A stretch of DNA of 64,000 bases, taken from NCBI GenBank assembly GCA_946886125.1, contig CAMPHY010000001.1, forward strand, positions 5,852 to 69,851. Direction: 5' to 3'. A model generated the notes under the pieces. The model was not told the DNA's origin and ran no database searches. It saw only the letters and a list, made by a program, of their open reading frames with translations. Below are positions 1 through 64,000 of this stretch, one piece after another (within the stretch, counting starts at the first letter, position 1; every line of letters starts with the position of its first letter). The DNA comes from an uncultured Candidatus Saccharibacteria bacterium (GTDB lineage: Bacteria; Patescibacteria; Saccharimonadia; Saccharimonadales; UBA6022). The translations under genes and the position numbers were made by a program.

Positions 1-305
1 GGTGCAATAAATGCTTGCACCTTTTCCGATAGATTAGCCTCAGACATATGCACCTCATGATCAGCACCAGCCTCACCGTCATTCATTGCAACAGCTAGCT
101 CACCTTCAACGACTCGAGTGGTGTGATTTTGTAAATCATAATAACGAGCAGGGCGAGCGCTCTCCGATTCGAGTTGCAGTACTACTCTCAAGCCATTTAG
201 AGCAACATCCGTAGAAGCATCGTCAATCAAGTAGGCGGTCAGCCGCTCGCGTCCGGTTTCTAGCTTTTCAGTAGCACTGATGAATTCACTCGCTCTGTTG
301 TCCAT
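1..305 (-). CDS. Unknown protein, N-terminal part only
   Basis: An open frame enters from the left edge and starts at ATG 303-305 on the minus strand, giving about 101 visible residues without a stop; the C-terminus lies outside the window. The visible part is acidic and hydrophilic (Glu/Asp-rich) with no signal peptide or membrane segment, and I do not recognise the family. A TATAAT box lies six bases before the chosen ATG, matching the leaderless arrangement of many genes here. An upstream ATG (AGC next) in another frame soon meets a stop, which supports the chosen start. Confidence 0.6.
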   Translation of the reverse strand, partial: MDNRASEFISATEKLETGRERLTAYLIDDASTDVALNGLRVVLQLESESARPARYYDLQNHTTRVVEGELAVAMNDGEAGADHEVHMSEANLSEKVQAFIA

Positions 306-390
306 ATGCTCATTATAGTACTCCCGAAACAATATAGTGCAAGCACGAGCGATACATTCTTTTGATATGCTGATATGCTAGATAGAGATT

Positions 391-930
391 ATGCGAAAAT
401 TGCTCAACCATTTTGACACACGAGTCAGTGCAGGGATTGCGCTATGGCCACGTATGCTCCAAACACCTATGATCCTAGCAAGCTTTGTCGGCCTGCCAAT
501 CATCACGATGGCAATTGCGGGACTGCTGCTCATTATTGGGCTCTTGAGCGACCAACCGTCATTGAGCACAGCTGCGCTGGTAGCCTTACTGGTGTATATT
601 TTCAGCACCCTCTTGAAGCTTTCTTTCCAGCGCCCCCGACCTGTCACCGACTATGTCGAGCAGATGTTAATTCACAGCTATAGCTTTCCGAGTGGACACA
701 GTGTCGGCTCAACCGTCAGCTATGGACTGGTTGCCTACATTGCCCTACAAACAGTTGCTCAACCCACTGCTACAATCATCGCCGTTAGCTTAGGTCTTTT
801 AATTATTGCCATAGGGCTATCTCGAATATATCTGGGAGCACATTTTGCCAGCGACGTACTTGGCGGCTGGCTCGTTGGTGTAGCAGGGCTCGTCATTATT
901 ATCGAAGTAATAAAGCCACTGTCACAATAA
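391..930 (+). CDS. PAP2-family membrane phosphatase
   Basis: A 179-residue integral membrane protein of the PAP2/undecaprenyl-pyrophosphatase type, expected to remove phosphate from lipid phosphates (for example the undecaprenyl carrier) at the cell membrane. The three phosphatase motifs are visible: K76 with RPRP at 81-84, PSGH at 100-103, and SR at 144-145 with the catalytic-type His at 151 in the GAHFASD segment. Five to six hydrophobic stretches surround them. A TGATATGCT sequence lies about 11 bases before the ATG, so the leader would be very short. Its stop codon abuts the stop of the convergent yajQ-like gene with no gap. Exact lipid substrate is unknown. Confidence 0.88.
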   Translation: MRKLLNHFDTRVSAGIALWPRMLQTPMILASFVGLPIITMAIAGLLLIIGLLSDQPSLSTAALVALLVYIFSTLLKLSFQRPRPVTDYVEQMLIHSYSFPSGHSVGSTVSYGLVAYIALQTVAQPTATIIAVSLGLLIIAIGLSRIYLGAHFASDVLGGWLVGVAGLVIIIEVIKPLSQ

Positions 931-1425
931 CTAGCGATAATTGGTATATTGTAAGGCAATATCGAGTTCTGCCGATTCAAGGAGACGCATAACGTTTTGT
1001 AGCTCGTCCTTACTGCTACTCGTGACACGGACAGCCTCGCCTTGTATCTGAGCCTTCACCTTAGGTGCTTCATCACGCAACTTTTTGGTAATTAACTTTG
1101 CGTTATCCTGTGAAAGTCCTTGTTTAAATGGAATCTCCCAAGTTGATTTCATATTTGAATCTACTGGAGTTTTAGTAAGGTCGAGTACTTTAGCACTTTG
1201 CTGACGTATAGCCAGCTTCTTGCGAACGATATCAAGCACAGCATCGAGTTGCCACTCACCTGCACCAATAATCTTGAAGCCGGTTTTATCACCAAGCCAC
1301 TCAATTGCCGCCGGTGTTCCTTTAAAATCATACCGCGTTGAAATTTCGCGCTCTACCTGAGCAAACACGTTGTTCATCTCGGCTTTGTCATACTCACTCA
1401 CAATATCAAAAGAAAATGTTGCCAT
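931..1425 (-). CDS. yajQ: YajQ family nucleotide-binding protein
   Basis: The 164-residue product matches the YajQ/UPF0234 family over its full length: it opens with the typical MATFSFDIVSE start, then contains the duplicated alpha/beta fold with the RYDFKGT segment near residue 31 and the C-terminal part ending in LQYTNYR. Some family members bind cyclic di-GMP or tRNA; the role here is not known. A TACAAT box preceded by TGt lies six bases upstream of the ATG (extended -10), with no Shine-Dalgarno site, so the mRNA is predicted to be leaderless. It converges with the PAP2 gene, stop against stop. Confidence 0.9.
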   Translation of the reverse strand: MATFSFDIVSEYDKAEMNNVFAQVEREISTRYDFKGTPAAIEWLGDKTGFKIIGAGEWQLDAVLDIVRKKLAIRQQSAKVLDLTKTPVDSNMKSTWEIPFKQGLSQDNAKLITKKLRDEAPKVKAQIQGEAVRVTSSSKDELQNVMRLLESAELDIALQYTNYR

Positions 1426-1449
1426 GTATCTATTGTAACAAATTGCTTG

Positions 1450-2148
1450 CTACGCGGCCATGTTGCCAAAAAATGCGCGTTTGCAAGGTTTAGCATTTGA
1501 AATACCTTGGACACGGGCTAATGCCCGCAGCGTGCGGCGAGCTTCATCAATAGTCAGAACCGATAGCATCTCTTTGTCTGGCATTAGACCTAATTCACCA
1601 TCCTGCATCGTCTCCAGCTTACGTAAATATGACTCATGGCGCAGCTGCTCTTTTATATCTTGAGACACATCAATAGCGCTCATCGAGCCGAGTTTAATAC
1701 TGTCGTACAATCGATACACTTGCTCTTGTTCAAACACCCATTGTCGCATAACCTCTTCACTCGGTGGAGTAGGAGGGAGCGAAAGATGATGAAATAAGTT
1801 ATGTTTTTGACGACGTACTCTTACTTTAAGAGCGGCAGAGCCTCTATATTTTGCGCCCAATAGCTCATCGTCTCGACCTTTGATTGATCTATAAGCGCTA
1901 CCTGGCCATGCCATATGGTGTACATCATATTCGCCCTGCCAGTAATGATCGGTAGCGAGAGACCCCATCATTTTTGCCAGGAATTCACGCGGTTGCGGTA
2001 TCCCGAACTCATTCGTCGGCACCTCAATCATTACATCAGGATCTTTTGGACGAACCTTTTCGCCGTCTAATTCAAGTAGCGGCGTAAGCGGTACGATAGA
2101 GTGAAGAGAGTCGACAGGGCGCGGAAGTACCATCAAACGCTCTGTCAT
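1450..2148 (-). CDS. Unknown cytoplasmic protein, 232 aa
   Basis: A complete frame of 232 residues with a clear Shine-Dalgarno (GGAG about nine bases before the ATG). I do not recognise the family. The protein is hydrophilic and has no signal peptide or membrane segment; the middle part is rich in Arg/Lys and His (residues about 100-125) and the C-terminal half looks helical. Composition resembles the unknown gene at 18100-18735, another product of similar size with scattered charged residues, but I cannot show homology by eye. It is likely lineage-specific. Confidence 0.7.
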   Translation of the reverse strand: MTERLMVLPRPVDSLHSIVPLTPLLELDGEKVRPKDPDVMIEVPTNEFGIPQPREFLAKMMGSLATDHYWQGEYDVHHMAWPGSAYRSIKGRDDELLGAKYRGSAALKVRVRRQKHNLFHHLSLPPTPPSEEVMRQWVFEQEQVYRLYDSIKLGSMSAIDVSQDIKEQLRHESYLRKLETMQDGELGLMPDKEMLSVLTIDEARRTLRALARVQGISNAKPCKRAFFGNMAA

Positions 2149-2233
2149 TTTTAGTCTCCGAGCTCCATGAATATACCCGCGTATCTTGTCATCTTTTTTT
2201 ATTTATACGCTACTGACTACGCGAATGCAAATA

Positions 2234-2266
2234 AAAATACCTCGCCAGTATGTGGCGAGGTATTTT
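2234..2266 (-). terminator. Intrinsic terminator after the SPW-type membrane gene
   Basis: A 13-bp perfect stem (AAAATACCTCGCC with GGCGAGGTATTTT) and 7-base loop follows the stop of the gene at 2281-2670 on the minus strand. The A/T ends of the arms let it work in both directions. Confidence 0.85.
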
Positions 2267-2280
2267 ACTGTTAGTTCCTA

Positions 2281-2670
2281 CTAAGATACAATTTTAGTAT
2301 CATCTGCAGTCGTGCCTACAGCTGGCTTCGAAAGCAAGACTACTAAGATAACCGCGATACCTACAACAACATGCGGTACCCATGCGTTTGGTTCTTCATC
2401 GGCAAAACCAAATAGGAATGGTGATAGTAGCAAGAAAACAGAAGCTACAATGTCAATCGCCAAGTGAGCACGGTAACTAAGCACCTTAAAGACTCCCCAC
2501 TCATAATTGGTAAGTAGACTGTAAACAAACAGACCTACACCAAGAATCATTGGAATTGCTACTGCCGCACCGCCAACTTCTTGAAAGCCAAAAATCATAG
2601 GTGCGAAAAACAATGCAATCGCTACGATATAATCTAATGCGCCGTGTACTTTTGATGGGATAAACCTCAT
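2281..2670 (-). CDS. Four-helix membrane protein, SPW-repeat type
   Basis: A 129-residue protein made of four hydrophobic helices (about 12-30, 35-55, 65-88 and 98-116), with the internal two-fold pattern H..LDYIVA / HLAIDIVAS typical of small SPW-repeat membrane proteins. No enzymatic motif is visible and the function is unknown. The start is supported by AAGGAG six bases before the ATG. It is transcribed divergently from the Crp/Fnr gene at 2821, with a shared 150-bp control region that holds a CRP-like palindrome. Confidence 0.75.
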   Translation of the reverse strand: MRFIPSKVHGALDYIVAIALFFAPMIFGFQEVGGAAVAIPMILGVGLFVYSLLTNYEWGVFKVLSYRAHLAIDIVASVFLLLSPFLFGFADEEPNAWVPHVVVGIAVILVVLLSKPAVGTTADDTKIVS

Positions 2671-2732
2671 ACTTTGCTCCTTTTGTTAGTTACGTTGTGC
2701 TCGTATCATACACTAGCGCTATTTAAGAAAAC

Positions 2733-2748
2733 TGTAATAAATCTCACA
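2733..2748. promoter_or_regulatory. Candidate CRP/FNR-family operator
   Basis: A 16-bp palindrome of the form TGTAA-N6-TCACA lies in the divergent region between the membrane gene and the crp-like regulator, just upstream of a TATACT box at 2754-2759 facing the regulator. It fits the TGTRA-N6-TYACA pattern of the Crp superfamily; autoregulation is inference. Confidence 0.4.
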
Positions 2749-2820
2749 ATGAGCTATACTTTACGTATTATGGCTATACACTTACATGGAAATAGTTAAA
2801 ACTGAAATTGAATATACGAT

Positions 2821-3444
2821 ATGGATACGATAGCATTTGTAAAACAATTTCCGACTCGTCAATTCCGCAAAGGCGAGAGTATTCTTTCCGAAGGAGAAGA
2901 TACTAGCACCCTCCTTGCTGTACAGACGGGCTTTGTGAAAGTGAGTTCATTGAGCGATAATGGCACACATCGTTTGCTATGGATAGCTGGTCGCTATGAC
3001 CTTGTGCCGACCGAAGGGCTGTTTTCGGCTCACGGGAAAGCAGCGTTTTTCTATACAGCACTAAGCGACGGTCAGGCGTATGTTATTAATAAGAAAGCAT
3101 TTATAGAACAGGCCAAACAGAACGCTGACTTTATGTTTGAAGTAGCTAACAGTATGAGCATGCATTATGACGACCTCATGCGGCGGCTTGATTCGGTAGA
3201 ACAAAATAGCATACAGGATAAACTTATTTACACTTTACGTTATTTAGCTGAACGTTTTAGTGCCGATACTATGGTTGATCTTTTTAAACTAGGACTACAA
3301 CTTACTCATCAAGATATCGCTGACATGATCGGTGCAACACGTGAAACAACCTCCATTGAGTTACAGAAGCTGAAAAAGCGAGGGCTGATTCAGTACGATC
3401 GTAACTCCCTAGTTATTTATGTTGATAAATTAGACGTATCATAA
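2821..3444 (+). CDS. Crp/Fnr-family transcription regulator
   Basis: A 207-residue regulator with an N-terminal cyclic-nucleotide-binding-type beta-barrel (about residues 10-115), a long dimerisation helix, and a C-terminal winged helix-turn-helix. The HTH is plain: LTHQDIADMIGATRETTS around residues 160-177, with the Arg-Glu-Thr recognition residues that in Crp read a TGTGA half site. It lacks the N-terminal cysteine cluster of FNR, so an iron-sulfur oxygen sensor is unlikely; effector is unknown. The nearby TGTAA-N6-TCACA palindrome suggests it controls itself and the divergent membrane gene. Confidence 0.85.
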   Translation: MDTIAFVKQFPTRQFRKGESILSEGEDTSTLLAVQTGFVKVSSLSDNGTHRLLWIAGRYDLVPTEGLFSAHGKAAFFYTALSDGQAYVINKKAFIEQAKQNADFMFEVANSMSMHYDDLMRRLDSVEQNSIQDKLIYTLRYLAERFSADTMVDLFKLGLQLTHQDIADMIGATRETTSIELQKLKKRGLIQYDRNSLVIYVDKLDVS

Positions 3445-3565
3445 AATCATACTCTTGCCATACAAAAAAAGAGCATAACCTTTATTTAAGAATGCTTACG
3501 GTGAGGTTTCTCACAGACTTACCTAACCAATGTCTTATAGTTTAATACAGACAGAAGGAGCCTGA

Positions 3566-4459
3566 GTGCAACATCCAATTCCACCTATCATCCTCAATAA
3601 TTCCAATACTATGCCTCAGCTCGGCCTAGGTGTATGGCAAGCAAAAAACGGAGAGGAAGTAGAACAAGCTGTTGCAGCAGCTTTAAAAGCGGGATACCGC
3701 ATGATAGATACTGCAGCTGTCTACGGTAATGAAGCGGGAGTTGGGCGAGCCGTATCTGCCAGCGGAATCCCACGCGAAGAGCTATTTATTACTACAAAAT
3801 TATGGAATAGCGATCAAGGCTATAAAAAGACGCTTCGTGCATATGAAAAAAGTCTCAAGCGGCTTGGCCTTGATTATGTTGATCTGTACTTAATTCATTG
3901 GCCAGCGCCAAAACTTGATAATTACATAGAATCGTGGCGCGCCATGGAGACAATTTATTACGACAAAAGAGTGCGCAATATTGGTTTGAGCAATTTTGAA
4001 ATAAATCATGTAGAAAAATTACTGGCTAACGCCACGGTTATACCCGCTGTAAATCAAATAGAAGTTCATCCTCGCTTTCCGCAAACAGCTCTTCGTAACT
4101 ATTGCACAGAACACGGCATCAAGGTTGAATCATGGAGTCCGCTTGGTGGCGGCAAAGGTAATCTGTTACACAATCCACTTGTAAACAAAATTGCGCAAAA
4201 GCATCATAAATCCCACGCTCAAATAATCTTACGCTGGCATATCCAGCAAAATTTGATTGTCATCCCAAAATCAATTAATGATCAACGTATTATTGAGAAC
4301 AGGCAAATATTCGATTTTGAGCTTGATGTCGATGACATGAATCAACTCGCTCTCCTTAACACTAATACACGCATAGGTGTTAGTCCGAATAGCGCTAATT
4401 TTACTTGGCCTACTCGCTTAGTACAACTAGCTCATAAATTTCGTCTAGTACACTGGTAA
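3566..4459 (+). CDS. Aldo/keto reductase
   Basis: A 297-residue NAD(P)H-dependent aldo/keto reductase (AKR TIM barrel) that would reduce aldehydes or ketones in the cytoplasm. The catalytic tetrad is visible as Asp48, Tyr53, Lys78 and His111 (AGYRMIDTAAVYGNE and YLIHWP segments), and the C-terminal IPKS motif for cofactor phosphate binding is present. The start is GTG at 3566, fixed by AAGGAG five bases upstream. Closest subtype looks like the 2,5-diketo-gluconate reductase group, but the substrate cannot be read from sequence. It ends at a shared bidirectional terminator. Confidence 0.9.
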   Translation: MQHPIPPIILNNSNTMPQLGLGVWQAKNGEEVEQAVAAALKAGYRMIDTAAVYGNEAGVGRAVSASGIPREELFITTKLWNSDQGYKKTLRAYEKSLKRLGLDYVDLYLIHWPAPKLDNYIESWRAMETIYYDKRVRNIGLSNFEINHVEKLLANATVIPAVNQIEVHPRFPQTALRNYCTEHGIKVESWSPLGGGKGNLLHNPLVNKIAQKHHKSHAQIILRWHIQQNLIVIPKSINDQRIIENRQIFDFELDVDDMNQLALLNTNTRIGVSPNSANFTWPTRLVQLAHKFRLVHW

Positions 4460-4461
4460 AT

Positions 4462-4496
4462 AAAAAACACCTCTCTAGAATGAAAAGGTGTTTTTT
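4462..4496. terminator. Bidirectional terminator between aldo/keto reductase and rpsG
   Basis: Arms AAAAAACACCT and AGGTGTTTTTT pair over 11 bp around a 13-base loop; A-run on one side and T-run on the other serve both converging genes. Confidence 0.85.
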
Positions 4497-4515
4497 ATTT
4501 TTAATACACTCAAAA

Positions 4516-4995
4516 TTATGAGCGAGCAAAGTGAGCGAAAGCACGGTTGGCTTCAGCCATCTTGTGTGTGTCTTCCTTCTTTTTGAAGGCAGCACCAGCT
4601 TCGTTGTGAGCATCGATAATCTCAAGCGCAAGTCGCTGAGAGAATGGAATACCTTTACGAGCACGCGCAGACTGCACTAACCAACTAAAGGCATAGTGAA
4701 GCTGACGGTGACCAGCGACAGGAAATGGAATTTGGTAGTTCGCACCACCAACACGTCGAGATTTTACTTCGAAATTTGGTGAAACATTTTTCAGAGCACG
4801 CTCGAATACTTCGAGAGGATCTTCACTATCAAGCTTTTTCGCAGCTACTTCAAGTGCAGTATATACTGCACGTTCAGCAACGAGCTTTTTACCGTCAAGC
4901 ATAGACTTGTTAATAAGACGTTGTACCATTGGGCTCTGATATTTACGATCAGGCGCTGGAACACGTTGGAGCGATTTAGTAACTTTACGTGGCAT
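4516..4995 (-). CDS. rpsG: Ribosomal protein uS7
   Basis: The 159-residue product is uS7 along its whole length: MPRK start, the VGGANYQIP beta-hairpin region that contacts 16S rRNA, and the C-terminal helix ending in FAHFARS. It is a primary 16S binder that nucleates the 30S head. It follows rpsL by two bases, so the pair forms an operon; fusA and tuf, which often follow, are absent and the operon ends here at a terminator. Confidence 0.97.
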   Translation of the reverse strand: MPRKVTKSLQRVPAPDRKYQSPMVQRLINKSMLDGKKLVAERAVYTALEVAAKKLDSEDPLEVFERALKNVSPNFEVKSRRVGGANYQIPFPVAGHRQLHYAFSWLVQSARARKGIPFSQRLALEIIDAHNEAGAAFKKKEDTHKMAEANRAFAHFARS

Positions 4996-4997
4996 GA

Positions 4998-5411
4998 CTA
5001 CTTATCTTCTTTCTTTGCACCGTACTTAGAACGGCCTTGTTGACGCTTTGAAACACCCTGAAGGTCGAGAGCACCACGAACAATGTGGTAACGCACACCT
5101 GGAAGGTCAGGCACACGACCACCGCGCACAAGCACGACGGCGTGCTCTTGGAGGTTATGTCCTTCACCACCGATGTAAGCCCAAACTTCTTGACCATTTG
5201 TCAAACGAACACGAGCAACTTTACGAAGTGCCGAGTTAGGCTTTTTTGGTGTTTTAGTTGTTACTTTGACACAAACACCACGCTTTAGCGGCGCTTCTTG
5301 GTCGTAGTAGCGGGTTTTAAGCGCATTATGGATGCGGCCGAGCGCAGGAGACTTTGATTTCTTATTCGCCGTCTTGCGTGGCTTTCGCACCAATTGATTG
5401 ATTGTTGGCAT
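4998..5411 (-). CDS. rpsL: Ribosomal protein uS12 with Lys-to-Pro at the streptomycin site
   Basis: A 137-residue uS12, with the decoding-site motifs [11 protein letters not shown] (Lys56/Lys57) and GEGHNLQEH. It carries the roughly 13-residue N-terminal insertion also seen in Bacillus S12. The otherwise near-invariant GGRVKDLPG loop reads GGRVPDLPG here: Pro101 replaces the lysine (E. coli Lys87/88), codon CCT at about 5109-5111. That position is a classic site of streptomycin-resistance mutations. AGGAG lies six bases before the ATG. The gene has its own strong promoter and about 150-nt leader. Confidence 0.97.
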
Positions 5412-5439
5412 GAAAAACTCCTGTTATTCAAATTTAGGT

Positions 5440-5456
5440 GAGATGAGTAGCATCTC
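5440..5456 (-). promoter_or_regulatory. Hairpin in the rpsL leader
   Basis: A 6-bp stem GAGATG/CATCTC with a 5-base loop lies about 28 bases before the rpsL start codon, inside the predicted 150-nt leader. It is not followed by a T-run. It could be a site for ribosomal-protein feedback, which is inference. Confidence 0.35.
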
Positions 5457-5568
5457 GTATGTATAGTCCGACATCAGCATTGTCTCGCTATCTCATTCTT
5501 TTTAGCGTTTGCTTGGTGTGTACACATTCTTTTCACCTTGCAATCCAAAAAGAGGAAACTCATAGATA

Positions 5569-5597
5569 AATATAACAGATGTAGTGAATTATTTCAA
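5569..5597 (-). promoter_or_regulatory. Promoter of rpsL-rpsG
   Basis: On the minus strand TTGAAA, a 17-base spacer and TATATT, with TGt in front of the -10 box (extended -10). It predicts a start near 5562 and a leader of about 150 nt. Confidence 0.65.
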
Positions 5598-5605
5598 GGC
5601 GTGAA

Positions 5606-5667
5606 AAGGCCCGCTGAAAGAGCTCGGGCTGAGAACTTACTCTCAACGGCCTTCTCTAAGCGGGCTT
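5606..5667 (-). terminator. Large compound terminator after the two small ORFs
   Basis: Read on the minus strand, an outer GCCCGCT/AGCGGGC stem encloses an inner GGC-TGAGA/TCTCA-GCC-type stem and ends in CCTTTTC. It directly follows the 45-residue ORF and separates it from the rpsL promoter. Confidence 0.7.
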
Positions 5668-5671
5668 ACGT

Positions 5672-5809
5672 TTAACGACTAGCTTTGTTTGCCTGCTGCA
5701 CTGCTTGTTCGTACTCTTCTTGAGTAAGGGCATAGAACATGTCCGCATCCAAGTCTGGCGAGCCGACAACCGGCTCTTCGGGCGTATTATCTTTGCCAAA
5801 AGAGGCCAT
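5672..5809 (-). CDS. Small acidic protein, 45 aa, unknown
   Basis: ATG at 5807-5809 opens a 45-residue acidic frame (MASFGKDNTPEEPVV..) directly after the TAA of the upstream small gene (5811-5813), with GGAG nine bases before it. A longer in-frame reading upstream would overlap that gene completely and has no start signal. No known family. The pair is read from one promoter and closed by a strong terminator, which argues that both are real genes. Base composition is G+C-richer than the neighbours. Confidence 0.6.
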   Translation of the reverse strand: MASFGKDNTPEEPVVGSPDLDADMFYALTQEEYEQAVQQANKASR

Positions 5810-5810
5810 T

Positions 5811-6062
5811 TTATCGGTCTCCGAGTTGGAATTCGCTGCGAAGAAACGACGTGGCCTGCATGCAGGCATAGTACCGCCCACCGCTCTTATCACTCTCAAG
5901 CAGTGCATCGTAGAGAGCGTCGAACCTTCTTTCGTCGAGCATCTTCACGATCTCCGAGTCATTGGCGTACACATTACGCACACGGCTCATCAACTCCCTG
6001 CCCTGGACATCGAGCTCCGGGAACACGTTCCCCTGCGATGATTCAAGCGCTGCCATAGTCAT
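5811..6062 (-). CDS. Small unknown protein, 83 aa
   Basis: The start ATG at 6060-6062 is fixed by GGAAGGA six bases upstream; the product has 83 residues, amphipathic helices and no membrane segment. I do not recognise it. Codons such as AGG, CTC and GAG and a clearly higher G+C content than rpoC and rpsL around it suggest a separate history. It sits between the rpoC terminator and the rpsL promoter with its own promoter, so it is an independent unit lodged in the core transcription-translation region. Confidence 0.7.
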   Translation of the reverse strand: MTMAALESSQGNVFPELDVQGRELMSRVRNVYANDSEIVKMLDERRFDALYDALLESDKSGGRYYACMQATSFLRSEFQLGDR

Positions 6063-6126
6063 AAAACATCCTTCCTGCTTCAGTTGACGTATATTACGCC
6101 ATGTGGTCTGATTACAGAATAAGCTT

Positions 6127-6155
6127 AATATACCATTTATGTTAATAAAAAGCAA
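6127..6155 (-). promoter_or_regulatory. Promoter of the small-ORF pair
   Basis: TTGCTT, a 17-base spacer and TATATT preceded by TGg on the minus strand. The -35 hexamer is built from the arm of the rpoC terminator itself, so termination and restart are nested within about 40 bases. Confidence 0.65.
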
Positions 6156-6186
6156 TACCCCGCTCTTTCGAACGGGGTATTGCTTT
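6149..6186 (-). terminator. Terminator of rpoBC
   Basis: A perfect 14-bp stem (AAAGCAATACCCCG with CGGGGTATTGCTTT) follows the rpoC stop on the minus strand and is rich in T after the stem. Confidence 0.85.
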
Positions 6187-6198
6187 GTTTCACATGCC

Positions 6199-9100
6199 TT
6201 AGCTTGCGAGTTCGAGATCTTCGGCGATCTCATCAGTGAAGTCATCATCTTCGTGACGATAATCTTCCGCGCCTGTACCTACAGGAATCTTGCGACCAAT
6301 AATCACATTCTCCTTTAGGCCATGCAATCGGTCGATACGACCAGTCGTAGCTGCGTTGATCAGAACACGCGTAGTGTCCTGGAAGGAAGCGGCCGACAGG
6401 AAGCTATCACTCCAGATTGAAACTTTCGTAATACCAAGGAGTAATTGAGTATAGCCAACAAGCTCTTTGCCTTCTTCGGCAAGTTTTGCGTTAGCATCAA
6501 CCACTGCCGCCTTAGATACGATATCGCCGGTCACAAATGTACTATCGCCAGGTTCCTCAATCTGAACACGACTAAACATTTGTCGCACGATGATCTCAAG
6601 GTGCTTATCAGCCACATCTTGCCCCTGTGCTGCATAAATACGTAGCACTTCGTTCACGATATAGCGCTGAGCAGCCTCAGTACCCTTAAGACGCATCAGG
6701 TCGTGCAAGTTCAGTGAACCAGATGTCAAACGATCACCAGCTTCTACAGTATCGTTAGCTACAACTGCGAGTTGCATTGAGCCAGGAATTTCGTAGCGTA
6801 CAGGAGCGCTAGCGTTCGCTGCAAGCACCAACGTACCTTCAGCTACCTCGACAACACCATCAAATGGAGCTACGAGTGGCTTAGCACCACTTTCAGCGGT
6901 CGCGAGTACATCACCCACTTTTACGTTGCTACCAGCTTTAACAGCAACAGTACGACCTTCAAGTGGCAGTCGCTCAACATGGCCCGCTGACGGCGTTACT
7001 TGTACAATGTACTTTTTGCCATCTTCCCATAGATCAACCGTTCCGGTTACTTCACTCATAACAGCCTGTCCCTTTGGCGAACGAGCTTCAAAGAGCTCTT
7101 CAACACGCGGAAGACCTTGGGTGATGTCACCACCAGCCTCACCACCCTTGTGGAAAGTCTTTAGCGTCAACTGCGTACCAGGTTCACCGACAGATTGTGC
7201 GGCAATCACACCTACTGGTTGAGCTTTCGCTACCAGGGCGCCGGTTGACATGTCAATACCATAGCTGCGTTGTGGAATACCGCGAAGATTCTTCGTCGAA
7301 AGAACACTCTGGATCTTTACACTTGTGATGTCATGATCAGCTTCAATTGCATCAGCAACCTTACTCGTAATCAGTTCATCCTTACCAATGTGACCAGGAA
7401 CCTCTTCAGCCGTAAAACGACCAAATAGTCGGTTCGAGAAGTCGATCATTGTTAGCTCAGTTTCATCACGGTAAATTGAGAAGCCTTCGTCATCGCCAGC
7501 TTCGTCTTCGACCGTAAAGACATCTTGCGATACATCGACAAGGCGTCGAGTCAAGTAACCTGAGTCAGCCGTTTTAAGAGCGGTATCGATAAGTCCCTTA
7601 CGAGCACCACGGGTAGCCACGAAAGCCTCCAGTGATGATAGACCTTTTTTATAGTTAGAGCGAATCGGTAGCTCAATCTCGCGGTTAGCCGAGTCAACCA
7701 TGATACCAATCATTGCTGAAGCCCATTTTACGTTTGAGATATCACCACGAGCACCAGAGTTAACCATAACACTAATACTGGTGTCCATGCCCGAGAGCTT
7801 ACTTTGCAGAAAGTCTGCAATCTTGCGGTCGGTTGCACGCCAAGCGCCAACAGTTAAACTGTATCGCTCCTCTTCGGTGATTAACCCGTCGTCAAACTGC
7901 TCAGAAATAAGTGCCGCTTTTGCATCACCTTCAGCAACAAACTCACTGGTTTCCGGGAAGACGACGTAGTCATCTTTACCGGTTGATACAGCAGCTACTG
8001 TCGCAAATCGGAAGGCAAGCCCCTTCATACGGTCAGCAGTCTTCGCAGTCTCTTCAGCACCGTATGCCGTAAAGATCTTTGCGAGAACACGTTTGAGTTG
8101 CTTCTTATTCTGCACGCTATTGTCATAGGCAAAATCTGCTGGCAAAATTTCGTTAAAGAAGACTCGACCGAGTGTCGTATCACGGATTTCACCCTTTGCA
8201 AATACACGAATAGGTGTTTGCAATTGGATTACCTTCTGATCATACGCCATTTCAGCTTCATAGACAGAGCTGTATGCTTTTGTCTTTTCAGTCTGAGCAC
8301 TAGGCTTCTCATACGTAAGGTAGTAGTTACCGAGTACGACGTCCTGACCAATGTTCAACACAGGTGCGCCATCGGCTGGTTTTAGCAAGTTATTTGTTGC
8401 AGACATCAGCTCACGTGCTTCACGCTGAGCGTCAGCTGACAACGGCAAGTGAACAGCCATCTGGTCACCATCGTAGTCGGCGTTAAAGCCGTTTGCAACG
8501 AGCGGGTGCAAGTGAATCGCTTTACCTTCTACTAGTTTTGGCTGGAAAGCCTGAATTGACAAGCGGTGTAGCGACGGCGCACGGTTCAATAGAACGTACT
8601 TACCTTCAATGACAGCATCGAGCGCGTCCCATACAAGCGTGTCGCCAGCATCGATCAAACGAGTTGCACTGCGGATATTGTGGGCATGCTCATTTTTGAG
8701 AAGCCAATTGATCACAAACGGCTTAAACAATTCGAGTGCCATCTGCTTTGGAAGTCCACATTCGTTGATTTTCAAACGTGGTCCTACAACAATGACTGAA
8801 CGACCTGAATAGTCAACACGCTTACCAAGAAGGTTCTGACGGAAACGACCTTGCTTACCTTTTAGCATATCGCTGATTGATTTTAGTCGTCGACGTCCAC
8901 CTGTTGCATTTACCGCGCGTCCACCGCGAGCTGCAGAGTTATCAATTAACGCATCAACGGCTTCTTGAAGCATACGCATTTCATTACGGCGAATCACTTC
9001 AGGAGCGTTCAAGTCAACCAATTTCTTCAAACGATTATTACGGTTAATGACTCGTCGGTATAGGTCATTAAGATCAGACGTTGCAAAACGACCACCCGTT

Positions 9101-10032
9101 AGCTGCACCATTGGACGAAGGTCCGGTGGGATAACAGGAAGGATAGTGAGCGTCAGGCTGCTTGGCTTAATACCAGCTGCAAGCATCCCTTCAAGCACCT
9201 TAAGGCGCTTCTGCAGTTTCTTTTCACGCTGGCCTTTTGCGCCTTCGATTTCTTCACTAAGACTTACGATGAGTGATTCAAGATCAATTTCATCAAGAAG
9301 CGCCTTAAGCGCTGTACCACCCATACCAACCGTTACGAGTTCTTCGTAATCTTCTGGTAGGTTGCGGTAGTCAGTTTCGTTTAGTAATGCATTCTTATTA
9401 AGACTCTCGAGTTGAGATTTCTTTAGATTGTAGCTCTCCATGAGCTCTTCAACCTCACGTGTTTGCTGTTCGGCTAACGCTTTAACATCAACACCTTCAG
9501 CTTCCGCTTCTTTTTCATAACGAATCTTAATGGCAGCTTGACCTGCTTCAGTTTCAGCTTCAAGATCGGCCAGCATCTGGTCGCGCTTTTCAGTTTCAAC
9601 ATCAAGAATGACATAGGTTGCAAAGTAAGCGATGCGCTCTAGGTTGCGAACAGTAATACCAAGCAACAAGCTCATAGCCGAAGGCGTGCCGCGCATAAAC
9701 CAAATATGCGCAACCGGAGCCGCTAAGCTAATATGTGCCATACGTTCACGACGAACGATACTCTTTGTTACAAGTTCACCATTCTTATCAATAGCAGCTT
9801 CACGCGATCGCACACCCTTTAGCTTGCTATCATGCGGGTTAATATCTTTAACTGGACCAAAGATACGCTCACAAAACAGACCATCACGTTCTGGTTTCTG
9901 AGTACGATAGTTAATCGTCTCAGGCTTAGTTACTTCACCGTGGCTCCACTTGAGGATATCCTCTGGGCTAGCGACGGCAAGACGGACTGCGTCAAAATCA
10001 GCAATACCGTTATTGGCGAGAATACGACTCAT
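6199..10032 (-). CDS. rpoC: RNA polymerase beta' subunit, zinc-site cysteines absent
   Basis: A 1277-residue beta' subunit with the catalytic NADYDGDQM loop at about 516-524, bridge-helix/trigger-loop region and the GEPGTQLTLKTFH motif. The start ATG lies one base after the rpoB stop, with GGAGG inside the rpoB end. Both zinc sites found in typical bacterial beta' are missing: after FCERIFGP (Cys54) the usual four-cysteine ribbon is replaced by cysteine-free residues 61-92, and the second site reads DEAGDDEG (about 841-851) and SVLSTKNLRGIPQRSYG (about 909-926), without any of its four cysteines. Length is normal for a beta' without large insertions. Confidence 0.98.
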   Translation of the reverse strand: MSRILANNGIADFDAVRLAVASPEDILKWSHGEVTKPETINYRTQKPERDGLFCERIFGPVKDINPHDSKLKGVRSREAAIDKNGELVTKSIVRRERMAHISLAAPVAHIWFMRGTPSAMSLLLGITVRNLERIAYFATYVILDVETEKRDQMLADLEAETEAGQAAIKIRYEKEAEAEGVDVKALAEQQTREVEELMESYNLKKSQLESLNKNALLNETDYRNLPEDYEELVTVGMGGTALKALLDEIDLESLIVSLSEEIEGAKGQREKKLQKRLKVLEGMLAAGIKPSSLTLTILPVIPPDLRPMVQLTGGRFATSDLNDLYRRVINRNNRLKKLVDLNAPEVIRRNEMRMLQEAVDALIDNSAARGGRAVNATGGRRRLKSISDMLKGKQGRFRQNLLGKRVDYSGRSVIVVGPRLKINECGLPKQMALELFKPFVINWLLKNEHAHNIRSATRLIDAGDTLVWDALDAVIEGKYVLLNRAPSLHRLSIQAFQPKLVEGKAIHLHPLVANGFNADYDGDQMAVHLPLSADAQREARELMSATNNLLKPADGAPVLNIGQDVVLGNYYLTYEKPSAQTEKTKAYSSVYEAEMAYDQKVIQLQTPIRVFAKGEIRDTTLGRVFFNEILPADFAYDNSVQNKKQLKRVLAKIFTAYGAEETAKTADRMKGLAFRFATVAAVSTGKDDYVVFPETSEFVAEGDAKAALISEQFDDGLITEEERYSLTVGAWRATDRKIADFLQSKLSGMDTSISVMVNSGARGDISNVKWASAMIGIMVDSANREIELPIRSNYKKGLSSLEAFVATRGARKGLIDTALKTADSGYLTRRLVDVSQDVFTVEDEAGDDEGFSIYRDETELTMIDFSNRLFGRFTAEEVPGHIGKDELITSKVADAIEADHDITSVKIQSVLSTKNLRGIPQRSYGIDMSTGALVAKAQPVGVIAAQSVGEPGTQLTLKTFHKGGEAGGDITQGLPRVEELFEARSPKGQAVMSEVTGTVDLWEDGKKYIVQVTPSAGHVERLPLEGRTVAVKAGSNVKVGDVLATAESGAKPLVAPFDGVVEVAEGTLVLAANASAPVRYEIPGSMQLAVVANDTVEAGDRLTSGSLNLHDLMRLKGTEAAQRYIVNEVLRIYAAQGQDVADKHLEIIVRQMFSRVQIEEPGDSTFVTGDIVSKAAVVDANAKLAEEGKELVGYTQLLLGITKVSIWSDSFLSAASFQDTTRVLINAATTGRIDRLHGLKENVIIGRKIPVGTGAEDYRHEDDDFTDEIAEDLELAS

Positions 10033-10033
10033 C

Positions 10034-13000
10034 TTACGCCTCCTCCTTTATTTCATCTACTTCATCAATGTCTTGAATACTTACACCATCACCTAGATCA
10101 CCAAGTTCATCTGCTTCATCGCGCACCGTCTCTTCGGTACTAATGTCGATAATAGCCGGAACAGTCTTATCTGACGGGCCCGCGCTTGCAATAATATGCT
10201 CAGCATCAATCACCGCGTCTTCACTCTCGTCGAGAAGATCGACACGCAGACCCAGACCCTGCAATTCTTTTACAAGAACGTTAAAGCTTTCTGGAAGCTT
10301 TGGACCGACAATCGGCTCATCTTTGATAATCGATTCATACGCCTTAGCACGGCCGTATACATCATCGGACTTAATGGTTAGCATTTCTTGGAGTGTCGTT
10401 GCGGCGCCATATGCTTCGAGCGCCCAAACTTCCATCTCTCCAAATCGCTGACCACCGTTTTGGGCTTTACCGCCAAGTGGCTGCTGGGTAACCATTGTGT
10501 ATGGACCAGTTGAACGAGCGTGTATCTTATCACTCACCATGTGATGAAGCTTAATGATGTGCATCACACCAACAGTTGTACGCTCTTCAAATGCTTCGCC
10601 AGTACGACCGTCAAACAACTGAGATTTACCATCACGAGCATAGCCAGCTTTTTCAAGCTCATCGCTAATAACTTGATCAGATACACCGTTAAATGGTGGG
10701 GTTGCAACCTTGTAACCAAGTGCACGTGCCGCCATTCCAAGGTGAGTTTCAAATAGCTGACCAATGTTCATACGACTCGGCACACCAAGTGGATTCAAAA
10801 TAACGTCTACCGGAGTACCATCTTCCATGAATGGCATATCTTCTGCAGGCAGAATACGAGCCACAACACCCTTGTTACCGTGACGTCCAGCAAGCTTATC
10901 GCCAACTGAAATCTTACGGAGTTGAGCCACAAAGATCTGGATCTGCATCAAGACACCAGCCTTTAGTTCATGACCATTTTCACGAGAGAAGATCTTAACA
11001 CCAACAACCTTACCGCCACCAGCGTTATTCATACGTTGTGAGGTGTCACGGACATCTTTAGCTTTTTCACCAAAGATAGCACGTAGTAGTCGTTCTTCAG
11101 AACTAAGCTCTTGCTCGCCCTTTGGCGTAATCTTTCCTACAAGTACGTCGCCTGATTTAACCTCAGAGCCGACTTGCACAATACCGCTTTCGTCGAGATG
11201 ACGAAGTGATTCTTCTGATACATTTGGGATATCTCGAGTAACAATTTCTGGACCAAGCTTTGTTTCGCGAACTTCAACAGTGTAATCCTTGATGTTAATA
11301 CTCGTCAGTGCGTCGTCTTTAACAATCCGGTCAGATAGCACGATCGCGTCGTCCATATTGTAGCCGCCCCATGGCATAAAGGCTACCGTGAGATCACGAC
11401 CAAGTGCGAGTTCACCATCTGCAATAGAGGCACCTTCGATCAGACGATCACCAGCTTTGACTTTTTGACCACGAACTACGCATACTTTTTGGTTAATTGA
11501 ACGATCATCATTACTCTTTGTAAAGTGAACGACGTCATAGATTTTCACACCATCTTTGTATTTCACGTGTACCTGATCACCGTCTGCGCGAACTACTTCA
11601 CCATCTGCTTCCGCAAGGATTAATTGGCTAGTGTTCTTAGCTACCTCAGCCTCAATACCTGTACCTACCGTTGGCGCTTCAGGGGTAAGGAGTGGCACTG
11701 CCTGCTTCTGCATGTTTGTACCAGTAAGAGAGCGGTCGATACGGTTTTTCTCAATAAATGGTACCAAGCTAGCTGGTGGACCAAGAATCTGTTTATGCGC
11801 TGCATCCATATAGGTTACTTCAGAGGCATCAACCTGCTCTGGTAGGAGTCCATTACGAGCACTCACACGTTCAGCAGCAAATGAATTATCCTCATTTAGC
11901 TCAGCGCCGGCATCTGCAATCACTTCAACAAGCTCTTGTGAGGCGTCAAGGTAAACTACTTCATCAGTTACTTTGCCATTTACCACCTTTAGATACGGAG
12001 TTTCAATAAAGCCATACTCATTGACACGAGCGTAGCTCGCAAGGTTAAGCACTAGTCCAATGTTGGCACCTTCAGGAGTTTCAACTGAACAAAGACGACC
12101 ATAGTGAGTCGGGTGCGCATCACGCACATCAAAGCCAGCACGTTCACGAGAAAGTCCGCCAGGACCCATTGAACTAAGGCGGCGTTTATGAGAAAGCTCG
12201 GCGAGTGGGTTTGTCTCATCCATAAGCTGTGAAAGCTGAGATGAAGCAAAGAATTCACGAACCGCAGCCACGACTGGTCGAGCGTTAATCAATTGACCAG
12301 GAGTTACATTCTCAATATCGCTCATACTCATGCGATCCATCGCATTACGTTGCATACGAAGCATACCAACTCGGAACTGTCGGGCGACAAGTTCACCAAC
12401 AAGCTTGATACGACGGTTAGACAATGCGTCAATATCATCGGCTGGTTCTTGAGTATTGTTTAAGCGAATAATCTCCTTGATGATTGCAATCAGATCACTC
12501 ATCTGGAACACACGGTTCTCAGTAGTGTTCGCTACATCAAGACCGAGACGCTGGTTGAGCTTGAAGCGCCCTACGCGGCTATAGTCAAAACGCTTAAAAT
12601 CAAAGAACATACGCTCAATCATACTGCGAGCGTTATCAACAGTAGCGAGGTCACCTGGTCGAAGACGACGATACACTTCAATAAGTGCTTCATTTGAACC
12701 ACGAGCTGGATCTTTATCGAGGGTGGCATCGATATATTTCACTTCACCAGTGTCTACGTCGGCAAAAAGACTCTTAATTTCACTTGTCTTATTATGACCA
12801 AGTGCACGGAGCAAGGTAGTAACAGGAAGCTTGCGACGACGATCGATTTTGACATACAACACTCCGTTGGCGGCTGTTTCAAATTCAAGCCATGCACCAC
12901 GGCCTGGAATAAGCTTTGCACCGTAGTTATTACGAGTTGCCGTGCTGTCAGCCGTAAAGAATACACCCGCAGAACGGATCAGCTGGGACACAACGACACG

Positions 13001-13390
13001 TTCAGTACCGTTAATCACAAACGTACCACGGTCAGTCATCCATGGGTAATCGCCAAGATAAATTTCTTGCTCTTTGACTTCACCAGTCACCTTATTTGTC
13101 AGTTCTACGTTAGCGTGCAAAGGAGCGTCAAATGTGACGTTGTTTTCTTTTGCATACAGCTCAGTAACTTTTGGATCTTGGAAATTATATTCCTTAAATC
13201 GCAATTCGAGTTTTTGACCAGTATAGTCCTCGATTGGATTTAGTTCTGCAAATATTTCACTCAAACCAGTCTCGACGAATTCACGCCAAGAGTCTTTCTG
13301 GTGAGCGATGAGATTTGGGAGCGGTAGAGCGGTGTCATCTTTTGTAAAGAAAACACGCTTAGCCGCTACGTCAGGCTGGGTTTTTGCCAC
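10034..13390 (-). CDS. rpoB: RNA polymerase beta subunit
   Basis: An 1118-residue beta subunit. The rifampicin pocket reads FASSQLSQLMDETNPLAELSHKRR followed by LSSMGPGGLSRERAGF, keeping the Asp, His and Ser at the three main resistance positions but with Leu where E. coli has Phe514; the KRRL and GANIGL segments and the C-terminal QPLGGKAQNGGQRFGEMEVWALEAYGA motifs are intact (quoted in parts). Start is GTG at 13388-13390 with GAGGAG seven bases upstream. It leads rpoBC, here not preceded by rplJ/rplL. The leader is about 130 nt and holds a large hairpin. Confidence 0.98.
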   Translation of the reverse strand: MAKTQPDVAAKRVFFTKDDTALPLPNLIAHQKDSWREFVETGLSEIFAELNPIEDYTGQKLELRFKEYNFQDPKVTELYAKENNVTFDAPLHANVELTNKVTGEVKEQEIYLGDYPWMTDRGTFVINGTERVVVSQLIRSAGVFFTADSTATRNNYGAKLIPGRGAWLEFETAANGVLYVKIDRRRKLPVTTLLRALGHNKTSEIKSLFADVDTGEVKYIDATLDKDPARGSNEALIEVYRRLRPGDLATVDNARSMIERMFFDFKRFDYSRVGRFKLNQRLGLDVANTTENRVFQMSDLIAIIKEIIRLNNTQEPADDIDALSNRRIKLVGELVARQFRVGMLRMQRNAMDRMSMSDIENVTPGQLINARPVVAAVREFFASSQLSQLMDETNPLAELSHKRRLSSMGPGGLSRERAGFDVRDAHPTHYGRLCSVETPEGANIGLVLNLASYARVNEYGFIETPYLKVVNGKVTDEVVYLDASQELVEVIADAGAELNEDNSFAAERVSARNGLLPEQVDASEVTYMDAAHKQILGPPASLVPFIEKNRIDRSLTGTNMQKQAVPLLTPEAPTVGTGIEAEVAKNTSQLILAEADGEVVRADGDQVHVKYKDGVKIYDVVHFTKSNDDRSINQKVCVVRGQKVKAGDRLIEGASIADGELALGRDLTVAFMPWGGYNMDDAIVLSDRIVKDDALTSINIKDYTVEVRETKLGPEIVTRDIPNVSEESLRHLDESGIVQVGSEVKSGDVLVGKITPKGEQELSSEERLLRAIFGEKAKDVRDTSQRMNNAGGGKVVGVKIFSRENGHELKAGVLMQIQIFVAQLRKISVGDKLAGRHGNKGVVARILPAEDMPFMEDGTPVDVILNPLGVPSRMNIGQLFETHLGMAARALGYKVATPPFNGVSDQVISDELEKAGYARDGKSQLFDGRTGEAFEERTTVGVMHIIKLHHMVSDKIHARSTGPYTMVTQQPLGGKAQNGGQRFGEMEVWALEAYGAATTLQEMLTIKSDDVYGRAKAYESIIKDEPIVGPKLPESFNVLVKELQGLGLRVDLLDESEDAVIDAEHIIASAGPSDKTVPAIIDISTEETVRDEADELGDLGDGVSIQDIDEVDEIKEEA

Positions 13391-13415
13391 GTTGTTGCTC
13401 CTCGCATATAAATTT

Positions 13416-13450
13416 GGTTAGGGGTATTCGGCGCCGAAGATTCCCTTACC
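13416..13450 (-). promoter_or_regulatory. Large hairpin in the rpoB leader
   Basis: An imperfect dyad centred on GGCGCC pairs GGTAAGGG..TTCGGC with GCCGAA..CCCCTAACC a few bases upstream of the rpoB ribosome site. It has no T-run, so it is not a plain terminator; it may affect translation or stability of the rpoBC mRNA. Confidence 0.45.
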
Positions 13451-13525
13451 TGTGGTTGAATTTTTGATAGGTGCCACCCTAGTAAATTACACACATAACC
13501 ACAGCTACACTACTTCTTAGTACCC

Positions 13526-13554
13526 ATTGTGAAGAATTTATGGCAAATAGTCAA
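13526..13554 (-). promoter_or_regulatory. Probable promoter of rpoBC
   Basis: TTGACT, a 17-base spacer and CACAAT on the minus strand give a predicted start near 13519 and a leader of about 130 nt. The -10 is one base off the best form. Confidence 0.45.
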
Positions 13555-13567
13555 GACTATTTATCTG

Positions 13568-14359
13568 TTAGGGCTGTTTGCCAATATCGATTACCATTGC
13601 TGTTGTATCGTCGATTTTTGTCGAGTTCAATACAAAAAGGTCAGCTACAGCTTGCGCGCCCAACCTACAGCTTGTATAACTGCGCCATTGATCTGGACGA
13701 ACACGCTCGCTCGCCGTATCACCAAGCACCCCATCTGTAAAAAGCATAAACCGATCTCCGGATTCAAGCGCGACGCTTCCCCACTCCGCTTCCCTGGAAC
13801 TCTCACTCTTCGTACCAGGCTCTTTAGTTAAGACTAAAGGAGGGCGCGCCTCACCAGGTTGCCACTTCCTGGACTCTCCTAGATAATTTAGCAATTGATG
13901 ACCAGCTATCACTTGCTCGCTAGTGAGCGCCTCAATTACATCACCACGTCGCCGTACGAGCTGTGAATCACCTAAATGCAAATAGGAAGCTTGATTATCG
14001 GGTGTTACAACCAATCCGGTTAAGGTAGTCGTTGCCCCTGTAAGTAGCGCCGCTTTATGTAGTTGATCTAATAACCCGCCAGTGAACATATCTCTTGCTG
14101 CTTCGGCAGTCAACAATACGGAATCTGATACCTCTTCAACAAACTGCCGTGTAACAGAATGTGCAGCGGTCGCTGCATTTTTATCGATCGCCACACCATC
14201 TGCGATGGCAAATACTGTTAATTCATCGTTATGGCGCATTGCGTCTTGACCGCTCGGACTATGCAAATCAATAAAACGCTTTAAGCGGCGTGCCTTTTCA
14301 AGCTTTGTTTCCGCCCGGCAGCCAAAATCTACAACCTCTAGTTTTGTCATTTCGAGCAT
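13568..14359 (-). CDS. PP2C-type protein phosphatase
   Basis: A 263-residue metal-dependent Ser/Thr protein phosphatase of the PP2C/PrpC kind. Metal-binding motifs are visible in order: ADG at 53-55, the LHLGDSQLVRR strand at about 127-137, FTDG at 207-210 and DDTTAMV at 250-256. No membrane segment, so it is cytoplasmic. A partner kinase is not seen nearby. The first ATG is at 14359; an in-frame ATG at 14350 with TAAATG six bases ahead is an alternative leaderless start. Confidence 0.88.
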   Translation of the reverse strand: MLEMTKLEVVDFGCRAETKLEKARRLKRFIDLHSPSGQDAMRHNDELTVFAIADGVAIDKNAATAAHSVTRQFVEEVSDSVLLTAEAARDMFTGGLLDQLHKAALLTGATTTLTGLVVTPDNQASYLHLGDSQLVRRRGDVIEALTSEQVIAGHQLLNYLGESRKWQPGEARPPLVLTKEPGTKSESSREAEWGSVALESGDRFMLFTDGVLGDTASERVRPDQWRSYTSCRLGAQAVADLFVLNSTKIDDTTAMVIDIGKQP

Positions 14360-14397
14360 TTAACAACTAAACGGAGAAATAGTCAACCAGTTATTAA

Positions 14398-14994
14398 TCA
14401 AGCTTTGGTAATTACTTCATCAACTATGCCATAAGTAACTGCCTCTTCGGCGCTCATCCAAAAGTCGCGATCGGCATCTTTCTCTATCTTTGCTAGTTTC
14501 TGGCCAGTATTCTTAGCTAAGATTTTATTAAGTTGCTGCTTCAAGAATAGTCCTTCGCGTAGTGTGATTTCCTGATCAGTAATTTTACCCTGAGTACCAC
14601 TACTTGGCTGGTGAATCATAATACGACTGTTTGGTAATGCAAAGCGCTTACCTTTCGTACCACTACTTAATAAGAATGCTCCCATACTTGCTTGCAAGCC
14701 AATGCCAATTGTCTGTACATCTGGTGCAATAAATTGAATGGTGTCATAAATAGCCAATCCGTCATAAACGCTACCGCCTGGGCTGTTAATGTAGAGGCGT
14801 ATATCTTTTTTAGAATCTTCGTACGCAAGGTGCAATAACTGAGCAACAACAATATTTGCCGTATGCTCATTAACATCTTCACCCAGGAAGATGATTCGTT
14901 CATTTAAAAGACGTGAGTAAATATCAAAGGCACGCTCACCGTCTTGAGTTTTTTCAATGACTGTCGGTACTAAATAGTTACTAGGCTTGTTCAT
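14398..14994 (-). CDS. clpP: ATP-dependent Clp protease proteolytic subunit
   Basis: The 198-residue ClpP serine protease forms the barrel that degrades proteins fed by Clp ATPases such as the ClpC at 35535. Catalytic Ser103 (QASMG), His128 (MIHQPSSG) and the Asp in EKDADRD (171-177) are present, as is the [10 protein letters not shown] oxyanion strand. I choose the ATG at 14994, not the frame's ATG at 15024, because TATACT lies six bases before it and the earlier ATG would place the start upstream of the promoter's start site. A CIRCE operator covers the -35 region, predicting heat-shock control by HrcA. Confidence 0.95.
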
Positions 14995-15000
14995 ATATTC

Positions 15001-15029
15001 AGTATAGCGCTCGCTAGCACTCAATGCAA
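15001..15029 (-). promoter_or_regulatory. clpP promoter
   Basis: TTGCAT, a 17-base spacer and TATACT on the minus strand, with TATACT only six bases before the clpP ATG, so the transcript should begin at or within a base or two of the start codon. Confidence 0.75.
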
Positions 15030-15040
15030 GTGAGTGCCAA
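15014..15040. promoter_or_regulatory. CIRCE element (HrcA operator) at clpP
   Basis: The minus strand reads TTGGCACTC-N9-GAGTGCTAG, differing from the consensus TTAGCACTC-N9-GAGTGCTAA at one outer base per arm. It overlaps the -35 hexamer, the position expected for repression by HrcA. Confidence 0.9.
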
Positions 15041-15041
15041 T

Positions 15042-15395
15042 CTACAATTGCGCTTCAACGGATGAAACCGCTTGAGCAATATCGTCACCACTATAACAAA
15101 GCACTGGCTCTTCATTCTCAGCGCCATAAGCATATGCTTGGTATACTCCACCATCATAATCATGATCTACGTAACCAACGTAAATAATACCTTTATCATT
15201 CAAAGTACAAAAATCATAAGTACGACCATGGTCAGCGTCAAAATTACGTACTATCCAAGTGGGCTCACCAGCATGCAGAGCGGCAGTTTTATGCTCGTAA
15301 TACGTATCTACATCCTCAGGTAAATGCTCAACCTCAAAGTCATACGGTGGATTATTTCCTGATAGTGGCTCGTAGTCTCCAAGTTGCTCGGTCAT
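15042..15395 (-). CDS. Unknown acidic protein, 117 aa
   Basis: A complete 117-residue frame, strongly acidic and rich in Tyr and Asp (for example [20 protein letters not shown]). No signal peptide, membrane segment or known motif. TATAAC six bases before the ATG suggests a leaderless mRNA. It lies between tig and clpP and shares their direction, but has no recognisable link to protein folding beyond that position. Confidence 0.65.
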
Positions 15396-15410
15396 ACAAC
15401 CGTTATACGC

Positions 15411-16694
15411 CTACTTAGTGTTTAATTCAACCAAACGATCAACAGTCTTCTCTGTCAACAGACGATTGGCAATATCACGACGAGCTTCAGGTGTATCCAT
15501 TTGCTTAACTGTCTCAGGGCTGTTAGCGTATTGTTGCTTATACTTCTGAACATGATCTTCAAGCTCCTGGTTGGTAGCTTCAATTTTCTCAATTTTACTT
15601 AACTCTGCCAAAATAAGACCAGCTTTAACACGCTTCTCAGCAGCTTCTTTTACTTCCGTATCTAGCCACTCTTCTTTTGTAAGTTTTTTAGACTCCAAGA
15701 ACATATCAAGATTCATACCCTGATACATCAAGTTCTGTGTCATATCTTGTTCAATACTTCGTGCTTGATCTTGTACTAAGATCTCTGGAACAGGAACATT
15801 TGATACTTCGATCAGTTCACCAACAAGCGCATCTTTTAACTTTTCATTAGCTTCACGTTCTTTTTGCGTCGTCAGCTCACGCTTAATATCAGCTTTCAGC
15901 TCTTCAACACTTGTAAATGGTCCGCATTTTGCCGCAAATTCATCATTCACCTCTGGCAACTCGGTCTCTTTGACAGTTTTTAGAGTCGTCGTAAAAGTAA
16001 CTTTAGCGCCCGCTAACTCTTTAGAGTGGTAATCTTCGGGAAATGCCAATTCAAGGTCAAATGTGTCGCCCGGCTTTTTACCAACGATACCTTCTTCAAA
16101 TCCAGGAATAAAAGAATTACTACCAAGTGTGAGGTCGTAGTCTTGAGCCGTTCCGCCATCAAATGCCTCACCATCACGCTTACCGACAAAATCGATAACA
16201 ACTTGATCGCCATTTTTAGCGGCACGCTCTACATCTTTTTTATTAGCAAAGCTTGTGCGCATACGCTCGATGATTTCATCTACATCTTTAGCTGCGACTG
16301 TTGCTTTTTCTGGCTTACTAGTCAGTTTTTTGTAGTCGCCAAGCGTAATAGCCGGAATAATTTCAGCTTCAGCCGTAAACTCAACTTCGCTGCCTGGAAC
16401 GTATTTTTTAATCTCTACCGCCGGTCGATCCAATGCTTGAATTTTTTCTGCGACAAACGCCTCTGCTACTGCTTTTGAAACAGCATCTTCGAGTGTTTGT
16501 TCACCTAAAGCTGCAGGATCAACATTTTTTGCCGCCACGCTAGCCGGGACTTTACCGGCACGAAAGCCTGGTACTTTTATTTTTTGAGCTAGTTTAGTCA
16601 AAGCAACTTGCTCAGCAGCAGCAAGCTCTTCTTTTCCAAGAGTAATTGTTAGTTCAACTTTAGTATCGGATAGGTGTTTTACGGTCGTCTTCAT
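15411..16694 (-). CDS. tig: Trigger factor chaperone/prolyl isomerase
   Basis: A 427-residue ribosome-bound chaperone with all three domains: the N-terminal ribosome-binding domain with the GFRAGKVP signature near residues 43-50, the FKBP prolyl-isomerase domain (about 155-245, ending GAKVTFTTTLKTVKE), and the helical C-terminal substrate cradle. TATAAT seven bases before the ATG with TGt in front and TTGTTC 17 bases further up gives a complete promoter for a leaderless mRNA. It lies upstream of clpP in gene order, a common tig-clpP arrangement, with a small unknown gene between. Confidence 0.96.
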   Translation of the reverse strand: MKTTVKHLSDTKVELTITLGKEELAAAEQVALTKLAQKIKVPGFRAGKVPASVAAKNVDPAALGEQTLEDAVSKAVAEAFVAEKIQALDRPAVEIKKYVPGSEVEFTAEAEIIPAITLGDYKKLTSKPEKATVAAKDVDEIIERMRTSFANKKDVERAAKNGDQVVIDFVGKRDGEAFDGGTAQDYDLTLGSNSFIPGFEEGIVGKKPGDTFDLELAFPEDYHSKELAGAKVTFTTTLKTVKETELPEVNDEFAAKCGPFTSVEELKADIKRELTTQKEREANEKLKDALVGELIEVSNVPVPEILVQDQARSIEQDMTQNLMYQGMNLDMFLESKKLTKEEWLDTEVKEAAEKRVKAGLILAELSKIEKIEATNQELEDHVQKYKQQYANSPETVKQMDTPEARRDIANRLLTEKTVDRLVELNTK

Positions 16695-16718
16695 TCAACC
16701 AATTATAACAGATCAAAA

Positions 16719-18056
16719 TTATTCGAACAAATCGTCAAGTTCATCTTGTCGCTTGCGCCGACGGTCTTTGACACTGGTAATGATTCGCTCTAAACTTAAT
16801 TTCTCTTCGTTTTCAGTGTGTGTATCCTTAAATGTATATACTTCAGCAGCTAGTTCGGCTTCGCCAACGAATACGACAAAAGGTATATTTTTCTTAATAA
16901 CCGCCCTTAACTGCTTCTCCAGCTTGCGGCCACTAATATCCACTTCTACATTGACGCCTTCTTCGCGCAGCCTACTCGCAAGTGCAAGTGCCCCGTTCAA
17001 TGAATCACCGAGTACGACAATACCTACTTCTGTCGTAGAAAATAGCTCAGGCAATAGATTATGCGTCCTAAGGAATAGTTCCATCATTGTAAGACCAGGA
17101 GCCATACCAACAGTAGGAATTGGCTCTGCTCCGAATAAGCCAACCAAACCATCATAACGGCCACCACCGAATAGTGAGCGATTGTTGTCTTCGTGTGTAT
17201 CAAATACCTCAAACACCGTCCCAGTATAATAATCAAGACCACGCATGAGCGTGATATCAAACATAGCATTTTTTACGCCCGCAGCTTCAAGTAGCGTAAA
17301 CAATTCCTGTACTTCACTTACCGCACTACTGTCGCGAATTTCCGACGGAAGATCAGCCATACTTTTTGCCTGTAGAAGTACCGTCACCTTTGAAAGACCA
17401 GCAGCGGCAGATTCATCACCAAAAATATCAATTGCTTGATCGCGAAAATCTTCATGAGAAATTTTATTTTTTCGATCAAACAACTTAACCATTAATTGTG
17501 CTTGTACGGTATCGAGCCCTAAGTACTGCGCCATCATAAAGTTAATAAGCTTGCGATTGTTAATTTTAATAACATACATACTATTATTCGCGCCGAACGC
17601 CTGCATCAACTGGCTCGCAAGACCAATAATTTCAGCTTCAGCAAGGACGCTATCTACACCAAAAATATCGGTATTAAGCTGCCAAAATTCACGCTCACGA
17701 CCACGCTGTGGACGCTCATACCGCATGAAGTTTGCTATTGAATAAAGGCGTGCTGGATATCCGAGCTCTTGGCGTTGCGCGGCAACCATACGTGATATTG
17801 ACGGAGTCATTTCTGGACGAATAGCAACAGTTCGACCACCACGATCAGAAAAAGTATAGGTTTGTTCACTTGCCAGCTCCTGGCCACTCTTAGCTGTATA
17901 TACCTCTAAAGGTTCGAGTAGCGGTGCACCATATTCTTCGTATCCATGTCGCTGAACCACACTACGCCATATATTAAAAATATAATTTTGGACGCGCTTA
18001 TCAGCAGGGTAGTAATCTCGAGTTCCTTTATATGGTTGTGAAGATAGTGTACTCAT
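16719..18056 (-). CDS. hisS: Histidyl-tRNA synthetase
   Basis: A class II aminoacyl-tRNA synthetase of 445 residues from the chosen ATG at 18054-18056 (MSTLSSQPYKGTRDYYP). The class II motif 2 region (RYERPQRGREREFWQLNTDIFG) and the histidyl motifs RGLDYYTGTVFE and GGGRYDGL are visible, followed by the anticodon-binding domain. An upstream in-frame ATG at 18092 would add twelve residues not found in the family. No Shine-Dalgarno is seen; AAAATT lies six bases before the ATG, a weak leaderless candidate. Confidence 0.96.
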   Translation of the reverse strand: MSTLSSQPYKGTRDYYPADKRVQNYIFNIWRSVVQRHGYEEYGAPLLEPLEVYTAKSGQELASEQTYTFSDRGGRTVAIRPEMTPSISRMVAAQRQELGYPARLYSIANFMRYERPQRGREREFWQLNTDIFGVDSVLAEAEIIGLASQLMQAFGANNSMYVIKINNRKLINFMMAQYLGLDTVQAQLMVKLFDRKNKISHEDFRDQAIDIFGDESAAAGLSKVTVLLQAKSMADLPSEIRDSSAVSEVQELFTLLEAAGVKNAMFDITLMRGLDYYTGTVFEVFDTHEDNNRSLFGGGRYDGLVGLFGAEPIPTVGMAPGLTMMELFLRTHNLLPELFSTTEVGIVVLGDSLNGALALASRLREEGVNVEVDISGRKLEKQLRAVIKKNIPFVVFVGEAELAAEVYTFKDTHTENEEKLSLERIITSVKDRRRKRQDELDDLFE

Positions 18057-18099
18057 TGTGGTAATTTTGGCACATTTGACCACTGTTTGCAAGCATAAG

Positions 18100-18735
18100 C
18101 TAGGTTGAATGATCGTGTGGTGCGACGTCGAAAAGCGGACGTTCTGTTAAGTGTGGCTTTGAAACATATATTTGCTTTTCTTTCGGTACTGGAATTTTAC
18201 GATAAGCATCTGAGGCATCACTGGAGCGTGAAACGCTGAAATCATCAGCAAGTTTTCTCCACGCATCCTTACGATCAACTTCATCCAGGAGCATACGATG
18301 CGGCAAACATGTTGTAACCAGTAATGGTTCATCGATTCCCCATCTATCTAAAACAAAGCCCCCCAACATTCGTCGCTGCTGTTCATGTGCCAATACTCTT
18401 ACCCCTAGCTCGATGTCGCCATTCGGCAACGTTCGATACTCTGGCAGACGAGCAATTTGAATTTGTTGAGAATTAATTTGCGCAATATTTTTACGATCAC
18501 GCGCCAGTCGTGCAGCGTGCATAGGTATGTACGTCACGCCATCATTTGTACTATCTATCATGGGCAAGGTTTTCGATAACCAAGAGCGAAATAATAACTT
18601 CCGACCAGTGCGCTCATCGGGCAACAAAAAACGCTGCAAGGCAGCGTCCAGTTTATCGCTCGGCTCAAAGCCGACTTGAATACGCATGGTATGAGCCACG
18701 CCAGCATGTTCAAAATCATTTTCATGAATTGCCAT
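18100..18735 (-). CDS. Unknown protein, 211 aa
   Basis: A complete 211-residue soluble frame between the SpoU gene and hisS, all on the minus strand. I recognise no family; the central part (about 55-130) alternates short hydrophobic strands with charged loops, and the C-terminus ends in a His/Asp/Pro-rich tail. It starts 20 bases after the SpoU gene, so both are likely co-transcribed. No clear ribosome site is present. Confidence 0.65.
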   Translation of the reverse strand: MAIHENDFEHAGVAHTMRIQVGFEPSDKLDAALQRFLLPDERTGRKLLFRSWLSKTLPMIDSTNDGVTYIPMHAARLARDRKNIAQINSQQIQIARLPEYRTLPNGDIELGVRVLAHEQQRRMLGGFVLDRWGIDEPLLVTTCLPHRMLLDEVDRKDAWRKLADDFSVSRSSDASDAYRKIPVPKEKQIYVSKPHLTERPLFDVAPHDHST

Positions 18736-18755
18736 CCTACATTAACAATGACAGA

Positions 18756-19382
18756 CTACTCAGCCTTGGTCAATACATGTACGCGGAGCCATGCATACAT
18801 AACGATCCCAGCGGCTACACCAACATTAATTGACCGCGTGCTGCCAAATTGTTCAATCATGACCATCTTTTTACTCACCGCTTGCATCGCTTCACTCAAG
18901 CCAGGCCCTTCACCGCCAAAAACCAGTACCGCCCGCTTCGGCAATGATGTTTGTGCAAGCGGTATCGAACCTTCTATATTATCTACCGCAATCACTTCAC
19001 GCTCATCTTGTCTCATTGCTTCTGCAAATTCATCAACCGTTGCATGGTGTTTTACGTCTAAATAACGGTCGGTCACCATAGCACCGCGTCTGTTCCAGTG
19101 CCGTTTTCCAATTACGTGCACCACAGCTACATTAAAAGCATTAGCCGATCGCACAATCGTGCCAATATTACTATCGTGCTGCCAGTTTTCAATTGCCACA
19201 TGGACATCAAACCGTTTAGCGTCAAGATCGGCTTTAATCGCCTCGACCGTCCAATAGCGATATTCGTCAAGTACGTTGCGCCTATCGCCGAGCGCAAGCA
19301 GCTCGGGGTCGTATTTTGCATCAGCAGGCCATGGCACCGCATGTGGCCCCACCCCTACCTCATTTTGTTCACTATCTTCCAT
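18756..19382 (-). CDS. SpoU/TrmH-family RNA 2'-O-methyltransferase
   Basis: A 208-residue SPOUT methyltransferase. The three knotted-fold motifs are clear: ENWQHDSNIGTIVRSANAF (about 63-82), LVFGGEGPGLS (about 153-163) and the SAM-binding SINVGVAAGIVMYAW (about 182-196). It should 2'-O-methylate a ribose in tRNA or rRNA; the target cannot be told from sequence. A TATACT box is nine bases from the ATG, giving a leader of about two bases. It is divergent from the membrane gene at 19463. Confidence 0.88.
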   Translation of the reverse strand: MEDSEQNEVGVGPHAVPWPADAKYDPELLALGDRRNVLDEYRYWTVEAIKADLDAKRFDVHVAIENWQHDSNIGTIVRSANAFNVAVVHVIGKRHWNRRGAMVTDRYLDVKHHATVDEFAEAMRQDEREVIAVDNIEGSIPLAQTSLPKRAVLVFGGEGPGLSEAMQAVSKKMVMIEQFGSTRSINVGVAAGIVMYAWLRVHVLTKAE

Positions 19383-19462
19383 GTTACCTACAGTATAGCG
19401 TACCTCGACACTGTAGTATTTAGCGTGTATGCTAAAACCATTAGCTGTTATAAAGGAAAAGC

Positions 19463-20341
19463 ATGCAAGAAAACACCGCTACCAAAACTACGTCCACCAA
19501 CCAAGAAGACAGTAAGTACATCAATAATCCGTTTACAATTGCACTTGAAGGCATTAAATTATTATTCAAGAATACACGAGCGATTGCGATACTATTAGTC
19601 ATCCTTTCGATCATCAACGCTCTCACTTATCGCACTAACCCCTATAACGAAACAACTGAACCCGCGGCGCCGCTGACCTTACCGTCATTAGAAATAGGAA
19701 CGGTTATCGCCATCGCTATCATTGTCATTATCATAGCCCTCGGGGTCGTTACGCTAGGCGCATTCTTTATAGGCATCTTCTCATTTACTTCAGCTGAACT
19801 CGCAAAAGGAAACACTGTTTCACTACGTCGTGCGATCAAGACGGTATACTCGCAATTATGGAGTTTTCTCTGGTTACAAATCCTCATGCTTATAAAGGTA
19901 TTATTATGGTCGCTACTCTTTATTATCCCTGGCATCGTCATGGCAATTCGATACTCCTTAGCCAATGTATCTTTTTTTGACTCAAATAAAAAGCTACGTG
20001 GCAATGCAGCTATCAAAGATAGTATTGTGCTGACAAAAAATAATTTTAAAACGACATTTGCTACCCAGAGTTTATTCAGTGTTATTACAATAGGACTTAT
20101 AAGCCCTATTGTTGACGTTGCCTCAAAAGCAATGCTATATCGTCAGCTCACCTCTCTGCAGCTAACCGAAGATAATAAACTTAAGACGCATATTTTATCG
20201 CAAATCATGTTTGGACTTTTAGTCGCAGGAATGATCTTACTTGTCCTAGGGATATTTTTCCTTATATGGGGAATAGTCAACTACGTCGACAATCAAACCA
20301 TATCTGAGACTCCGACAGCACCATTTATGCAGCGTGATTAA
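19463..20341 (+). CDS. Polytopic membrane protein, YciC/DUF975-like
   Basis: A 292-residue membrane protein with about five to six helices after a Thr/Asn-rich 20-residue cytoplasmic start. The segment IPGIVMAIRYSLANVSFFD (about 157-175) followed by a conserved-looking AIKDSIVLTKNN stretch is typical of DUF975/glycerophosphodiesterase-membrane-domain-like proteins. Function is unknown. AAGGA lies five bases before the ATG, and TATGCT further upstream. It ends at a long terminator hairpin shared with the tRNA-Leu gene that converges on it. Confidence 0.75.
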   Translation: MQENTATKTTSTNQEDSKYINNPFTIALEGIKLLFKNTRAIAILLVILSIINALTYRTNPYNETTEPAAPLTLPSLEIGTVIAIAIIVIIIALGVVTLGAFFIGIFSFTSAELAKGNTVSLRRAIKTVYSQLWSFLWLQILMLIKVLLWSLLFIIPGIVMAIRYSLANVSFFDSNKKLRGNAAIKDSIVLTKNNFKTTFATQSLFSVITIGLISPIVDVASKAMLYRQLTSLQLTEDNKLKTHILSQIMFGLLVAGMILLVLGIFFLIWGIVNYVDNQTISETPTAPFMQRD

Positions 20342-20345
20342 TAAA

Positions 20346-20384
20346 CCATAAAAAGAGAGATCGAATCGATCTCTCTTTTTATGG
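20346..20384. terminator. Bidirectional terminator, membrane gene and tRNA-Leu(CAG)
   Basis: Arms of 17-18 bases (CCATAAAAAGAGAGATCG with the matching CGATCTCTC..ATGG) form a near-perfect hairpin. One arm's tip is the encoded CCA end of the tRNA gene, so terminator and tRNA 3' end overlap. Confidence 0.85.
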
Positions 20385-20468
20385 TACAGATGAGAGGACT
20401 TGAACCTCCACGTCCCGAAGGACACTAGCACCTGAAGCTAGCGCGTCTACCAATTCCGCCACATCTGC
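20382..20468 (-). tRNA. tRNA-Leu (anticodon CAG)
   Basis: An 87-base tRNA with encoded CCA: acceptor GCAGATG pairs with CATCTGT (one G-U), anticodon stem CTAGC/GCTAG frames loop TTCAGGT with anticodon CAG, a long class II variable arm (TGTCCTTCGGGACGT) and the GGTTCAAGTCC T-arm. The long variable arm and anticodon agree on leucine. Confidence 0.97.
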
Positions 20469-20478
20469 ATACATACGT

Positions 20479-20507
20479 ATAGTATCGTGGGCCGGATTGA
20501 TTATCAA
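20479..20507 (-). promoter_or_regulatory. Promoter of tRNA-Leu(CAG)
   Basis: TTGATA, a 17-base spacer and TACTAT on the minus strand, starting about four bases before the mature tRNA, so little 5' leader needs removal. Confidence 0.65.
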
Positions 20508-20510
20508 GAG

Positions 20511-22142
20511 TTAGTTATAGGGAGCGTACTGCACAAATGAAGCGAGTGGATTGTCTGCGCGTAGCATACCTGCCAATGTTTTTACATCGTTAGCCTGCTT
20601 CACACCTGCGTTCATAATGGTATACGGATCAAAGATAGCACGAACTTGTTGATACAACTTCAGAATATCATCATCCATTTCTTTATATGCTGTTGCAGCT
20701 TTTAATCGTCCTTCTCCCGCTTGACCGATCAAATGCCCTCCATGACCAACAACGAGTGCACTGTACGCGTCCAATAACTTAAATATTTTCTGCTTATCAC
20801 CTACTTTTTGAAGCTGCAAAATAGGCTGTACCTGAAATACTTGCTCAAGTGCACTGCCATATAGCGGAAGAGATACATGGTGCTTTTTAGCGAGCGCATC
20901 AAGACCAGCAGTAAAGTCTTCGAAACGATTCATTGGTACATACGCACCATCAATTACCGCAGGAGCTGACTCACCATGACCATCTGGAGCGAGACGGAGG
21001 GCACTAACCGCACGAATTGCCAAAATAGCCTTTGCCGCCTCGTCATCTTGCGCTGACACCACTGTAGCTTGGCGTGCACTTAGTATTTTAAGCGCTTTTT
21101 TCATACTATGACCGCGTTGACGTTCGCTAAAATCATCAAAACCAAATAACAGCGCGGCGCCTGTAGCAAACTTTGAATCATAAAAGTGAAACTTCTTTCC
21201 GCGTTTCACCGCATCTTGTAACAACTCGCCATCTATAAACTCAAGATAAGCTGGATCAAGATTAGCAAGTTCGTCAATGACGTCCCTTGCAACTTCGCTC
21301 TCTTCAAATAACGCCACTCCGACAGCTTGATGCAAATGTGCAAAGTCTGTACGCATAATTACTTCAGAAATAACACCTAACGTACCCTGACTGCCAAGAA
21401 ATAGTGGCGTCAAATCAATTGAACCGTCTTTGCCTCTTACCTGCGCAATACCAGCGTATCCTGCGTTATCACGCACATCAGTTGCAATTTTATCGTTTAT
21501 GAGCTGTTCGTTGTCGACAATAAGGCCATCGATCTGACGATAGATTTCACCTTCGAATGTCTGTTCACCTTTTTTGCGATTCAGCTCTCGCTTACTAATT
21601 CGCTCTGTCTGTAAAATATCACCGTTAGAAAGCACTACTTCGAGCTGCTGCACCCATTCGCCCGTCGCGCCATAGCCAGCAGACAAAAGGCCGCTCGCAT
21701 TATTCGCAATTGCGCCACCAATTGTACTATAGGCAGCCGAAGCCGGCGAAGATGGCACTGTTAGGCCATGTAAACTCAGTGCTTGGTTAAGTGCTTGAAA
21801 AGTTACACCAGGTTGAAGACGAATAAGCTTTTGTTTTACGTCCAGCTCATAAATGGTCTGCAAGTGAGCCATAGTAGCCAGTACAATTCCATCACCAATT
21901 GCCGCACCCGTTTGATCACTACCTCCACCCCTAGAGGTAATGGACAGACGATGTCCCTTTTCAGCAAGCTGCCAAGTAAAGCGTGTGACTTTACGGATAT
22001 CATTAGTACTTCGTGGGTATACAACAAGTTCTGGCGCCAATCTTAAAACGCTAGCATCAGTAGAAAATGCTTCAAGCACATCTGCAGAAGTGAGTACCTC
22101 CCCTGCAATATGTTCACTTAGATATTGTGCAATCTTACTCAT
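20511..22142 (-). CDS. FAD-linked oxidase, GlcD/lactate dehydrogenase type
   Basis: A 543-residue flavoprotein of the FAD-binding type 4 (PCMH) family, with the FAD domain at about 25-215 (SRGGGSDQTGAA and NNASGLLSAGYGATGEWV phosphate loops) and a C-terminal oxidase domain including FGFDDFSE and GHGGHLIGQAGEG. Such enzymes oxidise 2-hydroxy acids such as lactate or glycolate and pass electrons on. No iron-sulfur partner is adjacent. I use the ATG at 22140-22142 because AAGGGG precedes it; the longer frame adds a segment with no homology-like character. Confidence 0.85.
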   Translation of the reverse strand: MSKIAQYLSEHIAGEVLTSADVLEAFSTDASVLRLAPELVVYPRSTNDIRKVTRFTWQLAEKGHRLSITSRGGGSDQTGAAIGDGIVLATMAHLQTIYELDVKQKLIRLQPGVTFQALNQALSLHGLTVPSSPASAAYSTIGGAIANNASGLLSAGYGATGEWVQQLEVVLSNGDILQTERISKRELNRKKGEQTFEGEIYRQIDGLIVDNEQLINDKIATDVRDNAGYAGIAQVRGKDGSIDLTPLFLGSQGTLGVISEVIMRTDFAHLHQAVGVALFEESEVARDVIDELANLDPAYLEFIDGELLQDAVKRGKKFHFYDSKFATGAALLFGFDDFSERQRGHSMKKALKILSARQATVVSAQDDEAAKAILAIRAVSALRLAPDGHGESAPAVIDGAYVPMNRFEDFTAGLDALAKKHHVSLPLYGSALEQVFQVQPILQLQKVGDKQKIFKLLDAYSALVVGHGGHLIGQAGEGRLKAATAYKEMDDDILKLYQQVRAIFDPYTIMNAGVKQANDVKTLAGMLRADNPLASFVQYAPYN

Positions 22143-22278
22143 ATATCCCCTTGTTTTTCCCTGTACGGATGTTGTTTCTATCATAGCACAAGCGGATAGT
22201 ATTTTGAGAAGCCGCAGTATGGTTTGCAATACTCATAAGATTTGCTAGAATAATAAAGCTATCCAATAACATAGTTGT

Positions 22279-22363
22279 GCGCGAGTGGTGGAATTGGTAG
22301 ACACGCTAGCCTTAGGAGCTAGTGCCTTCGGGCGTGAAGGTTCAAGTCCTTTCTCGCGTACCA
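22279..22363 (+). tRNA. tRNA-Leu (anticodon TAG)
   Basis: An 85-base class II tRNA with encoded CCA: acceptor GCGCGAG pairs with CTCGCGT, anticodon stem CTAGC/GCTAG frames CTTAGGA with anticodon TAG, variable arm TGCCTTCGGGCGT and T-arm GGTTCAAGTCC are present. Together with the CAG gene 1.8 kb away it serves CUN codons. Confidence 0.97.
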
Positions 22364-22366
22364 TAT

Positions 22367-22396
22367 AAAAAACCGACCTACATGGTCGGCTTTTTA
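22367..22396 (+). terminator. Terminator of tRNA-Leu(TAG)
   Basis: CCGACC-TACAT-GGTCGG stem with flanking A-run and T-run directly after the CCA end. Confidence 0.85.
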
Positions 22397-22557
22397 TTTT
22401 CTGTTCTTTATCATCAAGTTCCACCATAGACACAAAGACAAAACTAGCAACTAACCAGCTGTGGGTTGATAGAAATCTGACGATGAAAAATGATCTGGCA
22501 GTAACACAGTTTCGAGATTGCTGGACCTGTCCAATTCCTTTTGATTAGAATAGTCTC

Positions 22558-22586
22558 TTGCGTACAATAAATTTCTCTGCTATAAT
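22558..22586 (+). promoter_or_regulatory. Strong promoter in the 22.4-22.7 kb gap
   Basis: TTGCGT, a 17-base spacer and TATAAT on the plus strand, well away from any annotated gene. It predicts a transcript starting near 22593. Confidence 0.65.
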
Positions 22587-22598
22587 TACTCTTATAAC

Positions 22599-22679
22599 AT
22601 GTCCTACGTTATGACTGCACTCCGAGAGAAATCTCGGAGCTGCTTTTATTATGGAGTAAAACAAAAAAGACGTTTTTAA
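22599..22679 (+). CDS. Candidate 26-aa basic microprotein, or a small RNA
   Basis: Between tRNA-Leu(TAG) and rsmD (a 327-base stretch without an obvious gene) the only structure is this unit. It has a canonical promoter, an ATG about six bases after the predicted start, a 26-codon frame (begins MSYVMTALREKS, ends VKQKRRF) and a terminator just after. Inside it an 8-bp hairpin CTCCGAGA-GAAA-TCTCGGAG is followed by CTGCTTTT, so transcripts might also stop there as a 55-nt RNA. I cannot tell whether the product is peptide, RNA or both. The rest of the gap (22397-22557) shows nothing I can support. Confidence 0.35.
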   Translation: MSYVMTALREKSRSCFYYGVKQKRRF

Positions 22680-22688
22680 GCGTCTTTT
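22665..22688. terminator. Bidirectional terminator at the rsmD end
   Basis: AAAAGACG and CGTCTTTT pair over 8 bp around an 8-base loop. It stands just past the rsmD stop on the minus strand and closes the small plus-strand unit as well. Confidence 0.7.
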
Positions 22689-22689
22689 A

Positions 22690-23229
22690 TTATTCTCGGC
22701 GGTAGAAGGTGAGGAATGCATTTCCATAACTACGATTGTCCACCACAACAACTCCGGCTTGGCTAGGCACCTCACCTCTACCTGGGTGTGATAATACCAT
22801 AAGACCGCCCGGTTTTAATAGTCCAAATAAACGTTCGACTGTGGAAAACTGCACGTCATAATAGGGTGGATCGGCAAAAATAATATCAAATAGCTGCGGA
22901 TTCTTTGTCCCCAACCAATTGGCTGTCGTAGTACGAATCAATGTTGTTTTGTCACCAACATTGAGTGTCGCAATATTGCGAGCAATATACCGCTGAGCTG
23001 TACGATCTTTATCAACAAATGTTGCATGTTTTGCGCCTCGACTAATCGCTTCAAGACCAATTGCACCCGTGCCCGCAAATACATCAAGTATTTCGGCATC
23101 GGCCAGCTCGCCTGCCAAACTATTAAACAAAGCATTGCGAATTCGCTCACTCATAGGATGCGTACGTCGGTTGTTTGGGGCAGCAATTTTGAGCCCACCG
23201 TAGTAACCAGCGATAATACGGATATTCAT
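22690..23229 (-). CDS. rsmD: 16S rRNA (guanine966-N2)-methyltransferase
   Basis: A 179-residue SAM-dependent methyltransferase of the RsmD family. It starts MNIRIIAGYYGGLKI, and shows the SAM motif LDVFAGTGAIGLEAISRG (about 49-66) and the catalytic DPPY at 118-121, in the form used for exocyclic amine methylation. The ATG overlaps the stop of the upstream gene as ATGA, with GAGGAG seven to eight bases before, so translation is coupled. It closes the recG, PLC-like, rsmD operon. Confidence 0.93.
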   Translation of the reverse strand: MNIRIIAGYYGGLKIAAPNNRRTHPMSERIRNALFNSLAGELADAEILDVFAGTGAIGLEAISRGAKHATFVDKDRTAQRYIARNIATLNVGDKTTLIRTTTANWLGTKNPQLFDIIFADPPYYDVQFSTVERLFGLLKPGGLMVLSHPGRGEVPSQAGVVVVDNRSYGNAFLTFYRRE

Positions 23230-24044
23230 GACGCTTCTCCTCTTGCCATCAATACTGACTGATACCAGCCACAACCAACCAGTTGAATAATACGGGGCAT
23301 CAATACCTTTTGTGTTTCATCAGCCAAATGCCGCGTCCAACCTAGTCGCGAAAACTCTTCGTACATTTTCATTTGCGAAATATCATGGAGTGCTTCAAGG
23401 AACAGTGTCTCAAAACCTTCTTTTTTAATGCGCGCAACATTGAAATCAGTTAAGGCGCCTGCTGCAAGGCCAGCTGGTGCAATTGTTGTCATGACGCCAA
23501 GTTCAAAACCAAAATGAGTTGTCATAACACCTTTTGCTCCCCAGAACTCCCAGTTATTCTTCAGCTGCTCCCGTTTATTCTTACCCGGCAGAACAATTTT
23601 ATCTTTTGCACTAATGCGAGTTTCTAATCCTTTTCCGTCGCGTAGCTGTTCTAGCTTTGCTTCGAGCGGATAATGATGCGCGGGGGTTAAACCATCCGTT
23701 ATAGCATGTGCCATCCAGGCAGCTTCAAAAGCGGCACGTTCATTATTATTCTGCTTTAGCGCCTCAGCTAAGTTATGAATATGATCATGGATCATCCCAA
23801 GCAACGCACGGTCATCTGGATTTGCCGGGTCAACATAGTGCCATGGCTCATCTTTAGCGGGGCTTTTACGCTTCACGCCATCAGGACCGTTCAAACCTTC
23901 AAAGTGTAAAATATCTTGAACAGATGGAAAAAATACTCCGTCAGGGAGATGTTGCGTTAAGTGCTTTCTGGCGACGCGATCAATTTTTTGATGCACCCCC
24001 ATAACTCGACCCGATTTTGTACGAAAAGTTGTTCCAGAATACAT
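23226..24044 (-). CDS. Zinc-dependent phospholipase-C-like protein
   Basis: A 272-residue protein with the histidine pattern of the PLC/P1-nuclease fold: His18, WHYVDP with His69, His86/His90, and the signature HAITDGLTPAHH (His113, Asp117, His123/124). In that family these bind three zinc ions and hydrolyse phosphodiesters. There is no obvious signal peptide, which is unusual because family members are normally secreted. It starts four bases after recG and overlaps rsmD by four, so it is locked into a DNA/RNA-maintenance operon. Substrate unknown; phospholipid or nucleic acid are both possible. Confidence 0.65.
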   Translation of the reverse strand: MYSGTTFRTKSGRVMGVHQKIDRVARKHLTQHLPDGVFFPSVQDILHFEGLNGPDGVKRKSPAKDEPWHYVDPANPDDRALLGMIHDHIHNLAEALKQNNNERAAFEAAWMAHAITDGLTPAHHYPLEAKLEQLRDGKGLETRISAKDKIVLPGKNKREQLKNNWEFWGAKGVMTTHFGFELGVMTTIAPAGLAAGALTDFNVARIKKEGFETLFLEALHDISQMKMYEEFSRLGWTRHLADETQKVLMPRIIQLVGCGWYQSVLMARGEAS

Positions 24045-24048
24045 AAAA

Positions 24049-26085
24049 TTAGTTCAGTGTAGTCAGCCGTTGATACTGTTCAATTTGCACGGCTAATTGT
24101 TTATATTGTAACAGATCGTTACCCCCAGCAACGAATACTTTTGCTTGATACTGAGCTCGAGCGATCAACTTCGTATCAGACAGCGTGGCGATCTGTAAAT
24201 TCAATGCGCCATGCTGAGACCTGCCATAAATCTCCCCCGGACCGCGCAATTTCAAATCGACTTCAGCTAAATAAAATCCGTCATTTGATTTTTCTATCTC
24301 GCGTAAGCGTTGAGATGGCTTGTTACTATCGCTTAGAATTAAATAGCAATAGCTCTGATGAACGGATCGTCCTACGCGACCTCGGAGTTGATGTAACTGA
24401 CTGAGTCCAAAACGATCAGCATTTTCAATCATCATCACCGTCGCATTCGGTACATCGACGCCCACTTCAACAACCGTCGTACTCACCAATATATCAAGCT
24501 CACCCTTTGCAAATTGCTGCATTACCGCATCTTTTTGATCAGCTTTTAACTTGCCGTGAAGTAACCCGATTTTACGATGTTTAAAGATAGAATTTTGTAG
24601 TTTGACGTATTCTGATTGAACACTTTTAATCTCGTTATCTGGATTATCATCTATTAGACTGCAGATGATATATGCTTGGCGTCCCGCAGCAATTTGCTTA
24701 TCGACCTCCGCATACAGCTGAGCTCGGCTATTTGGTGACCAGATTTTTGTTGTAATTGGCAAGCGACCTTTCGGTAATTCGTTAAGAATACTGACATCAA
24801 GCTCACCATACACTGTCAAGGCTAGACTGCGTGGAATTGGCGTGGCTGTCATAGCAAGAAGGTGTGGCATATGTTCTGATTTTTTCAGTAACTCTTGCCG
24901 TTGCTTCACACCAAAACGATGCTGCTCATCAATCACTACAAAGCCCAACTTATGAAAATGTACCGTACCCTGAATCAATGCATGCGTCCCTACCACAACA
25001 TCCAACTCACCTGATGCAATCTTGTCATATAACACCTTGCGCACTTCGCCTTTGACACTTCCCGTGAGGAGTCCAACCGAAACACCGAATGGTTGAAGTA
25101 GGCGAGAAACCGTTTCCGCATGCTGCGAAGCTAAAATTTCCGTTGGCGCCATTAATGCAGTCTGAAAACCAGCTGCCGCTGCTTGTCTTGCCGCTAAAGC
25201 CGCCACCACTGTCTTGCCTGACCCAACGTCACCCTGCAATAGTCGATTCATCGGAGTCGCTTGTTCAAAATCTTGTATAATTTCCCAAGCTGCCCTTCGC
25301 TGGGCATCGGTTAAAGTAAATGGCAATTTTTTTACAAAAGCTCCGACTGCCTGCTGGTCAAATGGGATATGCCATCCCGTAAGCTTTGCATTTTCCTGCC
25401 GATTTAACTGACTAGCCAGTAGTAACTGAAATAACTCTTCAAACGCCAAACGCTCGCGAGCGGCAGCAACATCAGATTGCTTTTCAGGAAAGTGCATCCC
25501 CAGCACGGCATCTGAGCGAGAAAGTAATTTTTCATCACTAATGATAGATGATGGCAAGGTTTCGGGAAGCATTTTCATAAGGGGACGTAGCTCGTTCATA
25601 ATTTTACGCACCAACTGACTCTTCAAGCCCTTAATTGAGCGATACACGGGCAATAGACGATCTGTCTGTACTGGCATATCACTCACTTTCTCAACACTAG
25701 GATTCGTGAGCTGGTAGCGATTATAGTTAAACTCAAAGGTACCGGAGAAATAAAATTCTTCGTCAGCCTTAGCTAGCTGCGTTGTACGGTATGGCTGATT
25801 AAACCATATCGCCTGCAACTTTCCGCCTGCTTCATCAACCAGCGTTGCGGTCGTTAGCCGTAAGCCCCTGCGAACTGGCCGTGTAGCTATTTTTTCACAC
25901 CGAGCCTTAATTGTCGCTTTACCAGGGTGAATATCAGCAATCTGTGTCACTTCAGAGTAATCTTCATGAGTACGTGGAAGAAAATTAATTAAATCTCCAA
26001 CAGTGTGTAGCCCGGCCAAAGCAAATTGCTCTGCCGTCTTCGCTCCGACACCTTTCACTTTTTCGAGTGATGAGACTAAATTCAT
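24049..26085 (-). CDS. recG: ATP-dependent DNA helicase RecG
   Basis: A 678-residue RecG, which remodels stalled replication forks and Holliday junctions. An N-terminal wedge/OB domain (about 60-155) is followed by the helicase core: Walker A GDVGSGKT near 285-292, DEQHRFG (DEAH-type motif II) near 387-393, the motif III-like TATPIPRSLA, and motif VI LHQLRGRVGRS. The C-terminal TRG-type segment (GEIYGRSQHG) is present. TATATA seven bases before the ATG makes it a possible leaderless gene. It heads the operon with the PLC-like gene and rsmD. Confidence 0.96.
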   Translation of the reverse strand: MNLVSSLEKVKGVGAKTAEQFALAGLHTVGDLINFLPRTHEDYSEVTQIADIHPGKATIKARCEKIATRPVRRGLRLTTATLVDEAGGKLQAIWFNQPYRTTQLAKADEEFYFSGTFEFNYNRYQLTNPSVEKVSDMPVQTDRLLPVYRSIKGLKSQLVRKIMNELRPLMKMLPETLPSSIISDEKLLSRSDAVLGMHFPEKQSDVAAARERLAFEELFQLLLASQLNRQENAKLTGWHIPFDQQAVGAFVKKLPFTLTDAQRRAAWEIIQDFEQATPMNRLLQGDVGSGKTVVAALAARQAAAAGFQTALMAPTEILASQHAETVSRLLQPFGVSVGLLTGSVKGEVRKVLYDKIASGELDVVVGTHALIQGTVHFHKLGFVVIDEQHRFGVKQRQELLKKSEHMPHLLAMTATPIPRSLALTVYGELDVSILNELPKGRLPITTKIWSPNSRAQLYAEVDKQIAAGRQAYIICSLIDDNPDNEIKSVQSEYVKLQNSIFKHRKIGLLHGKLKADQKDAVMQQFAKGELDILVSTTVVEVGVDVPNATVMMIENADRFGLSQLHQLRGRVGRSVHQSYCYLILSDSNKPSQRLREIEKSNDGFYLAEVDLKLRGPGEIYGRSQHGALNLQIATLSDTKLIARAQYQAKVFVAGGNDLLQYKQLAVQIEQYQRLTTLN

Positions 26086-26171
26086 ACCTCTTTATATATT
26101 ATCAGCTTAGCTATCACTTACGGCGATTAGCCAGTGCTTTAGTTTACATTTCGCACCAAGAAAAGGCAGGC

Positions 26172-26747
26172 CTATAAACTGACCCAACAATTAGTAATAC
26201 CATTTCCGCTCGACGTATAACCTGTCGTAGAAGTTTCATAAGGGTTTATTTCCGTGGCAGTTCCAGGTAGTTGTCGTCCAACATTCGCTAGCTGACAATC
26301 TTGCTGCTCACCCTTTAACCAATACATTAACAATGCAGGCGCTACATTGCCGTTATATGTGCGAGGTGAATAATAATTATAATATAGGCCATGGTAAGTC
26401 GGGTTTGTACCAGGCACACTCGACGGAGGTGTCCCGATCTTTCGTAGTTCTGTCATAAGCGCATTATTATCATTTGTCTGCTCAACACCTGTATAGGCTG
26501 TACAACTATTGTCTGTGGTCAAGCAGGCATTATAGGCAACAGGCAAACTGCCGTTTGTCGTCTTGTACGCCGTTATGATTTGCTGCACCTGTTTAGCTGC
26601 AGCTATTACTGCTGTATTATTTGCACGCTCCTGAATGCCGCTATAGGCGACAATCGTAATAGCTGCTAAAACCCCAATTACTACAATTACAATTAGTAGC
26701 TCGACAATCGTAAAGCCTGTTTGCCTGGAAGTTGAATTAGCGCTCAT
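26172..26747 (-). CDS. Type IV pilin-like protein
   Basis: A 191-residue prepilin. A short basic leader ends at the prepilin peptidase site TG|FTIVELLIVIVVIG, with Glu at +5 of the mature protein, followed by the hydrophobic assembly helix and the ANNTAVIAAAKQVQ spine. The C-terminal head holds several cysteines that probably form disulfides. TATACT preceded by TGt lies seven bases before the ATG (leaderless). It is one of four pilins in this window that share the first 35 or so residues but differ in the head. Confidence 0.92.
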   Translation of the reverse strand: MSANSTSRQTGFTIVELLIVIVVIGVLAAITIVAYSGIQERANNTAVIAAAKQVQQIITAYKTTNGSLPVAYNACLTTDNSCTAYTGVEQTNDNNALMTELRKIGTPPSSVPGTNPTYHGLYYNYYSPRTYNGNVAPALLMYWLKGEQQDCQLANVGRQLPGTATEINPYETSTTGYTSSGNGITNCWVSL

Positions 26748-26819
26748 GCTTTAGAGTATAACAGAACGAAAACTACCGCCTACGTCAGAGGGTCATTGCA
26801 GTCTAGGCCTTAATGAACA

Positions 26820-27497
26820 TCAAACACCATACTCTATTGCGTCTGCTTCATCATTCATTCTTGCCGCTATTCGTCCGACCCACCCTTGTAGTGATGATTG
26901 TTCGCGTAAAGGCAGTGGCGAGTATCCACCAGAGTCCCAAATCGCACGATACACATCCCGTTTCGTATCCAAGGTAGTTCCGATTAAGTTCTCATTTAAG
27001 CCATATAACTGAGCGCCGAGTTGAGCGCCCATTACCTCATCGACAGTGTGGGCAATGTCTGCAAAGGTGTCGGCGAATTCATCTGATTTCTGAGTATTAA
27101 AGGTGGCAATTTTCCTTGGAGGATACAATCCGCGTAATGTTTCATTTTGCAAAACGACTGTGGGCGACAAACCGACATACGACATAAATTGGCTATACGT
27201 AGGATCAATCGTCACCCCTTCATACTGGAGTACTACGTGCGCCATGCGCCGTTGATTAATCAAACGTGGAGCGATTTCTGGCTGCGTGACCATTCGCTCA
27301 GTATCAATATGATGTCGCTCCAAAAGAAAACACTGCAACGCCGCGGTCGCAACTCCACAATACGAATAGCGTAGCTGCAAATCCTCTCCAAGACCCGCCC
27401 TAATACCCTCTTGCATCAATGCCTTCTCGAGAGGTTGCGTTACGTGCGCAATGATATTGTCGAGTTCACCTGCCTCACTTGGCCGAGAAATATCCAT
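26820..27497 (-). CDS. Unknown protein with Cys-His-Asp pattern, possible thiol hydrolase
   Basis: A 225-residue protein lying between two pilin genes. Cys47 at the start of a helix (YSYCGVATAAL), His87 (RMAHVVLQY) and Asp98 (VTIDPTYSQF) appear in the order and spacing of the papain/transglutaminase/arylamine-acetyltransferase superfamily, so a thiol enzyme is plausible. There is no signal peptide. TAGTAT lies six bases before the ATG. The family is not recognised, and a role in pilin processing is only a guess from position. Confidence 0.6.
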   Translation of the reverse strand: MDISRPSEAGELDNIIAHVTQPLEKALMQEGIRAGLGEDLQLRYSYCGVATAALQCFLLERHHIDTERMVTQPEIAPRLINQRRMAHVVLQYEGVTIDPTYSQFMSYVGLSPTVVLQNETLRGLYPPRKIATFNTQKSDEFADTFADIAHTVDEVMGAQLGAQLYGLNENLIGTTLDTKRDVYRAIWDSGGYSPLPLREQSSLQGWVGRIAARMNDEADAIEYGV

Positions 27498-27528
27498 ACC
27501 TCTATACTACACTTGTCGAGTAGAAATG

Positions 27529-28101
27529 CTACACACTCACCCAGCAAGCCGTAACGTTCTCATTCGTATAGCTATAACTATACGAATTAGTAGATCGTCG
27601 CCATGCTTCACCCGCTCCTTGTGTCGCAACATCAGCAACGCCACAATTCTGCTGAAGACCATCAAGCCAATACATTATCAATACGATTCGATCGGATGCG
27701 CCGCTATCGTCAAACGTCGCACCAGCAGCGCGTGTGTTATACCATATTCCATAATACTTACCTGCAGCCTTACTTTCAGCCGGCGCATTGCCAATAGTAC
27801 TTAATTGGTTGCGCAATGTAGAATTATCAGTACTAACCGGAGTGCCAGCAAAGTCAGTGCATACATTCGTAAGGCATGGTGAGTTTGTAACGGGAATAGT
27901 ACCGTTTGTGGCACGGTACGCTTTTATTAATTTTATTGCTTGTTGAGCCGCAGCTATACGTGCGGTATTATTTGCTCGTTGCTGTATGCCGTTGTACGAG
28001 ACAATAGTGATTGCCGCTAAAATGCCAATCACTACAATAACGATAAGAAGTTCAACGATAGTAAAGCCATTTGATTTCAAAGAAGAAGAAATACTACTCA
28101 T
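27529..28101 (-). CDS. Type IV pilin-like protein
   Basis: A 190-residue prepilin with cleavage site NG|FTIVELLIVIVVIGILAA, hydrophobic N-terminal helix and a Ser/Thr/Asn-rich head containing Cys residues near 84 and 88 and towards the C-terminus. Its head resembles that of the pilin at 26172 (LTNVCTDF/GTPVSTDNS versus LTTDNSCTAYTG region), suggesting a duplication. TACAGT lies seven bases before the ATG. Confidence 0.92.
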   Translation of the reverse strand: MSSISSSLKSNGFTIVELLIVIVVIGILAAITIVSYNGIQQRANNTARIAAAQQAIKLIKAYRATNGTIPVTNSPCLTNVCTDFAGTPVSTDNSTLRNQLSTIGNAPAESKAAGKYYGIWYNTRAAGATFDDSGASDRIVLIMYWLDGLQQNCGVADVATQGAGEAWRRSTNSYSYSYTNENVTACWVSV

Positions 28102-28131
28102 GCTTTTTACTGTAGCATGTTATATACGGCG

Positions 28132-29346
28132 TTAACGTACTAGAATGAAACTATTTTTGCCTTTTTTTAGTAAACACAATGCCGTAATTTGATGATCTTC
28201 AGATACTTTCTCACCATTGATAGATACAGCGCCACCAGCAATCAAACGCTTGGCTTCACCATTACTTGATGCAATCTTGGTCTCAACCAGGCCTTCGACA
28301 ATCGTCTTGCCAGCTTCAATTGTAGGAATCTCCTGTGCCAATGCATCAAGATCATTATCGTTAAGATCACTAAAACTTCGACCGCCAAAGAGTACTTCCG
28401 TTACGCGCACCACGCTCTCGCAGCGCTCTTTACCATGTACAAGTGTGGTAACTTCGCGAGCAAGTGTTTTTTGTGCATCGCGAGCGCCTGGGTTTGCTTT
28501 TTGCACCGACTCTAGCGCTTCAATATCTGCCTGTGAAAGAAGTGTGTATACTTTAGCATACTCAAGCACACCTTCATCATCAACATTCAGCCAGAATTGG
28601 TAAAACTGGTACACACTGGTTTTGTTTGGATCAAGCCATATCGCACCGCCTTCAGATTTACCAAATTTTTTACCAGTAGCCTTATTCATAACAAGTGGGG
28701 TTGAGTATACATGCGCCTCCCCACCCTCCATACGACGAATTAAATCGACACCTGTAATAGAATTGCCCCATTGATCCGCACCACAAAGCTGCAGCGTAAC
28801 ACCGTGATTTTTATACAAGTGAACAAAGTCGTAGCCTTGGATGAGTGAGTAACTAAACTCAGCGTAACTAATACCCGCACCATCCTCACCGAGTCGCGAC
28901 TGCACAAAATCACGACCAAGCATGCCACTCATTGGCACGTGCTTCCCCACCATACGTAAAAACTCAAGATAATTCATATCCTTAAACCAGTCATAATTGT
29001 CAACCAACGTAAATGGTTGATCGGCGAAAATAGTCTGATATTGCGCGGCAATGCCAGCCTTATTCTTGGCAATCTCATCAAGCGTTTTTAAGTTTCGTTC
29101 GTCAGTCTTACCGTCTGGGTCACCAATCATACCGGTCGCACCACCTACGAGAAGATGTGCTCTATGGCCGTAGTCGATAAAGTGCCGTACCATCATAGCT
29201 GCTGCTAAGTTACCTATCTGCATGCTATCGGCACTTGGATCAACGCCAAAATAAAATGCAATTGGCTCACCATCAAGTGCAGTGATATCATCAAAGGTCA
29301 TTTGGTTGACGAATCCTCGCCAGGTCAGTTCTTCGGAAAGCTTCAT
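28132..29346 (-). CDS. tyrS: Tyrosyl-tRNA synthetase
   Basis: A 404-residue class I synthetase. The HIGH-type signature appears as SMQIGNL (about 41-47), the tyrosine pocket as SYSLIQGYDF and CGADQWGN, and the KMSKS loop as KKFGKS near 230. The C-terminal S4-like RNA-binding domain is present (EAKRLIAGGAVSINGEKV). A Shine-Dalgarno GGAG stands five bases before the ATG. It is divergent from the PBP gene. Confidence 0.96.
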   Translation of the reverse strand: MKLSEELTWRGFVNQMTFDDITALDGEPIAFYFGVDPSADSMQIGNLAAAMMVRHFIDYGHRAHLLVGGATGMIGDPDGKTDERNLKTLDEIAKNKAGIAAQYQTIFADQPFTLVDNYDWFKDMNYLEFLRMVGKHVPMSGMLGRDFVQSRLGEDGAGISYAEFSYSLIQGYDFVHLYKNHGVTLQLCGADQWGNSITGVDLIRRMEGGEAHVYSTPLVMNKATGKKFGKSEGGAIWLDPNKTSVYQFYQFWLNVDDEGVLEYAKVYTLLSQADIEALESVQKANPGARDAQKTLAREVTTLVHGKERCESVVRVTEVLFGGRSFSDLNDNDLDALAQEIPTIEAGKTIVEGLVETKIASSNGEAKRLIAGGAVSINGEKVSEDHQITALCLLKKGKNSFILVR

Positions 29347-29461
29347 TCTATCTCCATAAATATTATCTATAATTATCTGTTAGTATAGCAGAAATTGGTT
29401 CTATTAAGACGTAAGAAATGATATACTGAAGGACAATAATGCTTATGGGAAGTAAATAGAC

Positions 29462-32137
29462 GTGGTGAAAAAACCGAACAAATCTCGCAACATGAGCGTG
29501 TACTCTAACCTTGCGCACAAACGTAAGACAAAAAAAGATAGTGAAGCTCGTAAAAAAGCTACTTATTTAGCAAGTTTGCCAAAACACCCGGTAAAGCGTA
29601 CTCTCTACCGCCTTCATCCAAAACGCTTCTGGGGATTCTGGTTCAGTAAGCGTGGGGCTATTACCGCATTGAAGATCAGCGGTGTTGCGCTCCTATTTAT
29701 GGTGCTTGTCGTCGGTGCTCTGTTTGCCTACTACCGTAAAGATCTCGATGCCATTCGCCCAGGCGAACTCGCAAAGCGTGTCCAGACAACCGTCACCACC
29801 TACTACGATCGTAATGGTGAACTTTTGTGGCGCGATAAAGGTAGCGGTAACTACAAGCTGGTGGTCGACGGCGAAGAGATTAGTGATCACATGAAAAACG
29901 CGACAATCGCTATCGAAGACCAGGATTTCTATAAGCATAATGGCGTCAGCCCGACCGGCATCATTCGAGCAGCTATTAACAACGTGAGTGGTGGCGATGC
30001 ACAAGGTGGCTCAACCCTTACCCAGCAGCTTGTTAAACAAGTCTTCTTTGAAGATGAAGCAGACGAGCGTGGTCTCGCTGGTATCCCTCGAAAGATTAAA
30101 GAGATGATTTTATCAATCGAAGTTGAACGTATGTACGACAAGCCTCAAATCATCGAGCTCTACTTAAATGAATCGCCATATGGCGGACGCCGTAATGGAG
30201 TTGAATCTGCCGCACAAACATACTTCTCAAAGTCAGCTAAAGAACTTGGTATTGCGGAATCCGCACTGCTTGCTTCCATTCCAAATCAACCCGGTCTATA
30301 TGACCCATACAATGAAGCTGGACACGAAGCGCTCATCGCGCGCCAACATAAGACACTTAATAGTATGGTTGAGCTTGGCTTCATTACACAAGCTGAATCC
30401 GATGAAGCTAAAAAAATGCCGATTCTCGACAATATCACACCTGAAGCCAGTCAATATGAGGGTATTAAAGCGCCCCACTTTGTACAAATGGTCCGAGCAC
30501 AACTAGAGCGTGAACTTGGTAAGGTTACCGTTGGACGCGGCGGCTTAGTTGTCAAAACCACGCTCGACCTTCGTATTCAAGAAAAGTTACGAGAATCGAT
30601 GACTGAGATGTTTCAATCTGGTATTCCCGAATACGCCGGATTTACTAACGGCGCTGCCACTGTCGAAGACGTACAAACAGGACAAGTAGTCGCCATGGTT
30701 GGTAGTCGCGACTTCCAGTATCCAGGTTTTGGCCAAGATAACGCGGCAACCGCATACATTCAACCAGGCTCTTCTATTAAACCACTCGTATTCGCCGAAT
30801 TATTTGAACAAAAACCAGCCGGGCAACGTAACTACGGTAGCGGTACTATCTTAAAAGACGAACCGATTGATGACATATACGGTGCCGAGCTCCAAAATGC
30901 CGACCGAAGGTTTAAGGGTAATATGATGATTCGTGATAGCTTAGCTCAGTCTCGTAACATTCCAGCTGTTAAAGCGATGTATATATCTGGAGTAACGCCA
31001 ACCCTTGAAACTATTCGTGCTATGGGTGATATAAATTACTGTACGCGGGGTGTAGAAAAACAAGCAGGACTTTCATCTGCAATTGGCTCTTGTGGCACTA
31101 GACAGATCGATCATGTCAATGCATTTGCTTCACTAGCACGCATGGGAGTATACAAGCCACATAGTAGTGTCCTAGAAGTCCGCAATAACCAGAATGAAGT
31201 CATTAAAAAATGGAAAGATGAAAGCAAACGTGTTATCAATGCTGAATCAGCCTATATTGTAAATGACATCCTAACTGATGCTGCCGCCCGCCAACCTTTA
31301 TTTGGTAATGCTACTACTGGATTCTCAATCCCTGGCGTCCAGACAGCTACCAAAACCGGTACGTCAGATATCGGTGGACAGGCAAAAGATCTTTGGATGA
31401 TGAGTTACAGCCCAGCTCTTTCAATGGGCGTATGGCTTGGTAACTCTGACACCCGCACCCTTAATCGAAGTGATTCATCGCTTCCAGGACCAATTATCGC
31501 TGACGTAATGGAGTTTGCGCACAAAGAAGTATACGCCCCAGCCAACAAGTGGCAATCAGGTGACTGGTTCACTGCTCCAGCTGGCATTCAAACCATCAAC
31601 GGCGAACTCTACCCATCGTGGTATAACAAGAGCCAAGGACAGACCAACGCCAAGTTAACCTTTGACCGTGTCTCAAAAAAGAAAGCAACTGAATGTACTC
31701 CAGATGCCGCCCGGATTGAAGTTGATGTTCTCAAGAGCATTGATCCAGTTACCAAACGCGAAATATTCATTAGCCCTGATGGATATAATGCGACCGAAGA
31801 GGACGACGCGCACGATTGTGGTGATGCCAAACCAAGTATTTCAGGTATATCTGTTAGCCAAGTTGGCGATAGTAATCAATACCGAATTGAGATAAGCGCG
31901 CGTCGTGGCACGTTTGCACTTGAAGAAATCACCGTGTCGGTCGGTGGACAGTCTATTGGCACACTAAGTGCGAGCGCGAGTGGTGATTATGAAACGACGT
32001 ACACCGCTAATGACTCTGGTCAGCAAACAATAGCCGTCAATGTACGCGACGACGGCTATTACAGCAGCAGCAGCTCACGCAGCTTTATGTTTGATAGTGG
32101 CAGCGATCCCGGTAACTCAGATGAATTAGACGACTAG
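29462..32137 (+). CDS. Bifunctional class A penicillin-binding protein
   Basis: An 891-residue PBP1-type enzyme that polymerises and cross-links peptidoglycan outside the membrane. A long basic cytoplasmic tail (1-65) leads to one membrane helix (about 68-90). The GT51 transglycosylase shows IEDQDFYKHNG with catalytic Glu152 and GGSTLTQQLVK (182-192). The transpeptidase shows SSIK (Ser437), SRN (497-499) and KTG (631-633). A C-terminal Ig-like/beta domain from about 790 ends in an acidic Ser/Asp tail. The start is GTG at 29462 with a second GTG next to it; TATACT lies about 35 bases upstream. Confidence 0.95.
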   Translation: MVKKPNKSRNMSVYSNLAHKRKTKKDSEARKKATYLASLPKHPVKRTLYRLHPKRFWGFWFSKRGAITALKISGVALLFMVLVVGALFAYYRKDLDAIRPGELAKRVQTTVTTYYDRNGELLWRDKGSGNYKLVVDGEEISDHMKNATIAIEDQDFYKHNGVSPTGIIRAAINNVSGGDAQGGSTLTQQLVKQVFFEDEADERGLAGIPRKIKEMILSIEVERMYDKPQIIELYLNESPYGGRRNGVESAAQTYFSKSAKELGIAESALLASIPNQPGLYDPYNEAGHEALIARQHKTLNSMVELGFITQAESDEAKKMPILDNITPEASQYEGIKAPHFVQMVRAQLERELGKVTVGRGGLVVKTTLDLRIQEKLRESMTEMFQSGIPEYAGFTNGAATVEDVQTGQVVAMVGSRDFQYPGFGQDNAATAYIQPGSSIKPLVFAELFEQKPAGQRNYGSGTILKDEPIDDIYGAELQNADRRFKGNMMIRDSLAQSRNIPAVKAMYISGVTPTLETIRAMGDINYCTRGVEKQAGLSSAIGSCGTRQIDHVNAFASLARMGVYKPHSSVLEVRNNQNEVIKKWKDESKRVINAESAYIVNDILTDAAARQPLFGNATTGFSIPGVQTATKTGTSDIGGQAKDLWMMSYSPALSMGVWLGNSDTRTLNRSDSSLPGPIIADVMEFAHKEVYAPANKWQSGDWFTAPAGIQTINGELYPSWYNKSQGQTNAKLTFDRVSKKKATECTPDAARIEVDVLKSIDPVTKREIFISPDGYNATEEDDAHDCGDAKPSISGISVSQVGDSNQYRIEISARRGTFALEEITVSVGGQSIGTLSASASGDYETTYTANDSGQQTIAVNVRDDGYYSSSSSRSFMFDSGSDPGNSDELDD

Positions 32138-32145
32138 TTGATACT

Positions 32146-32192
32146 ACGTATAAAATAACCACTCAACGAGAGTGGTTATTTTATACGTTTTT
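32146..32192. terminator. Bidirectional terminator between PBP and PIN-TRAM genes
   Basis: A perfect 19-bp stem (ACGTATAAAATAACCACTC and its complement) with a 5-base loop separates the converging genes; the longest hairpin of the window. Confidence 0.92.
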
Positions 32193-32202
32193 GTAGGTAT
32201 CG

Positions 32203-33186
32203 CTACGGCTGATTATCAACCAAGTTAATTAACGCGGCTTCGCGCTGTGCAGATGTCTTAGGGCGCTTACTCGCTGGTTTTATCGTTGCTTGTCGCTGCG
32301 GCTGCTGACGAGACGTGCGCTGTTGCTGCTTGGGTGCTGCTTTCGCTTCACGCTTAGCAAGCCGCGTATCATTATTATCACTGTGGTATACCGCCGTTGG
32401 TTTTATGGGAGCACGCCCAGCTGGCTGCTTGCCAGTCACTTTATTCGCAACAACTTTCTTTGGTGATACTTTTTGACTCACCGATGGTCGCTCTACTAAT
32501 TTTGCAAACATCATTTTACCTGCCGCTGTTTGAAGCGACCGAATAAACTCTATTTCTGCGGTTTGGCCAATATGCTTATAGGCATGCTCTACTACGACCA
32601 TAGTACCGTCGGTTAAATAACCGACGGCCTGGTGTGCATCTTGTCCTTTTTGCACTAATTCAAGAAGCATTTTTTCACCAGGCAAATACGCCATGCGCAA
32701 TGTTTGCGCTAGTTCGTTTACATTTAAGATGCGGATATTTTCGACCTGAGCAACTTTATTCAGGTTGAAATCGATTGTGCACACAGCTCCGTTATACTGT
32801 CTGGCAAGATTAAGCAGTCGTTCGTCAACACCTTCTTCTGCCTTGCTGCCATCCTGTAGAATCTCAACCGTCACCGCGTCCATCGTCTGAAGCTGACGCA
32901 CCACGTCAAGTCCATGTCGAGCACGAGCACGCTTGTCGTGATCAGCATTGTCGGCTAAGTATTGCAGTTCTCCAATAACGCTACGCGGAATGATTAACCG
33001 ATCCCCAATAAAGCCCGAGCTGGCGACAGCCAGAATACGACCATCTATTAATACCGATGTGTCGACAAAAATAGGGCGGGTTTCTTTACCAAGACGATTT
33101 TGACGCGGCAATTTTACAACCAAGTACGTTACTTCAATGAGTAGCGCCGTTAGTCCGAGTGCTATTAGTATGTCTGTTATATTCAT
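32203..33186 (-). CDS. PIN-TRAM domain protein, YacL-like
   Basis: A 327-residue protein with one N-terminal membrane helix (about 5-26), a PIN nuclease domain (FVDTSVLIDGR with Asp42 and Asp48, then IGELQYLADN and DFNLNKVA acidic residues), a TRAM RNA-binding domain (about 165-225) and a Lys/Gln/Pro/Arg-rich tail of about 80 residues. B. subtilis YacL has four membrane helices, so the anchor is shortened. AAGGA precedes the ATG and the gene follows radA by 15 bases, mirroring the clpC-radA-yacL order of Firmicutes. RNase activity is inferred. Confidence 0.85.
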   Translation of the reverse strand: MNITDILIALGLTALLIEVTYLVVKLPRQNRLGKETRPIFVDTSVLIDGRILAVASSGFIGDRLIIPRSVIGELQYLADNADHDKRARARHGLDVVRQLQTMDAVTVEILQDGSKAEEGVDERLLNLARQYNGAVCTIDFNLNKVAQVENIRILNVNELAQTLRMAYLPGEKMLLELVQKGQDAHQAVGYLTDGTMVVVEHAYKHIGQTAEIEFIRSLQTAAGKMMFAKLVERPSVSQKVSPKKVVANKVTGKQPAGRAPIKPTAVYHSDNNDTRLAKREAKAAPKQQQRTSRQQPQRQATIKPASKRPKTSAQREAALINLVDNQP

Positions 33187-33201
33187 GTTCTTTTTTCCTT
33201 A

Positions 33202-34551
33202 CTACTGCAAGTAGTCAATAAGAGCTTGGCGAAGATCCCCAACTCCTTTAATAAATTCATTTTTGCGACCCGACTTAGGCGCAATTGCCTGAGTGAATCC
33301 AAGCTTTTTCGCCTCAGCCACGCGACGTTCGCTGCTATGGGCACTGCGCACTTCGCCGCCAAGACCGACTTCGCCGAATACGACAAGTTCATCATCAAGA
33401 CGCCGCCCCGCAGCTGCGCTAGCAATTGCCATACAGATAGCTAAATCAGCTGCCGGATCGCTTACCTTTAACCCACCGACCACATTGATATAAATATCTT
33501 TATCCGATAAATTTAGTTTTGTTCGCCGTTCAAGAACAGCGATTAACAAATTAAGTCGGTTCAGGTCAAAGCCCGAGGCAGTACGTTTAGGATACCCGAA
33601 ACTCGTAGGATTGACAAGCGCCTGTATTTCTACGAGCAGTGGTCGTGTACCTTCAATCGTTGCGAGTACAACTGATCCATCAGCATTCTGACGTTCAGCG
33701 AGTAGCGCTGCAGATGGATTCTCTACTACGCGAAGACCTTGTTCGTCCATTTCAAAAATAGCTGCTTCAGCTGTTGAACCAAAACGATTCTTAACTGCAC
33801 GAACAACTTTAAAGCCACCGTATCGATCGCCCTCAAACTGCAAGACAACATCCACGAGATGTTCCAGTACTTTCGGACCGGCAATGGAACCTTCTTTGGT
33901 AACATGACCAACTAAAACAACCGCTGCGCCAGATTCCTTTGCGGCGCGGATAATTACGTTACTACTATTCGTAATCTGGCTTACAGTACCAGGCGCAGAG
34001 GTAATCTCGTCAAGACTTAACGTTTGAATGGAGTCGATAATAACCAGTTTATACGCACCAGAGCGAATTGTAGCCGCAATATCGTCAGCACTTGTGCTAG
34101 CAACAAAGCTCAGCGCCTCGCTAGTATTTGCACCGAGTCGTTCGGCTCGTAGCTTCACCTGACTCGCAGACTCCTCGCCACTGGCATAGAGTACTGGATT
34201 TGCCTTAGCGACGTGCGCCGTCACCTGTAGAAGCAACGTACTTTTGCCAATACCAGGCTGCCCTGCCATAAGTACCACTCCACCAGGTAAAATACCGCCG
34301 CCTAACACATCATCGAGATCCGCAAAGCCCGTACTAAGACGAGTAATTGTGTCTTCGAGAGATATAGATTGCATTGTTTGCGGCGTAAGCACCGTCCCGC
34401 TTGATGCGCCACGGGATACGACTGACTTGCCGCTACTCACCGCTTGTTCAACCAAGCTGTTCCATTGACCGCAATTGTCGCACTTACCTGTCCACTTAGA
34501 ATAGCTAGCGCCGCAGTGCTGGCAGATAAATTGAGATTTAGATTTAACCAT
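33202..34551 (-). CDS. radA: DNA repair protein RadA (Sms)
   Basis: A 449-residue RecA-like branch-migration helicase. The N-terminal zinc finger is intact (Cys10, Cys13, Cys24, Cys27), followed by Walker A GQPGIGKST (97-105), the RadA-specific KNRFG motif (254-258) and the C-terminal Lon-like domain (VVGGLKVSDPAADLA). TATAAT eight bases before the ATG suggests an extra leaderless promoter inside the clpC operon. Retention of zinc ligands here contrasts with RpoC and PilB. Confidence 0.96.
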   Translation of the reverse strand: MVKSKSQFICQHCGASYSKWTGKCDNCGQWNSLVEQAVSSGKSVVSRGASSGTVLTPQTMQSISLEDTITRLSTGFADLDDVLGGGILPGGVVLMAGQPGIGKSTLLLQVTAHVAKANPVLYASGEESASQVKLRAERLGANTSEALSFVASTSADDIAATIRSGAYKLVIIDSIQTLSLDEITSAPGTVSQITNSSNVIIRAAKESGAAVVLVGHVTKEGSIAGPKVLEHLVDVVLQFEGDRYGGFKVVRAVKNRFGSTAEAAIFEMDEQGLRVVENPSAALLAERQNADGSVVLATIEGTRPLLVEIQALVNPTSFGYPKRTASGFDLNRLNLLIAVLERRTKLNLSDKDIYINVVGGLKVSDPAADLAICMAIASAAAGRRLDDELVVFGEVGLGGEVRSAHSSERRVAEAKKLGFTQAIAPKSGRKNEFIKGVGDLRQALIDYLQ

Positions 34552-34567
34552 TACGTTATATTATAGC

Positions 34568-35554
34568 TTATAGCGCCGGACTTGGCTCGAGCTTACTGTC
34601 GATACTTTGATAGAGAGAATTTACACGAACTGAAAGTTCGTTGAATGTTTTCACTTTTTCATTATAGAGTGAAGTAGTTGCATTAATCGCCTCACGCCTA
34701 TTGTTAAGCTGCTCAGATCGAGCAACAAGACTACTACGTTCCTGCTCAAATTCAGTCCGAGTACTAAACCCACCACTATTAGCGTTTTCGTTGAAGGCTG
34801 CGATATCAGCGTTCAGTGCATCTCGATCTGCTTCATAGCTTGATCGCGAAACTCGCAACTGTTGATTAAGTTGCTCAATCTCTTTCGCCAACGCATCGGC
34901 TTGTTGCTGCAATTCATCAAATACAGACGCGTAAGAGTTATGCAGGCTGACGACCACCTGACGATCTGTAAAATACTGGTCATAGTGATCTTCCAACGCA
35001 CCACTTATTTCACTGACTTCAGTGCCAATAATAGAGTGGAGTTCATTGGCGCGCTCCCCTGGTTCGATTTCAGCATACACCGCCATACGCTCCGAAAATC
35101 GAGGGTTGTCTTTGAGCTCCTCATACTCAGTTTCGAGCAATTTATTAAGCTCTGTTTTTTCATCTGTATCAAGTCGTTGATACACAGCATGAAGCATCTC
35201 ATGAGCCGAGGTGACGGTTTTAATTCCTTCTAGCTCTTTATTAGCAACATCGTACACAAAAATCCGATAGTTTGTATAGCAGCCTAAAGTGGCGACATTT
35301 TTTTCAGTACCACCACATGACTCATTAAACTTTTCAGCTTCTTGGATGGCAGGTTTGCTTGCGTAGAAGAGAAATTCTCCTTCATTACTCATTGCCGATT
35401 GCTCAACAATCGCAGCTACTTGAGCGGTTGGTTCATATTGCCACACGGCGAGTTGATCAACCACAAACTGGCGATTGAAAAATAACCAGCCTGCGGCGAT
35501 AGAAAAGGCAACCGCTAAAACAAGCGAGAATACACTAGTTCTCTTGCGTGACAT
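34568..35554 (-). CDS. Membrane-anchored HExxH metalloprotease-like protein
   Basis: A 328-residue protein with an N-terminal signal anchor (about 8-26), a domain with the zinc-protease motif HEMLH at 118-122 (AHEMLHAVYQRL), and a coiled-coil C-terminal half (about 190-320). The start overlaps the clpC end by 20 bases; GGGGAG lies about 12 bases before the chosen ATG, and a longer in-frame start at 35581 would erase the positive-before-helix pattern. The active site would face outside. The family is unnamed to me. It occupies a slot between clpC and radA. Confidence 0.75.
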   Translation of the reverse strand: MSRKRTSVFSLVLAVAFSIAAGWLFFNRQFVVDQLAVWQYEPTAQVAAIVEQSAMSNEGEFLFYASKPAIQEAEKFNESCGGTEKNVATLGCYTNYRIFVYDVANKELEGIKTVTSAHEMLHAVYQRLDTDEKTELNKLLETEYEELKDNPRFSERMAVYAEIEPGERANELHSIIGTEVSEISGALEDHYDQYFTDRQVVVSLHNSYASVFDELQQQADALAKEIEQLNQQLRVSRSSYEADRDALNADIAAFNENANSGGFSTRTEFEQERSSLVARSEQLNNRREAINATTSLYNEKVKTFNELSVRVNSLYQSIDSKLEPSPAL

Positions 35555-38012
35555 CGACAGTGATAGCTCCCCTCTTGGCACTCACGTGGAGAACGCTACC
35601 TGCTTCATACTCACCAGACAAAATTCCGTCAGCCAAAACATGCTCCAGTTCATCCTGTATGGCGCGGCGGAGCGGGCGAGCACCGAATTTTTCGTCATAG
35701 CCGCGATCGATCAAGTGCCGCTTCGCCTTAGCGTCGATCACCAGATGAATACCTTTTCGAATCAAGCGAGACTGCAGTTCATCGATAAGGTTATCAAAAA
35801 TCTTTCCGACTTCTCGACGAGTCAGAGCACGGAAGGTGACAATCGCATCAAAACGGTTAATAAGCTCCGGCCGCATCATACCGCGCAAAGCATCAAGCGC
35901 CGCCTCTGAATTTTCTTCGTGTACTTCATCTAATTGTTTACTGTCAGACTTTGTTTTAGCATGGAAACCAAGCGACGACTCTTTCATCATACGCTCGGCA
36001 CCGAGGTTGCTCGTCAGAATTACAATAGTGTTTGAGAAGTCGACACTTCGACCCTTGGCGTCTGTCATCGTACCATCCTCAAGTAGCTGGAGTAGCAACT
36101 GGAAAACATCTCGATGAGCTTTTTCAATCTCATCAAATAGCACGACACTATACGGCTGACGTCGGATCTTATCGGTCAATTGTCCACCATCTTCATAGCC
36201 TACATATCCTGCGGGTGCGCCTACTAGACGACTCGTATTGTGACGCTCACCAAATTCGCTCATATCAATCTTAATGAGGGCATCTTCTCCGCCAAATACC
36301 TCTCGAGCTACTACCTTTGCAAGCTCTGTCTTACCAACACCAGTGGGTCCCATAAACACAAATGAGCCTATCGGGCGCTTACTACTCGCCACCCCACTAC
36401 GACTACGGCGAATCGCACGGGCCACTTTTTCGACAGCTTTTTCTTGTCCAATAACGTACTTACCTAAATGCTTCTCCAGGTGACGCAATAATTTTGCCTC
36501 AGATTTCTGAACTCTTTTTACAGGGATGCCCGTCATGGTCGAAATTGCGTGGGCGATGTCATTATCATTTAGTGTGATCGGTGACTTTTTTTCAGCTTCT
36601 TGACGTGTTTCTTCAAGCTTAGCTACAATTTGGCTGATACGCGTTTTATATAATGCCGCCCGTTCATAATCTTCTGCCGTAACTGCTTCGTCCATTTTTT
36701 CATTTAAGTTTTTCAGCTGACGCGTATAATCACGCACTCGGCTTGGCTTGCTACTGTTTTTTACACGCACTAATGCAGCCGCTTCATCAATTACATCAAT
36801 TGCCTTATCGGGCATATATCGCTCACTTACATAACGATCAGCCATATATACGGCGTCCTCTATTACGTCATCGCTGATGTTTACACCATGGTGCTTTTCA
36901 TAGTAACTACGCAAACCTTTTAGTATTGCGATAGTATCTTTAAGATTCGGCTCAGGTACAACAATTGTCTGGAAACGGCGTTCAAGTGCGCTATCTTTTT
37001 CGATATGCTTACGATATTCATCGAGCGTCGTCGCCCCAATCAAATGAAGTTCACCACGTGCTAGGGCTGGCTTGAGCATATTAGCGGCGTCAAGCGCACC
37101 TTCAGCAGCACCAGCACCTACCAATAAGTGCAACTCGTCGATAAAGATAATCACATTTCGCTGTTGTTGTAATTCACTGAGAACTTTTTTGAGACGCTCT
37201 TCAAATTCACCTCGATACTTCGTGCCAGCGATCATCGCCGCAAGATCAAGTTGAATCAAGCGCTTATCCAGCAAGTGGTCTGGCACATCTTCACGAATAA
37301 TACGCTGGGCTATACCTTCTACAATCGCCGTCTTACCTACGCCTGGCTCACCAATTAGGACAGGATTATTCTTCGTGCGTCGGCTTAAAATTGTAATCAT
37401 ACGCTCTTCTTCAGTATTTCGTCCAATCACTGGATCGAGTTTACCGGCCTTTGCTCGAGCAGTCAGATCAGTACCAAAAGTTTCAAGAGCACCGTTACGC
37501 TTAGGCTTCGGTTTTGTTTTTGCTCCCGCTTGTCCGGTTTCTTCATTAAGTGAATTATTCTGCCGGTCAAAGTATTCCTCAAGTTCACCAGTCAGTTCTT
37601 CAAGATCAACATTCATATCACGCAGGAGCACTGTCGCGCGTGCATTCTTTTGGCTCAAAATACTATAGAGAATATGCTCCGTACCAAGATATTCTTGATG
37701 AAACTCTTGGGCAATCTGCCAGCTCATTTTCAAGGTCAGCTTTGCTGTTTCAGATAAACCCTTGGCACCAGTACTTACCACGAGTGTTCGCGGAGTAAGA
37801 TTAAGAGCTAGCTCGGCACGATCCAGTGTTACGCCAGCATCAGCAAGCACCTTTGCCCCTACGGATGAGCCCTGCGCGAGCACACCTAATAATACATGTT
37901 CAGTACCAATATAAGGACTGCCATATCCACGAGCAATGCTTTCAGCGTGATGCAAACTGGTGCGCGCATTGTCAGTTAAATGGGACACGAATTCGGCGAA
38001 ATCATCTGCCAT
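35535..38012 (-). CDS. clpC: Clp protease ATPase subunit ClpC
   Basis: An 825-residue Hsp100 unfoldase that feeds ClpP. It shows two Clp-N repeats (about 1-145), AAA-1 with GEPGVGKTA near 220, a short middle domain with the UVR-like [21 protein letters not shown] segment, AAA-2 with GPTGVGKTE near 555, and the ClpB-D2 small domain. AAGGAGG lies 15 bases before the ATG, an unusually long spacing. The promoter is overlaid by a perfect CIRCE. No ctsR, mcsA or mcsB precede it, so HrcA replaces CtsR control. Confidence 0.96.
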
Positions 38013-38081
38013 AATACTATTATCTTTCCTCCTTGAACGAAGCGCAAGCGTTTTTTGATACTTTTGTTCGTTTGTAATTCA

Positions 38082-38111
38082 ATTATAACGTAAAATTAGC
38101 ACTCGGGTCAA
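38082..38111 (-). promoter_or_regulatory. clpC promoter
   Basis: TTGACC, an 18-base spacer and TATAAT on the minus strand, with predicted start near 38075 and a leader of about 60 nt. Confidence 0.8.
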
Positions 38112-38122
38112 GAGAGTGCTAA
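38096..38122. promoter_or_regulatory. Perfect CIRCE element (HrcA operator) at clpC
   Basis: TTAGCACTC-N9-GAGTGCTAA with both arms identical to the consensus, spanning the -35 hexamer and part of the spacer of the clpC promoter and abutting the stop of the upstream glycosylase gene. Confidence 0.95.
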
Positions 38123-38734
38123 TCATTCCGTTACGATCCGAGGGCTACGCGAAACATACTGATTTCCTTTGACATAATAACGCCAAGGTGTGTCTGTCGC
38201 TTGGCTAATCCCTATACGGGTTGTTGTGACTATCTCGTTTTTGTTGAGGGCTGGCTGCATTAGCAGTTGAAGCGGCGGCTGAACCAAATAATGACCATCG
38301 AGACTCTTATCAATTCCAAGCGCCTGGCATAGCTTACCTGGTCCGTTCGATACACTGGCATCGATCCTGCCAAGCCTCCTAGCAGCAAGTACATCCCCTC
38401 CTTCAAGCGGTTCAACAGCACGAATTAATACACCCGCGCCGTAACCCTCCTCTCCAGCCACCACATTGCAACAATAATGCATACCGTACGTAAAATATAC
38501 ATACAAATGTCCCGCTGCTTCAAACATGCTATGCGACCGAGGTGTTATACCTTTGTATGCATGGCTCGCCGGATCAGTCTGATCATATGCTTCCGTTTCG
38601 ACAATCCGTACACGAACCATCTTGCCATCAAGCTCACGTATAAATTCACATCCAAGCAACCGTTGTGCCGCTTCTGGCGCCGTGACCTTCAGCTCCTGAA
38701 ACTGGTCGATATATGACACCGTTCTACTTATCAT
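38123..38734 (-). CDS. 3-methyladenine DNA glycosylase (AAG/MPG family)
   Basis: A 203-residue alkyladenine glycosylase that removes alkylated purines from DNA. The family landmarks are visible: AAQRLLGCEFIRE, the catalytic IVETEAYDQTDPASHAYKG (Glu near 44), YVYFTYGMHYCCNVV and SNGPGKLCQALGI. The start ATG at 38732-38734 overlaps the end of chaB by eleven bases. Third gene of an SDR, chaB, glycosylase operon. Confidence 0.93.
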   Translation of the reverse strand: MISRTVSYIDQFQELKVTAPEAAQRLLGCEFIRELDGKMVRVRIVETEAYDQTDPASHAYKGITPRSHSMFEAAGHLYVYFTYGMHYCCNVVAGEEGYGAGVLIRAVEPLEGGDVLAARRLGRIDASVSNGPGKLCQALGIDKSLDGHYLVQPPLQLLMQPALNKNEIVTTTRIGISQATDTPWRYYVKGNQYVSRSPRIVTE

Positions 38735-38960
38735 TCTTAGAGTGCCATCTATTATCTTCACCTTTAGTGTAGCTTTTCTTTACCGCACTCCAAGCAACTC
38801 GATGCGCCACTTCTTCTCGTCCTGCATCGTCACGTCGTTCATCTGGATCTTTATACTCATCATAAGCACTATTAAATGCTTCCTTATATATGTCTTGTGC
38901 ATGCTTAGGCAGTACATGCTGTACACTTTCAGGCAATTCAGTAATTTTGCTATACGGCAT
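38724..38960 (-). CDS. ChaB family protein
   Basis: A 78-residue ChaB domain protein matching the family over its length: MPYSKITELPESVQHVLPKHAQDIYKEAFNSAYDEY (given here as the family's N-terminal half, residues 1-36, in summary: LPESV, LPKHAQDIY, AFNSA) and then AHRVAWSAVKKSY near 52-64. ChaB is linked to cation transport regulation in E. coli but is widespread as a small stress-associated protein. GGGAG is about nine bases before the ATG. Confidence 0.88.
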   Translation of the reverse strand: MPYSKITELPESVQHVLPKHAQDIYKEAFNSAYDEYKDPDERRDDAGREEVAHRVAWSAVKKSYTKGEDNRWHSKNDK

Positions 38961-38977
38961 AGTAATATCTCCCTTCT

Positions 38978-39880
38978 TTATGGTAAGTGCTGGCCGCCAG
39001 TAACGCCGATCACCTCTGCGGTTACATAGCTTGATTCCTGCGAAGCTAAATAAACGTACGCTGGAGCAAGCTCAGCCGGCTGACCTGCACGACCAAGTGG
39101 TGTATTTGTACCAAATTCTGCCAGCTTCTCGCTCGGTTGACCATGGCTCGGCTGTAGCGGTGTCCAAATCGGACCAGGCGCTACCGCGTTAACCCGTATT
39201 CCCTTTTCAATCAACATTTTTGCAAGAGACTTCGTGAAAGCCGTTATAGCTCCTTTAGTAGAAGCATAGTCGAGCAAGCCTGGTGATGGTTGATAGGATT
39301 GAATCGAAGTTGTATTTATAATAGTGGCGCCGGCTGGCATATGCGGAGCTGCCGCCTTACTAATCCAAAACATCCCAAATACATTTGTGGCAAACGTTTT
39401 TTGGAATTGCTCCGATGATAAATCTTCCAGTTCATCGACAAACACTTGCTTGCCAGCGTTATTCACTAGAATATCTAGCCCGTCTAGCTGACGAACCGCC
39501 GTACGGACCAGTTCTTTACAAAATGATTCATTACTAATATCGCCAGGAATACAAACTACTTTCTGCCCGGTAGCCTCAAGTACTTTTACAACTTCCTGTG
39601 CATCTTTTTCTTCTTCTGGCAGGTAAGAAATAGCCACATCAGCCCCTTCTCGCGCATAGGCAATTGCCACAGCTCTTCCTATACCCGAATCACCTCCGGT
39701 AATAAGTGCTTTCCTCCCTTTCAGCCTTCCTGAACCACGATAGGTTTGTTCACCATGATCGGCCGGTGGTTGCATTTTAGCATTCAAGCCTGGCTCAGAC
39801 TGTGATTGATTCTCATTGATATTCGGCTGTGGATACTGCTGCCGAGGATCTTGTAGCGTATATTGATCGTTGTCGTTCAT
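38978..39880 (-). CDS. Short-chain dehydrogenase/reductase, YghA-like
   Basis: A 300-residue SDR with a 50-residue Gln/Asn/Pro-rich N-terminal extension, a feature of the YghA/YhdF general-stress group. The Rossmann motif TGGDSGIG (61-68), NNAG (140-143), catalytic Ser192, Tyr205 and Lys209 (YASTK) are all present, and the C-terminus ends in VTGGQHLP. It uses NAD(P)H on an unknown carbonyl. AAGGAGG four bases before the ATG makes it the best ribosome site of this operon. Confidence 0.92.
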
Positions 39881-39988
39881 ATACCTCCTTCCAGGTTTCC
39901 TTTTTGTAGTATACGAGGCATCTACCTAGCTAAGCGGTGATATACCTCACAAAACGCCCATATCTATATGAAGTTGTATACTATTGCT

Positions 39989-40972
39989 ATGACATCACGT
40001 TATCTCACCAGACAAAAGCAAGGCCGAACCTATGCGTATTTCGATGGTGAGCAGCAAATAACCGACAAAGAGATTATTGAGCGCATCAATAATCTTGCTA
40101 TACCACCCGGCTGGAAAGATGTGAATATAGCCCGTTCTCCTCGCGCAAAAGTGCAAGCATCAGGACGCGACAAGGCAGGACGAAAGCAGATGATATATAG
40201 CCTGCAGTATCGCACTCGCCAAGAGAAAGCCAAGTTCGAACGCATCATTTTGTTCGCCGATGCCCTACCTGCCATGCGTAAGCAAATCGAATACGACCTT
40301 GCACGCAAGAAGCTAACAAAAGAAAAGGTACTCGCTTGCATCGTAAAGCTTATGGATCAAACCTATTTTCGAATTGGCAATAGCACCTACGCTAAAGATA
40401 ATCAGACTTATGGCATTACCACTCTCCGCTCTAAGCACACCACAGTAAAGGGCCCAGAGATAACCTTTGATTTTACCGGTAAAAGCGGTCAACACCAACA
40501 CAAAACAATTAGTGACAAACAACTCGCGCGTATTATTCGACAGCTTGATGAACTACCTGGCTACGAGATATTCAAATATTACGATGAGGACAATACTCTT
40601 CAGCCAATTCATAGTCACGATGTAAATACTTACATTAAACAGTACATGGGAGATGAATATACCGCAAAAGATTTTCGAACTTGGGGAGGTACGCTTCTTG
40701 CCAGTGTTGAATTGACCCTGAAAGAGCGTTCATCAAGTACCACCGATCGCAAGAAAGCTATTACTAGGTGTGTCAAAACAGTGGCTCGACATCTCGGCAA
40801 CACGCCAAGCGTTACTCGTAGCTCCTACATTGATCCTCGTATTATTAAAGCCTACGACACAAGCGACCTTCTTCACGAAGTACAGCGCACCGTCGGCACC
40901 ATGGAAACCAACACTTACCTTAAACCTGAAGAGCGTTGTGTAGCGCATATTCTTCAATCACTTGCTCGGTAG
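39989..40972 (+). CDS. DNA topoisomerase IB (poxvirus/bacterial type)
   Basis: A 327-residue type IB topoisomerase that relaxes DNA through a 3'-phosphotyrosine. The catalytic set can be placed: Arg147 (TTLRSKHT), Lys165 (DFTGKSG), Arg230 (KDFRTWGGT), Asn271 in place of the viral His as in other bacterial IB enzymes, and Tyr280 (TRSSYIDP). The frame opens earlier at 39968, but TATACT stands six bases before the ATG at 39989, so that start is preferred. It is divergent from the SDR operon. Confidence 0.92.
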   Translation: MTSRYLTRQKQGRTYAYFDGEQQITDKEIIERINNLAIPPGWKDVNIARSPRAKVQASGRDKAGRKQMIYSLQYRTRQEKAKFERIILFADALPAMRKQIEYDLARKKLTKEKVLACIVKLMDQTYFRIGNSTYAKDNQTYGITTLRSKHTTVKGPEITFDFTGKSGQHQHKTISDKQLARIIRQLDELPGYEIFKYYDEDNTLQPIHSHDVNTYIKQYMGDEYTAKDFRTWGGTLLASVELTLKERSSSTTDRKKAITRCVKTVARHLGNTPSVTRSSYIDPRIIKAYDTSDLLHEVQRTVGTMETNTYLKPEERCVAHILQSLAR

Positions 40973-41183
40973 ATATTATCAGAACTGGCTATCAATATAA
41001 ATATATACGAGTTATCTACGGCATCACCGTCCACACATCTAATAATTAGTGCTCCTGTTAAATTAAGTGAAATTCACAATAACGCCAAACTATAGATCAC
41101 CCCAGCCGTACCGAGCCCGATTACCCGTAAAATATTAAAGGTCATAGTACTTATAGCTCTATTGTATTCGGGGCTTTCTTTAT

Positions 41184-42326
41184 TTACTCAAATACCGAAA
41201 GTGTCACAGCAAAAATACGATCATCCTGCTCAGCAGGAGAGCCTCGACCATCACGGTTTGATGTAGAAAAATACAATTCATCACCACTAACTGCCACCGC
41301 CCGCAAGCGCCCATACTGGCCTGTAAAGTGACGACTCAGTGAAACGCTACCGCCATTGTCAATTACCGCTTGGTAAAGTGACTGACCGCGCAGGCCCGTA
41401 AAATACAATGAGCCATCGGCGTACGCCAGCCCACCAGGTGCCCACGTATCGCTATCGCCCGATTGCACAATCGGCACTCGCATACCGTCTCGAGTTTCAT
41501 CACCCGTAATTACCGGCCAACCATAATTAGCACCCTTCTCGATGCGGTTTAGTTCATCTCGACCTGATTGCACGCCAGATGGCCCGTGTTCCGTAGCCCA
41601 CATACGCCCCTCTTTGTCCCACGTGATTCCTTGAGGGTTGCGGTGGCCATAACTCCAAACTTCATTACCAAATGGATTATCGCTTGGAATTGAGCCATCA
41701 CCATTGATTCGCAAAATTTTGCCAGCCAATGACTGTCTCTCCTGCGCGTTAGCCTCATTACCTGCATCACCTGTCGTAACGTACAGTTTATCATCAGGAC
41801 CAAAAGCAAGCGCGCCACCATCGTGATTCGATGAAGCTGGAATATTATTTAAAATTTCTGTACGACCTTGCAGTTCCGTACCTTCAAGCACATAGCGCTC
41901 AACCCGGTTCGTAAGTTCACCGCTAGTATCGGTTGTTGAATATAAATAGACAAACCGGTTGCTTTCAAATTCAGGGTGAAGTGCAATACCCAGTAGCCCA
42001 CCCTCGCTTGTTTCGCGCACTCCGGTAATGGCATATGTCGCGCCATCACTGCCAATTCGCTGCACCTGACCACTACGCTCAGTTACAAGTAAATCACCGC
42101 TTGGCAAAAATGCTATTGCCCATGGCGTGGTAATGTTTGATGCAACAGTACGAATATTACGTTCGGTTATTTCATTAGTAGCCACAGGAATCGAAGATTC
42201 GGTCGGACGAAATATATAGTTAGTAATTTGCTGCCAAAAAGCCACTACAAAGAACGCAGTGATCACAATTGCCCCGAACGTAATTACTAATCTCTTTGTT
42301 ACTTTGGACGTATTCTTTTGCTCCAT
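41184..42326 (-). CDS. Membrane-anchored PQQ-type sugar dehydrogenase
   Basis: A 380-residue protein with an N-terminal signal anchor (about 12-32) and a six-bladed beta-propeller of the soluble glucose/sorbosone dehydrogenase family: LTTPWAIAFLPSGDLLVTER-like first blade (as WAIAFLPSGDLLVTE), LLGIALHPEF, NHDGGALAFGPD with the catalytic-type His, SYGHRNPQG and WAPGGLAY. These enzymes oxidise sugars with PQQ or act as pyranose dehydrogenases. PQQ genes are not seen here. The ATG at 42326 is set by AAGGAGG five bases ahead. The 211-base gap before it (40973-41183) shows nothing I can support. Confidence 0.88.
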   Translation of the reverse strand: MEQKNTSKVTKRLVITFGAIVITAFFVVAFWQQITNYIFRPTESSIPVATNEITERNIRTVASNITTPWAIAFLPSGDLLVTERSGQVQRIGSDGATYAITGVRETSEGGLLGIALHPEFESNRFVYLYSTTDTSGELTNRVERYVLEGTELQGRTEILNNIPASSNHDGGALAFGPDDKLYVTTGDAGNEANAQERQSLAGKILRINGDGSIPSDNPFGNEVWSYGHRNPQGITWDKEGRMWATEHGPSGVQSGRDELNRIEKGANYGWPVITGDETRDGMRVPIVQSGDSDTWAPGGLAYADGSLYFTGLRGQSLYQAVIDNGGSVSLSRHFTGQYGRLRAVAVSGDELYFSTSNRDGRGSPAEQDDRIFAVTLSVFE

Positions 42327-42426
42327 AAGCACCTCCTTATAGTATGTCTATTTTAACACCCTGATCCCACATAACCGCATTCAAGCACATCACTACATTT
42401 AGGCAGTAGCTTAAGTTCGCATATGT

Positions 42427-42687
42427 TTACGGACGTGCTTTCTTCACCGAAATAAGAATTACCCCACCAACGAGCACAGCTACCACGCCGAGAAACAGTA
42501 GTATGTTTGCTGGTGTAGGGTCTGTATCTGAGGCGATATTCTCGCCAAGAAAAATGAAGGCCGAAATAACGATCGACGCCACCATACTAATCAGTATGAG
42601 CCAACCCTCCCAGGATATTGGCACCCAGCCCCATCCCAGATCTTTTGACTTCAATCCTCGTCGTTTTCTAAACCAATACTTATTCAT
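42427..42687 (-). CDS. Small two-helix membrane protein, 86 aa
   Basis: An 86-residue protein with a basic, Trp-rich start (KYWFRKRRGL..GWGWVP) and two membrane helices (about 28-47 and 60-80). No family recognised. TATACT preceded by TGc lies six bases before the ATG (leaderless, extended -10). It is co-directional with the DUF2130 gene upstream. Confidence 0.7.
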   Translation of the reverse strand: MNKYWFRKRRGLKSKDLGWGWVPISWEGWLILISMVASIVISAFIFLGENIASDTDPTPANILLFLGVVAVLVGGVILISVKKARP

Positions 42688-42710
42688 ATTTTCAGTATAG
42701 CAAAGGTGCC

Positions 42711-44000
42711 TTAGCGAATTTCGTCGTTTTGCTCAGCAAACTTTGTTGTCATCGTTGGGTTTCCGCGCGTAAGCTTCTTAACGGTCAACTCATCTGCTTT
42801 ATTGTTAGCAATGCGAAGATTATCTTCCGAACGAAGTAGATTCTCTTTTGTCTTTTGTAACTGTGCTATTGATTTATCAATACTATCGACTGCCGTTTTA
42901 AACTTCTCCGACGCCAAGCGGTAATTGCGACCAAATGAATCACGGAAGTCATTCAGTTGATCTTCAAAATGCGTTACGTCGATATTCTGTGCCCTTACTA
43001 ATGCCAGTTCCGACTTATATTGCATCGAGTTCATGGCAGCATTTCGTAACAGGGTAATCATCGGAATAAAGAATTGTGGGCGAATTACGTACATTTTTGA
43101 ATGCTTGTGTGACACGTCAATAATACCTGTGTTGTAAAGCTCATTGTCAGCTTCAAGTAGTGTCACAAGAACCGCATATTCACAGCGCTTTTCATTCCGG
43201 TCTTTGTCGAGCTCACGTAAGAAATCTTCATTCTTTTTCTTAGTGGCCGTTTCGTCACCTTCATTCTTCATTTCAAACATTATTGAAATGAGCTCATTCC
43301 CATTCTCGTCGTATTCACGATAAATATAGTCGCCCTTACTTCCAGAACTTGCATCATTATCTTTTCCAAACTCGGCATTCTTAAACCCAGTAGCACGTAG
43401 TTTTTCAAATTCAATTTCACAGTGCTGCTCGAGCGTTTCACCTACCATCTTGGTTGAAAGCTTAGCCTTCATATCCTTGTAGTAAGCGATCATTTCGTCT
43501 TTGGTACGTAGCTCGGACGCAAACCGTTCTTTAAGGGATGATTCCAATAACTGCTTTTCGGTATTCTTACTTCTAAGCTCACTCGCAAGCTCATCACGCT
43601 CTTTTTCAACTTTATAGACCGCCTCATTGACTGCGAGCCTTCTCTCCGTCGCAGTGGCTTCAAGTTGTGAGCGGAGCGTTGCTGTTACCGATTCGCGTTC
43701 GGCAGTCAATTTGGCAATCTGAGCCTCTTTTTCAGCCTTCAACGCAGCGACTTCAGCGTCGCGCTTCATCTTAAGCTCAGCAAGCTCAGTTTCCTTTTTG
43801 GTAATACCTGCTTGTAACTCATTTTTAGTATTGGCTTCTGCAAGCATGATGGCATTTTGCTTGTCACGTTCGAACAGCTCGACCCGATCATGTAGCTCTT
43901 TTTCAAATTCATGATCTCGCACTTGTTTTAAGATATCAGCAAAGCCAGCTTCATCAACTTTAAAAGCTTTTTTACAATGCGGACAAATAATTTCATTCAT
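42711..44000 (-). CDS. DUF2130 protein, coiled coil plus nuclease-like domain
   Basis: A 429-residue DUF2130 protein. It begins with a half zinc ribbon (CPHC at 6-9, with no second pair), continues with a long charged coiled coil (about 30-190), and then the DUF2130 domain with [22 protein letters not shown] and IMFEMKNE, whose Asp/Glu-x-Lys arrangement resembles PD-(D/E)xK nucleases. Role unknown. TATACT six bases before the ATG predicts a leaderless mRNA. The 230-base gap upstream (44001-44230) holds nothing recognisable. Confidence 0.88.
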
Positions 44001-44230
44001 CTTATTAGTATACCTTGTCTTTGTATTGATAGGCCGATACCTTTATCGCCCCAATAGACCGTCTGCGCGTGTTGCTAAAATTCTTCTTCAAATCTAAGTC
44101 GGCATTTCTATACAAGGACTGTTCGTACCATTAGTACAGGAAGCTTGGTGGTATGAACGTTCACTTTTTGCCTTGTTAAGTATGGGTACCGATACTTTTG
44201 AATTCATTTACAGGCTACAAACTAATTTCG

Positions 44231-44971
44231 TTACGCTACGAGGGATTTCACTACGGCTTTGATGAGTGTTTTTGGTAGCGGTTCATCGAGTTTAAGCCAT
44301 ATGGTCCCCTTGCCTTTAATAAATGGTGCAAGCTGATCCTGTATATTTATATTTTTAGGAACAGGGTAGATGGCCACATGGTCATTCCAGCCTGATATGT
44401 ATACGCGAGCTCGCTTATTATCAATCTTATAGCCAATGATCCCGTAGCTTAACACCTCTTCTGCGTGTGGAAGTGTACTTTGAACTAATTGACGCAGCTG
44501 ATCGAATTTAGGACGGCTATGTACAGGTATACTTGAAACATACTTTTCAACAGACGTCAGTTTTGCTTGTGCTTCAGTAGAAAGCATAAACGATTGCCGA
44601 AGCATCTCTCGGAGTATATTGAGATTAACATCGGCAAGTTTATTAATATACAAACAAGCTTTACTGATCTTATGCTTGCCAAGTTTTTCGAGCTTTTCGC
44701 TATAATTATCAAATCCTTCAAAATAGATAGTCAGGTTTACTTTTCTCGGACTGAAAGCAAGGACGGGCATATCGCCCTCATGACCAGAATCATACTTATA
44801 GTGTGTTGAGCCAAAGCCGATAATACTAGACCCCCACATAACAGGCTGTTCGCCAGAAATCTCCTGCATCATAGCTATCAACACATACGCATCTTTACGC
44901 CCATCATTACTAACCTCTTTAAGGAATGATTCGACACTCATATTCGTAGGCATAGTTTTGTTGTTGCTCAT
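44231..44971 (-). CDS. Tandem DUF1801 (YdhG-like) protein
   Basis: A 246-residue fusion of two domains of the YdhG/DUF1801 fold. The first (about 8-125) carries DAYVLIAMMQEISGEQPVMWG and FSPRKVNLTIYFEGF; the second (about 150-246) carries AEEVLSYGIIGYKI, YPVPKNI and KGKGTIWLKLDEPLP. Single-domain DUF1801 proteins are common; a double is less so. Function unknown, possibly related to metal or iron handling in the wider YdhG group. TATAAT six bases before the ATG predicts a leaderless mRNA. Confidence 0.82.
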   Translation of the reverse strand: MSNNKTMPTNMSVESFLKEVSNDGRKDAYVLIAMMQEISGEQPVMWGSSIIGFGSTHYKYDSGHEGDMPVLAFSPRKVNLTIYFEGFDNYSEKLEKLGKHKISKACLYINKLADVNLNILREMLRQSFMLSTEAQAKLTSVEKYVSSIPVHSRPKFDQLRQLVQSTLPHAEEVLSYGIIGYKIDNKRARVYISGWNDHVAIYPVPKNINIQDQLAPFIKGKGTIWLKLDEPLPKTLIKAVVKSLVA

Positions 44972-45022
44972 AAAAATATTATACCTCTGTTTGTAATCGT
45001 TGGATATTATAATTGATACCCA

Positions 45023-45088
45023 AATCTAGGATAATCAAAAACAAAGATTATGAATTACTTTTTATCTGGCAATCAACTATCCTAGATT
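45023..45088. repeat. 11-bp inverted repeat in an intergenic gap
   Basis: AATCTAGGATA at 45023-45033 is perfectly inverted as TATCCTAGATT at 45078-45088, 44 bases apart, upstream of the DUF1801 gene and downstream of the FMN-binding gene. No gene is visible within. Confidence 0.5.
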
Positions 45089-45141
45089 CCAACTAGCAGC
45101 ATGCCTCACACTTACCCCTAAGGAGATTACATGCTACTTAT

Positions 45142-45612
45142 TTACACCTCTTCAGAAGTAAACTCTGTTAATACCCATGGGTGTGGGTTGCAATCGCTAA
45201 AGCGAATGCTGGTTGGTGATACGAGAATATTTACCTGCCCTGGAGTGTCCTTAAATGGGCGTGAAGCCGGTAGCTGCTCGTAATGATATTCTGCGTAAGC
45301 GGCAAACGCTTCGGCACCGAGCTTTCGCGCTACGCCTTCGAGCTGTACGGTATAGCGACGCTCCATATCAGTAATAGTCATGGCGACATTCGGATTTGCA
45401 TCGACGTTAGTAGATTTACGCGATAACTCGCTTGTGCCGATAATAAAATCTCCATCCACTGTCTCCGAGAAAGCAACCGTCGCACCCTGTGGCTTACCTT
45501 CACTGTCGACAGATGAGAAGGTGCATAATGGCTGCGTACGCAAAAAGTCACTTAGATCAGTTCGAGTCGGTCGCCAACCTTCGCTCTTGCTATTCATATC
45601 TTGAATCTTCAT
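45142..45612 (-). CDS. Pyridoxamine-5'-phosphate-oxidase-like FMN-binding protein
   Basis: A 156-residue split-barrel protein with the PNPOx-like pattern: FLRTQPLCTFSSVDSEGKPQ, FIIGTSELSRKSTNVDANPNVAM and the dimer-interface end. Such proteins bind FMN, F420 or heme and act as reductases or oxidases; the substrate is unclear. The frame opens at 45645 but TATACT lies six bases before the ATG at 45612, which is preferred. Confidence 0.82.
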   Translation of the reverse strand: MKIQDMNSKSEGWRPTRTDLSDFLRTQPLCTFSSVDSEGKPQGATVAFSETVDGDFIIGTSELSRKSTNVDANPNVAMTITDMERRYTVQLEGVARKLGAEAFAAYAEYHYEQLPASRPFKDTPGQVNILVSPTSIRFSDCNPHPWVLTEFTSEEV

Positions 45613-45682
45613 ACGTATAGTATAGCGCAGGCTGATATATGCCAATAATCATCACATACCGATTCGATGTCGGCGCATAACA

Positions 45683-46576
45683 CTACATATCAAGTGGCGC
45701 ATGGCGAATTTTAATCGCTCCTGGCGTTACTTCAATCGGAATAGGTGTTACAAACTTAACCTCTCCGTCGAGCTCAACTGATTGCGGCGTTGAGGTACGG
45801 AGGCTAATGTTGCGCGCAATGATGTACGAAGTGTGTTGAATACTCTTACGTCGACCAAGATAAAAATCAAGGGTATGCCATATAAAACTTAGTTTTGATC
45901 CACTCCCGAGCGTAAAGATTACCAACTCACGACTATTAATATCGGCGTCTTTAGCGATAGCGCGCCCCGCGTGAAAACGACCATTTGCGATGATTACCTG
46001 ATGAGTCTCGAAGCTCACTTGCAACTCATGGTCTTTATCTTCGATTGTGACTAAAAATGGCTTATGGCGAAATAACTCTTTGACACCGACAAATCCGTAT
46101 GCGGCCCGGCCGAACAGTTTCTTTTGTTTGTTGGTGACATTTTTTGCAATAATTGCTGATAATCCTACCCCAGTTACATTAGCAAAGTAATCGTGCTTTA
46201 CCTTCCCAAGATCAATTGCCTTGGCTGAGTGACGCTTGATCGTACGCACGGCCTCAACGGGATCGAGTGGTATATTTAAGCTACGGCCAAAATTATTGGT
46301 AGTACCAAGTGGAATAATGCCGAGCGTAATAGAAGAATCGACGAGATGGTCGATTACATCACTGACCGTGCCGTCACCGCCGCCGACAATCAATAGCCTC
46401 GGATTGCGTCTCTTAATAACACCGAGTGTATAGCCAAGCTGGTCCGGCTTACCAAGCTTCGTAATGTGTGTCAGTTGAATATTCTCCTGCTCGCAAGTTT
46501 CAAGAATGCTTGCTAATGCCTCGCGACCACGCCGTGAATGTGTATTGATAAGTAATTCTGCTACAACTTGCGTCAT
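45683..46576 (-). CDS. Diacylglycerol/lipid kinase (YegS/DagK family)
   Basis: A 297-residue lipid kinase: the nucleotide-binding GGGDGTVSDVID loop (about 66-77), PLGTTNNFGRSL (about 91-102) and the ANGRFHAG/DGEVKF segments of the C-terminal domain are present. It would phosphorylate diacylglycerol or a related lipid and could recycle lipids together with the PAP2 phosphatase. The start at 46576 is chosen because TATGAT with TGc sits six bases before it; 33 upstream in-frame residues lie across the nusA terminator. Confidence 0.9.
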   Translation of the reverse strand: MTQVVAELLINTHSRRGREALASILETCEQENIQLTHITKLGKPDQLGYTLGVIKRRNPRLLIVGGGDGTVSDVIDHLVDSSITLGIIPLGTTNNFGRSLNIPLDPVEAVRTIKRHSAKAIDLGKVKHDYFANVTGVGLSAIIAKNVTNKQKKLFGRAAYGFVGVKELFRHKPFLVTIEDKDHELQVSFETHQVIIANGRFHAGRAIAKDADINSRELVIFTLGSGSKLSFIWHTLDFYLGRRKSIQHTSYIIARNISLRTSTPQSVELDGEVKFVTPIPIEVTPGAIKIRHAPLDM

Positions 46577-46597
46577 GTACTCATCATAGCAAACAAA

Positions 46598-46628
46598 GTA
46601 AAAGCCTCGCATTGTTACGAGGCTTTTA
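46598..46628 (-). terminator. nusA terminator
   Basis: AAAAGCCTCG and CGAGGCTTTT pair over 10 bp around an 8-base loop after the nusA stop. It lies directly upstream of the lipid-kinase promoter. Confidence 0.85.
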
Positions 46629-46646
46629 GACAAAGAAAGGGGTAAC

Positions 46647-47798
46647 TTATTCTTCGTCTTTACTCGAATCCTCAACAGCGCTCAGAAGGCTGTCTTCGAT
46701 ATTCTTACGCGGTGCTTTTGGAGCGCTTGGCGTATCACTTGAAGATGATTGCTGCGGCGTCGCTGTTTCAATATCAAGCTCATAACCAGTCAGGCGACTC
46801 GCAAGACGAACATTTTGTCCAGCACGCCCAATAGCAATTGACTGTTGATCTTCGCTGACAAAGACCCTGGCGCGTTTTGCTTCTTCATTAAGTTCCACAC
46901 GAACAACTTCAGCCGGGCTAAGTGCATTACGGATAAACTGCTCTGCGTTTTCATCAAACGTAATGATATCAACTTTTTCTTGGTCGCCAATTTCATTCAT
47001 GACAGCTTGGACACGAGTACCGTGACCACCAACGAAGGTACCAACAGGATCAACACCAGGCACACTTGACGCGACAGCCAATTTAGTACGACGGCCCGCT
47101 TCTCGAGCAATTGCCTTGATCTGCACAGCACCTGTTTCCATTTCAGGCACTTCTTGGCGGAACAAGTATTCTACAAACGCTTCGTTGCCACGACTCAGAA
47201 TAAGCTGTGGACCACGATTACCGCGTTCGATATCTTTGATGAACACCTTAATACGTGAACCAACATTATAGAATTCACCTTGAATTTGCTCACCTTGAGG
47301 AATAATACCGCTAGCCTTACCAAGCTCAACCCGCACGACACGCGGTTCGACACGCTGTACGACACCGTTTACAATTGTACCGATCTTATCTTCGTACTCT
47401 TCAAGTACTACTTCACGCTCGGCTTCACGTAGGCGTTGTAATACCACTTGCTTAGCTGTTTGAGCAGCTACACGACCAAAGCTAGTCACTTCATGCTTTT
47501 CTTCTACGACTCCGCCTAGCTCAGCATCTTCTTTTACCTTTTTAGCATCTTCCAAGCTAATTTCTACCGCGTCGCTACCAACTTCTTCGACAATTTCGCG
47601 GGCTACGTACACATTAGCGGTACCGTCAACGGTATTTAGTTCTGCACGCACATCTTGATCACGCTCACCATTGTCGCGGCGCCATGCTGCAGCAATCGCC
47701 TGCTCAATAACTGAAAGTACGATCTCTTCGGGTAAGTTCTTTTCCTCGGCAATAGTACGCACTGCCAAGGTGAGTTGTTTGATATTAATATCTTCCAT
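46647..47798 (-). CDS. nusA: Transcription factor NusA
   Basis: A 383-residue NusA with N-terminal RNAP-binding domain (about 1-125), S1 domain (about 130-200) and two KH domains (GGHGTRVQAVMNEIG and SIAIGRAGQNVRLAS), then a 50-residue Ser/Pro/acidic tail. It tunes pausing, termination and antitermination. AAAGGAG stands seven bases before the ATG. A terminator-like hairpin in its short leader suggests that it controls its own transcription. rimP and infB, the usual partners, are not adjacent. Confidence 0.96.
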   Translation of the reverse strand: MEDINIKQLTLAVRTIAEEKNLPEEIVLSVIEQAIAAAWRRDNGERDQDVRAELNTVDGTANVYVAREIVEEVGSDAVEISLEDAKKVKEDAELGGVVEEKHEVTSFGRVAAQTAKQVVLQRLREAEREVVLEEYEDKIGTIVNGVVQRVEPRVVRVELGKASGIIPQGEQIQGEFYNVGSRIKVFIKDIERGNRGPQLILSRGNEAFVEYLFRQEVPEMETGAVQIKAIAREAGRRTKLAVASSVPGVDPVGTFVGGHGTRVQAVMNEIGDQEKVDIITFDENAEQFIRNALSPAEVVRVELNEEAKRARVFVSEDQQSIAIGRAGQNVRLASRLTGYELDIETATPQQSSSSDTPSAPKAPRKNIEDSLLSAVEDSSKDEE

Positions 47799-47823
47799 AG
47801 TATTTCTCCTTTGTCTTGTTATG

Positions 47824-47847
47824 AAAAAATCCGACCTGCCGGCCGGA
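47824..47847 (-). terminator. Terminator/attenuator in the nusA leader
   Basis: On the minus strand TCCGGCC-GGCA-GGTCGGA (7 bp, one G-T) is followed by TTTTTT, lying between the nusA promoter and its ribosome site. No gene precedes it on that strand, so its target must be the nusA transcript itself. Confidence 0.65.
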
Positions 47848-47864
47848 ATAATGTACTATTTGTT

Positions 47865-47893
47865 AGTATACGCTTAGTTTTAATAGTTGGCAA
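47865..47893 (-). promoter_or_regulatory. nusA promoter
   Basis: TTGCCA, a 17-base spacer and TATACT on the minus strand; start expected near 47858, giving a 60-nt leader that contains the hairpin. Confidence 0.7.
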
Positions 47894-47966
47894 GATATCA
47901 GAATGAAAATGACAGCACGTACACAGTGACGTCTTAGTCAATCCATAACGACTAATGATACTGAGT

Positions 47967-47995
47967 TTGATTAATATGGTGTGAAGTTGTATAAT
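47967..47995 (+). promoter_or_regulatory. Promoter of the Gam-like gene
   Basis: TTGATT, a 17-base spacer and TATAAT on the plus strand, giving a leader of about 40 nt with AGGAGA and GGAAG motifs. Confidence 0.65.
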
Positions 47996-48043
47996 ATTAT
48001 TAGCTAGGAGAGTGTACCCTACAATTTGGAAGAAGTGGTTAGT

Positions 48044-48598
48044 ATGACCAGCAAAAAAGCCGCAGAAATTTCATGCATCAACAACAAAGATACGCTTGAT
48101 CTTGTACTCTTTCAACTAGGCGTCTTGCGCCGTCGCAGGCGTGTTGACGAGTCGCGCTTAGAAGAACGCATCGCCAAAATCAAGGCAGCACCGCAGGAAC
48201 GCTGGAAACAAGAAGACTCCATCCGAGATAAGCTCCTACCAATGGCACAGCGTTATATCGACGAGCATCAAGTTGAGCTCTTTGGAGACAAGAAATCGTT
48301 CGAGTTGACTCATGCACTGGTCAAGCGCAGCGAGAGCACTGAACTTGTCGTCGAAGATGAAGACAGTGTGATTGCGGCACTTAAGCATCTTAAGCGTGAT
48401 GACCTCATCAACGTCGTCGAGAGTCTGCTGAAATCGCACTTAAAAGATGAGCCCGAGTTGATTAAACATCTCCCGGGCGTCAGACGAGTGCGCAACGTCA
48501 ACGAGACGATTGTCTTCAAGCCAGGTCCGAACGAACTAGCTTCGACCCAAAAGGGTCTAGAAGAAAAGCGCAAGATCCCTCTTCCACCCAATGACTAG
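48044..48598 (+). CDS. Mu Gam-like host-nuclease inhibitor family protein
   Basis: A 184-residue protein whose layout follows phage Mu Gam: an N-terminal long helix/coiled coil (about 20-85), then KSFELTHALVKRS, a VIAALKHLKRDDLINVVE helix, and the end PELIKHLPGVRRVRNVNETIVFKP, comparable with Gam's EP..AGVAGI..K.G.EDF.I.P. Gam binds double-stranded DNA ends and blocks exonucleases. No other phage gene is near. The frame could start at TTG 48026, but the ATG at 48044 with GGAAG ahead is preferred. It has its own promoter and terminator. Confidence 0.7.
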   Translation: MTSKKAAEISCINNKDTLDLVLFQLGVLRRRRRVDESRLEERIAKIKAAPQERWKQEDSIRDKLLPMAQRYIDEHQVELFGDKKSFELTHALVKRSESTELVVEDEDSVIAALKHLKRDDLINVVESLLKSHLKDEPELIKHLPGVRRVRNVNETIVFKPGPNELASTQKGLEEKRKIPLPPND

Positions 48599-48629
48599 CT
48601 CCCCGCGAGTTGCTGGTGGCACTTACGAA

Positions 48630-48667
48630 AAAGTAGGAGCCCCGCAATACACCGCGGGGCTTTTACT
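48630..48667. terminator. Bidirectional GC-rich terminator
   Basis: AGCCCCGC and GCGGGGCT pair over 8 bp around an 8-base loop, flanked by AAAAAG and TTTTAC. It serves the Gam-like gene and the pilin pair reading toward it. Confidence 0.85.
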
Positions 48668-49169
48668 TTATATCGGGCAAGTTGTACCGGCAAGCAATAT
48701 CGCTCCCGCTTACTTCTGGTGCCTGGCGCTGCGTCAAGCTTCCGATGGCCGGGCAGGTAGACTGCCCCTCTTGAATGAATAGAAAATAATTATATGCATA
48801 CAAGGCGCCCGTTCGTTGCGCAACCTGTGCGCCCACAGCTGGCTGCGGAACTGATTGCATATAAGGCGATAAATCATTCAAGAGCGCTTGGGTATGCGCC
48901 GTCGAGTCAAGTGTACTGGTGCCATCACACACATACCCCGTACCAAGGCATGGCCAAGGTCCACTATTAGGCGGATAGGCACCATTTTCAGCCGCATACA
49001 GCATCATAGCCTTGGCATACGAACTTACCGCTGCAACAGTCTGCTGGTTACGCGTTCGCTCTTGCATGCCGTTATAGGCCACGATAGTAATAGCGGCTAA
49101 AATACCGATGACTACGATAACTATCAAAAGCTCAACAATCGTAAAGCCAGATACATTTCGCTGCTTCAT
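48663..49169 (-). CDS. Type IV pilin-like protein
   Basis: A 168-residue prepilin with cleavage site SG|FTIVELLIVIVVIGILAA and a head with cysteine pairs (near 74, 81 and towards the C-terminus). Its ATG starts three bases after the stop of the upstream pilin with no Shine-Dalgarno visible, so translation is probably by re-initiation. It is the second gene of a two-pilin operon. Confidence 0.9.
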   Translation of the reverse strand: MKQRNVSGFTIVELLIVIVVIGILAAITIVAYNGMQERTRNQQTVAAVSSYAKAMMLYAAENGAYPPNSGPWPCLGTGYVCDGTSTLDSTAHTQALLNDLSPYMQSVPQPAVGAQVAQRTGALYAYNYFLFIQEGQSTCPAIGSLTQRQAPEVSGSDIACRYNLPDIK

Positions 49170-49172
49170 GAA

Positions 49173-49673
49173 CTACGGACCCGTCACCCATGGCTGCCAA
49201 TTTGGCGTCGTAGCCGTGTTATATCCATGACTTCGACTATCTGAAGTTGTAAAACCAGTACCAGTACAGGCGTTCACTCCGCTCCATCCGCCAGAATACT
49301 CTCGTAATCCATTTTGCGAACCAATAGTGAACGCTTTTTGCGACTTACTCATAGCAGTTAATGAGTAGTTGGTACCCGTTGCATCCGCACAATAATATAT
49401 ATTGTTCATCGATGTATTATAAGCACTTCGACTGAAGGTTATGCCCATTGATGACGATAACCCAACAGGATATGCACCAGTTTCAGCTTGGTATATCCCC
49501 ATCTTTTTTGCAAAATTACTCAAGTCACTTTGCACGGTTGTGTTATAGGCACGATTTTGAATGCCATTATAAGCCACAATAGTAATAGCAGCTAAAATAC
49601 CTATTACGACGATGACGATAAGGAGTTCCACAATCGTAAAGCCTGTTTGTTTTGTGAGTTTGAGTTGGTTCAT
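49173..49673 (-). CDS. Type IV pilin-like protein
   Basis: A 166-residue prepilin (MNQLKLTKQTG|FTIVELL..) with a Ser/Thr/Asn/Gly/Tyr-rich head. The ATG at 49673 with AAGGGA about 17 bases before it is preferred over the in-frame 49709, because a TATACT box overlaps that upstream start and would begin the transcript after it. Leads the operon with the pilin at 48663. Confidence 0.88.
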   Translation of the reverse strand: MNQLKLTKQTGFTIVELLIVIVVIGILAAITIVAYNGIQNRAYNTTVQSDLSNFAKKMGIYQAETGAYPVGLSSSMGITFSRSAYNTSMNNIYYCADATGTNYSLTAMSKSQKAFTIGSQNGLREYSGGWSGVNACTGTGFTTSDSRSHGYNTATTPNWQPWVTGP

Positions 49674-49760
49674 TGGTGGCCCATTCCCTTTTTGTTGTAC
49701 GGTTAGCATAAGTATAACGTAGATGACACGATAGTCAAAACACCCCTTAAAGTGACGTAT

Positions 49761-49798
49761 GTAAAGCCCCGCAACTACGTGTAGCGCGGGGCTTTTAC
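49761..49798 (-). terminator. GC-rich terminator of the 49.8 kb ORFan
   Basis: GTAAAGCCCCGC and GCGGGGCTTTTAC pair over 12 bp; nearly the same sequence as the hairpin at 48630-48667. Confidence 0.85.
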
Positions 49799-49811
49799 AA
49801 GGAGGGGCGTC

Positions 49812-50243
49812 TTATTCTTTGCGCATTACGCGCAGTAGATGGATCATCCACTCGATTTCATCTATCTGGTCAAGCCTGCCGTCAGGCTCGTAGACGGTGA
49901 TGCCGAACCGCGTTTTTTCAAGAATCGTGGCATCGGAATCAAGGTAGAAGCGGGCTTTACGCCAGGCGCTTGAGAGATCTGACTTATCGCTCAACGGGCA
50001 TATCACCCGAAAAGTTTTTTCATCACTCTCATCAAATGGTATTTTCATCACTTGCTTTTCGTTACCCCATACGCCCTTACTAAGTAAGGCCCATCGGGTT
50101 TGGTCCGCTTCTGCTTGCAGCACACTCATTGCTTGATGTACTTCATCGGCTTTCCAGACAATACGAATTCGTTGGTGCTTACGAATATGTTTCTTTGCAC
50201 GAATGCGCTGGCGCACTATCTCAAGGTGAGACGGCTTCGTCAT
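49812..50243 (-). CDS. Unknown basic protein, 143 aa
   Basis: I choose ATG 50241-50243 (MTKPSHLEIVRQRI), giving 143 residues; a longer frame from 50360 reads through the probable promoter region. The N-terminal third is strongly basic (RIRAKKHIRKHQRIRIVWK), which suggests nucleic acid binding, and the rest alternates strands and helices. No family recognised. AAGGAG lies 27 bases upstream, too far to be its ribosome site; GGAAT is nearer. The leader holds the palindrome TCTTGCAAGA. Confidence 0.6.
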   Translation of the reverse strand: MTKPSHLEIVRQRIRAKKHIRKHQRIRIVWKADEVHQAMSVLQAEADQTRWALLSKGVWGNEKQVMKIPFDESDEKTFRVICPLSDKSDLSSAWRKARFYLDSDATILEKTRFGITVYEPDGRLDQIDEIEWMIHLLRVMRKE

Positions 50244-50363
50244 AACAATATTCCGTTCTACACTCTCCTTGTAAACTCCCTTTTGGAGCTCAATCTTGCA
50301 AGAAGAGTGCCCCAAAAGTTGATTGTAACTATATACTATTTTTAGCGTAAACGCCAACACCCC

Positions 50364-51287
50364 TTATGTAACATCGATAATTTCCTGAGGGATAACATAA
50401 TACGTTCGCTCTTCCTGTTCATTGCGAAATTTCATACATGGCATACCGTCATTAAGATCAAGTCGGACTGGTTCATCGAGCGGACCACTTAATTCTGGAT
50501 ACACAAAACCGTCGAAGCGCCCTACGATCGCCTTGCGCTCTTGCGCCTCTACGGTAGTAAAGTCGGTCAAGGAGTCACGTAGATCGATCCCTTGCATATC
50601 GTCATATGCCGTATAATACCTCAAACAATCAATAGGTAAGTTGTTCGACCATAGTTCTTTTGGTATATCGCTATTGGCTGCTTCAATAAGGTGATCTATG
50701 GCTGTACGTTTCTCAGTGAGAGGCAACGCTTGGAAATCTTCTGCTTGAGTAGAAGCACAAACCGCTCGCACTACTTCATGAACGACATCAAGTATCTCTG
50801 GCTCATCCTCTACTTCATCAATGTCACTTTGTTTAATCTTAAATTCCACGAGATGCCGTTTGTCTGGTAATACACAATAATATCCATGTGGTACTTTATC
50901 GGTATGTTCACTGACGTAAAACTCAAGATATACGCGCCACTGATCCTCTGTATAGTGAAGATCAACACCTATATACGTTACGTCACTAGAATCTAAAATT
51001 GTTTCTACAGCACTCAGCGTATTATGACCCATGAGCTGATGACCAAGGCCCAACACTTTAGCTGGCTGGCGAAAGTATTCTTCCCCTAGCATATTTTCAA
51101 GCTCCATCACCCTGTCTTGAATATAGTCATCAGGGACCTCGCTACTGTCATATATCCGTAGACCAGCTTCAACCTCTTCTATTGCAGCACAAAAATCATT
51201 CCATGTGGACGCGCTTAATACATTTTCGTACTCACCGTCGGAGGGGTTTGGCGACTGTTCTTCAGAAAAAGGCGAAAACTCTGTCAT
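50364..51287 (-). CDS. Unknown acidic protein, 307 aa
   Basis: From ATG 51285-51287 (GGGA ten bases upstream) a 307-residue, very acidic soluble protein (MTEFSPFSEEQSPNPSDGEYENV as N-terminus in part). No motif, membrane segment or family recognised. It lies directly behind the terminator of the 76-residue ORF and before the basic ORFan at 49812; the opposite charge of these two neighbours is noticeable, but an interaction would be a guess. Confidence 0.65.
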   Translation of the reverse strand: MTEFSPFSEEQSPNPSDGEYENVLSASTWNDFCAAIEEVEAGLRIYDSSEVPDDYIQDRVMELENMLGEEYFRQPAKVLGLGHQLMGHNTLSAVETILDSSDVTYIGVDLHYTEDQWRVYLEFYVSEHTDKVPHGYYCVLPDKRHLVEFKIKQSDIDEVEDEPEILDVVHEVVRAVCASTQAEDFQALPLTEKRTAIDHLIEAANSDIPKELWSNNLPIDCLRYYTAYDDMQGIDLRDSLTDFTTVEAQERKAIVGRFDGFVYPELSGPLDEPVRLDLNDGMPCMKFRNEQEERTYYVIPQEIIDVT

Positions 51288-51333
51288 TGCAAAATTTTCC
51301 CTTACTACTAGACGGTTTGCAAGCATAAGAAAA

Positions 51334-51374
51334 TAAAAGAGCCCCGCATTCCTGCAACAGGAGCGAGGCTCTTA
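51334..51374 (-). terminator. Terminator of the 76-aa ORFan
   Basis: AAGAGCC/GGCTCTT outer stem with an inner CCTG/CAGG stem, followed on the minus strand by TTTTATTTT. Confidence 0.8.
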
Positions 51375-51401
51375 CTGATGCGGGCGCGGGGATGGTGTAA
51401 G

Positions 51402-51632
51402 TCAGCGCGGAGGCTGGAGTTTAGTGGAAGTAGCATCCATGTTCTGGCGCAACTGGGGCGTAGTACGCGCCCTAAACTCCCGGTCTCGTCGCAGCGCTTC
51501 CTCGATATCAGAATCAAGCACTTGACGTGGCTTTACCTCGTCCGACCAAAACTCTTTTGCTCCTACTGGGAACTTTCCGGCAGGCCGCGCTTCTTGGTCA
51601 CTGATGACATCATCAAAACCATTGGTACTCAT
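51402..51632 (-). CDS. Small unknown protein, 76 aa
   Basis: A 76-residue hydrophilic protein (starts MSTNGFDDVISDQEAR) of mixed charge with an Arg-rich middle. GGAG lies seven bases before the ATG. It has its own promoter, overlapped by a 10-bp perfect inverted repeat, and its own terminator, so it is a regulated single-gene unit. No family recognised; an autorepressor role is possible but it shows no helix-turn-helix. Confidence 0.65.
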   Translation of the reverse strand: MSTNGFDDVISDQEARPAGKFPVGAKEFWSDEVKPRQVLDSDIEEALRRDREFRARTTPQLRQNMDATSTKLQPPR

Positions 51633-51662
51633 CGAGTATCTCCAAACGTAGCGATTGTTACT

Positions 51663-51690
51663 TACATAAATACTATAATATATTTATGTA
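51663..51690. promoter_or_regulatory. Perfect inverted repeat, operator candidate
   Basis: TACATAAATA-N8-TATTTATGTA, 10-bp arms, covers the -10 box and spacer of the promoter facing the 76-residue ORF. There is no T-run, so it is not a terminator of the HNH gene that ends at 51692. Confidence 0.6.
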
Positions 51691-51700
51691 CTTAAGGCAA
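51672..51700 (-). promoter_or_regulatory. Promoter of the 76-aa ORFan
   Basis: TTGCCT, a 17-base spacer and TATAGT on the minus strand; the -35 box lies inside the end of the HNH nuclease gene. Confidence 0.6.
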
Positions 51701-52411
51701 TAACTGCAACGCTGTTCGCGCGGTAGGCACCGGCTGATCAGGGCAGCTAGAGAGTATTTGTTGCATAGCTTCTTTTTCGGCAGGGATCACCCATAGCTCG
51801 TATTTTAGCTTTACGGCTATTTGACGCGCAATATACTGACAGCGGAACGATATATTCGGTGGTAACCAGCTAGCAGCATTGGCATCAGATTTTTCTTGGT
51901 TGGCATCACCATCTACCGCCAATAATTCGAGTGGATCATTCGACAGCGCTTCTCGCCGTGCTGGTGTAAGTTGCTGAGCACCAGTTTGCCAAGCGTCACT
52001 TAGTGCCACAACATGATCAATTTGTACGTCGTCACTAGTAGTCTCACCTCGTTGAAATTGAATAACTTTTCCCGTATACGGATCTATTAACGTGCCGCTT
52101 AGCACTTCACACTCGCCATCAATTTTTACATTAGTCATATCACGATTTAAAATTATATCTCGTGTATCGCACCCCAGTGTCGAGGCCCATCCGTCACCAA
52201 ACAGTGCTCTTTCATAGCCCGTTTTAGGTGCTCTTCCCTTAACTGCTAGTTTCTCAAGTGCTATAAGGGCAGGACTATTCACTATACCTTCACTCGTATC
52301 AGAGGGTGCAGCAGAGCGATGCACTTCCGGCTGAACAATAAGTGCGACGACAGAAATGATAAGTACGATTATCGCTGTGATTAGCCTGCCTGTTCTTTGT
52401 CGACGCTTCAT
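51692..52411 (-). CDS. Membrane-anchored HNH endonuclease (GmrSD-C/DUF1524-like)
   Basis: A 239-residue protein with an N-terminal signal anchor (about 8-28) and an HNH nuclease domain of the extracellular DUF1524/GmrSD-C type: GYERALFGDGWAS, GCDTRDIILNRD, the core IDHVVALSDAW (Asp132-His133), SNDPLELLAV (Asn158) and NQEKSDANAASWLP (Asn171, Lys174). Cys81, Cys101 and Cys191 could form disulfides, consistent with an outside location. TATAAT seven bases before the ATG predicts a leaderless mRNA. It likely degrades external DNA. Confidence 0.87.
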   Translation of the reverse strand: MKRRQRTGRLITAIIVLIISVVALIVQPEVHRSAAPSDTSEGIVNSPALIALEKLAVKGRAPKTGYERALFGDGWASTLGCDTRDIILNRDMTNVKIDGECEVLSGTLIDPYTGKVIQFQRGETTSDDVQIDHVVALSDAWQTGAQQLTPARREALSNDPLELLAVDGDANQEKSDANAASWLPPNISFRCQYIARQIAVKLKYELWVIPAEKEAMQQILSSCPDQPVPTARTALQLLP

Positions 52412-52418
52412 GCAATCT

Positions 52419-52437
52419 ATTATACCTTTGCTACAAT
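52419..52437. promoter_or_regulatory. Face-away divergent -10 boxes in a 32-bp intergenic
   Basis: TATAAT (minus, 52419-52424) lies seven bases before the HNH gene ATG and TACAAT with TGc (plus, 52432-52437) six bases before the aminopeptidase ATG. Only seven bases separate the two boxes, so both -35 regions must fall in the opposite gene. Confidence 0.7.
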
Positions 52438-52443
52438 AGATAT

Positions 52444-54969
52444 ATGCAAACCGTATCTCGACTTATTACACAATTTATTCCCGAACATTATCAACTCTCT
52501 CTTAAAATGGATCGACAAGAACGACACTTTAGCGGCATCATAACGATGAAGGGTGCTTCAACAGCTGGCGCAGACACAATCAGCGTTCATGCGAAAGATT
52601 TGACTATCGAATCAATTACTCTCGACGGCAGCGAAGCAAGTTGGCAAGCCGGTAGTAATGACGAGCTTATCATTTCACAGAGTGCCATTTCAGAAGGTGC
52701 ACATGTGATCGTCATGGCGTTTTCAGGTACCATTACCGATGCTATGCACGGCCTCTACCCTTGCTACTACGAACACAACGGTGTCAAAAAGGAGCTGTTG
52801 GCAACACAATTTGAAAGCCATCACGCCCGTGAAGTGTTCCCGTGTATCGACGAGCCCGAAGCCAAAGCGACTTTCGATGTCACCCTAACGACCGAAGATA
52901 ATATACAAGTACTTAGCAATATGCCAGTGGCCGCACAAACGCGTGATGATGGAAAATTAATTACACGCTTTGAAACAACGCCTCGCATGAGCACGTATTT
53001 ACTAGCATGGGTCACAGGCGAGTTACATAAAAAAAGCGCTACTACAAAAAGTGGTGTTGAAGTAAATATATGGGCAACCCCTGCCCAAGCACCAACGAGC
53101 CTTGATTTTGCGCTTGATATCGCCACGCGCACGATTGATTTCTTTGATGAGTATTTCGGTATACCTTATCCGCTTCCAAAAAGTGATCACGTTGCGTTGC
53201 CCGATTTCTCTTCCGGCGCTATGGAGAACTGGGGGCTCATCACCTATCGTGAAGTTGCACTACTGGCCGATCCAGCTACTACCAGCGTCAGCAGTAAGCA
53301 CTATATCGCCACTGTCATCGCTCATGAATTGTCACACCAATGGTTTGGCAACCTTGTTACCATGAAGTGGTGGAACAACCTTTGGCTTAATGAAAGCTTT
53401 GCTACCTTAATGGAATATATCGCTATCGATGCGCTACAGCCCGACTGGAACGTTTGGCTAGACTTTGCCACTATGGAGAGCATCTCGGCATTACGACGCG
53501 ACAGCATCGATGGTGTACAGGCAGTCCAGGTTGAAGTGAATCACCCTGATGAGATTAGTACGTTATTTGATGGAGCAATCGTCTATGCTAAAGGAGCCCG
53601 ATTGCTGCGTATGGTCCAACACTATATCGGGCATGAAGCTTTTCAGTCTGGCCTAAAAGCCTATTTCGCCCAACATGCCTATTCAAATACAGAAGGCAGC
53701 GATCTCTGGCAAGCGCTAAGTCGGGCCAGCGGCAAAGATATTGGTGGCTTCATGCAGACCTGGATTTCTCAACCAGGCTACCCTGTACTTGAGGTACATA
53801 AAGACGGTGATTGCATTAATCTTACGCAACAACAATTTTTTACTGGCCCACATACATCATCAGATCGTCTATGGCCAATTCCACTCAATTCACCCTGTAG
53901 TGAAATGCCTGAATTACTTGAAACAAAAGTACATCAGGTGACTCGTCACCACACCACGCCACTACGGTTTAACAGCAGAGATACAGCCCACTTCATTACC
54001 CATTATGATAGTCACCTTCTCGCCCAGCTCATGCAAGCCGTTGCCGAGGGACAAGCTTCAACACTTGATAGACTTCAACTACTGCACGAGCAAACATTAC
54101 TTGCTCGCGGTGGAAAAATTGAAACCGCTCAATTACTTTCACTCCTTGACGCCTACACAGGTGAGACTACCGAAGCTGTCTGGGATATTATCAGCCTGGC
54201 AATTGGCGAATTGAAAAAGTTTGTTGAACCCGGTACGCTTGCCGAAACAAAGCTACGCCAGTTTACTACTCACTTAGCCAAAGCTCAATACCAACGATTA
54301 GGCTGGTCACAGCAAACCGACGAGACAGAGCAGGATACGAAGTTACGGGCTACTATTATCGGGATGATGCTCTATGGAGAAGACCCAGAAGCGATTGCAA
54401 CCGCCACTACGCTATATAACGACACAAACCTTGAAGCCCTCGATCCAGAATTACGTGGCTTGATCATTGGTACCGTCGTTCGCCATCACGAGACGCAGGA
54501 ATTAGTAGATACTTTACTAGCACGCTATAAAGCCACCGCATCGGCAGATTTACAGCAAGATATTGCCAATGGTATTACTTCGACGAGGCAGACAGATACA
54601 GTCGTCCGATTACTCGCCACCATCAAAGACTCTTCGGTTATCCGTTCACAAGATGCCACACGCTGGTTTGTATGGCTCCTTCGCAACCGTGACGGTCGTG
54701 ATGTAAGTTGGCAATGGCTTCAAGATAACTGGAGCTGGATAGAGAAAACTTATGCTGGCGATAAGAGCTATGATGATTTTCCTCGTTATGCTGGTAGTAT
54801 TCTGAGTACGCGCCAGCAACTTCAAGAATACCGTGACTTTTTTAGCCGACTCAAAGACATACCAGCCCTTAAGCGTGTTATCGCTATGGCTCAATTAGAA
54901 ATTGAAGGACGGGTTGATCTTATTGAAAAGGATGGCCCTGCTGTACGAGCAGCGCTTGAACAACTTTAA
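52444..54969 (+). CDS. M1-family zinc aminopeptidase (PepN type)
   Basis: An 841-residue M1 aminopeptidase, removing N-terminal residues from peptides. The exopeptidase motif GAMENWG is at 258-264 and the zinc site HELSH (294-298) with Glu317 in NESFA follows; the C-terminal ERAP1-like helical domain (about 520-841) is complete. No signal peptide, so probably cytoplasmic. TACAAT six bases before the ATG, with TGc in front, predicts a leaderless mRNA. The 154-base stretch after it (54970-55123) shows no feature I can support. Confidence 0.95.
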   Translation: MQTVSRLITQFIPEHYQLSLKMDRQERHFSGIITMKGASTAGADTISVHAKDLTIESITLDGSEASWQAGSNDELIISQSAISEGAHVIVMAFSGTITDAMHGLYPCYYEHNGVKKELLATQFESHHAREVFPCIDEPEAKATFDVTLTTEDNIQVLSNMPVAAQTRDDGKLITRFETTPRMSTYLLAWVTGELHKKSATTKSGVEVNIWATPAQAPTSLDFALDIATRTIDFFDEYFGIPYPLPKSDHVALPDFSSGAMENWGLITYREVALLADPATTSVSSKHYIATVIAHELSHQWFGNLVTMKWWNNLWLNESFATLMEYIAIDALQPDWNVWLDFATMESISALRRDSIDGVQAVQVEVNHPDEISTLFDGAIVYAKGARLLRMVQHYIGHEAFQSGLKAYFAQHAYSNTEGSDLWQALSRASGKDIGGFMQTWISQPGYPVLEVHKDGDCINLTQQQFFTGPHTSSDRLWPIPLNSPCSEMPELLETKVHQVTRHHTTPLRFNSRDTAHFITHYDSHLLAQLMQAVAEGQASTLDRLQLLHEQTLLARGGKIETAQLLSLLDAYTGETTEAVWDIISLAIGELKKFVEPGTLAETKLRQFTTHLAKAQYQRLGWSQQTDETEQDTKLRATIIGMMLYGEDPEAIATATTLYNDTNLEALDPELRGLIIGTVVRHHETQELVDTLLARYKATASADLQQDIANGITSTRQTDTVVRLLATIKDSSVIRSQDATRWFVWLLRNRDGRDVSWQWLQDNWSWIEKTYAGDKSYDDFPRYAGSILSTRQQLQEYRDFFSRLKDIPALKRVIAMAQLEIEGRVDLIEKDGPAVRAALEQL

Positions 54970-55123
54970 ACAAAGTCTTTAGTTAACTTCAATATATTTT
55001 TCGATTTCAGAAAATGGCACACTTATAAAGTTAGCAGCCAGAAGCTGACTGGATACCAGCTTTGTTGTGTACATAAATCACCAGCTGTTCTCTCATCGAC
55101 CGTATCGCCGATTTTCTTCGGCG

Positions 55124-55732
55124 TCAAACCAAGAGATTCGATTGAGGTTTCAGAGGAGTCGGCGGGTCTTTTTTGTATTTAGCCAGTGGCGCAAAAGATA
55201 AACGGTGCAGAGGCGTGACACCAAGCCGTTCAATTGCATCGCGGTGTACGGCAGTCCCGTATCCGACATGACGAGCAAAGGCATAACCGGGATATATCGC
55301 ATCCTGCTGTGTCATATACGTATCCCGTGCAACTTTAGCAATAATTGATGCAGCACTTACGCATGGTATCAAAAGGTCTGCTTTTTTGAGCATCGTCACG
55401 CAATCACCCTGTGGCATCTCTTTAATAAAGTTAATTGTGCCATCAATAATAATTTCATGATACGGCACTGTGATTTGCCGAAGTGCTCGTTTAGTTGCCA
55501 GAGTAAGGCTTGCCGAAAGGCCAAGCGCATCGATCTCCGAAGCTGCTACCCAGCCCAAACCACATCCAGCAGCTTTCTCATAAATTTCTGCAGAAAGTTC
55601 TTCACGTTTCTTTTTTGATATCTTCTTACTATCAGTCAACCCCACGATTGAAGCTTCGCTCAGTACAACCGCACCAACCACAAGCGGCCCTGCCCAAGGC
55701 CCACGACCCACTTCGTCAATACCAACAATCAT
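55124..55732 (-). CDS. rnhB: Ribonuclease HII
   Basis: A 202-residue RNase HII that removes ribonucleotides and RNA primers from DNA. It starts MIVGIDEVGRGPWAGPLVVGA with the catalytic Asp6-Glu7 pair, and has LTDSKKISKKKRE, the IIDGTINF strand and CVSAASIIAKVARD. TATGCT with TGc lies six bases before the ATG (leaderless). Confidence 0.95.
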   Translation of the reverse strand: MIVGIDEVGRGPWAGPLVVGAVVLSEASIVGLTDSKKISKKKREELSAEIYEKAAGCGLGWVAASEIDALGLSASLTLATKRALRQITVPYHEIIIDGTINFIKEMPQGDCVTMLKKADLLIPCVSAASIIAKVARDTYMTQQDAIYPGYAFARHVGYGTAVHRDAIERLGVTPLHRLSFAPLAKYKKDPPTPLKPQSNLLV

Positions 55733-55749
55733 ATATCAAGCATAGCAGG

Positions 55750-55778
55750 TTGCAATATATTTGATATGGTGTTATAAA
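55750..55778 (+). promoter_or_regulatory. Promoter of the 55.8 kb ORFan
   Basis: TTGCAA, a 17-base spacer and TATAAA on the plus strand, starting inside the rnhB promoter region on the opposite strand. Confidence 0.6.
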
Positions 55779-55815
55779 ATAATAGTTCTATTTTCCTCGA
55801 CCAAAGGTGTTCATC

Positions 55816-56205
55816 ATGAAATCTGCAGTGAAAAAAGCAGAACAAGCGTTCCTTACCAGTTACCAGACATTCGGCCGTGCCGTCAAAGCCGAAATCACCC
55901 GCGATCACGGCCTACGCTTGATCAACGAAACCGCACAAGAGCTCAAAATCCTTTGCGCACGGAGCGGTGTCATCGGACCAGACAATCAACTCGCAGCTCA
56001 CTTGATGAGCATGGCTGGCTTTGGACCCGAGGGTCTACTCGCCGGGTGGATTGCGCAATATGACGCAATCACCTTCTCTTTACCCGGTGACAGTTTTGGC
56101 GTACTGATCAGGTACGACTTACGGCATGAAGACGCAGAGCACGTGGCAAAAAGCTGGGGCTCCGCCCAGGTAACCAGCTATCACGAAGCACAGCGAAGAA
56201 GATAG
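55816..56205 (+). CDS. Unknown protein, 129 aa
   Basis: A 129-residue soluble protein starting at ATG 55816 with AAAGGTG six bases upstream (an in-frame start nine bases earlier is less well placed). Helical N-terminal half, no membrane segment, no family recognised. Higher G+C and different codon use from rnhB and rplS around it, own promoter and own GC-rich terminator. Confidence 0.68.
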   Translation: MKSAVKKAEQAFLTSYQTFGRAVKAEITRDHGLRLINETAQELKILCARSGVIGPDNQLAAHLMSMAGFGPEGLLAGWIAQYDAITFSLPGDSFGVLIRYDLRHEDAEHVAKSWGSAQVTSYHEAQRRR

Positions 56206-56212
56206 AACAGCC

Positions 56213-56246
56213 GCCCGTTTCCCTTGTGGAGACGGGCATCTTCTTT
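56213..56246 (+). terminator. Terminator of the 55.8 kb ORFan
   Basis: GCCCGTTTCC pairs with GGAGACGGGC over 10 bp (one G-T) followed by a T-rich tract. Confidence 0.75.
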
Positions 56247-56257
56247 GTGCAAAAATA

Positions 56258-56286
56258 AAAAAGACGCCGTTTGGCGTCAGTTTTAT
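56258..56286 (-). terminator. rplS terminator
   Basis: GACGCC-GTTT-GGCGTC with an A-run on the plus strand that becomes a T-run after the stem on the minus strand. Confidence 0.8.
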
Positions 56287-56298
56287 TTGCAATAATTG

Positions 56299-56724
56299 TT
56301 ACGCTTCAACTTTTTCTTCAGCCTTTGGCGTTTCGGCCGCTGGCTCAGCAACCGTATTAATCGCTTCACGATCAAAGTTCTTAGCAGTCAAGCGAGCGCT
56401 CTTACCACTTCGTTCACGGAGGAATGAAAGGTAGTTACGGCGTACTTTTGAACGACGAACCACTTCAATTTTTTCAACCAGAGGGCTGTGGAGCAAGAAG
56501 CTCTTTTCAACACCAATACCACTCGTAATCTTACGAACAGTAATACGTGAAGTATGCGACTTCTTGTTGTCGGTGCGAATAACCACACCTTCGAAAATCT
56601 GAACACGCTCTTTAGCGCCTTCTTTAATTTTTTGGTGAACACGTACGGTGTCACCGCTACGAACATCAACTACACCAGCTTTTTTCTGGGCTTCGTTGAC
56701 TTGCTTAATTAGTTCAAAACTCAT
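56299..56724 (-). CDS. rplS: Ribosomal protein bL19 with acidic C-terminal tail
   Basis: A 141-residue bL19, which sits at the 30S-50S interface. The core (about 1-115) shows VRVHQKIKEG, VQIFEGVVIR and GVEKSFLLHSPLVEKIEVVRR (in parts), then the usual RRNYLSFLRERSGKSARL. The last 25 residues form an extra Ala/Glu/Pro tail rich in acidic residues that canonical bL19 lacks. No strong ribosome site is visible. Normally it follows trmD; here it stands alone. Confidence 0.95.
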   Translation of the reverse strand: MSFELIKQVNEAQKKAGVVDVRSGDTVRVHQKIKEGAKERVQIFEGVVIRTDNKKSHTSRITVRKITSGIGVEKSFLLHSPLVEKIEVVRRSKVRRNYLSFLRERSGKSARLTAKNFDREAINTVAEPAAETPKAEEKVEA

Positions 56725-56818
56725 CTCTTGTCTCGCTTTATTCGTTTATAGATACAATCAATTATTTACTATACCACAGTGGTGGGATATTTAAAAGAGG
56801 TACGAGCATTTATTTTAA

Positions 56819-58441
56819 CTAAATAACTCGGTTGATCTCATCGAGTGTAGTTTCTCCGCGCAGTGCGGCAAGCACACCCGCCTCAAGCAGCGTCACCATA
56901 CCATCCTCACGTGCCTGTTTTTCGATTACTTCCGTATGAACGTCTTTTACTTCACCGCGAAGAAACTTTTGTATATTTTCGCGCACAACCATCTGCTCCA
57001 TAATCACAACACGTCCCTTATAGCCAAATGGGACGTCGTCAGTAGGTACAGGGCGCCATAGTTGGAAATGATCAAGATTCGGTTTTTCTATATGATCTGG
57101 GAGGTTTTTAAGTACCTCTCGCACCCATTGCTTTGTCGCCTCGTCCGGATCATACGCCTCTTTGGTTTCATCATACAGTCTGCGTACTAAACGTTGGGCT
57201 ACCACAAGACGAATCGCCGAACTAAAAATAGGATTCACGCCAGTAAGGTCGATCATGCGACTAAATGCGGCAGCTGTGGAGTTTGCATGAAAAGTAGATA
57301 ACACTAAATGGCCCGTGATAGAGGCTTGAATGGCGGTTTTAGCCGTATCGGTGTCACGAATCTCACCAACCATTACAACGTCAGGATCAAGACGTAATAC
57401 CGCCCGAAGTCCGTCAGCAAAACTCGCGCCACCGGTTGTATTAATTGGTATCTGCGTAATACCGCTAATACCGTACTCTACCGGGTCTTCTAGTGTGATG
57501 ATTTTACGATCAGTGGTATTGAGTGCATTCAGCATACTGTATAGCGTGGTCGACTTACCACTCCCAGTTGGACCAACCATCAACACCATACCACGCGGAT
57601 GGCTAATAACTTCATCGATCTCTGCTCGCTCTGATTGAGCAATACCGAGTAGATCAAGCTGCAGCAGACTTTCATCAAAGTTGAATAAACGCAGTACTGC
57701 ATCTTGGCCAAACATGGTCGGTACTGTTTCAACACGCAAGTTAAGCAAATGTGTCGCACCGTCACGGGTGATTTCTTGTTGCATATGACCCGACTGTGCT
57801 TCTGTGGCAGCGCTTGATATATTAGCCCGCGATGCGAGTGCGCCCATAATGACACGGTATCGGTCTTTATCAAGCTGAGCGACAGCGTGCAGCGCACCGT
57901 CAACGCGCATACGAACACGAATCGCCGTTCGTTGATTCTCAATATGAATATCACTTGCCCCTAATCGATCAGCTTGATCAATTAAATAGTCAAACGCTCG
58001 ATCGCTACTCACCGAATTAAGAGTCTGGCTCACCGCCGCTAACGTGTCGCTGTCACCTTCCTTGGCAATCTGAATATCATCATATACTACCTCTTTCGGG
58101 GGATCATATCGCTGCATAAATGCCCTAAAAGCACTGTTACTAATAAGCAGGAACTGTGTGTTATAAGCCGTTTCGCTATATTTCTTTTCCAGTTGCCCGA
58201 TTAACGACTGTGGTGTCTGACTGGTAACCCCAAAGCGAAATGGCTCGGCCTCGTTGCCAGCAATCAGGGGAACCAAGCGGCCTTTATACATCTCCGCCAC
58301 CCCTAAGATGCCGTCGGTAAGCGGAAGGGTTGCCTCAATTTCACGGGCATCAAGGTACTGAAGTCCTAAAATAGCCGCGCGTTCACGAGTCGCTTTTTCA
58401 TCTTGCTCACGACGACGAGCTTGAATTTTATCTTCATCCAT
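56819..58441 (-). CDS. pilB: Type IV pilus assembly ATPase PilB/GspE, no zinc cysteines
   Basis: A 540-residue secretion ATPase that powers pilus extension. N-terminal MshEN-like domain (about 30-110), then Walker A GPTGSGKST (290-298), Asp box ITLEDPVEYG, Walker B VVMVGEIRD (357-363 region) and His box (ITGHLVLSTFH). The tetracysteine zinc insert of PilB/GspE is gone: after RLVRR the sequence is LYDETKEAYDP and the second half ends PFGYKGR without any cysteine. TATAGT with TGc lies seven bases before the ATG (leaderless). It should serve the four pilins of this window. Confidence 0.94.
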   Translation of the reverse strand: MDEDKIQARRREQDEKATRERAAILGLQYLDAREIEATLPLTDGILGVAEMYKGRLVPLIAGNEAEPFRFGVTSQTPQSLIGQLEKKYSETAYNTQFLLISNSAFRAFMQRYDPPKEVVYDDIQIAKEGDSDTLAAVSQTLNSVSSDRAFDYLIDQADRLGASDIHIENQRTAIRVRMRVDGALHAVAQLDKDRYRVIMGALASRANISSAATEAQSGHMQQEITRDGATHLLNLRVETVPTMFGQDAVLRLFNFDESLLQLDLLGIAQSERAEIDEVISHPRGMVLMVGPTGSGKSTTLYSMLNALNTTDRKIITLEDPVEYGISGITQIPINTTGGASFADGLRAVLRLDPDVVMVGEIRDTDTAKTAIQASITGHLVLSTFHANSTAAAFSRMIDLTGVNPIFSSAIRLVVAQRLVRRLYDETKEAYDPDEATKQWVREVLKNLPDHIEKPNLDHFQLWRPVPTDDVPFGYKGRVVIMEQMVVRENIQKFLRGEVKDVHTEVIEKQAREDGMVTLLEAGVLAALRGETTLDEINRVI

Positions 58442-58558
58442 TGACTAAACTATAGCAAAAAGCTTATGTAAATTATAGAGCGTCGTGCTGTATTTGTATA
58501 AGTTACGAGAATGGTATAAATAGAACATGACGTGGGGCGAATGCTACAATTGAGTGTA

Positions 58559-59050
58559 ATGTCTGAAATTATCGTTATTGCTCACAACATTCGCTCCGCC
58601 CACAACGTTGGTGCGATTTTTCGAACATCTGAAGGCCTGGGTGTGCAAAGCATCATTTTAAGTGGCTACACACCTTACCCTACACTTGCAAACGACACAC
58701 GGTTGCCGCATATTTCTCGCAAACTAACCGATCAGATTCACAAAACAGCCCTTGGCGCCGAAGCTATTGTGCCATTTAAGCAACAACTTGAACCGGATTT
58801 CCAGTCGTTACGCCAAGCTGGTTATCGTATCGTTGGGCTTGAGCAAGACGAGCGTAGCGTCATGCTTGATGCGTACACGCCTTCAGAAAAAACTGTACTA
58901 CTGCTTGGTGAAGAGGTTGCGGGTATTGATAACGAATATCGAGAGCAGTGTGATGATTTGGTTGAAATACCTATGGTAGGGCGCAAAGAATCATTTAACG
59001 TCAGTGTAGCTACCGGTATTGCGCTCTACGCCTTGACCCGCCCTATTTAA
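58559..59050 (+). CDS. SpoU/TrmH-family RNA methyltransferase
   Basis: A 163-residue SPOUT methyltransferase, shorter than the one at 18756. Motifs: IVIAHNIRSAHNVGAIFRTSE, VLLLGEEVAGI and ESFNVSVATGIALYAL. The frame could open at 58532, but TGcTACAAT sits eight bases before the ATG at 58559, which starts MSEIIVIAHN as expected for the family. It overlaps the end of dnaE, which is convergent, by eight bases. Confidence 0.9.
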   Translation: MSEIIVIAHNIRSAHNVGAIFRTSEGLGVQSIILSGYTPYPTLANDTRLPHISRKLTDQIHKTALGAEAIVPFKQQLEPDFQSLRQAGYRIVGLEQDERSVMLDAYTPSEKTVLLLGEEVAGIDNEYREQCDDLVEIPMVGRKESFNVSVATGIALYALTRPI

Positions 59051-62000
59051 GGACAACACAATCTTCACCGAGTTGCTTGACGAGCTCTCCTAGCAGTGCG
59101 TCACTCGCATCAACATAAAACGGCAATTTGATAGCCGACTTTTTATCAGCACCTAGTACTAACACTATGTCGGTATGCCCAGTGTAATTACTGCACGTCT
59201 GCTTGAGCGCCAGGAGCGCAGCATGATCATCTGGATTTTTAATATGAACAAACAATCGCTTAATAGCTGGCATATCCATAATAGGCCGAGGTTTTTCTAC
59301 AGCAGGTTTTTCTGTCTCTGCCTTTTCTTTGGGCATTGTACTGGCTGGCGCGCTGACACTGCCGCCGGTTTTCTTGGCCTTATATTCAGCCACGCGCATC
59401 GCCTTTACTTTTGCACTCATTTTTGGCGCCTGCATTTTTCGCCCTGTTGATTCATATTCACGCAATTCTTGATCGGTCACTTCAACAATATCATCCGCAA
59501 TCATTTTAGCATCATCCCCAAGATTACCGTCACGATCACGTGCACTTATTTTTCCTGTTACGCGCACAACGGCGTCCTGTACGAGTTTCGCTCCGATACG
59601 TTCATATAAGTTTGGAAAGACGATAACTTCACCTTCGGCGGTTTTATCTTCAAGCCCGACAAATGCCATCTTCGTACCTGACTTCGTAACAATCGTCCGT
59701 ACAGTACTTACCAGTCCACCAATCGTCGCTTTTTTACCATCGACATCAGGACTAATGCGCGCCAAAGGAATTGTTTGCTCTTCAAAATAGGCATCATAGT
59801 TATCGAGAGGGTGAGCACTAATGTATAGCCCAAGTAATTCACGCTCCCAAGTGAGACGTTCTTTATCTGTGTGCTTGGCCGGGGCTGCCTGCATCGTCAC
59901 TGACGGTTGTATACTAGTGTTATTCACTAAGCCGCCGAATAAGTCCGTCTGTCCACTCAACGCTTCTTTTTGAATTTTACTTGCAAATGCCTGTACCGTT
60001 TCCAAATTATATAAAAGATCAGAACGATCACCAAAGCTGTCGAACCCACCAGACTTAATAAGTGAATCCCAAGCTTTCTTATTGAACTTACTGGTCGACA
60101 CACGTTTTGCAAAATCTTCGACGCTGGTAAATTTACCATCAGCCCGTGCGCGTAAAATCTCTTCTACCGCACCGACACCTACACCTTTTACAGCTGCCAT
60201 GCCAAAACGAATTTGGCTTTCATGAGGGACGACAGCAAATTCTACGAATGACTCATTCACATCAGGCGCTAATACTTTAATACCCATGTGGTTACACTCG
60301 GTAATTTCAATCGCAAGTCGGTCAATATCATCCTGGTCGCTCGTCATAAGCGCCGCCATAAAGGCGTCAGGATAGTGCGCCTTAAGGTACGCCGTCCAAT
60401 AAGAGATAAGGCCGTAGCATGCAGCATGTGATTTATTGAAACAGTAATTAGCAAATTCTTCTAGCTGAACCCAAAATTTTTCAGCCATCGCTGGATCAGC
60501 ACCGCTATGTTTTACTGCGCCTTCAATAAATTCCGGTTTCACCTTTTTCATTAGGTCAATATTTTTCTTACCGACCGCTTTTCGAAGCGTATCGGCCTGT
60601 CCACCCGTAAAACCAGACATATCTTTAGAAATTTGCATAAATTGTTCTTGATACACCAAAATACCATACGTTGGTTCGAGCGCATTTTTCATTTTTTCAT
60701 GCAAGAAACTAATTTCTTCCAAACCATGCTTTCGCTTAATAAAGCTATCGATAAACTGCATCGGACCTGGTCGATAGAGTGCTACCATGGCAATGATATC
60801 TTCAAATACTGTCGGCTTTAACTCCCGAAGGTAGCGTTTCATCCCAGCGGATTCTAGCTGGAATACTCCAGTTGTATCACCTCGTTGAAATAAATCATAG
60901 GTTTTTGAATCATCTAATGGAATCTGCGCTAGATCGATTTCATCTTTATATACCTTTTTAATAATACGAAGAGCATTATTAATTGTAGTAAGGTTCGAAA
61001 GGCCTAAGAAATCCATCTTGAGGAGCCCAAGTTCCTCTACTGGGCCCATGGCATATTGCGTCGACACTACTCCTTTTTGAGCCATTTCCAATGGTGCATA
61101 CTTTACAATATCATCTGGCGCAATCACAACACCTGCAGCATGCACGCCATGCGAACGCATCGTACCCTCTAGTCGCACTGCATAGTCAAAAACTTGCTTA
61201 GCCGTAGGATTTGTTTCATATTCTTTTTTTAAATCAGCATCTTCAACAATACTCTTTTTTAGCGGAATGTGTCGCCCCTGTACTGGTGGTGGGATCATCT
61301 TCGAGAGGCGATCAGCCTCTGCATACGGCACCTGTAGGACACGAGCCACATCTCGCACCGCCGCCCGAGCAGCCATCTTGCCATACGTTACGATATTAGC
61401 AACACGTGAATCACCATATTTTTTTGCACAATACTCAATTACCTCGTTACGGCGCGTATCCTGAATATCAATGTCAATATCCGGCATCGAAATACGATCT
61501 GGATTGAGGAAACGTTCGAATAGCAAATCATATTTCAATGGATCAAGATCAGTAATATTCAGCGCATAAGCAATGATTGAACCCGCCGCTGACCCACGAC
61601 CAGGACCAAAGATAATCCCTTGTGATTTTCCCCAGTTGATAAAATCTTGCACAATTAAGAAGTAGCCGTTGTAGCCCATGTTTTGCAACACCCCGAGTTC
61701 CATATCGAGCCGATCACGAACCTGGTCAGTCAGTGTTGGACGAATTTCTTCCGGCGTCAGACTGGTAACTTCAGATGGCGAAGCTTGATTATAGCGTACG
61801 GCCACCCCTTGGTATACAAGCTTATCAAGATACGTTTTTTCCGTTTCACCTTCAGGTACGGGGAAGGTTGGAATAAGTATACCTCCCAGCTCAAGCTCGA
61901 CATTGCAACGATCGGCGATAGCACGGGTATTGGCGACAGCAGCAGGATTTGTCTGGTTCCAGCGCTCAATAATATCGACCGGGTCAGTCACGTGGAGCTC

Positions 62001-62792
62001 AAAGTCCTTGAGACTCATACGTTTTTCATCTGACAAAAAAGCACCTGTTCCGACACACAATAAAATTTCATGAGCGTCCTGATCATCATGCTCTAAATAA
62101 TGCCCGTCACTTGTCACCACACATGGAATATCAAGCTCAGCTGCAAGGCGATCCAAGTGCGCGTTGATACCAACTTGCACATCCCATTTACTTGGACAAT
62201 CAGGATGTCCATGGTCTTGAAGTTCTAAATAATAACGATCACCAAAAATAGACTTATACCAACTAGCAATCTTCTTGGCTTCTTCGTAGTTATCGGTGCG
62301 TAATTGCTCTCCTAGCTCACCACTGGCACAGGCTGACAGCGCTATCAGCCCCTCGTTATATTCTTCGAGAAGATCATGATCGATACGCGGCTTATAATAC
62401 ATTCCTTCAAGATTTGCTTTTGAAGAAAGCATCATCAGATTTCGGTACCCAGTGTCATTCATCGCCAATAGAATAAGATGGTACCTGGCCTTGTCTTTTT
62501 GTGGATCGCGGTCATGACGTGAACGCGATGCTACGTATGCTTCCATGCCGATAATTGGCTTCACGCCCGCTGCTTTAGCTGCTTTATAAAACTCTACCGT
62601 GCCCGACATAGTGCCGTGATCAGTCATAGCCACGGCTTCCATACCAAGTTTTTTAATATGCTCAACAAGATCGGGGATTTTCGTCAGACCATCAAGAAGA
62701 CTATGATGTGTGTGATTGTGCAAATGCACGTAATCAGCTGGCGTGAGCTGAGTAACCGGCTCGGCTGTCGTCGTCTGTGTCATATTCCCCAT
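59043..62792 (-). CDS. dnaE: DNA polymerase III alpha subunit
   Basis: A 1249-residue replicative polymerase. It has the N-terminal PHP domain (HLHNHTHHSLLDG, about 24-36, with several metal-binding His/Asp), the catalytic core with GPGRGSAAGSIIAYAL and PDIDIDIQD (the aspartate pair), the YQEQFMQI segment, HhH region and a C-terminal OB domain (about 990-1080), then a Lys/Pro-rich linker and short terminal domain. TATACT lies ten bases before the first ATG, a near-leaderless start; a second ATG (MTQTTT) is nine bases further. The intact PHP histidines leave proofreading by PHP possible. Confidence 0.97.
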   Translation of the reverse strand: MGNMTQTTTAEPVTQLTPADYVHLHNHTHHSLLDGLTKIPDLVEHIKKLGMEAVAMTDHGTMSGTVEFYKAAKAAGVKPIIGMEAYVASRSRHDRDPQKDKARYHLILLAMNDTGYRNLMMLSSKANLEGMYYKPRIDHDLLEEYNEGLIALSACASGELGEQLRTDNYEEAKKIASWYKSIFGDRYYLELQDHGHPDCPSKWDVQVGINAHLDRLAAELDIPCVVTSDGHYLEHDDQDAHEILLCVGTGAFLSDEKRMSLKDFELHVTDPVDIIERWNQTNPAAVANTRAIADRCNVELELGGILIPTFPVPEGETEKTYLDKLVYQGVAVRYNQASPSEVTSLTPEEIRPTLTDQVRDRLDMELGVLQNMGYNGYFLIVQDFINWGKSQGIIFGPGRGSAAGSIIAYALNITDLDPLKYDLLFERFLNPDRISMPDIDIDIQDTRRNEVIEYCAKKYGDSRVANIVTYGKMAARAAVRDVARVLQVPYAEADRLSKMIPPPVQGRHIPLKKSIVEDADLKKEYETNPTAKQVFDYAVRLEGTMRSHGVHAAGVVIAPDDIVKYAPLEMAQKGVVSTQYAMGPVEELGLLKMDFLGLSNLTTINNALRIIKKVYKDEIDLAQIPLDDSKTYDLFQRGDTTGVFQLESAGMKRYLRELKPTVFEDIIAMVALYRPGPMQFIDSFIKRKHGLEEISFLHEKMKNALEPTYGILVYQEQFMQISKDMSGFTGGQADTLRKAVGKKNIDLMKKVKPEFIEGAVKHSGADPAMAEKFWVQLEEFANYCFNKSHAACYGLISYWTAYLKAHYPDAFMAALMTSDQDDIDRLAIEITECNHMGIKVLAPDVNESFVEFAVVPHESQIRFGMAAVKGVGVGAVEEILRARADGKFTSVEDFAKRVSTSKFNKKAWDSLIKSGGFDSFGDRSDLLYNLETVQAFASKIQKEALSGQTDLFGGLVNNTSIQPSVTMQAAPAKHTDKERLTWERELLGLYISAHPLDNYDAYFEEQTIPLARISPDVDGKKATIGGLVSTVRTIVTKSGTKMAFVGLEDKTAEGEVIVFPNLYERIGAKLVQDAVVRVTGKISARDRDGNLGDDAKMIADDIVEVTDQELREYESTGRKMQAPKMSAKVKAMRVAEYKAKKTGGSVSAPASTMPKEKAETEKPAVEKPRPIMDMPAIKRLFVHIKNPDDHAALLALKQTCSNYTGHTDIVLVLGADKKSAIKLPFYVDASDALLGELVKQLGEDCVVLK

Positions 62793-62840
62793 AACTGTCT
62801 CTAGTATACCGAAACGTACGGGTATTTGTCTGTAGTGAAA

Positions 62841-63128
62841 TTAGCTAGATGGCTGCTCAACCGACTGGAGTAGTCCTTCAATTATATCGCCTCCTGGAAG
62901 ACCAACAAAAAGACTGAGTATCCATACCGCAATTGCGACGAGAATTGTGCCGCCAAGTACGCTACCAAATCCAAAAAATAACCCACGCACAAAATTCATT
63001 ACATACACTTGAGTGCGCGAACGATGAAAGTCATAGAACAGTTCTTCAAGTAATGTTTTACGAGCTCCTTGCTCATTATTATCTTTTATTTTCTCTACGA
63101 TACCGTTTGATTTAGAATCTTTAGTCAT
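62841..63128 (-). CDS. DUF5665-like small membrane protein, 95 aa
   Basis: A 95-residue protein with a charged N-terminal half, the VYVMNFVRGLFFGFGSVLGG stretch and one or two membrane helices (about 40-80), as in DUF5665. Start ATG 63128 is set by GGAG five bases upstream. It lies at the end of a run of three small envelope genes. Function unknown. Confidence 0.75.
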   Translation of the reverse strand: MTKDSKSNGIVEKIKDNNEQGARKTLLEELFYDFHRSRTQVYVMNFVRGLFFGFGSVLGGTILVAIAVWILSLFVGLPGGDIIEGLLQSVEQPSS

Positions 63129-63142
63129 CGTCTCTCCTATAT

Positions 63143-63177
63143 AAAATGACACACTATTTATGTTAGTGTGTCATTTT
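63143..63177. terminator. Hairpin terminator between the small membrane genes
   Basis: A perfect 14-bp stem (AAAATGACACACTA with TAGTGTGTCATTTT) follows the YtxH-like gene and lies just upstream of the DUF5665-like gene. Confidence 0.8.
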
Positions 63178-63194
63178 CCGCTCCATCAAGCAAG

Positions 63195-63458
63195 TTATTT
63201 CTTTTTAGTGCCACTTTTTTTCGCTTCTTCAGCGTGATCACGAACTCCTTGAGCTTTGGCTTTTACTTCGTTCGCGCTTTCTTTTACCTTCGTCGCAGCA
63301 ACTTCGGCCTTCTCTTGAGCTTGGTCTTTTAGTTCAGTGGCTTTTGACTTAATATCTGAACGTGTTTCTTTACCGCTCTTTGGTGCCGTCAACACTCCAG
63401 CGATAGCACCTGCCACAATTCCAATGACTGCACCGATTGCAAATTTTCCTTTAGTCAT
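63195..63458 (-). CDS. YtxH-like small membrane protein
   Basis: An 87-residue protein of the YtxH kind: an N-terminal Gly/Ala-rich helix (GAVIGIVAGAIAGVLTAPKSGKETR) reported here in outline, then an amphipathic, Lys/Glu/Ala-rich coiled tail ending in KKK. YtxH proteins are general-stress-linked in Bacillus. AAGGGAG eight bases before the ATG. Confidence 0.82.
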   Translation of the reverse strand: MTKGKFAIGAVIGIVAGAIAGVLTAPKSGKETRSDIKSKATELKDQAQEKAEVAATKVKESANEVKAKAQGVRDHAEEAKKSGTKKK

Positions 63459-63470
63459 ATCTATTCTCCC

Positions 63471-63719
63471 TTATTTCTTCGTTTTACTTTTTTTGAACTG
63501 ACCCTTGAATGCTTTCACTATCATCAGTGGCGTCGTAAAGCGCGACACATTGGCAGCCGCTGATTCCAGCATATGCGTTGTCCGTTGTGCTGAGCTTGTC
63601 ACATCTTTAATTTGCTTAGTAATTTTAATAAGTAGGATCGTCAGTACGATAGCCAGCAATAGAAAAATTGCCAACACTACTGAAAGCACTATAACGAGTA
63701 TTCCAGCTGCTCCATCCAT
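63471..63719 (-). CDS. Small single-helix membrane protein, 82 aa
   Basis: An 82-residue protein with one long hydrophobic helix (about 5-32) followed by an amphipathic region and a basic tail (KGQFKKSKTKK). AAGGAG six bases before the ATG. It precedes the YtxH-like gene by 12 bases, so both form an operon; DUF948-type partners of YtxH look similar. Confidence 0.7.
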   Translation of the reverse strand: MDGAAGILVIVLSVVLAIFLLLAIVLTILLIKITKQIKDVTSSAQRTTHMLESAAANVSRFTTPLMIVKAFKGQFKKSKTKK

Positions 63720-63803
63720 GCGTATCTCCTTGGGCGTTTAGTTATTACTTCAGTATAAACGATTACTCGAGTATTCTGTCAAAATTCAGGGAGACCCCTC
63801 GAC

Positions 63804-64000
63804 CTACAGTAGCTTTTTGCGAATAAGCTTCTGAGCCAGAGCGGGGTTGGCCTTACCTTGAGATTTTTTCATAATTTGGCCAACCAAAAATCCGATCACC
63901 TTATCGTTGCCATTTTTAATATCCTCAATTGCTTTGGCACTAGCCGGATCAGCCAGCACTTCATCAACAATTGTTGCTATCGCACCTTCATCACTTAGCT
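63804..64000 (-). CDS. gatB: Asp/Glu-tRNA amidotransferase subunit B, C-terminal end
   Basis: The frame enters from the right edge and ends at TAG 63804-63806, giving 64 residues that match the GatB/YqeY C-terminal domain: VDEVLADPASAKAIEDIKNG, VIGFLVGQIMKKSQGKANP and the end LAQKLIRKKLL. GatCAB converts misacylated Glu-tRNA(Gln) and Asp-tRNA(Asn). Only the tail is in the window. Confidence 0.9.
   Translation of the reverse strand, partial: LSDEGAIATIVDEVLADPASAKAIEDIKNGNDKVIGFLVGQIMKKSQGKANPALAQKLIRKKLL

Follow-up and report, generated by a model that had tools for sequence, protein, structure and literature searches.

Leaderless initiation is known in bacteria as a mode less common than other starts. 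In mycobacteria and other actinobacteria, leaderless genes coexist with Shine-Dalgarno genes in one genome, as they appear to do in the window (the whole 64-kb stretch of DNA analysed here); the actinobacterial ones are backed by RNA-seq and ribosome profiling, whereas those of the window are known from sequence alone. Zheng 2011 (PMC3160421) describes, for bacterial leaderless genes, a TANNNT signal some 12 bp ahead of the start, notes that in several low-GC genomes a TG precedes it, and gives 46.1%, in Deinococcus radiodurans, as the highest bacterial leaderless share. The genes described below share with these the same box at the same distance, the lack of a Shine-Dalgarno site and the mixture with Shine-Dalgarno genes, but the boxes of the window (45% GC) are TATAAT-like and often extended, whereas high-GC genomes have a bare TAnnnT; the 25-45% estimated here and the 46.1% come from different methods, so that no ranking is possible. 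Genomes without an anti-Shine-Dalgarno sequence (Amin 2018, PMC6107228) also depart from Shine-Dalgarno starts; unlike them, the class of the window retains the anti-Shine-Dalgarno, and loss was seen in a related class. The term "TM7" is absent from the text of Zheng 2011 (PMC3160421), and among the matches listed in the open literature no description of leaderless starts in Saccharibacteria was found, an earlier mention being possible; published transcription start mapping for Saccharibacteria was likewise not found in the open literature searched.

The nearest RpoB relatives of the window were 85% and 83% identical, which fits its assignment to Saccharibacteria. A preliminary description had listed at least 19 genes with a -10-like box 6-8 nt before an ATG, many with TGn before the box and all without a Shine-Dalgarno site. 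Direct reading and measurement located the box at all 19 ATGs (Table 1), with spacers of 6 nt in 12, 7 nt in 5, and 8 nt in 2, and with 6/6 matches to TATAAT in 5, 5/6 in 12, and 4/6 in 2; the box of ATG 15395, TATAAC, was imperfect in lacking the final T. TG was present one base upstream of the box in 10 of the 19. No Shine-Dalgarno site (six 4-5-mers, within 20 nt) was observed in 17; ATGs 305 and 44971 had GGAG/GAGG at or upstream of the box, thus outside the predicted transcript. All 19 starts were ATG, the list having been ATG-only, and a pyrimidine-purine initiator step was present at the start codon in 14. The 86-aa ORF at 42687 was dropped by the gene finder of this analysis and is unconfirmed as a gene. 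Two further boxes, at ATGs 19382 and 62792, had model posteriors of at least 0.99; under the box+7 rule for the RNA start, the mRNA of 62792 probably has a 4-nt leader.

Table 1. Boxes near start codons, with one Shine-Dalgarno site for comparison (window coordinates)
Feature	Position	Strand	Distance to ATG (nt)	ATG (gene)	Remark
TATAAT	312..317	-	6	305	posterior 1.00
TACAAT with TGn	1432..1437	-	6	1425	TACACT in one orthologue, AGGAG leader in another
TATACT	15001..15006	-	6	14994 (ClpP)	box in 7/8 orthologue rows
TATAAC	15402..15407	-	6	15395	weak; posterior 0.47
TGTTATAAT extended -10	16702..16707	-	7	16694 (trigger factor)	box in 27/32 orthologues read
TATACT	19392..19397	-	9	19382	absent from the preliminary list; posterior 1.00
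TATACT with TGn	26755..26760	-	7	26747 (pilin-like N-methylation motif)	
TACAGT with TGn	28109..28114	-	7	28101 (pilin-like)	
TATAAT	34560..34565	-	8	34551 (RadA-like)	
TATACT	39977..39982	+	6	39989 (topoisomerase IB)	
TATACT with TGn	42694..42699	-	6	42687 (86-aa ORF)	
TATACT	44007..44012	-	6	44000 (DUF2130 protein)	
TATAAT	44978..44983	-	6	44971	
TATACT	45619..45624	-	6	45612	
TATGAT with TGn	46583..46588	-	6	46576	
TATAAT	52419..52424	-	7	52411	
TACAAT with TGn	52432..52437	+	6	52444 (M1 peptidase)	box in 4/4 orthologue rows
TATGCT with TGn	55739..55744	-	6	55732 (RNase HII)	box in 5/5 orthologue rows
TATAGT with TGn	58449..58454	-	7	58441 (type II/IV secretion ATPase)	box in 4/4 orthologue rows
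TACAAT with TGn	58545..58550	+	8	58559	box in 5/5 orthologue rows
TATACT	62803..62808	-	10	62792	absent from the preliminary list; posterior 0.99
Shine-Dalgarno GAGGAGG	10039..10045	-	6	10032	other start class; Shine-Dalgarno posterior 1.00

The predicted enrichment at 6-8 nt over controls was found both in the 64-kb window and in the sampled stretches of relatives' genomes, from which the counts were taken. Before the ATG candidates of 55 window genes, TANNNT was counted 13 times at spacer 6, 6 times at spacer 7 and twice at spacer 8, in all 21 gene matches versus about 7 expected; across spacers 12-40 the background averaged 2.41 each (54 genes). Plain TANNNT counts gave a small excess in Chloroflexi (4.4%; 59 genes), 10.0% in other Patescibacteria (72 genes; 1.0% with 5-of-6 boxes), and almost nothing in the 239 genes of 18 actinobacterial loci, where ATG starts alone were counted. 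High-GC actinobacterial genes of this kind often start with GTG and the gene finder was poor at 69% GC; the actinobacterial count was therefore set aside.

A motif model was trained on 739 genes of relatives, with the window excluded and the spacing uniform at the start, while start codons were called together with the motif, by the gene finder of this analysis. The box learned was tG.TATAAT with spacers mainly of 6-11, the TG having been learned from background start values. Leaderless weight was 0.45 in the window (20/54 genes with posterior >0.9) and, among groups belonging to the training set, 0.37 in the nearest relatives (31/101), 0.27 in other class members (42/192), 0.25 in G045 (40/219) and 0.35 in G062 (65/227). 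In the same order, the weights were 0.12, 0.07, 0.03, 0.02 and 0.02 at decoy spacings, and 0.02, 0.04, 0.03, 0.01 and 0.03 with shuffled upstream sequences. Outside the lineage they were 0.01 each in Firmicutes (173 genes), cyanobacteria (90) and E. coli (56), and 0.03 in Chloroflexi (59 genes). Deinococcus plasmid MP1, the intended positive control, reached only 0.11 (4/78 genes >0.9); since it comes from a group reported to be leaderless-rich, the model is evidently tuned to the lineage of the window. When each group was used alone for training, all five class groups yielded the identical box at the identical spacing; neither was recovered in Firmicutes, cyanobacteria, or the 72 genes of other Patescibacteria. 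About 25-45% of genes in the window and sampled relatives appear to have an mRNA beginning at or near the start codon. The earlier proposal of leaderless starts as a main mode needs a refinement: there are two such modes, box starts with a weight of 0.25-0.45 and a larger Shine-Dalgarno class with 0.47-0.62; 230 of the 793 class genes fell in neither class at posterior 0.8.

It is very probable that this Saccharibacteria genome uses two start tracks, one of promoter-adjacent leaderless or near-leaderless genes and one of Shine-Dalgarno genes. The sequences show the box, its spacing, its enrichment in relatives and conservation in orthologues, the initiator pyrimidine, the preference for AUG and the position among neighbouring genes; the RNA 5' end and the 70S route are predictions from them. 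Many genes with their own promoter would carry a -10 box for the housekeeping sigma factor, frequently in the extended form TGnTATAAT, and a -35 that is weak or missing. Transcription would begin on the A of the ATG at spacers 6-7 and 1-5 nt earlier at spacers 8-11, and 70S ribosomes would presumably initiate at the 5'-terminal AUG of the resulting leaderless or almost leaderless mRNAs. Genes overlapping the preceding gene, and many others, would have ordinary Shine-Dalgarno sites read by the intact 16S anti-Shine-Dalgarno.

The preliminary description had placed the mRNA start at the ATG on the basis of box spacing, which needs refinement for boxes 8-11 nt away: there the pyrimidine-A step was commonest at box+7 (14/32 genes at spacer 8 and 24/56 at spacers 9-11), so that leaders of 1-5 nt are probable. 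The same counts give some room to the idea that spacers 8-11 form a separate class with very short leaders, initiated differently and not leaderless, which is plausible but not favoured, since one motif covers both spacer groups and the spacers of trigger factor (tig) orthologues range from 7 to 11, suggesting a single tolerant mechanism.

Signals that played no part in training the model (the initiator pyrimidine, a weak -35 and conservation of the box in orthologues) point the same way. At spacer 6, the base before the ATG was a pyrimidine in 69 of 74 genes; the corresponding counts were 185 of 347 for Shine-Dalgarno genes (p 5e-12) and 154 of 302 for non-start ATGs having TANNNT at this spacer. 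Non-start ATGs whose box there was strong (5 of 6) also leaned this way (41/63), and the signal was weak at spacer 7 (37/54, p 0.04). Of 216 box genes, 25 had a weak -35 (at least 4 of 6 of TTGACA) 17 nt away from the box, as compared with 1-16 genes for every other distance between 5 and 31 nt (26 in all), and exact TGn was present in about half (119/216). Seven of the eight sigma loci had canonical regions 2.4-3.0 with VHMVETINK, whose H and E (region 3.0) contact TG; the eighth, the second sigma of G062, was unread, and one of eight genomes gave no match in the sigma search. With ATG, GTG and TTG allowed, ATG was the start in 212 of 216 box genes versus 319 of 347 Shine-Dalgarno genes. GTG starts are common in mycobacterial leaderless genes, which differ in this respect from the almost exclusive ATG in the class of the window. 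Overlap with the upstream gene was observed in 4 of 216 box genes versus 83 of 347 Shine-Dalgarno genes, and the ratio of divergent to overlapping neighbours was 77 : 4 versus 48 : 83 (p 3e-19).

It is very unlikely that the hexamers are A/T-rich translation enhancers, acting as unstructured or S1-binding leaders of longer mRNAs, instead of promoters. A/T-rich upstream regions without Shine-Dalgarno sites are known elsewhere, and mainly A-rich upstream sequence was found by the model in two genomes (G089 and G093) from the related class to which G066 belongs. An upstream AT-rich bias can also reflect S1 binding sites, as stated in Nakagawa 2017 (PMC5397173). However, TGnTATAAT at a narrow distance, the -35 at 17 nt and the initiator pyrimidine at -1 argue for promoters, and the box occurred in only 4 of 115 genes that overlap an upstream gene of the same direction; such genes need signals for translation but as a rule no promoter.

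Matches to tig were found in 56 of 61 genomes and to radA in all 61, the best 30 loci being read for each. Of the 28 radA orthologues that had an ATG close to the start in the alignment, 21 carried the box at 4-12, and over 11 listed genes 40 of 46 orthologue rows retained it (those of tig and radA included again), as compared with 386 of 2544 pseudo-starts; a plasmid search with RadA added nothing. Another very unlikely reading, in which the boxes are real promoters but translation truly starts further downstream, behind ordinary leaders, could draw on a few genes where codon scoring alone chose a downstream start (among them 28080 for 28101, and 34392, 159 nt inside the gene, for RadA 34551, which was missed by the model), but the orthologues align at the listed ATG (offset 0 in 32/32 tig and 22/28 radA rows, the latter from 34551, and 40/46 rows over 11 listed genes), where the model also puts the start of 16 of the 19 genes with posterior at least 0.99. 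For ClpP, the box-based correction of the start from TTG 15024 to ATG 14994 is supported by 7 of 8 orthologue rows, in which the box belongs to that ATG or to one a single codon off. Other rows varied: for ATG 1425, G001 had TACACT at 6 and G002 a leader with AGGAG instead; the sole row for 45612 had GAGG and no box at 5-11; the box was absent from both rows read for 52411 and present in the only one for 28101, possibly a paralogue.

CCTCC was present at the 16S 3' end in all 28 readable genes of the 30 taken from the class of the window (L085 possibly foreign), bS21 was matched in 61 of 61 genomes (44 above the curated cut-off), and IF3 in 57 of 61. Retaining the anti-Shine-Dalgarno and using Shine-Dalgarno sites, this class has not abandoned Shine-Dalgarno initiation. 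A reduced ribosome as the cause of leaderless starts was considered and found unsupported, given the retention of bS21, IF3 and the anti-Shine-Dalgarno.

Few members of the Candidate Phyla Radiation have been cultured, Saccharibacteria being among them. If between a quarter and almost half of saccharibacterial genes are leaderless, start calls based on Shine-Dalgarno sites need correction, and reporter design must put promoters at the start codon. Having no leader RNA as a target, such genes would have to be regulated at the promoter or through the ribosome, and the box would supply a nearly base-exact promoter map for the group. Together with the related class without anti-Shine-Dalgarno, Saccharibacteria would form a natural series on how bacteria give up Shine-Dalgarno starts.

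That Patescibacteria as a whole are leaving Shine-Dalgarno initiation by way of leaderless starts, with Saccharibacteria on two tracks, a 5'-terminal AUG where a gene has its own promoter and Shine-Dalgarno sites in internal, coupled genes, and the related class further along, losing the Shine-Dalgarno sites and, in most members read, the anti-Shine-Dalgarno, is a tentative and rather doubtful extension. In 318 genes of other Patescibacteria, leaderless weight was 0.24 (41 genes >0.9; shuffled 0.05) and Shine-Dalgarno weight 0.03; in 20 genes of G004, leaderless weight was 0.21 (1 gene >0.9; shuffled 0.09). Broader sampling of one such class, with L281 and L283 left out and L284 (G097) kept apart, gave 0.16 (9/245 >0.9) in genomes without and 0.05 (0/83 >0.9) in genomes with anti-Shine-Dalgarno; these lower weights indicate a weaker and uneven use of leaderless starts there. 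In the class of G066, the 16S anti-Shine-Dalgarno was largely lost.

The RpoB encoded in the window shared 85% identity with that of genome G001 and 83% with that of a Candidatus Saccharibacteria record; further genomes were drawn from the class of G001, which we read as Saccharimonadia. In the preliminary description, at least 19 genes, named here by the position of the ATG, had been proposed to be leaderless, that is, to have mRNAs beginning at the start codon, with a -10-type box (TATAAT type) 6–8 nt upstream and no Shine-Dalgarno site. When the sequence was read and measured, the box was seen at all 19 ATGs, with a spacer (nt between the last box base and the start codon) of 6 in 12 genes, 7 in five, and 8 in two, and with TG one base ahead of the box in 10. 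The absence of a Shine-Dalgarno site held for 17 of the 19, which possessed none of six Shine-Dalgarno-like 4–5-mers within 20 nt, but not strictly for 305 and 44971. The -10 boxes of the divergent genes 52411 and 52444 lie 7 nt apart, and therefore the two predicted promoters should be mutually exclusive. TATACT just before an ATG was also observed in pilin-like relatives (loci L139 and L141).

Features of the window and of the 16S rRNA loci of relatives
Feature	Location	Observation
Listed start	305	Shine-Dalgarno-like 4–5-mer upstream of or touching box, outside predicted transcript
Listed start	44971	As for 305
Listed start	15395	Final T of box missing
Divergent box genes	52411/52444	Start codons 32 nt apart; -35 position of each overlaps start codon of the other
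Two pilin-like genes (N-terminal methylation motif)	26172–28101	Each with its own TGn box, spacer 7
16S near contig end	L085 (G047:C1:419-1939)	3′ region unlike other class members read
16S without CCTCC, class of G066	L238, L240, L244, L245, L247–L249, L251–L255, L261, L263, L265	

Since the GC content of the window is 45% and TANNNT is not rare by itself, the test had to be one of spacing. A gene finder based on codon statistics alone gave 56 window genes, and for each gene TANNNT was counted upstream of every in-frame ATG close to the start chosen by codon scoring. It was found at spacers 6, 7, and 8 in 13, 6, and 2 of 55 genes, respectively, compared with 2.41 per spacer on average over distances 12–40 (54 genes). 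The corresponding counts were 14, 13, and 6 of 101 genes in the nearest relatives (mean 4.4) and 31, 23, and 15 of 250 genes in other genomes of the class (mean 9.5). Enrichment at the proposed distance was thus borne out in all three sets, while no clear peak was observed in Firmicutes (2, 12, and 5 of 173 genes; mean 5.2) or cyanobacteria (2, 0, and 4 of 90 genes; mean 1.9).

We trained a three-way mixture model (a 9-mer around TATAAT, a 7-mer around AAGGAGG, or neither) on 739 genes from relatives and none from the window, with spacing uniform over 0–30 and the TG positions initially at background. The box motif learned was tG.TATAAT, with weights of 0.25, 0.20, 0.13, 0.12, 0.06, and 0.05 for spacers 6 to 11, respectively, and the Shine-Dalgarno motif was aAGGAG, mostly at spacers 3–11. 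With the learned motifs fixed and box spacing restricted to 5–11, the window received a leaderless weight of 0.45, and 20 of its 54 genes scored above 0.9. The weight was 0.37 for the nearest relatives (31 of 101 genes above 0.9), 0.27 for other members of the class (42 of 192), 0.25 for genome G045 (40 of 219), and 0.35 for genome G062 (65 of 227), the window being the only one of these five class groups kept out of training; Shine-Dalgarno weights were 0.47–0.62. The posterior was at least 0.99 for 16 of the 19 listed genes. A decoy with spacing shifted by 13 nt lowered the box weight to 0.12, 0.07, 0.03, 0.02, and 0.02, in the same order, and shuffling of single upstream bases gave 0.01–0.04. 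Only 0.01 each was obtained for Firmicutes (173 genes), cyanobacteria (90), and E. coli (56), and 0.03 for Chloroflexi (59). Other Patescibacteria (318 genes) had a leaderless weight of 0.24, indicating that the box also occurs outside the class of the window, and a Shine-Dalgarno weight of just 0.03. The Deinococcus MP1 control scored 0.11 (78 genes), which is low for a group reported to be rich in leaderless genes; the model is thus tuned to the lineage of the window.

At posterior 0.8, the 793 genes of the class sample, those of the window among them, comprised 216 box genes, 347 Shine-Dalgarno genes, and 230 in neither class, 16 of the last having a box more than 14 nt away. Bases after the box had been left out of the model. 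At spacer 6, a pyrimidine stood just before the ATG in 69 of 74 box genes versus 185 of 347 Shine-Dalgarno genes (p = 5e-12); in the control of non-start ATGs with TANNNT the count was 154 of 302 (41 of 63 with 5-of-6 boxes). The signal was weaker at spacer 7 (37 of 54). Of the positions ahead of the ATG that were examined, box+7 most often had a pyrimidine-A step, both for spacer 8 (14 of 32) and for spacers 9–11 (24 of 56), as if transcription started there and left a few nt of leader. Matches of at least 4 of 6 to the -35 element TTGACA were raised exactly 17 nt from the box, in 25 of 216 genes versus 1–16 at the other 26 distances between 5 and 31, and ATG was the start codon in 212 of 216 box genes versus 319 of 347 Shine-Dalgarno genes. 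Sigma regions 2.4–3.0 were canonical, VHMVETINK included, at the seven loci read of eight; the sigma search gave no match in one of eight genomes.

The two kinds of genes also differed in neighbourhood. The box genes included 77 divergent from the upstream neighbour, 132 co-directional and not overlapping (35 at no more than 30 nt from the gene before), 4 overlapping, and 3 at an edge, versus 48 divergent and 83 overlapping among the Shine-Dalgarno genes (divergent versus overlapping, p = 3e-19). Thus, a cistron overlapping the preceding one almost always lacks a box, and box genes follow a gap, at times very short, with a predicted promoter of their own; in 12 of 216, the upstream gene extends into the box.

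Conservation was examined among orthologues. For trigger factor (tig), which was matched in 56 genomes, 32 rows were compared: the best 30 loci, together with loci L002 and L003. TANNNT occurred at spacers 7–11 in 27, at identities down to 36% and with the surrounding sequence diverged; in three, AGGAG was accompanied by a box lying farther upstream, and two had neither, locus L191 being classed as Shine-Dalgarno despite TAATAT at 12. For the RadA-like gene at 34551, a box at 4–12 was present in 21 of the 28 rows having an ATG near the aligned start, which two of 30 rows lacked. Eleven of the 19 listed genes had alignable N-termini in stretches of relatives (identity at least 40%, coverage at least 60%); 40 of 46 rows had a box at 5–11, two a Shine-Dalgarno site only, and four neither. 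Of the 46, 14 were tig or radA, largely from genomes already in the separate comparisons. At pseudo-start positions, a box at 4–12 was found in 386 of 2544 (15%). Gene 1425 switches signal: the window and G001 have the box at spacer 6, and the relative G002 has a leader with AGGAG.

The ribosomal side looks ordinary: the 16S 3′-end carried CCTCC in 28 of 28 readable genes (of 30, class of G001, among them the possibly foreign L085), bS21 was matched in 61 of 61 genomes (44 above the curated cut-off), and IF3 in 57 of 61. The system is therefore read as two tracks, one of promoter-at-start genes, presumably initiated by 70S ribosomes on the terminal AUG, and one in which Shine-Dalgarno sites would serve coupled genes and many others. 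Such 70S initiation has been described for leaderless mRNAs (PMC9031893), and leaderless genes with this box signature are of an already known kind (PMC3160421). Among the matches listed in the open literature, no title concerned leaderless genes in Saccharibacteria or other Patescibacteria; we regard as probably new the occurrence of this known kind of gene start in Saccharibacteria, with an unusually clear signal across the class. The contig end bearing locus L085 is possibly foreign or misassembled; tig and radA of that genome, G047, are close to those of the window.

Among other Patescibacteria, the related class of G066, which is a Candidatus Ryanbacteria record, differed in this respect: 15 of 23 readable 16S genes (30 loci) had no CCTCC in the tail following helix 45. 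An intron splitting the tail is unlikely for most of these, since no ACCTCCTT was found downstream of the 15 tails, up to 800 nt (74 nt for one, about 450–570 nt for three). One of the 15, in genome G097, had the near-intact tail CATCTCC, and Shine-Dalgarno 5-mers preceded three of 15 genes there (control 0). Helix 45 was matched exactly in 75 of the 112 genomes of this class, and the tail was perfect in 23 of the 75; in 20 more loci from genomes without a perfect tail (L315–L334), CCTCC was absent in 16 and present after one change in four. Shine-Dalgarno 5-mers were at background in the other sampled genomes (13 of 245 genes, compared with 10 for the control region), and genomes with an intact tail gave 4 of 83 versus 4. 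Absence of the anti-Shine-Dalgarno sequence has been described for 128 taxa, with a concentration in Bacteroidetes, Tenericutes, and Proteobacteria (Amin 2018, PMC6107228); that text does not contain the words Parcubacteria, Saccharibacteria, or candidate. Upstream signals differ among genomes of this class: with its own model, G066 showed TGnTATAAT at spacer 6, and G089 and G093 were mainly A-rich upstream (stretches L157–L159 and L267–L274).
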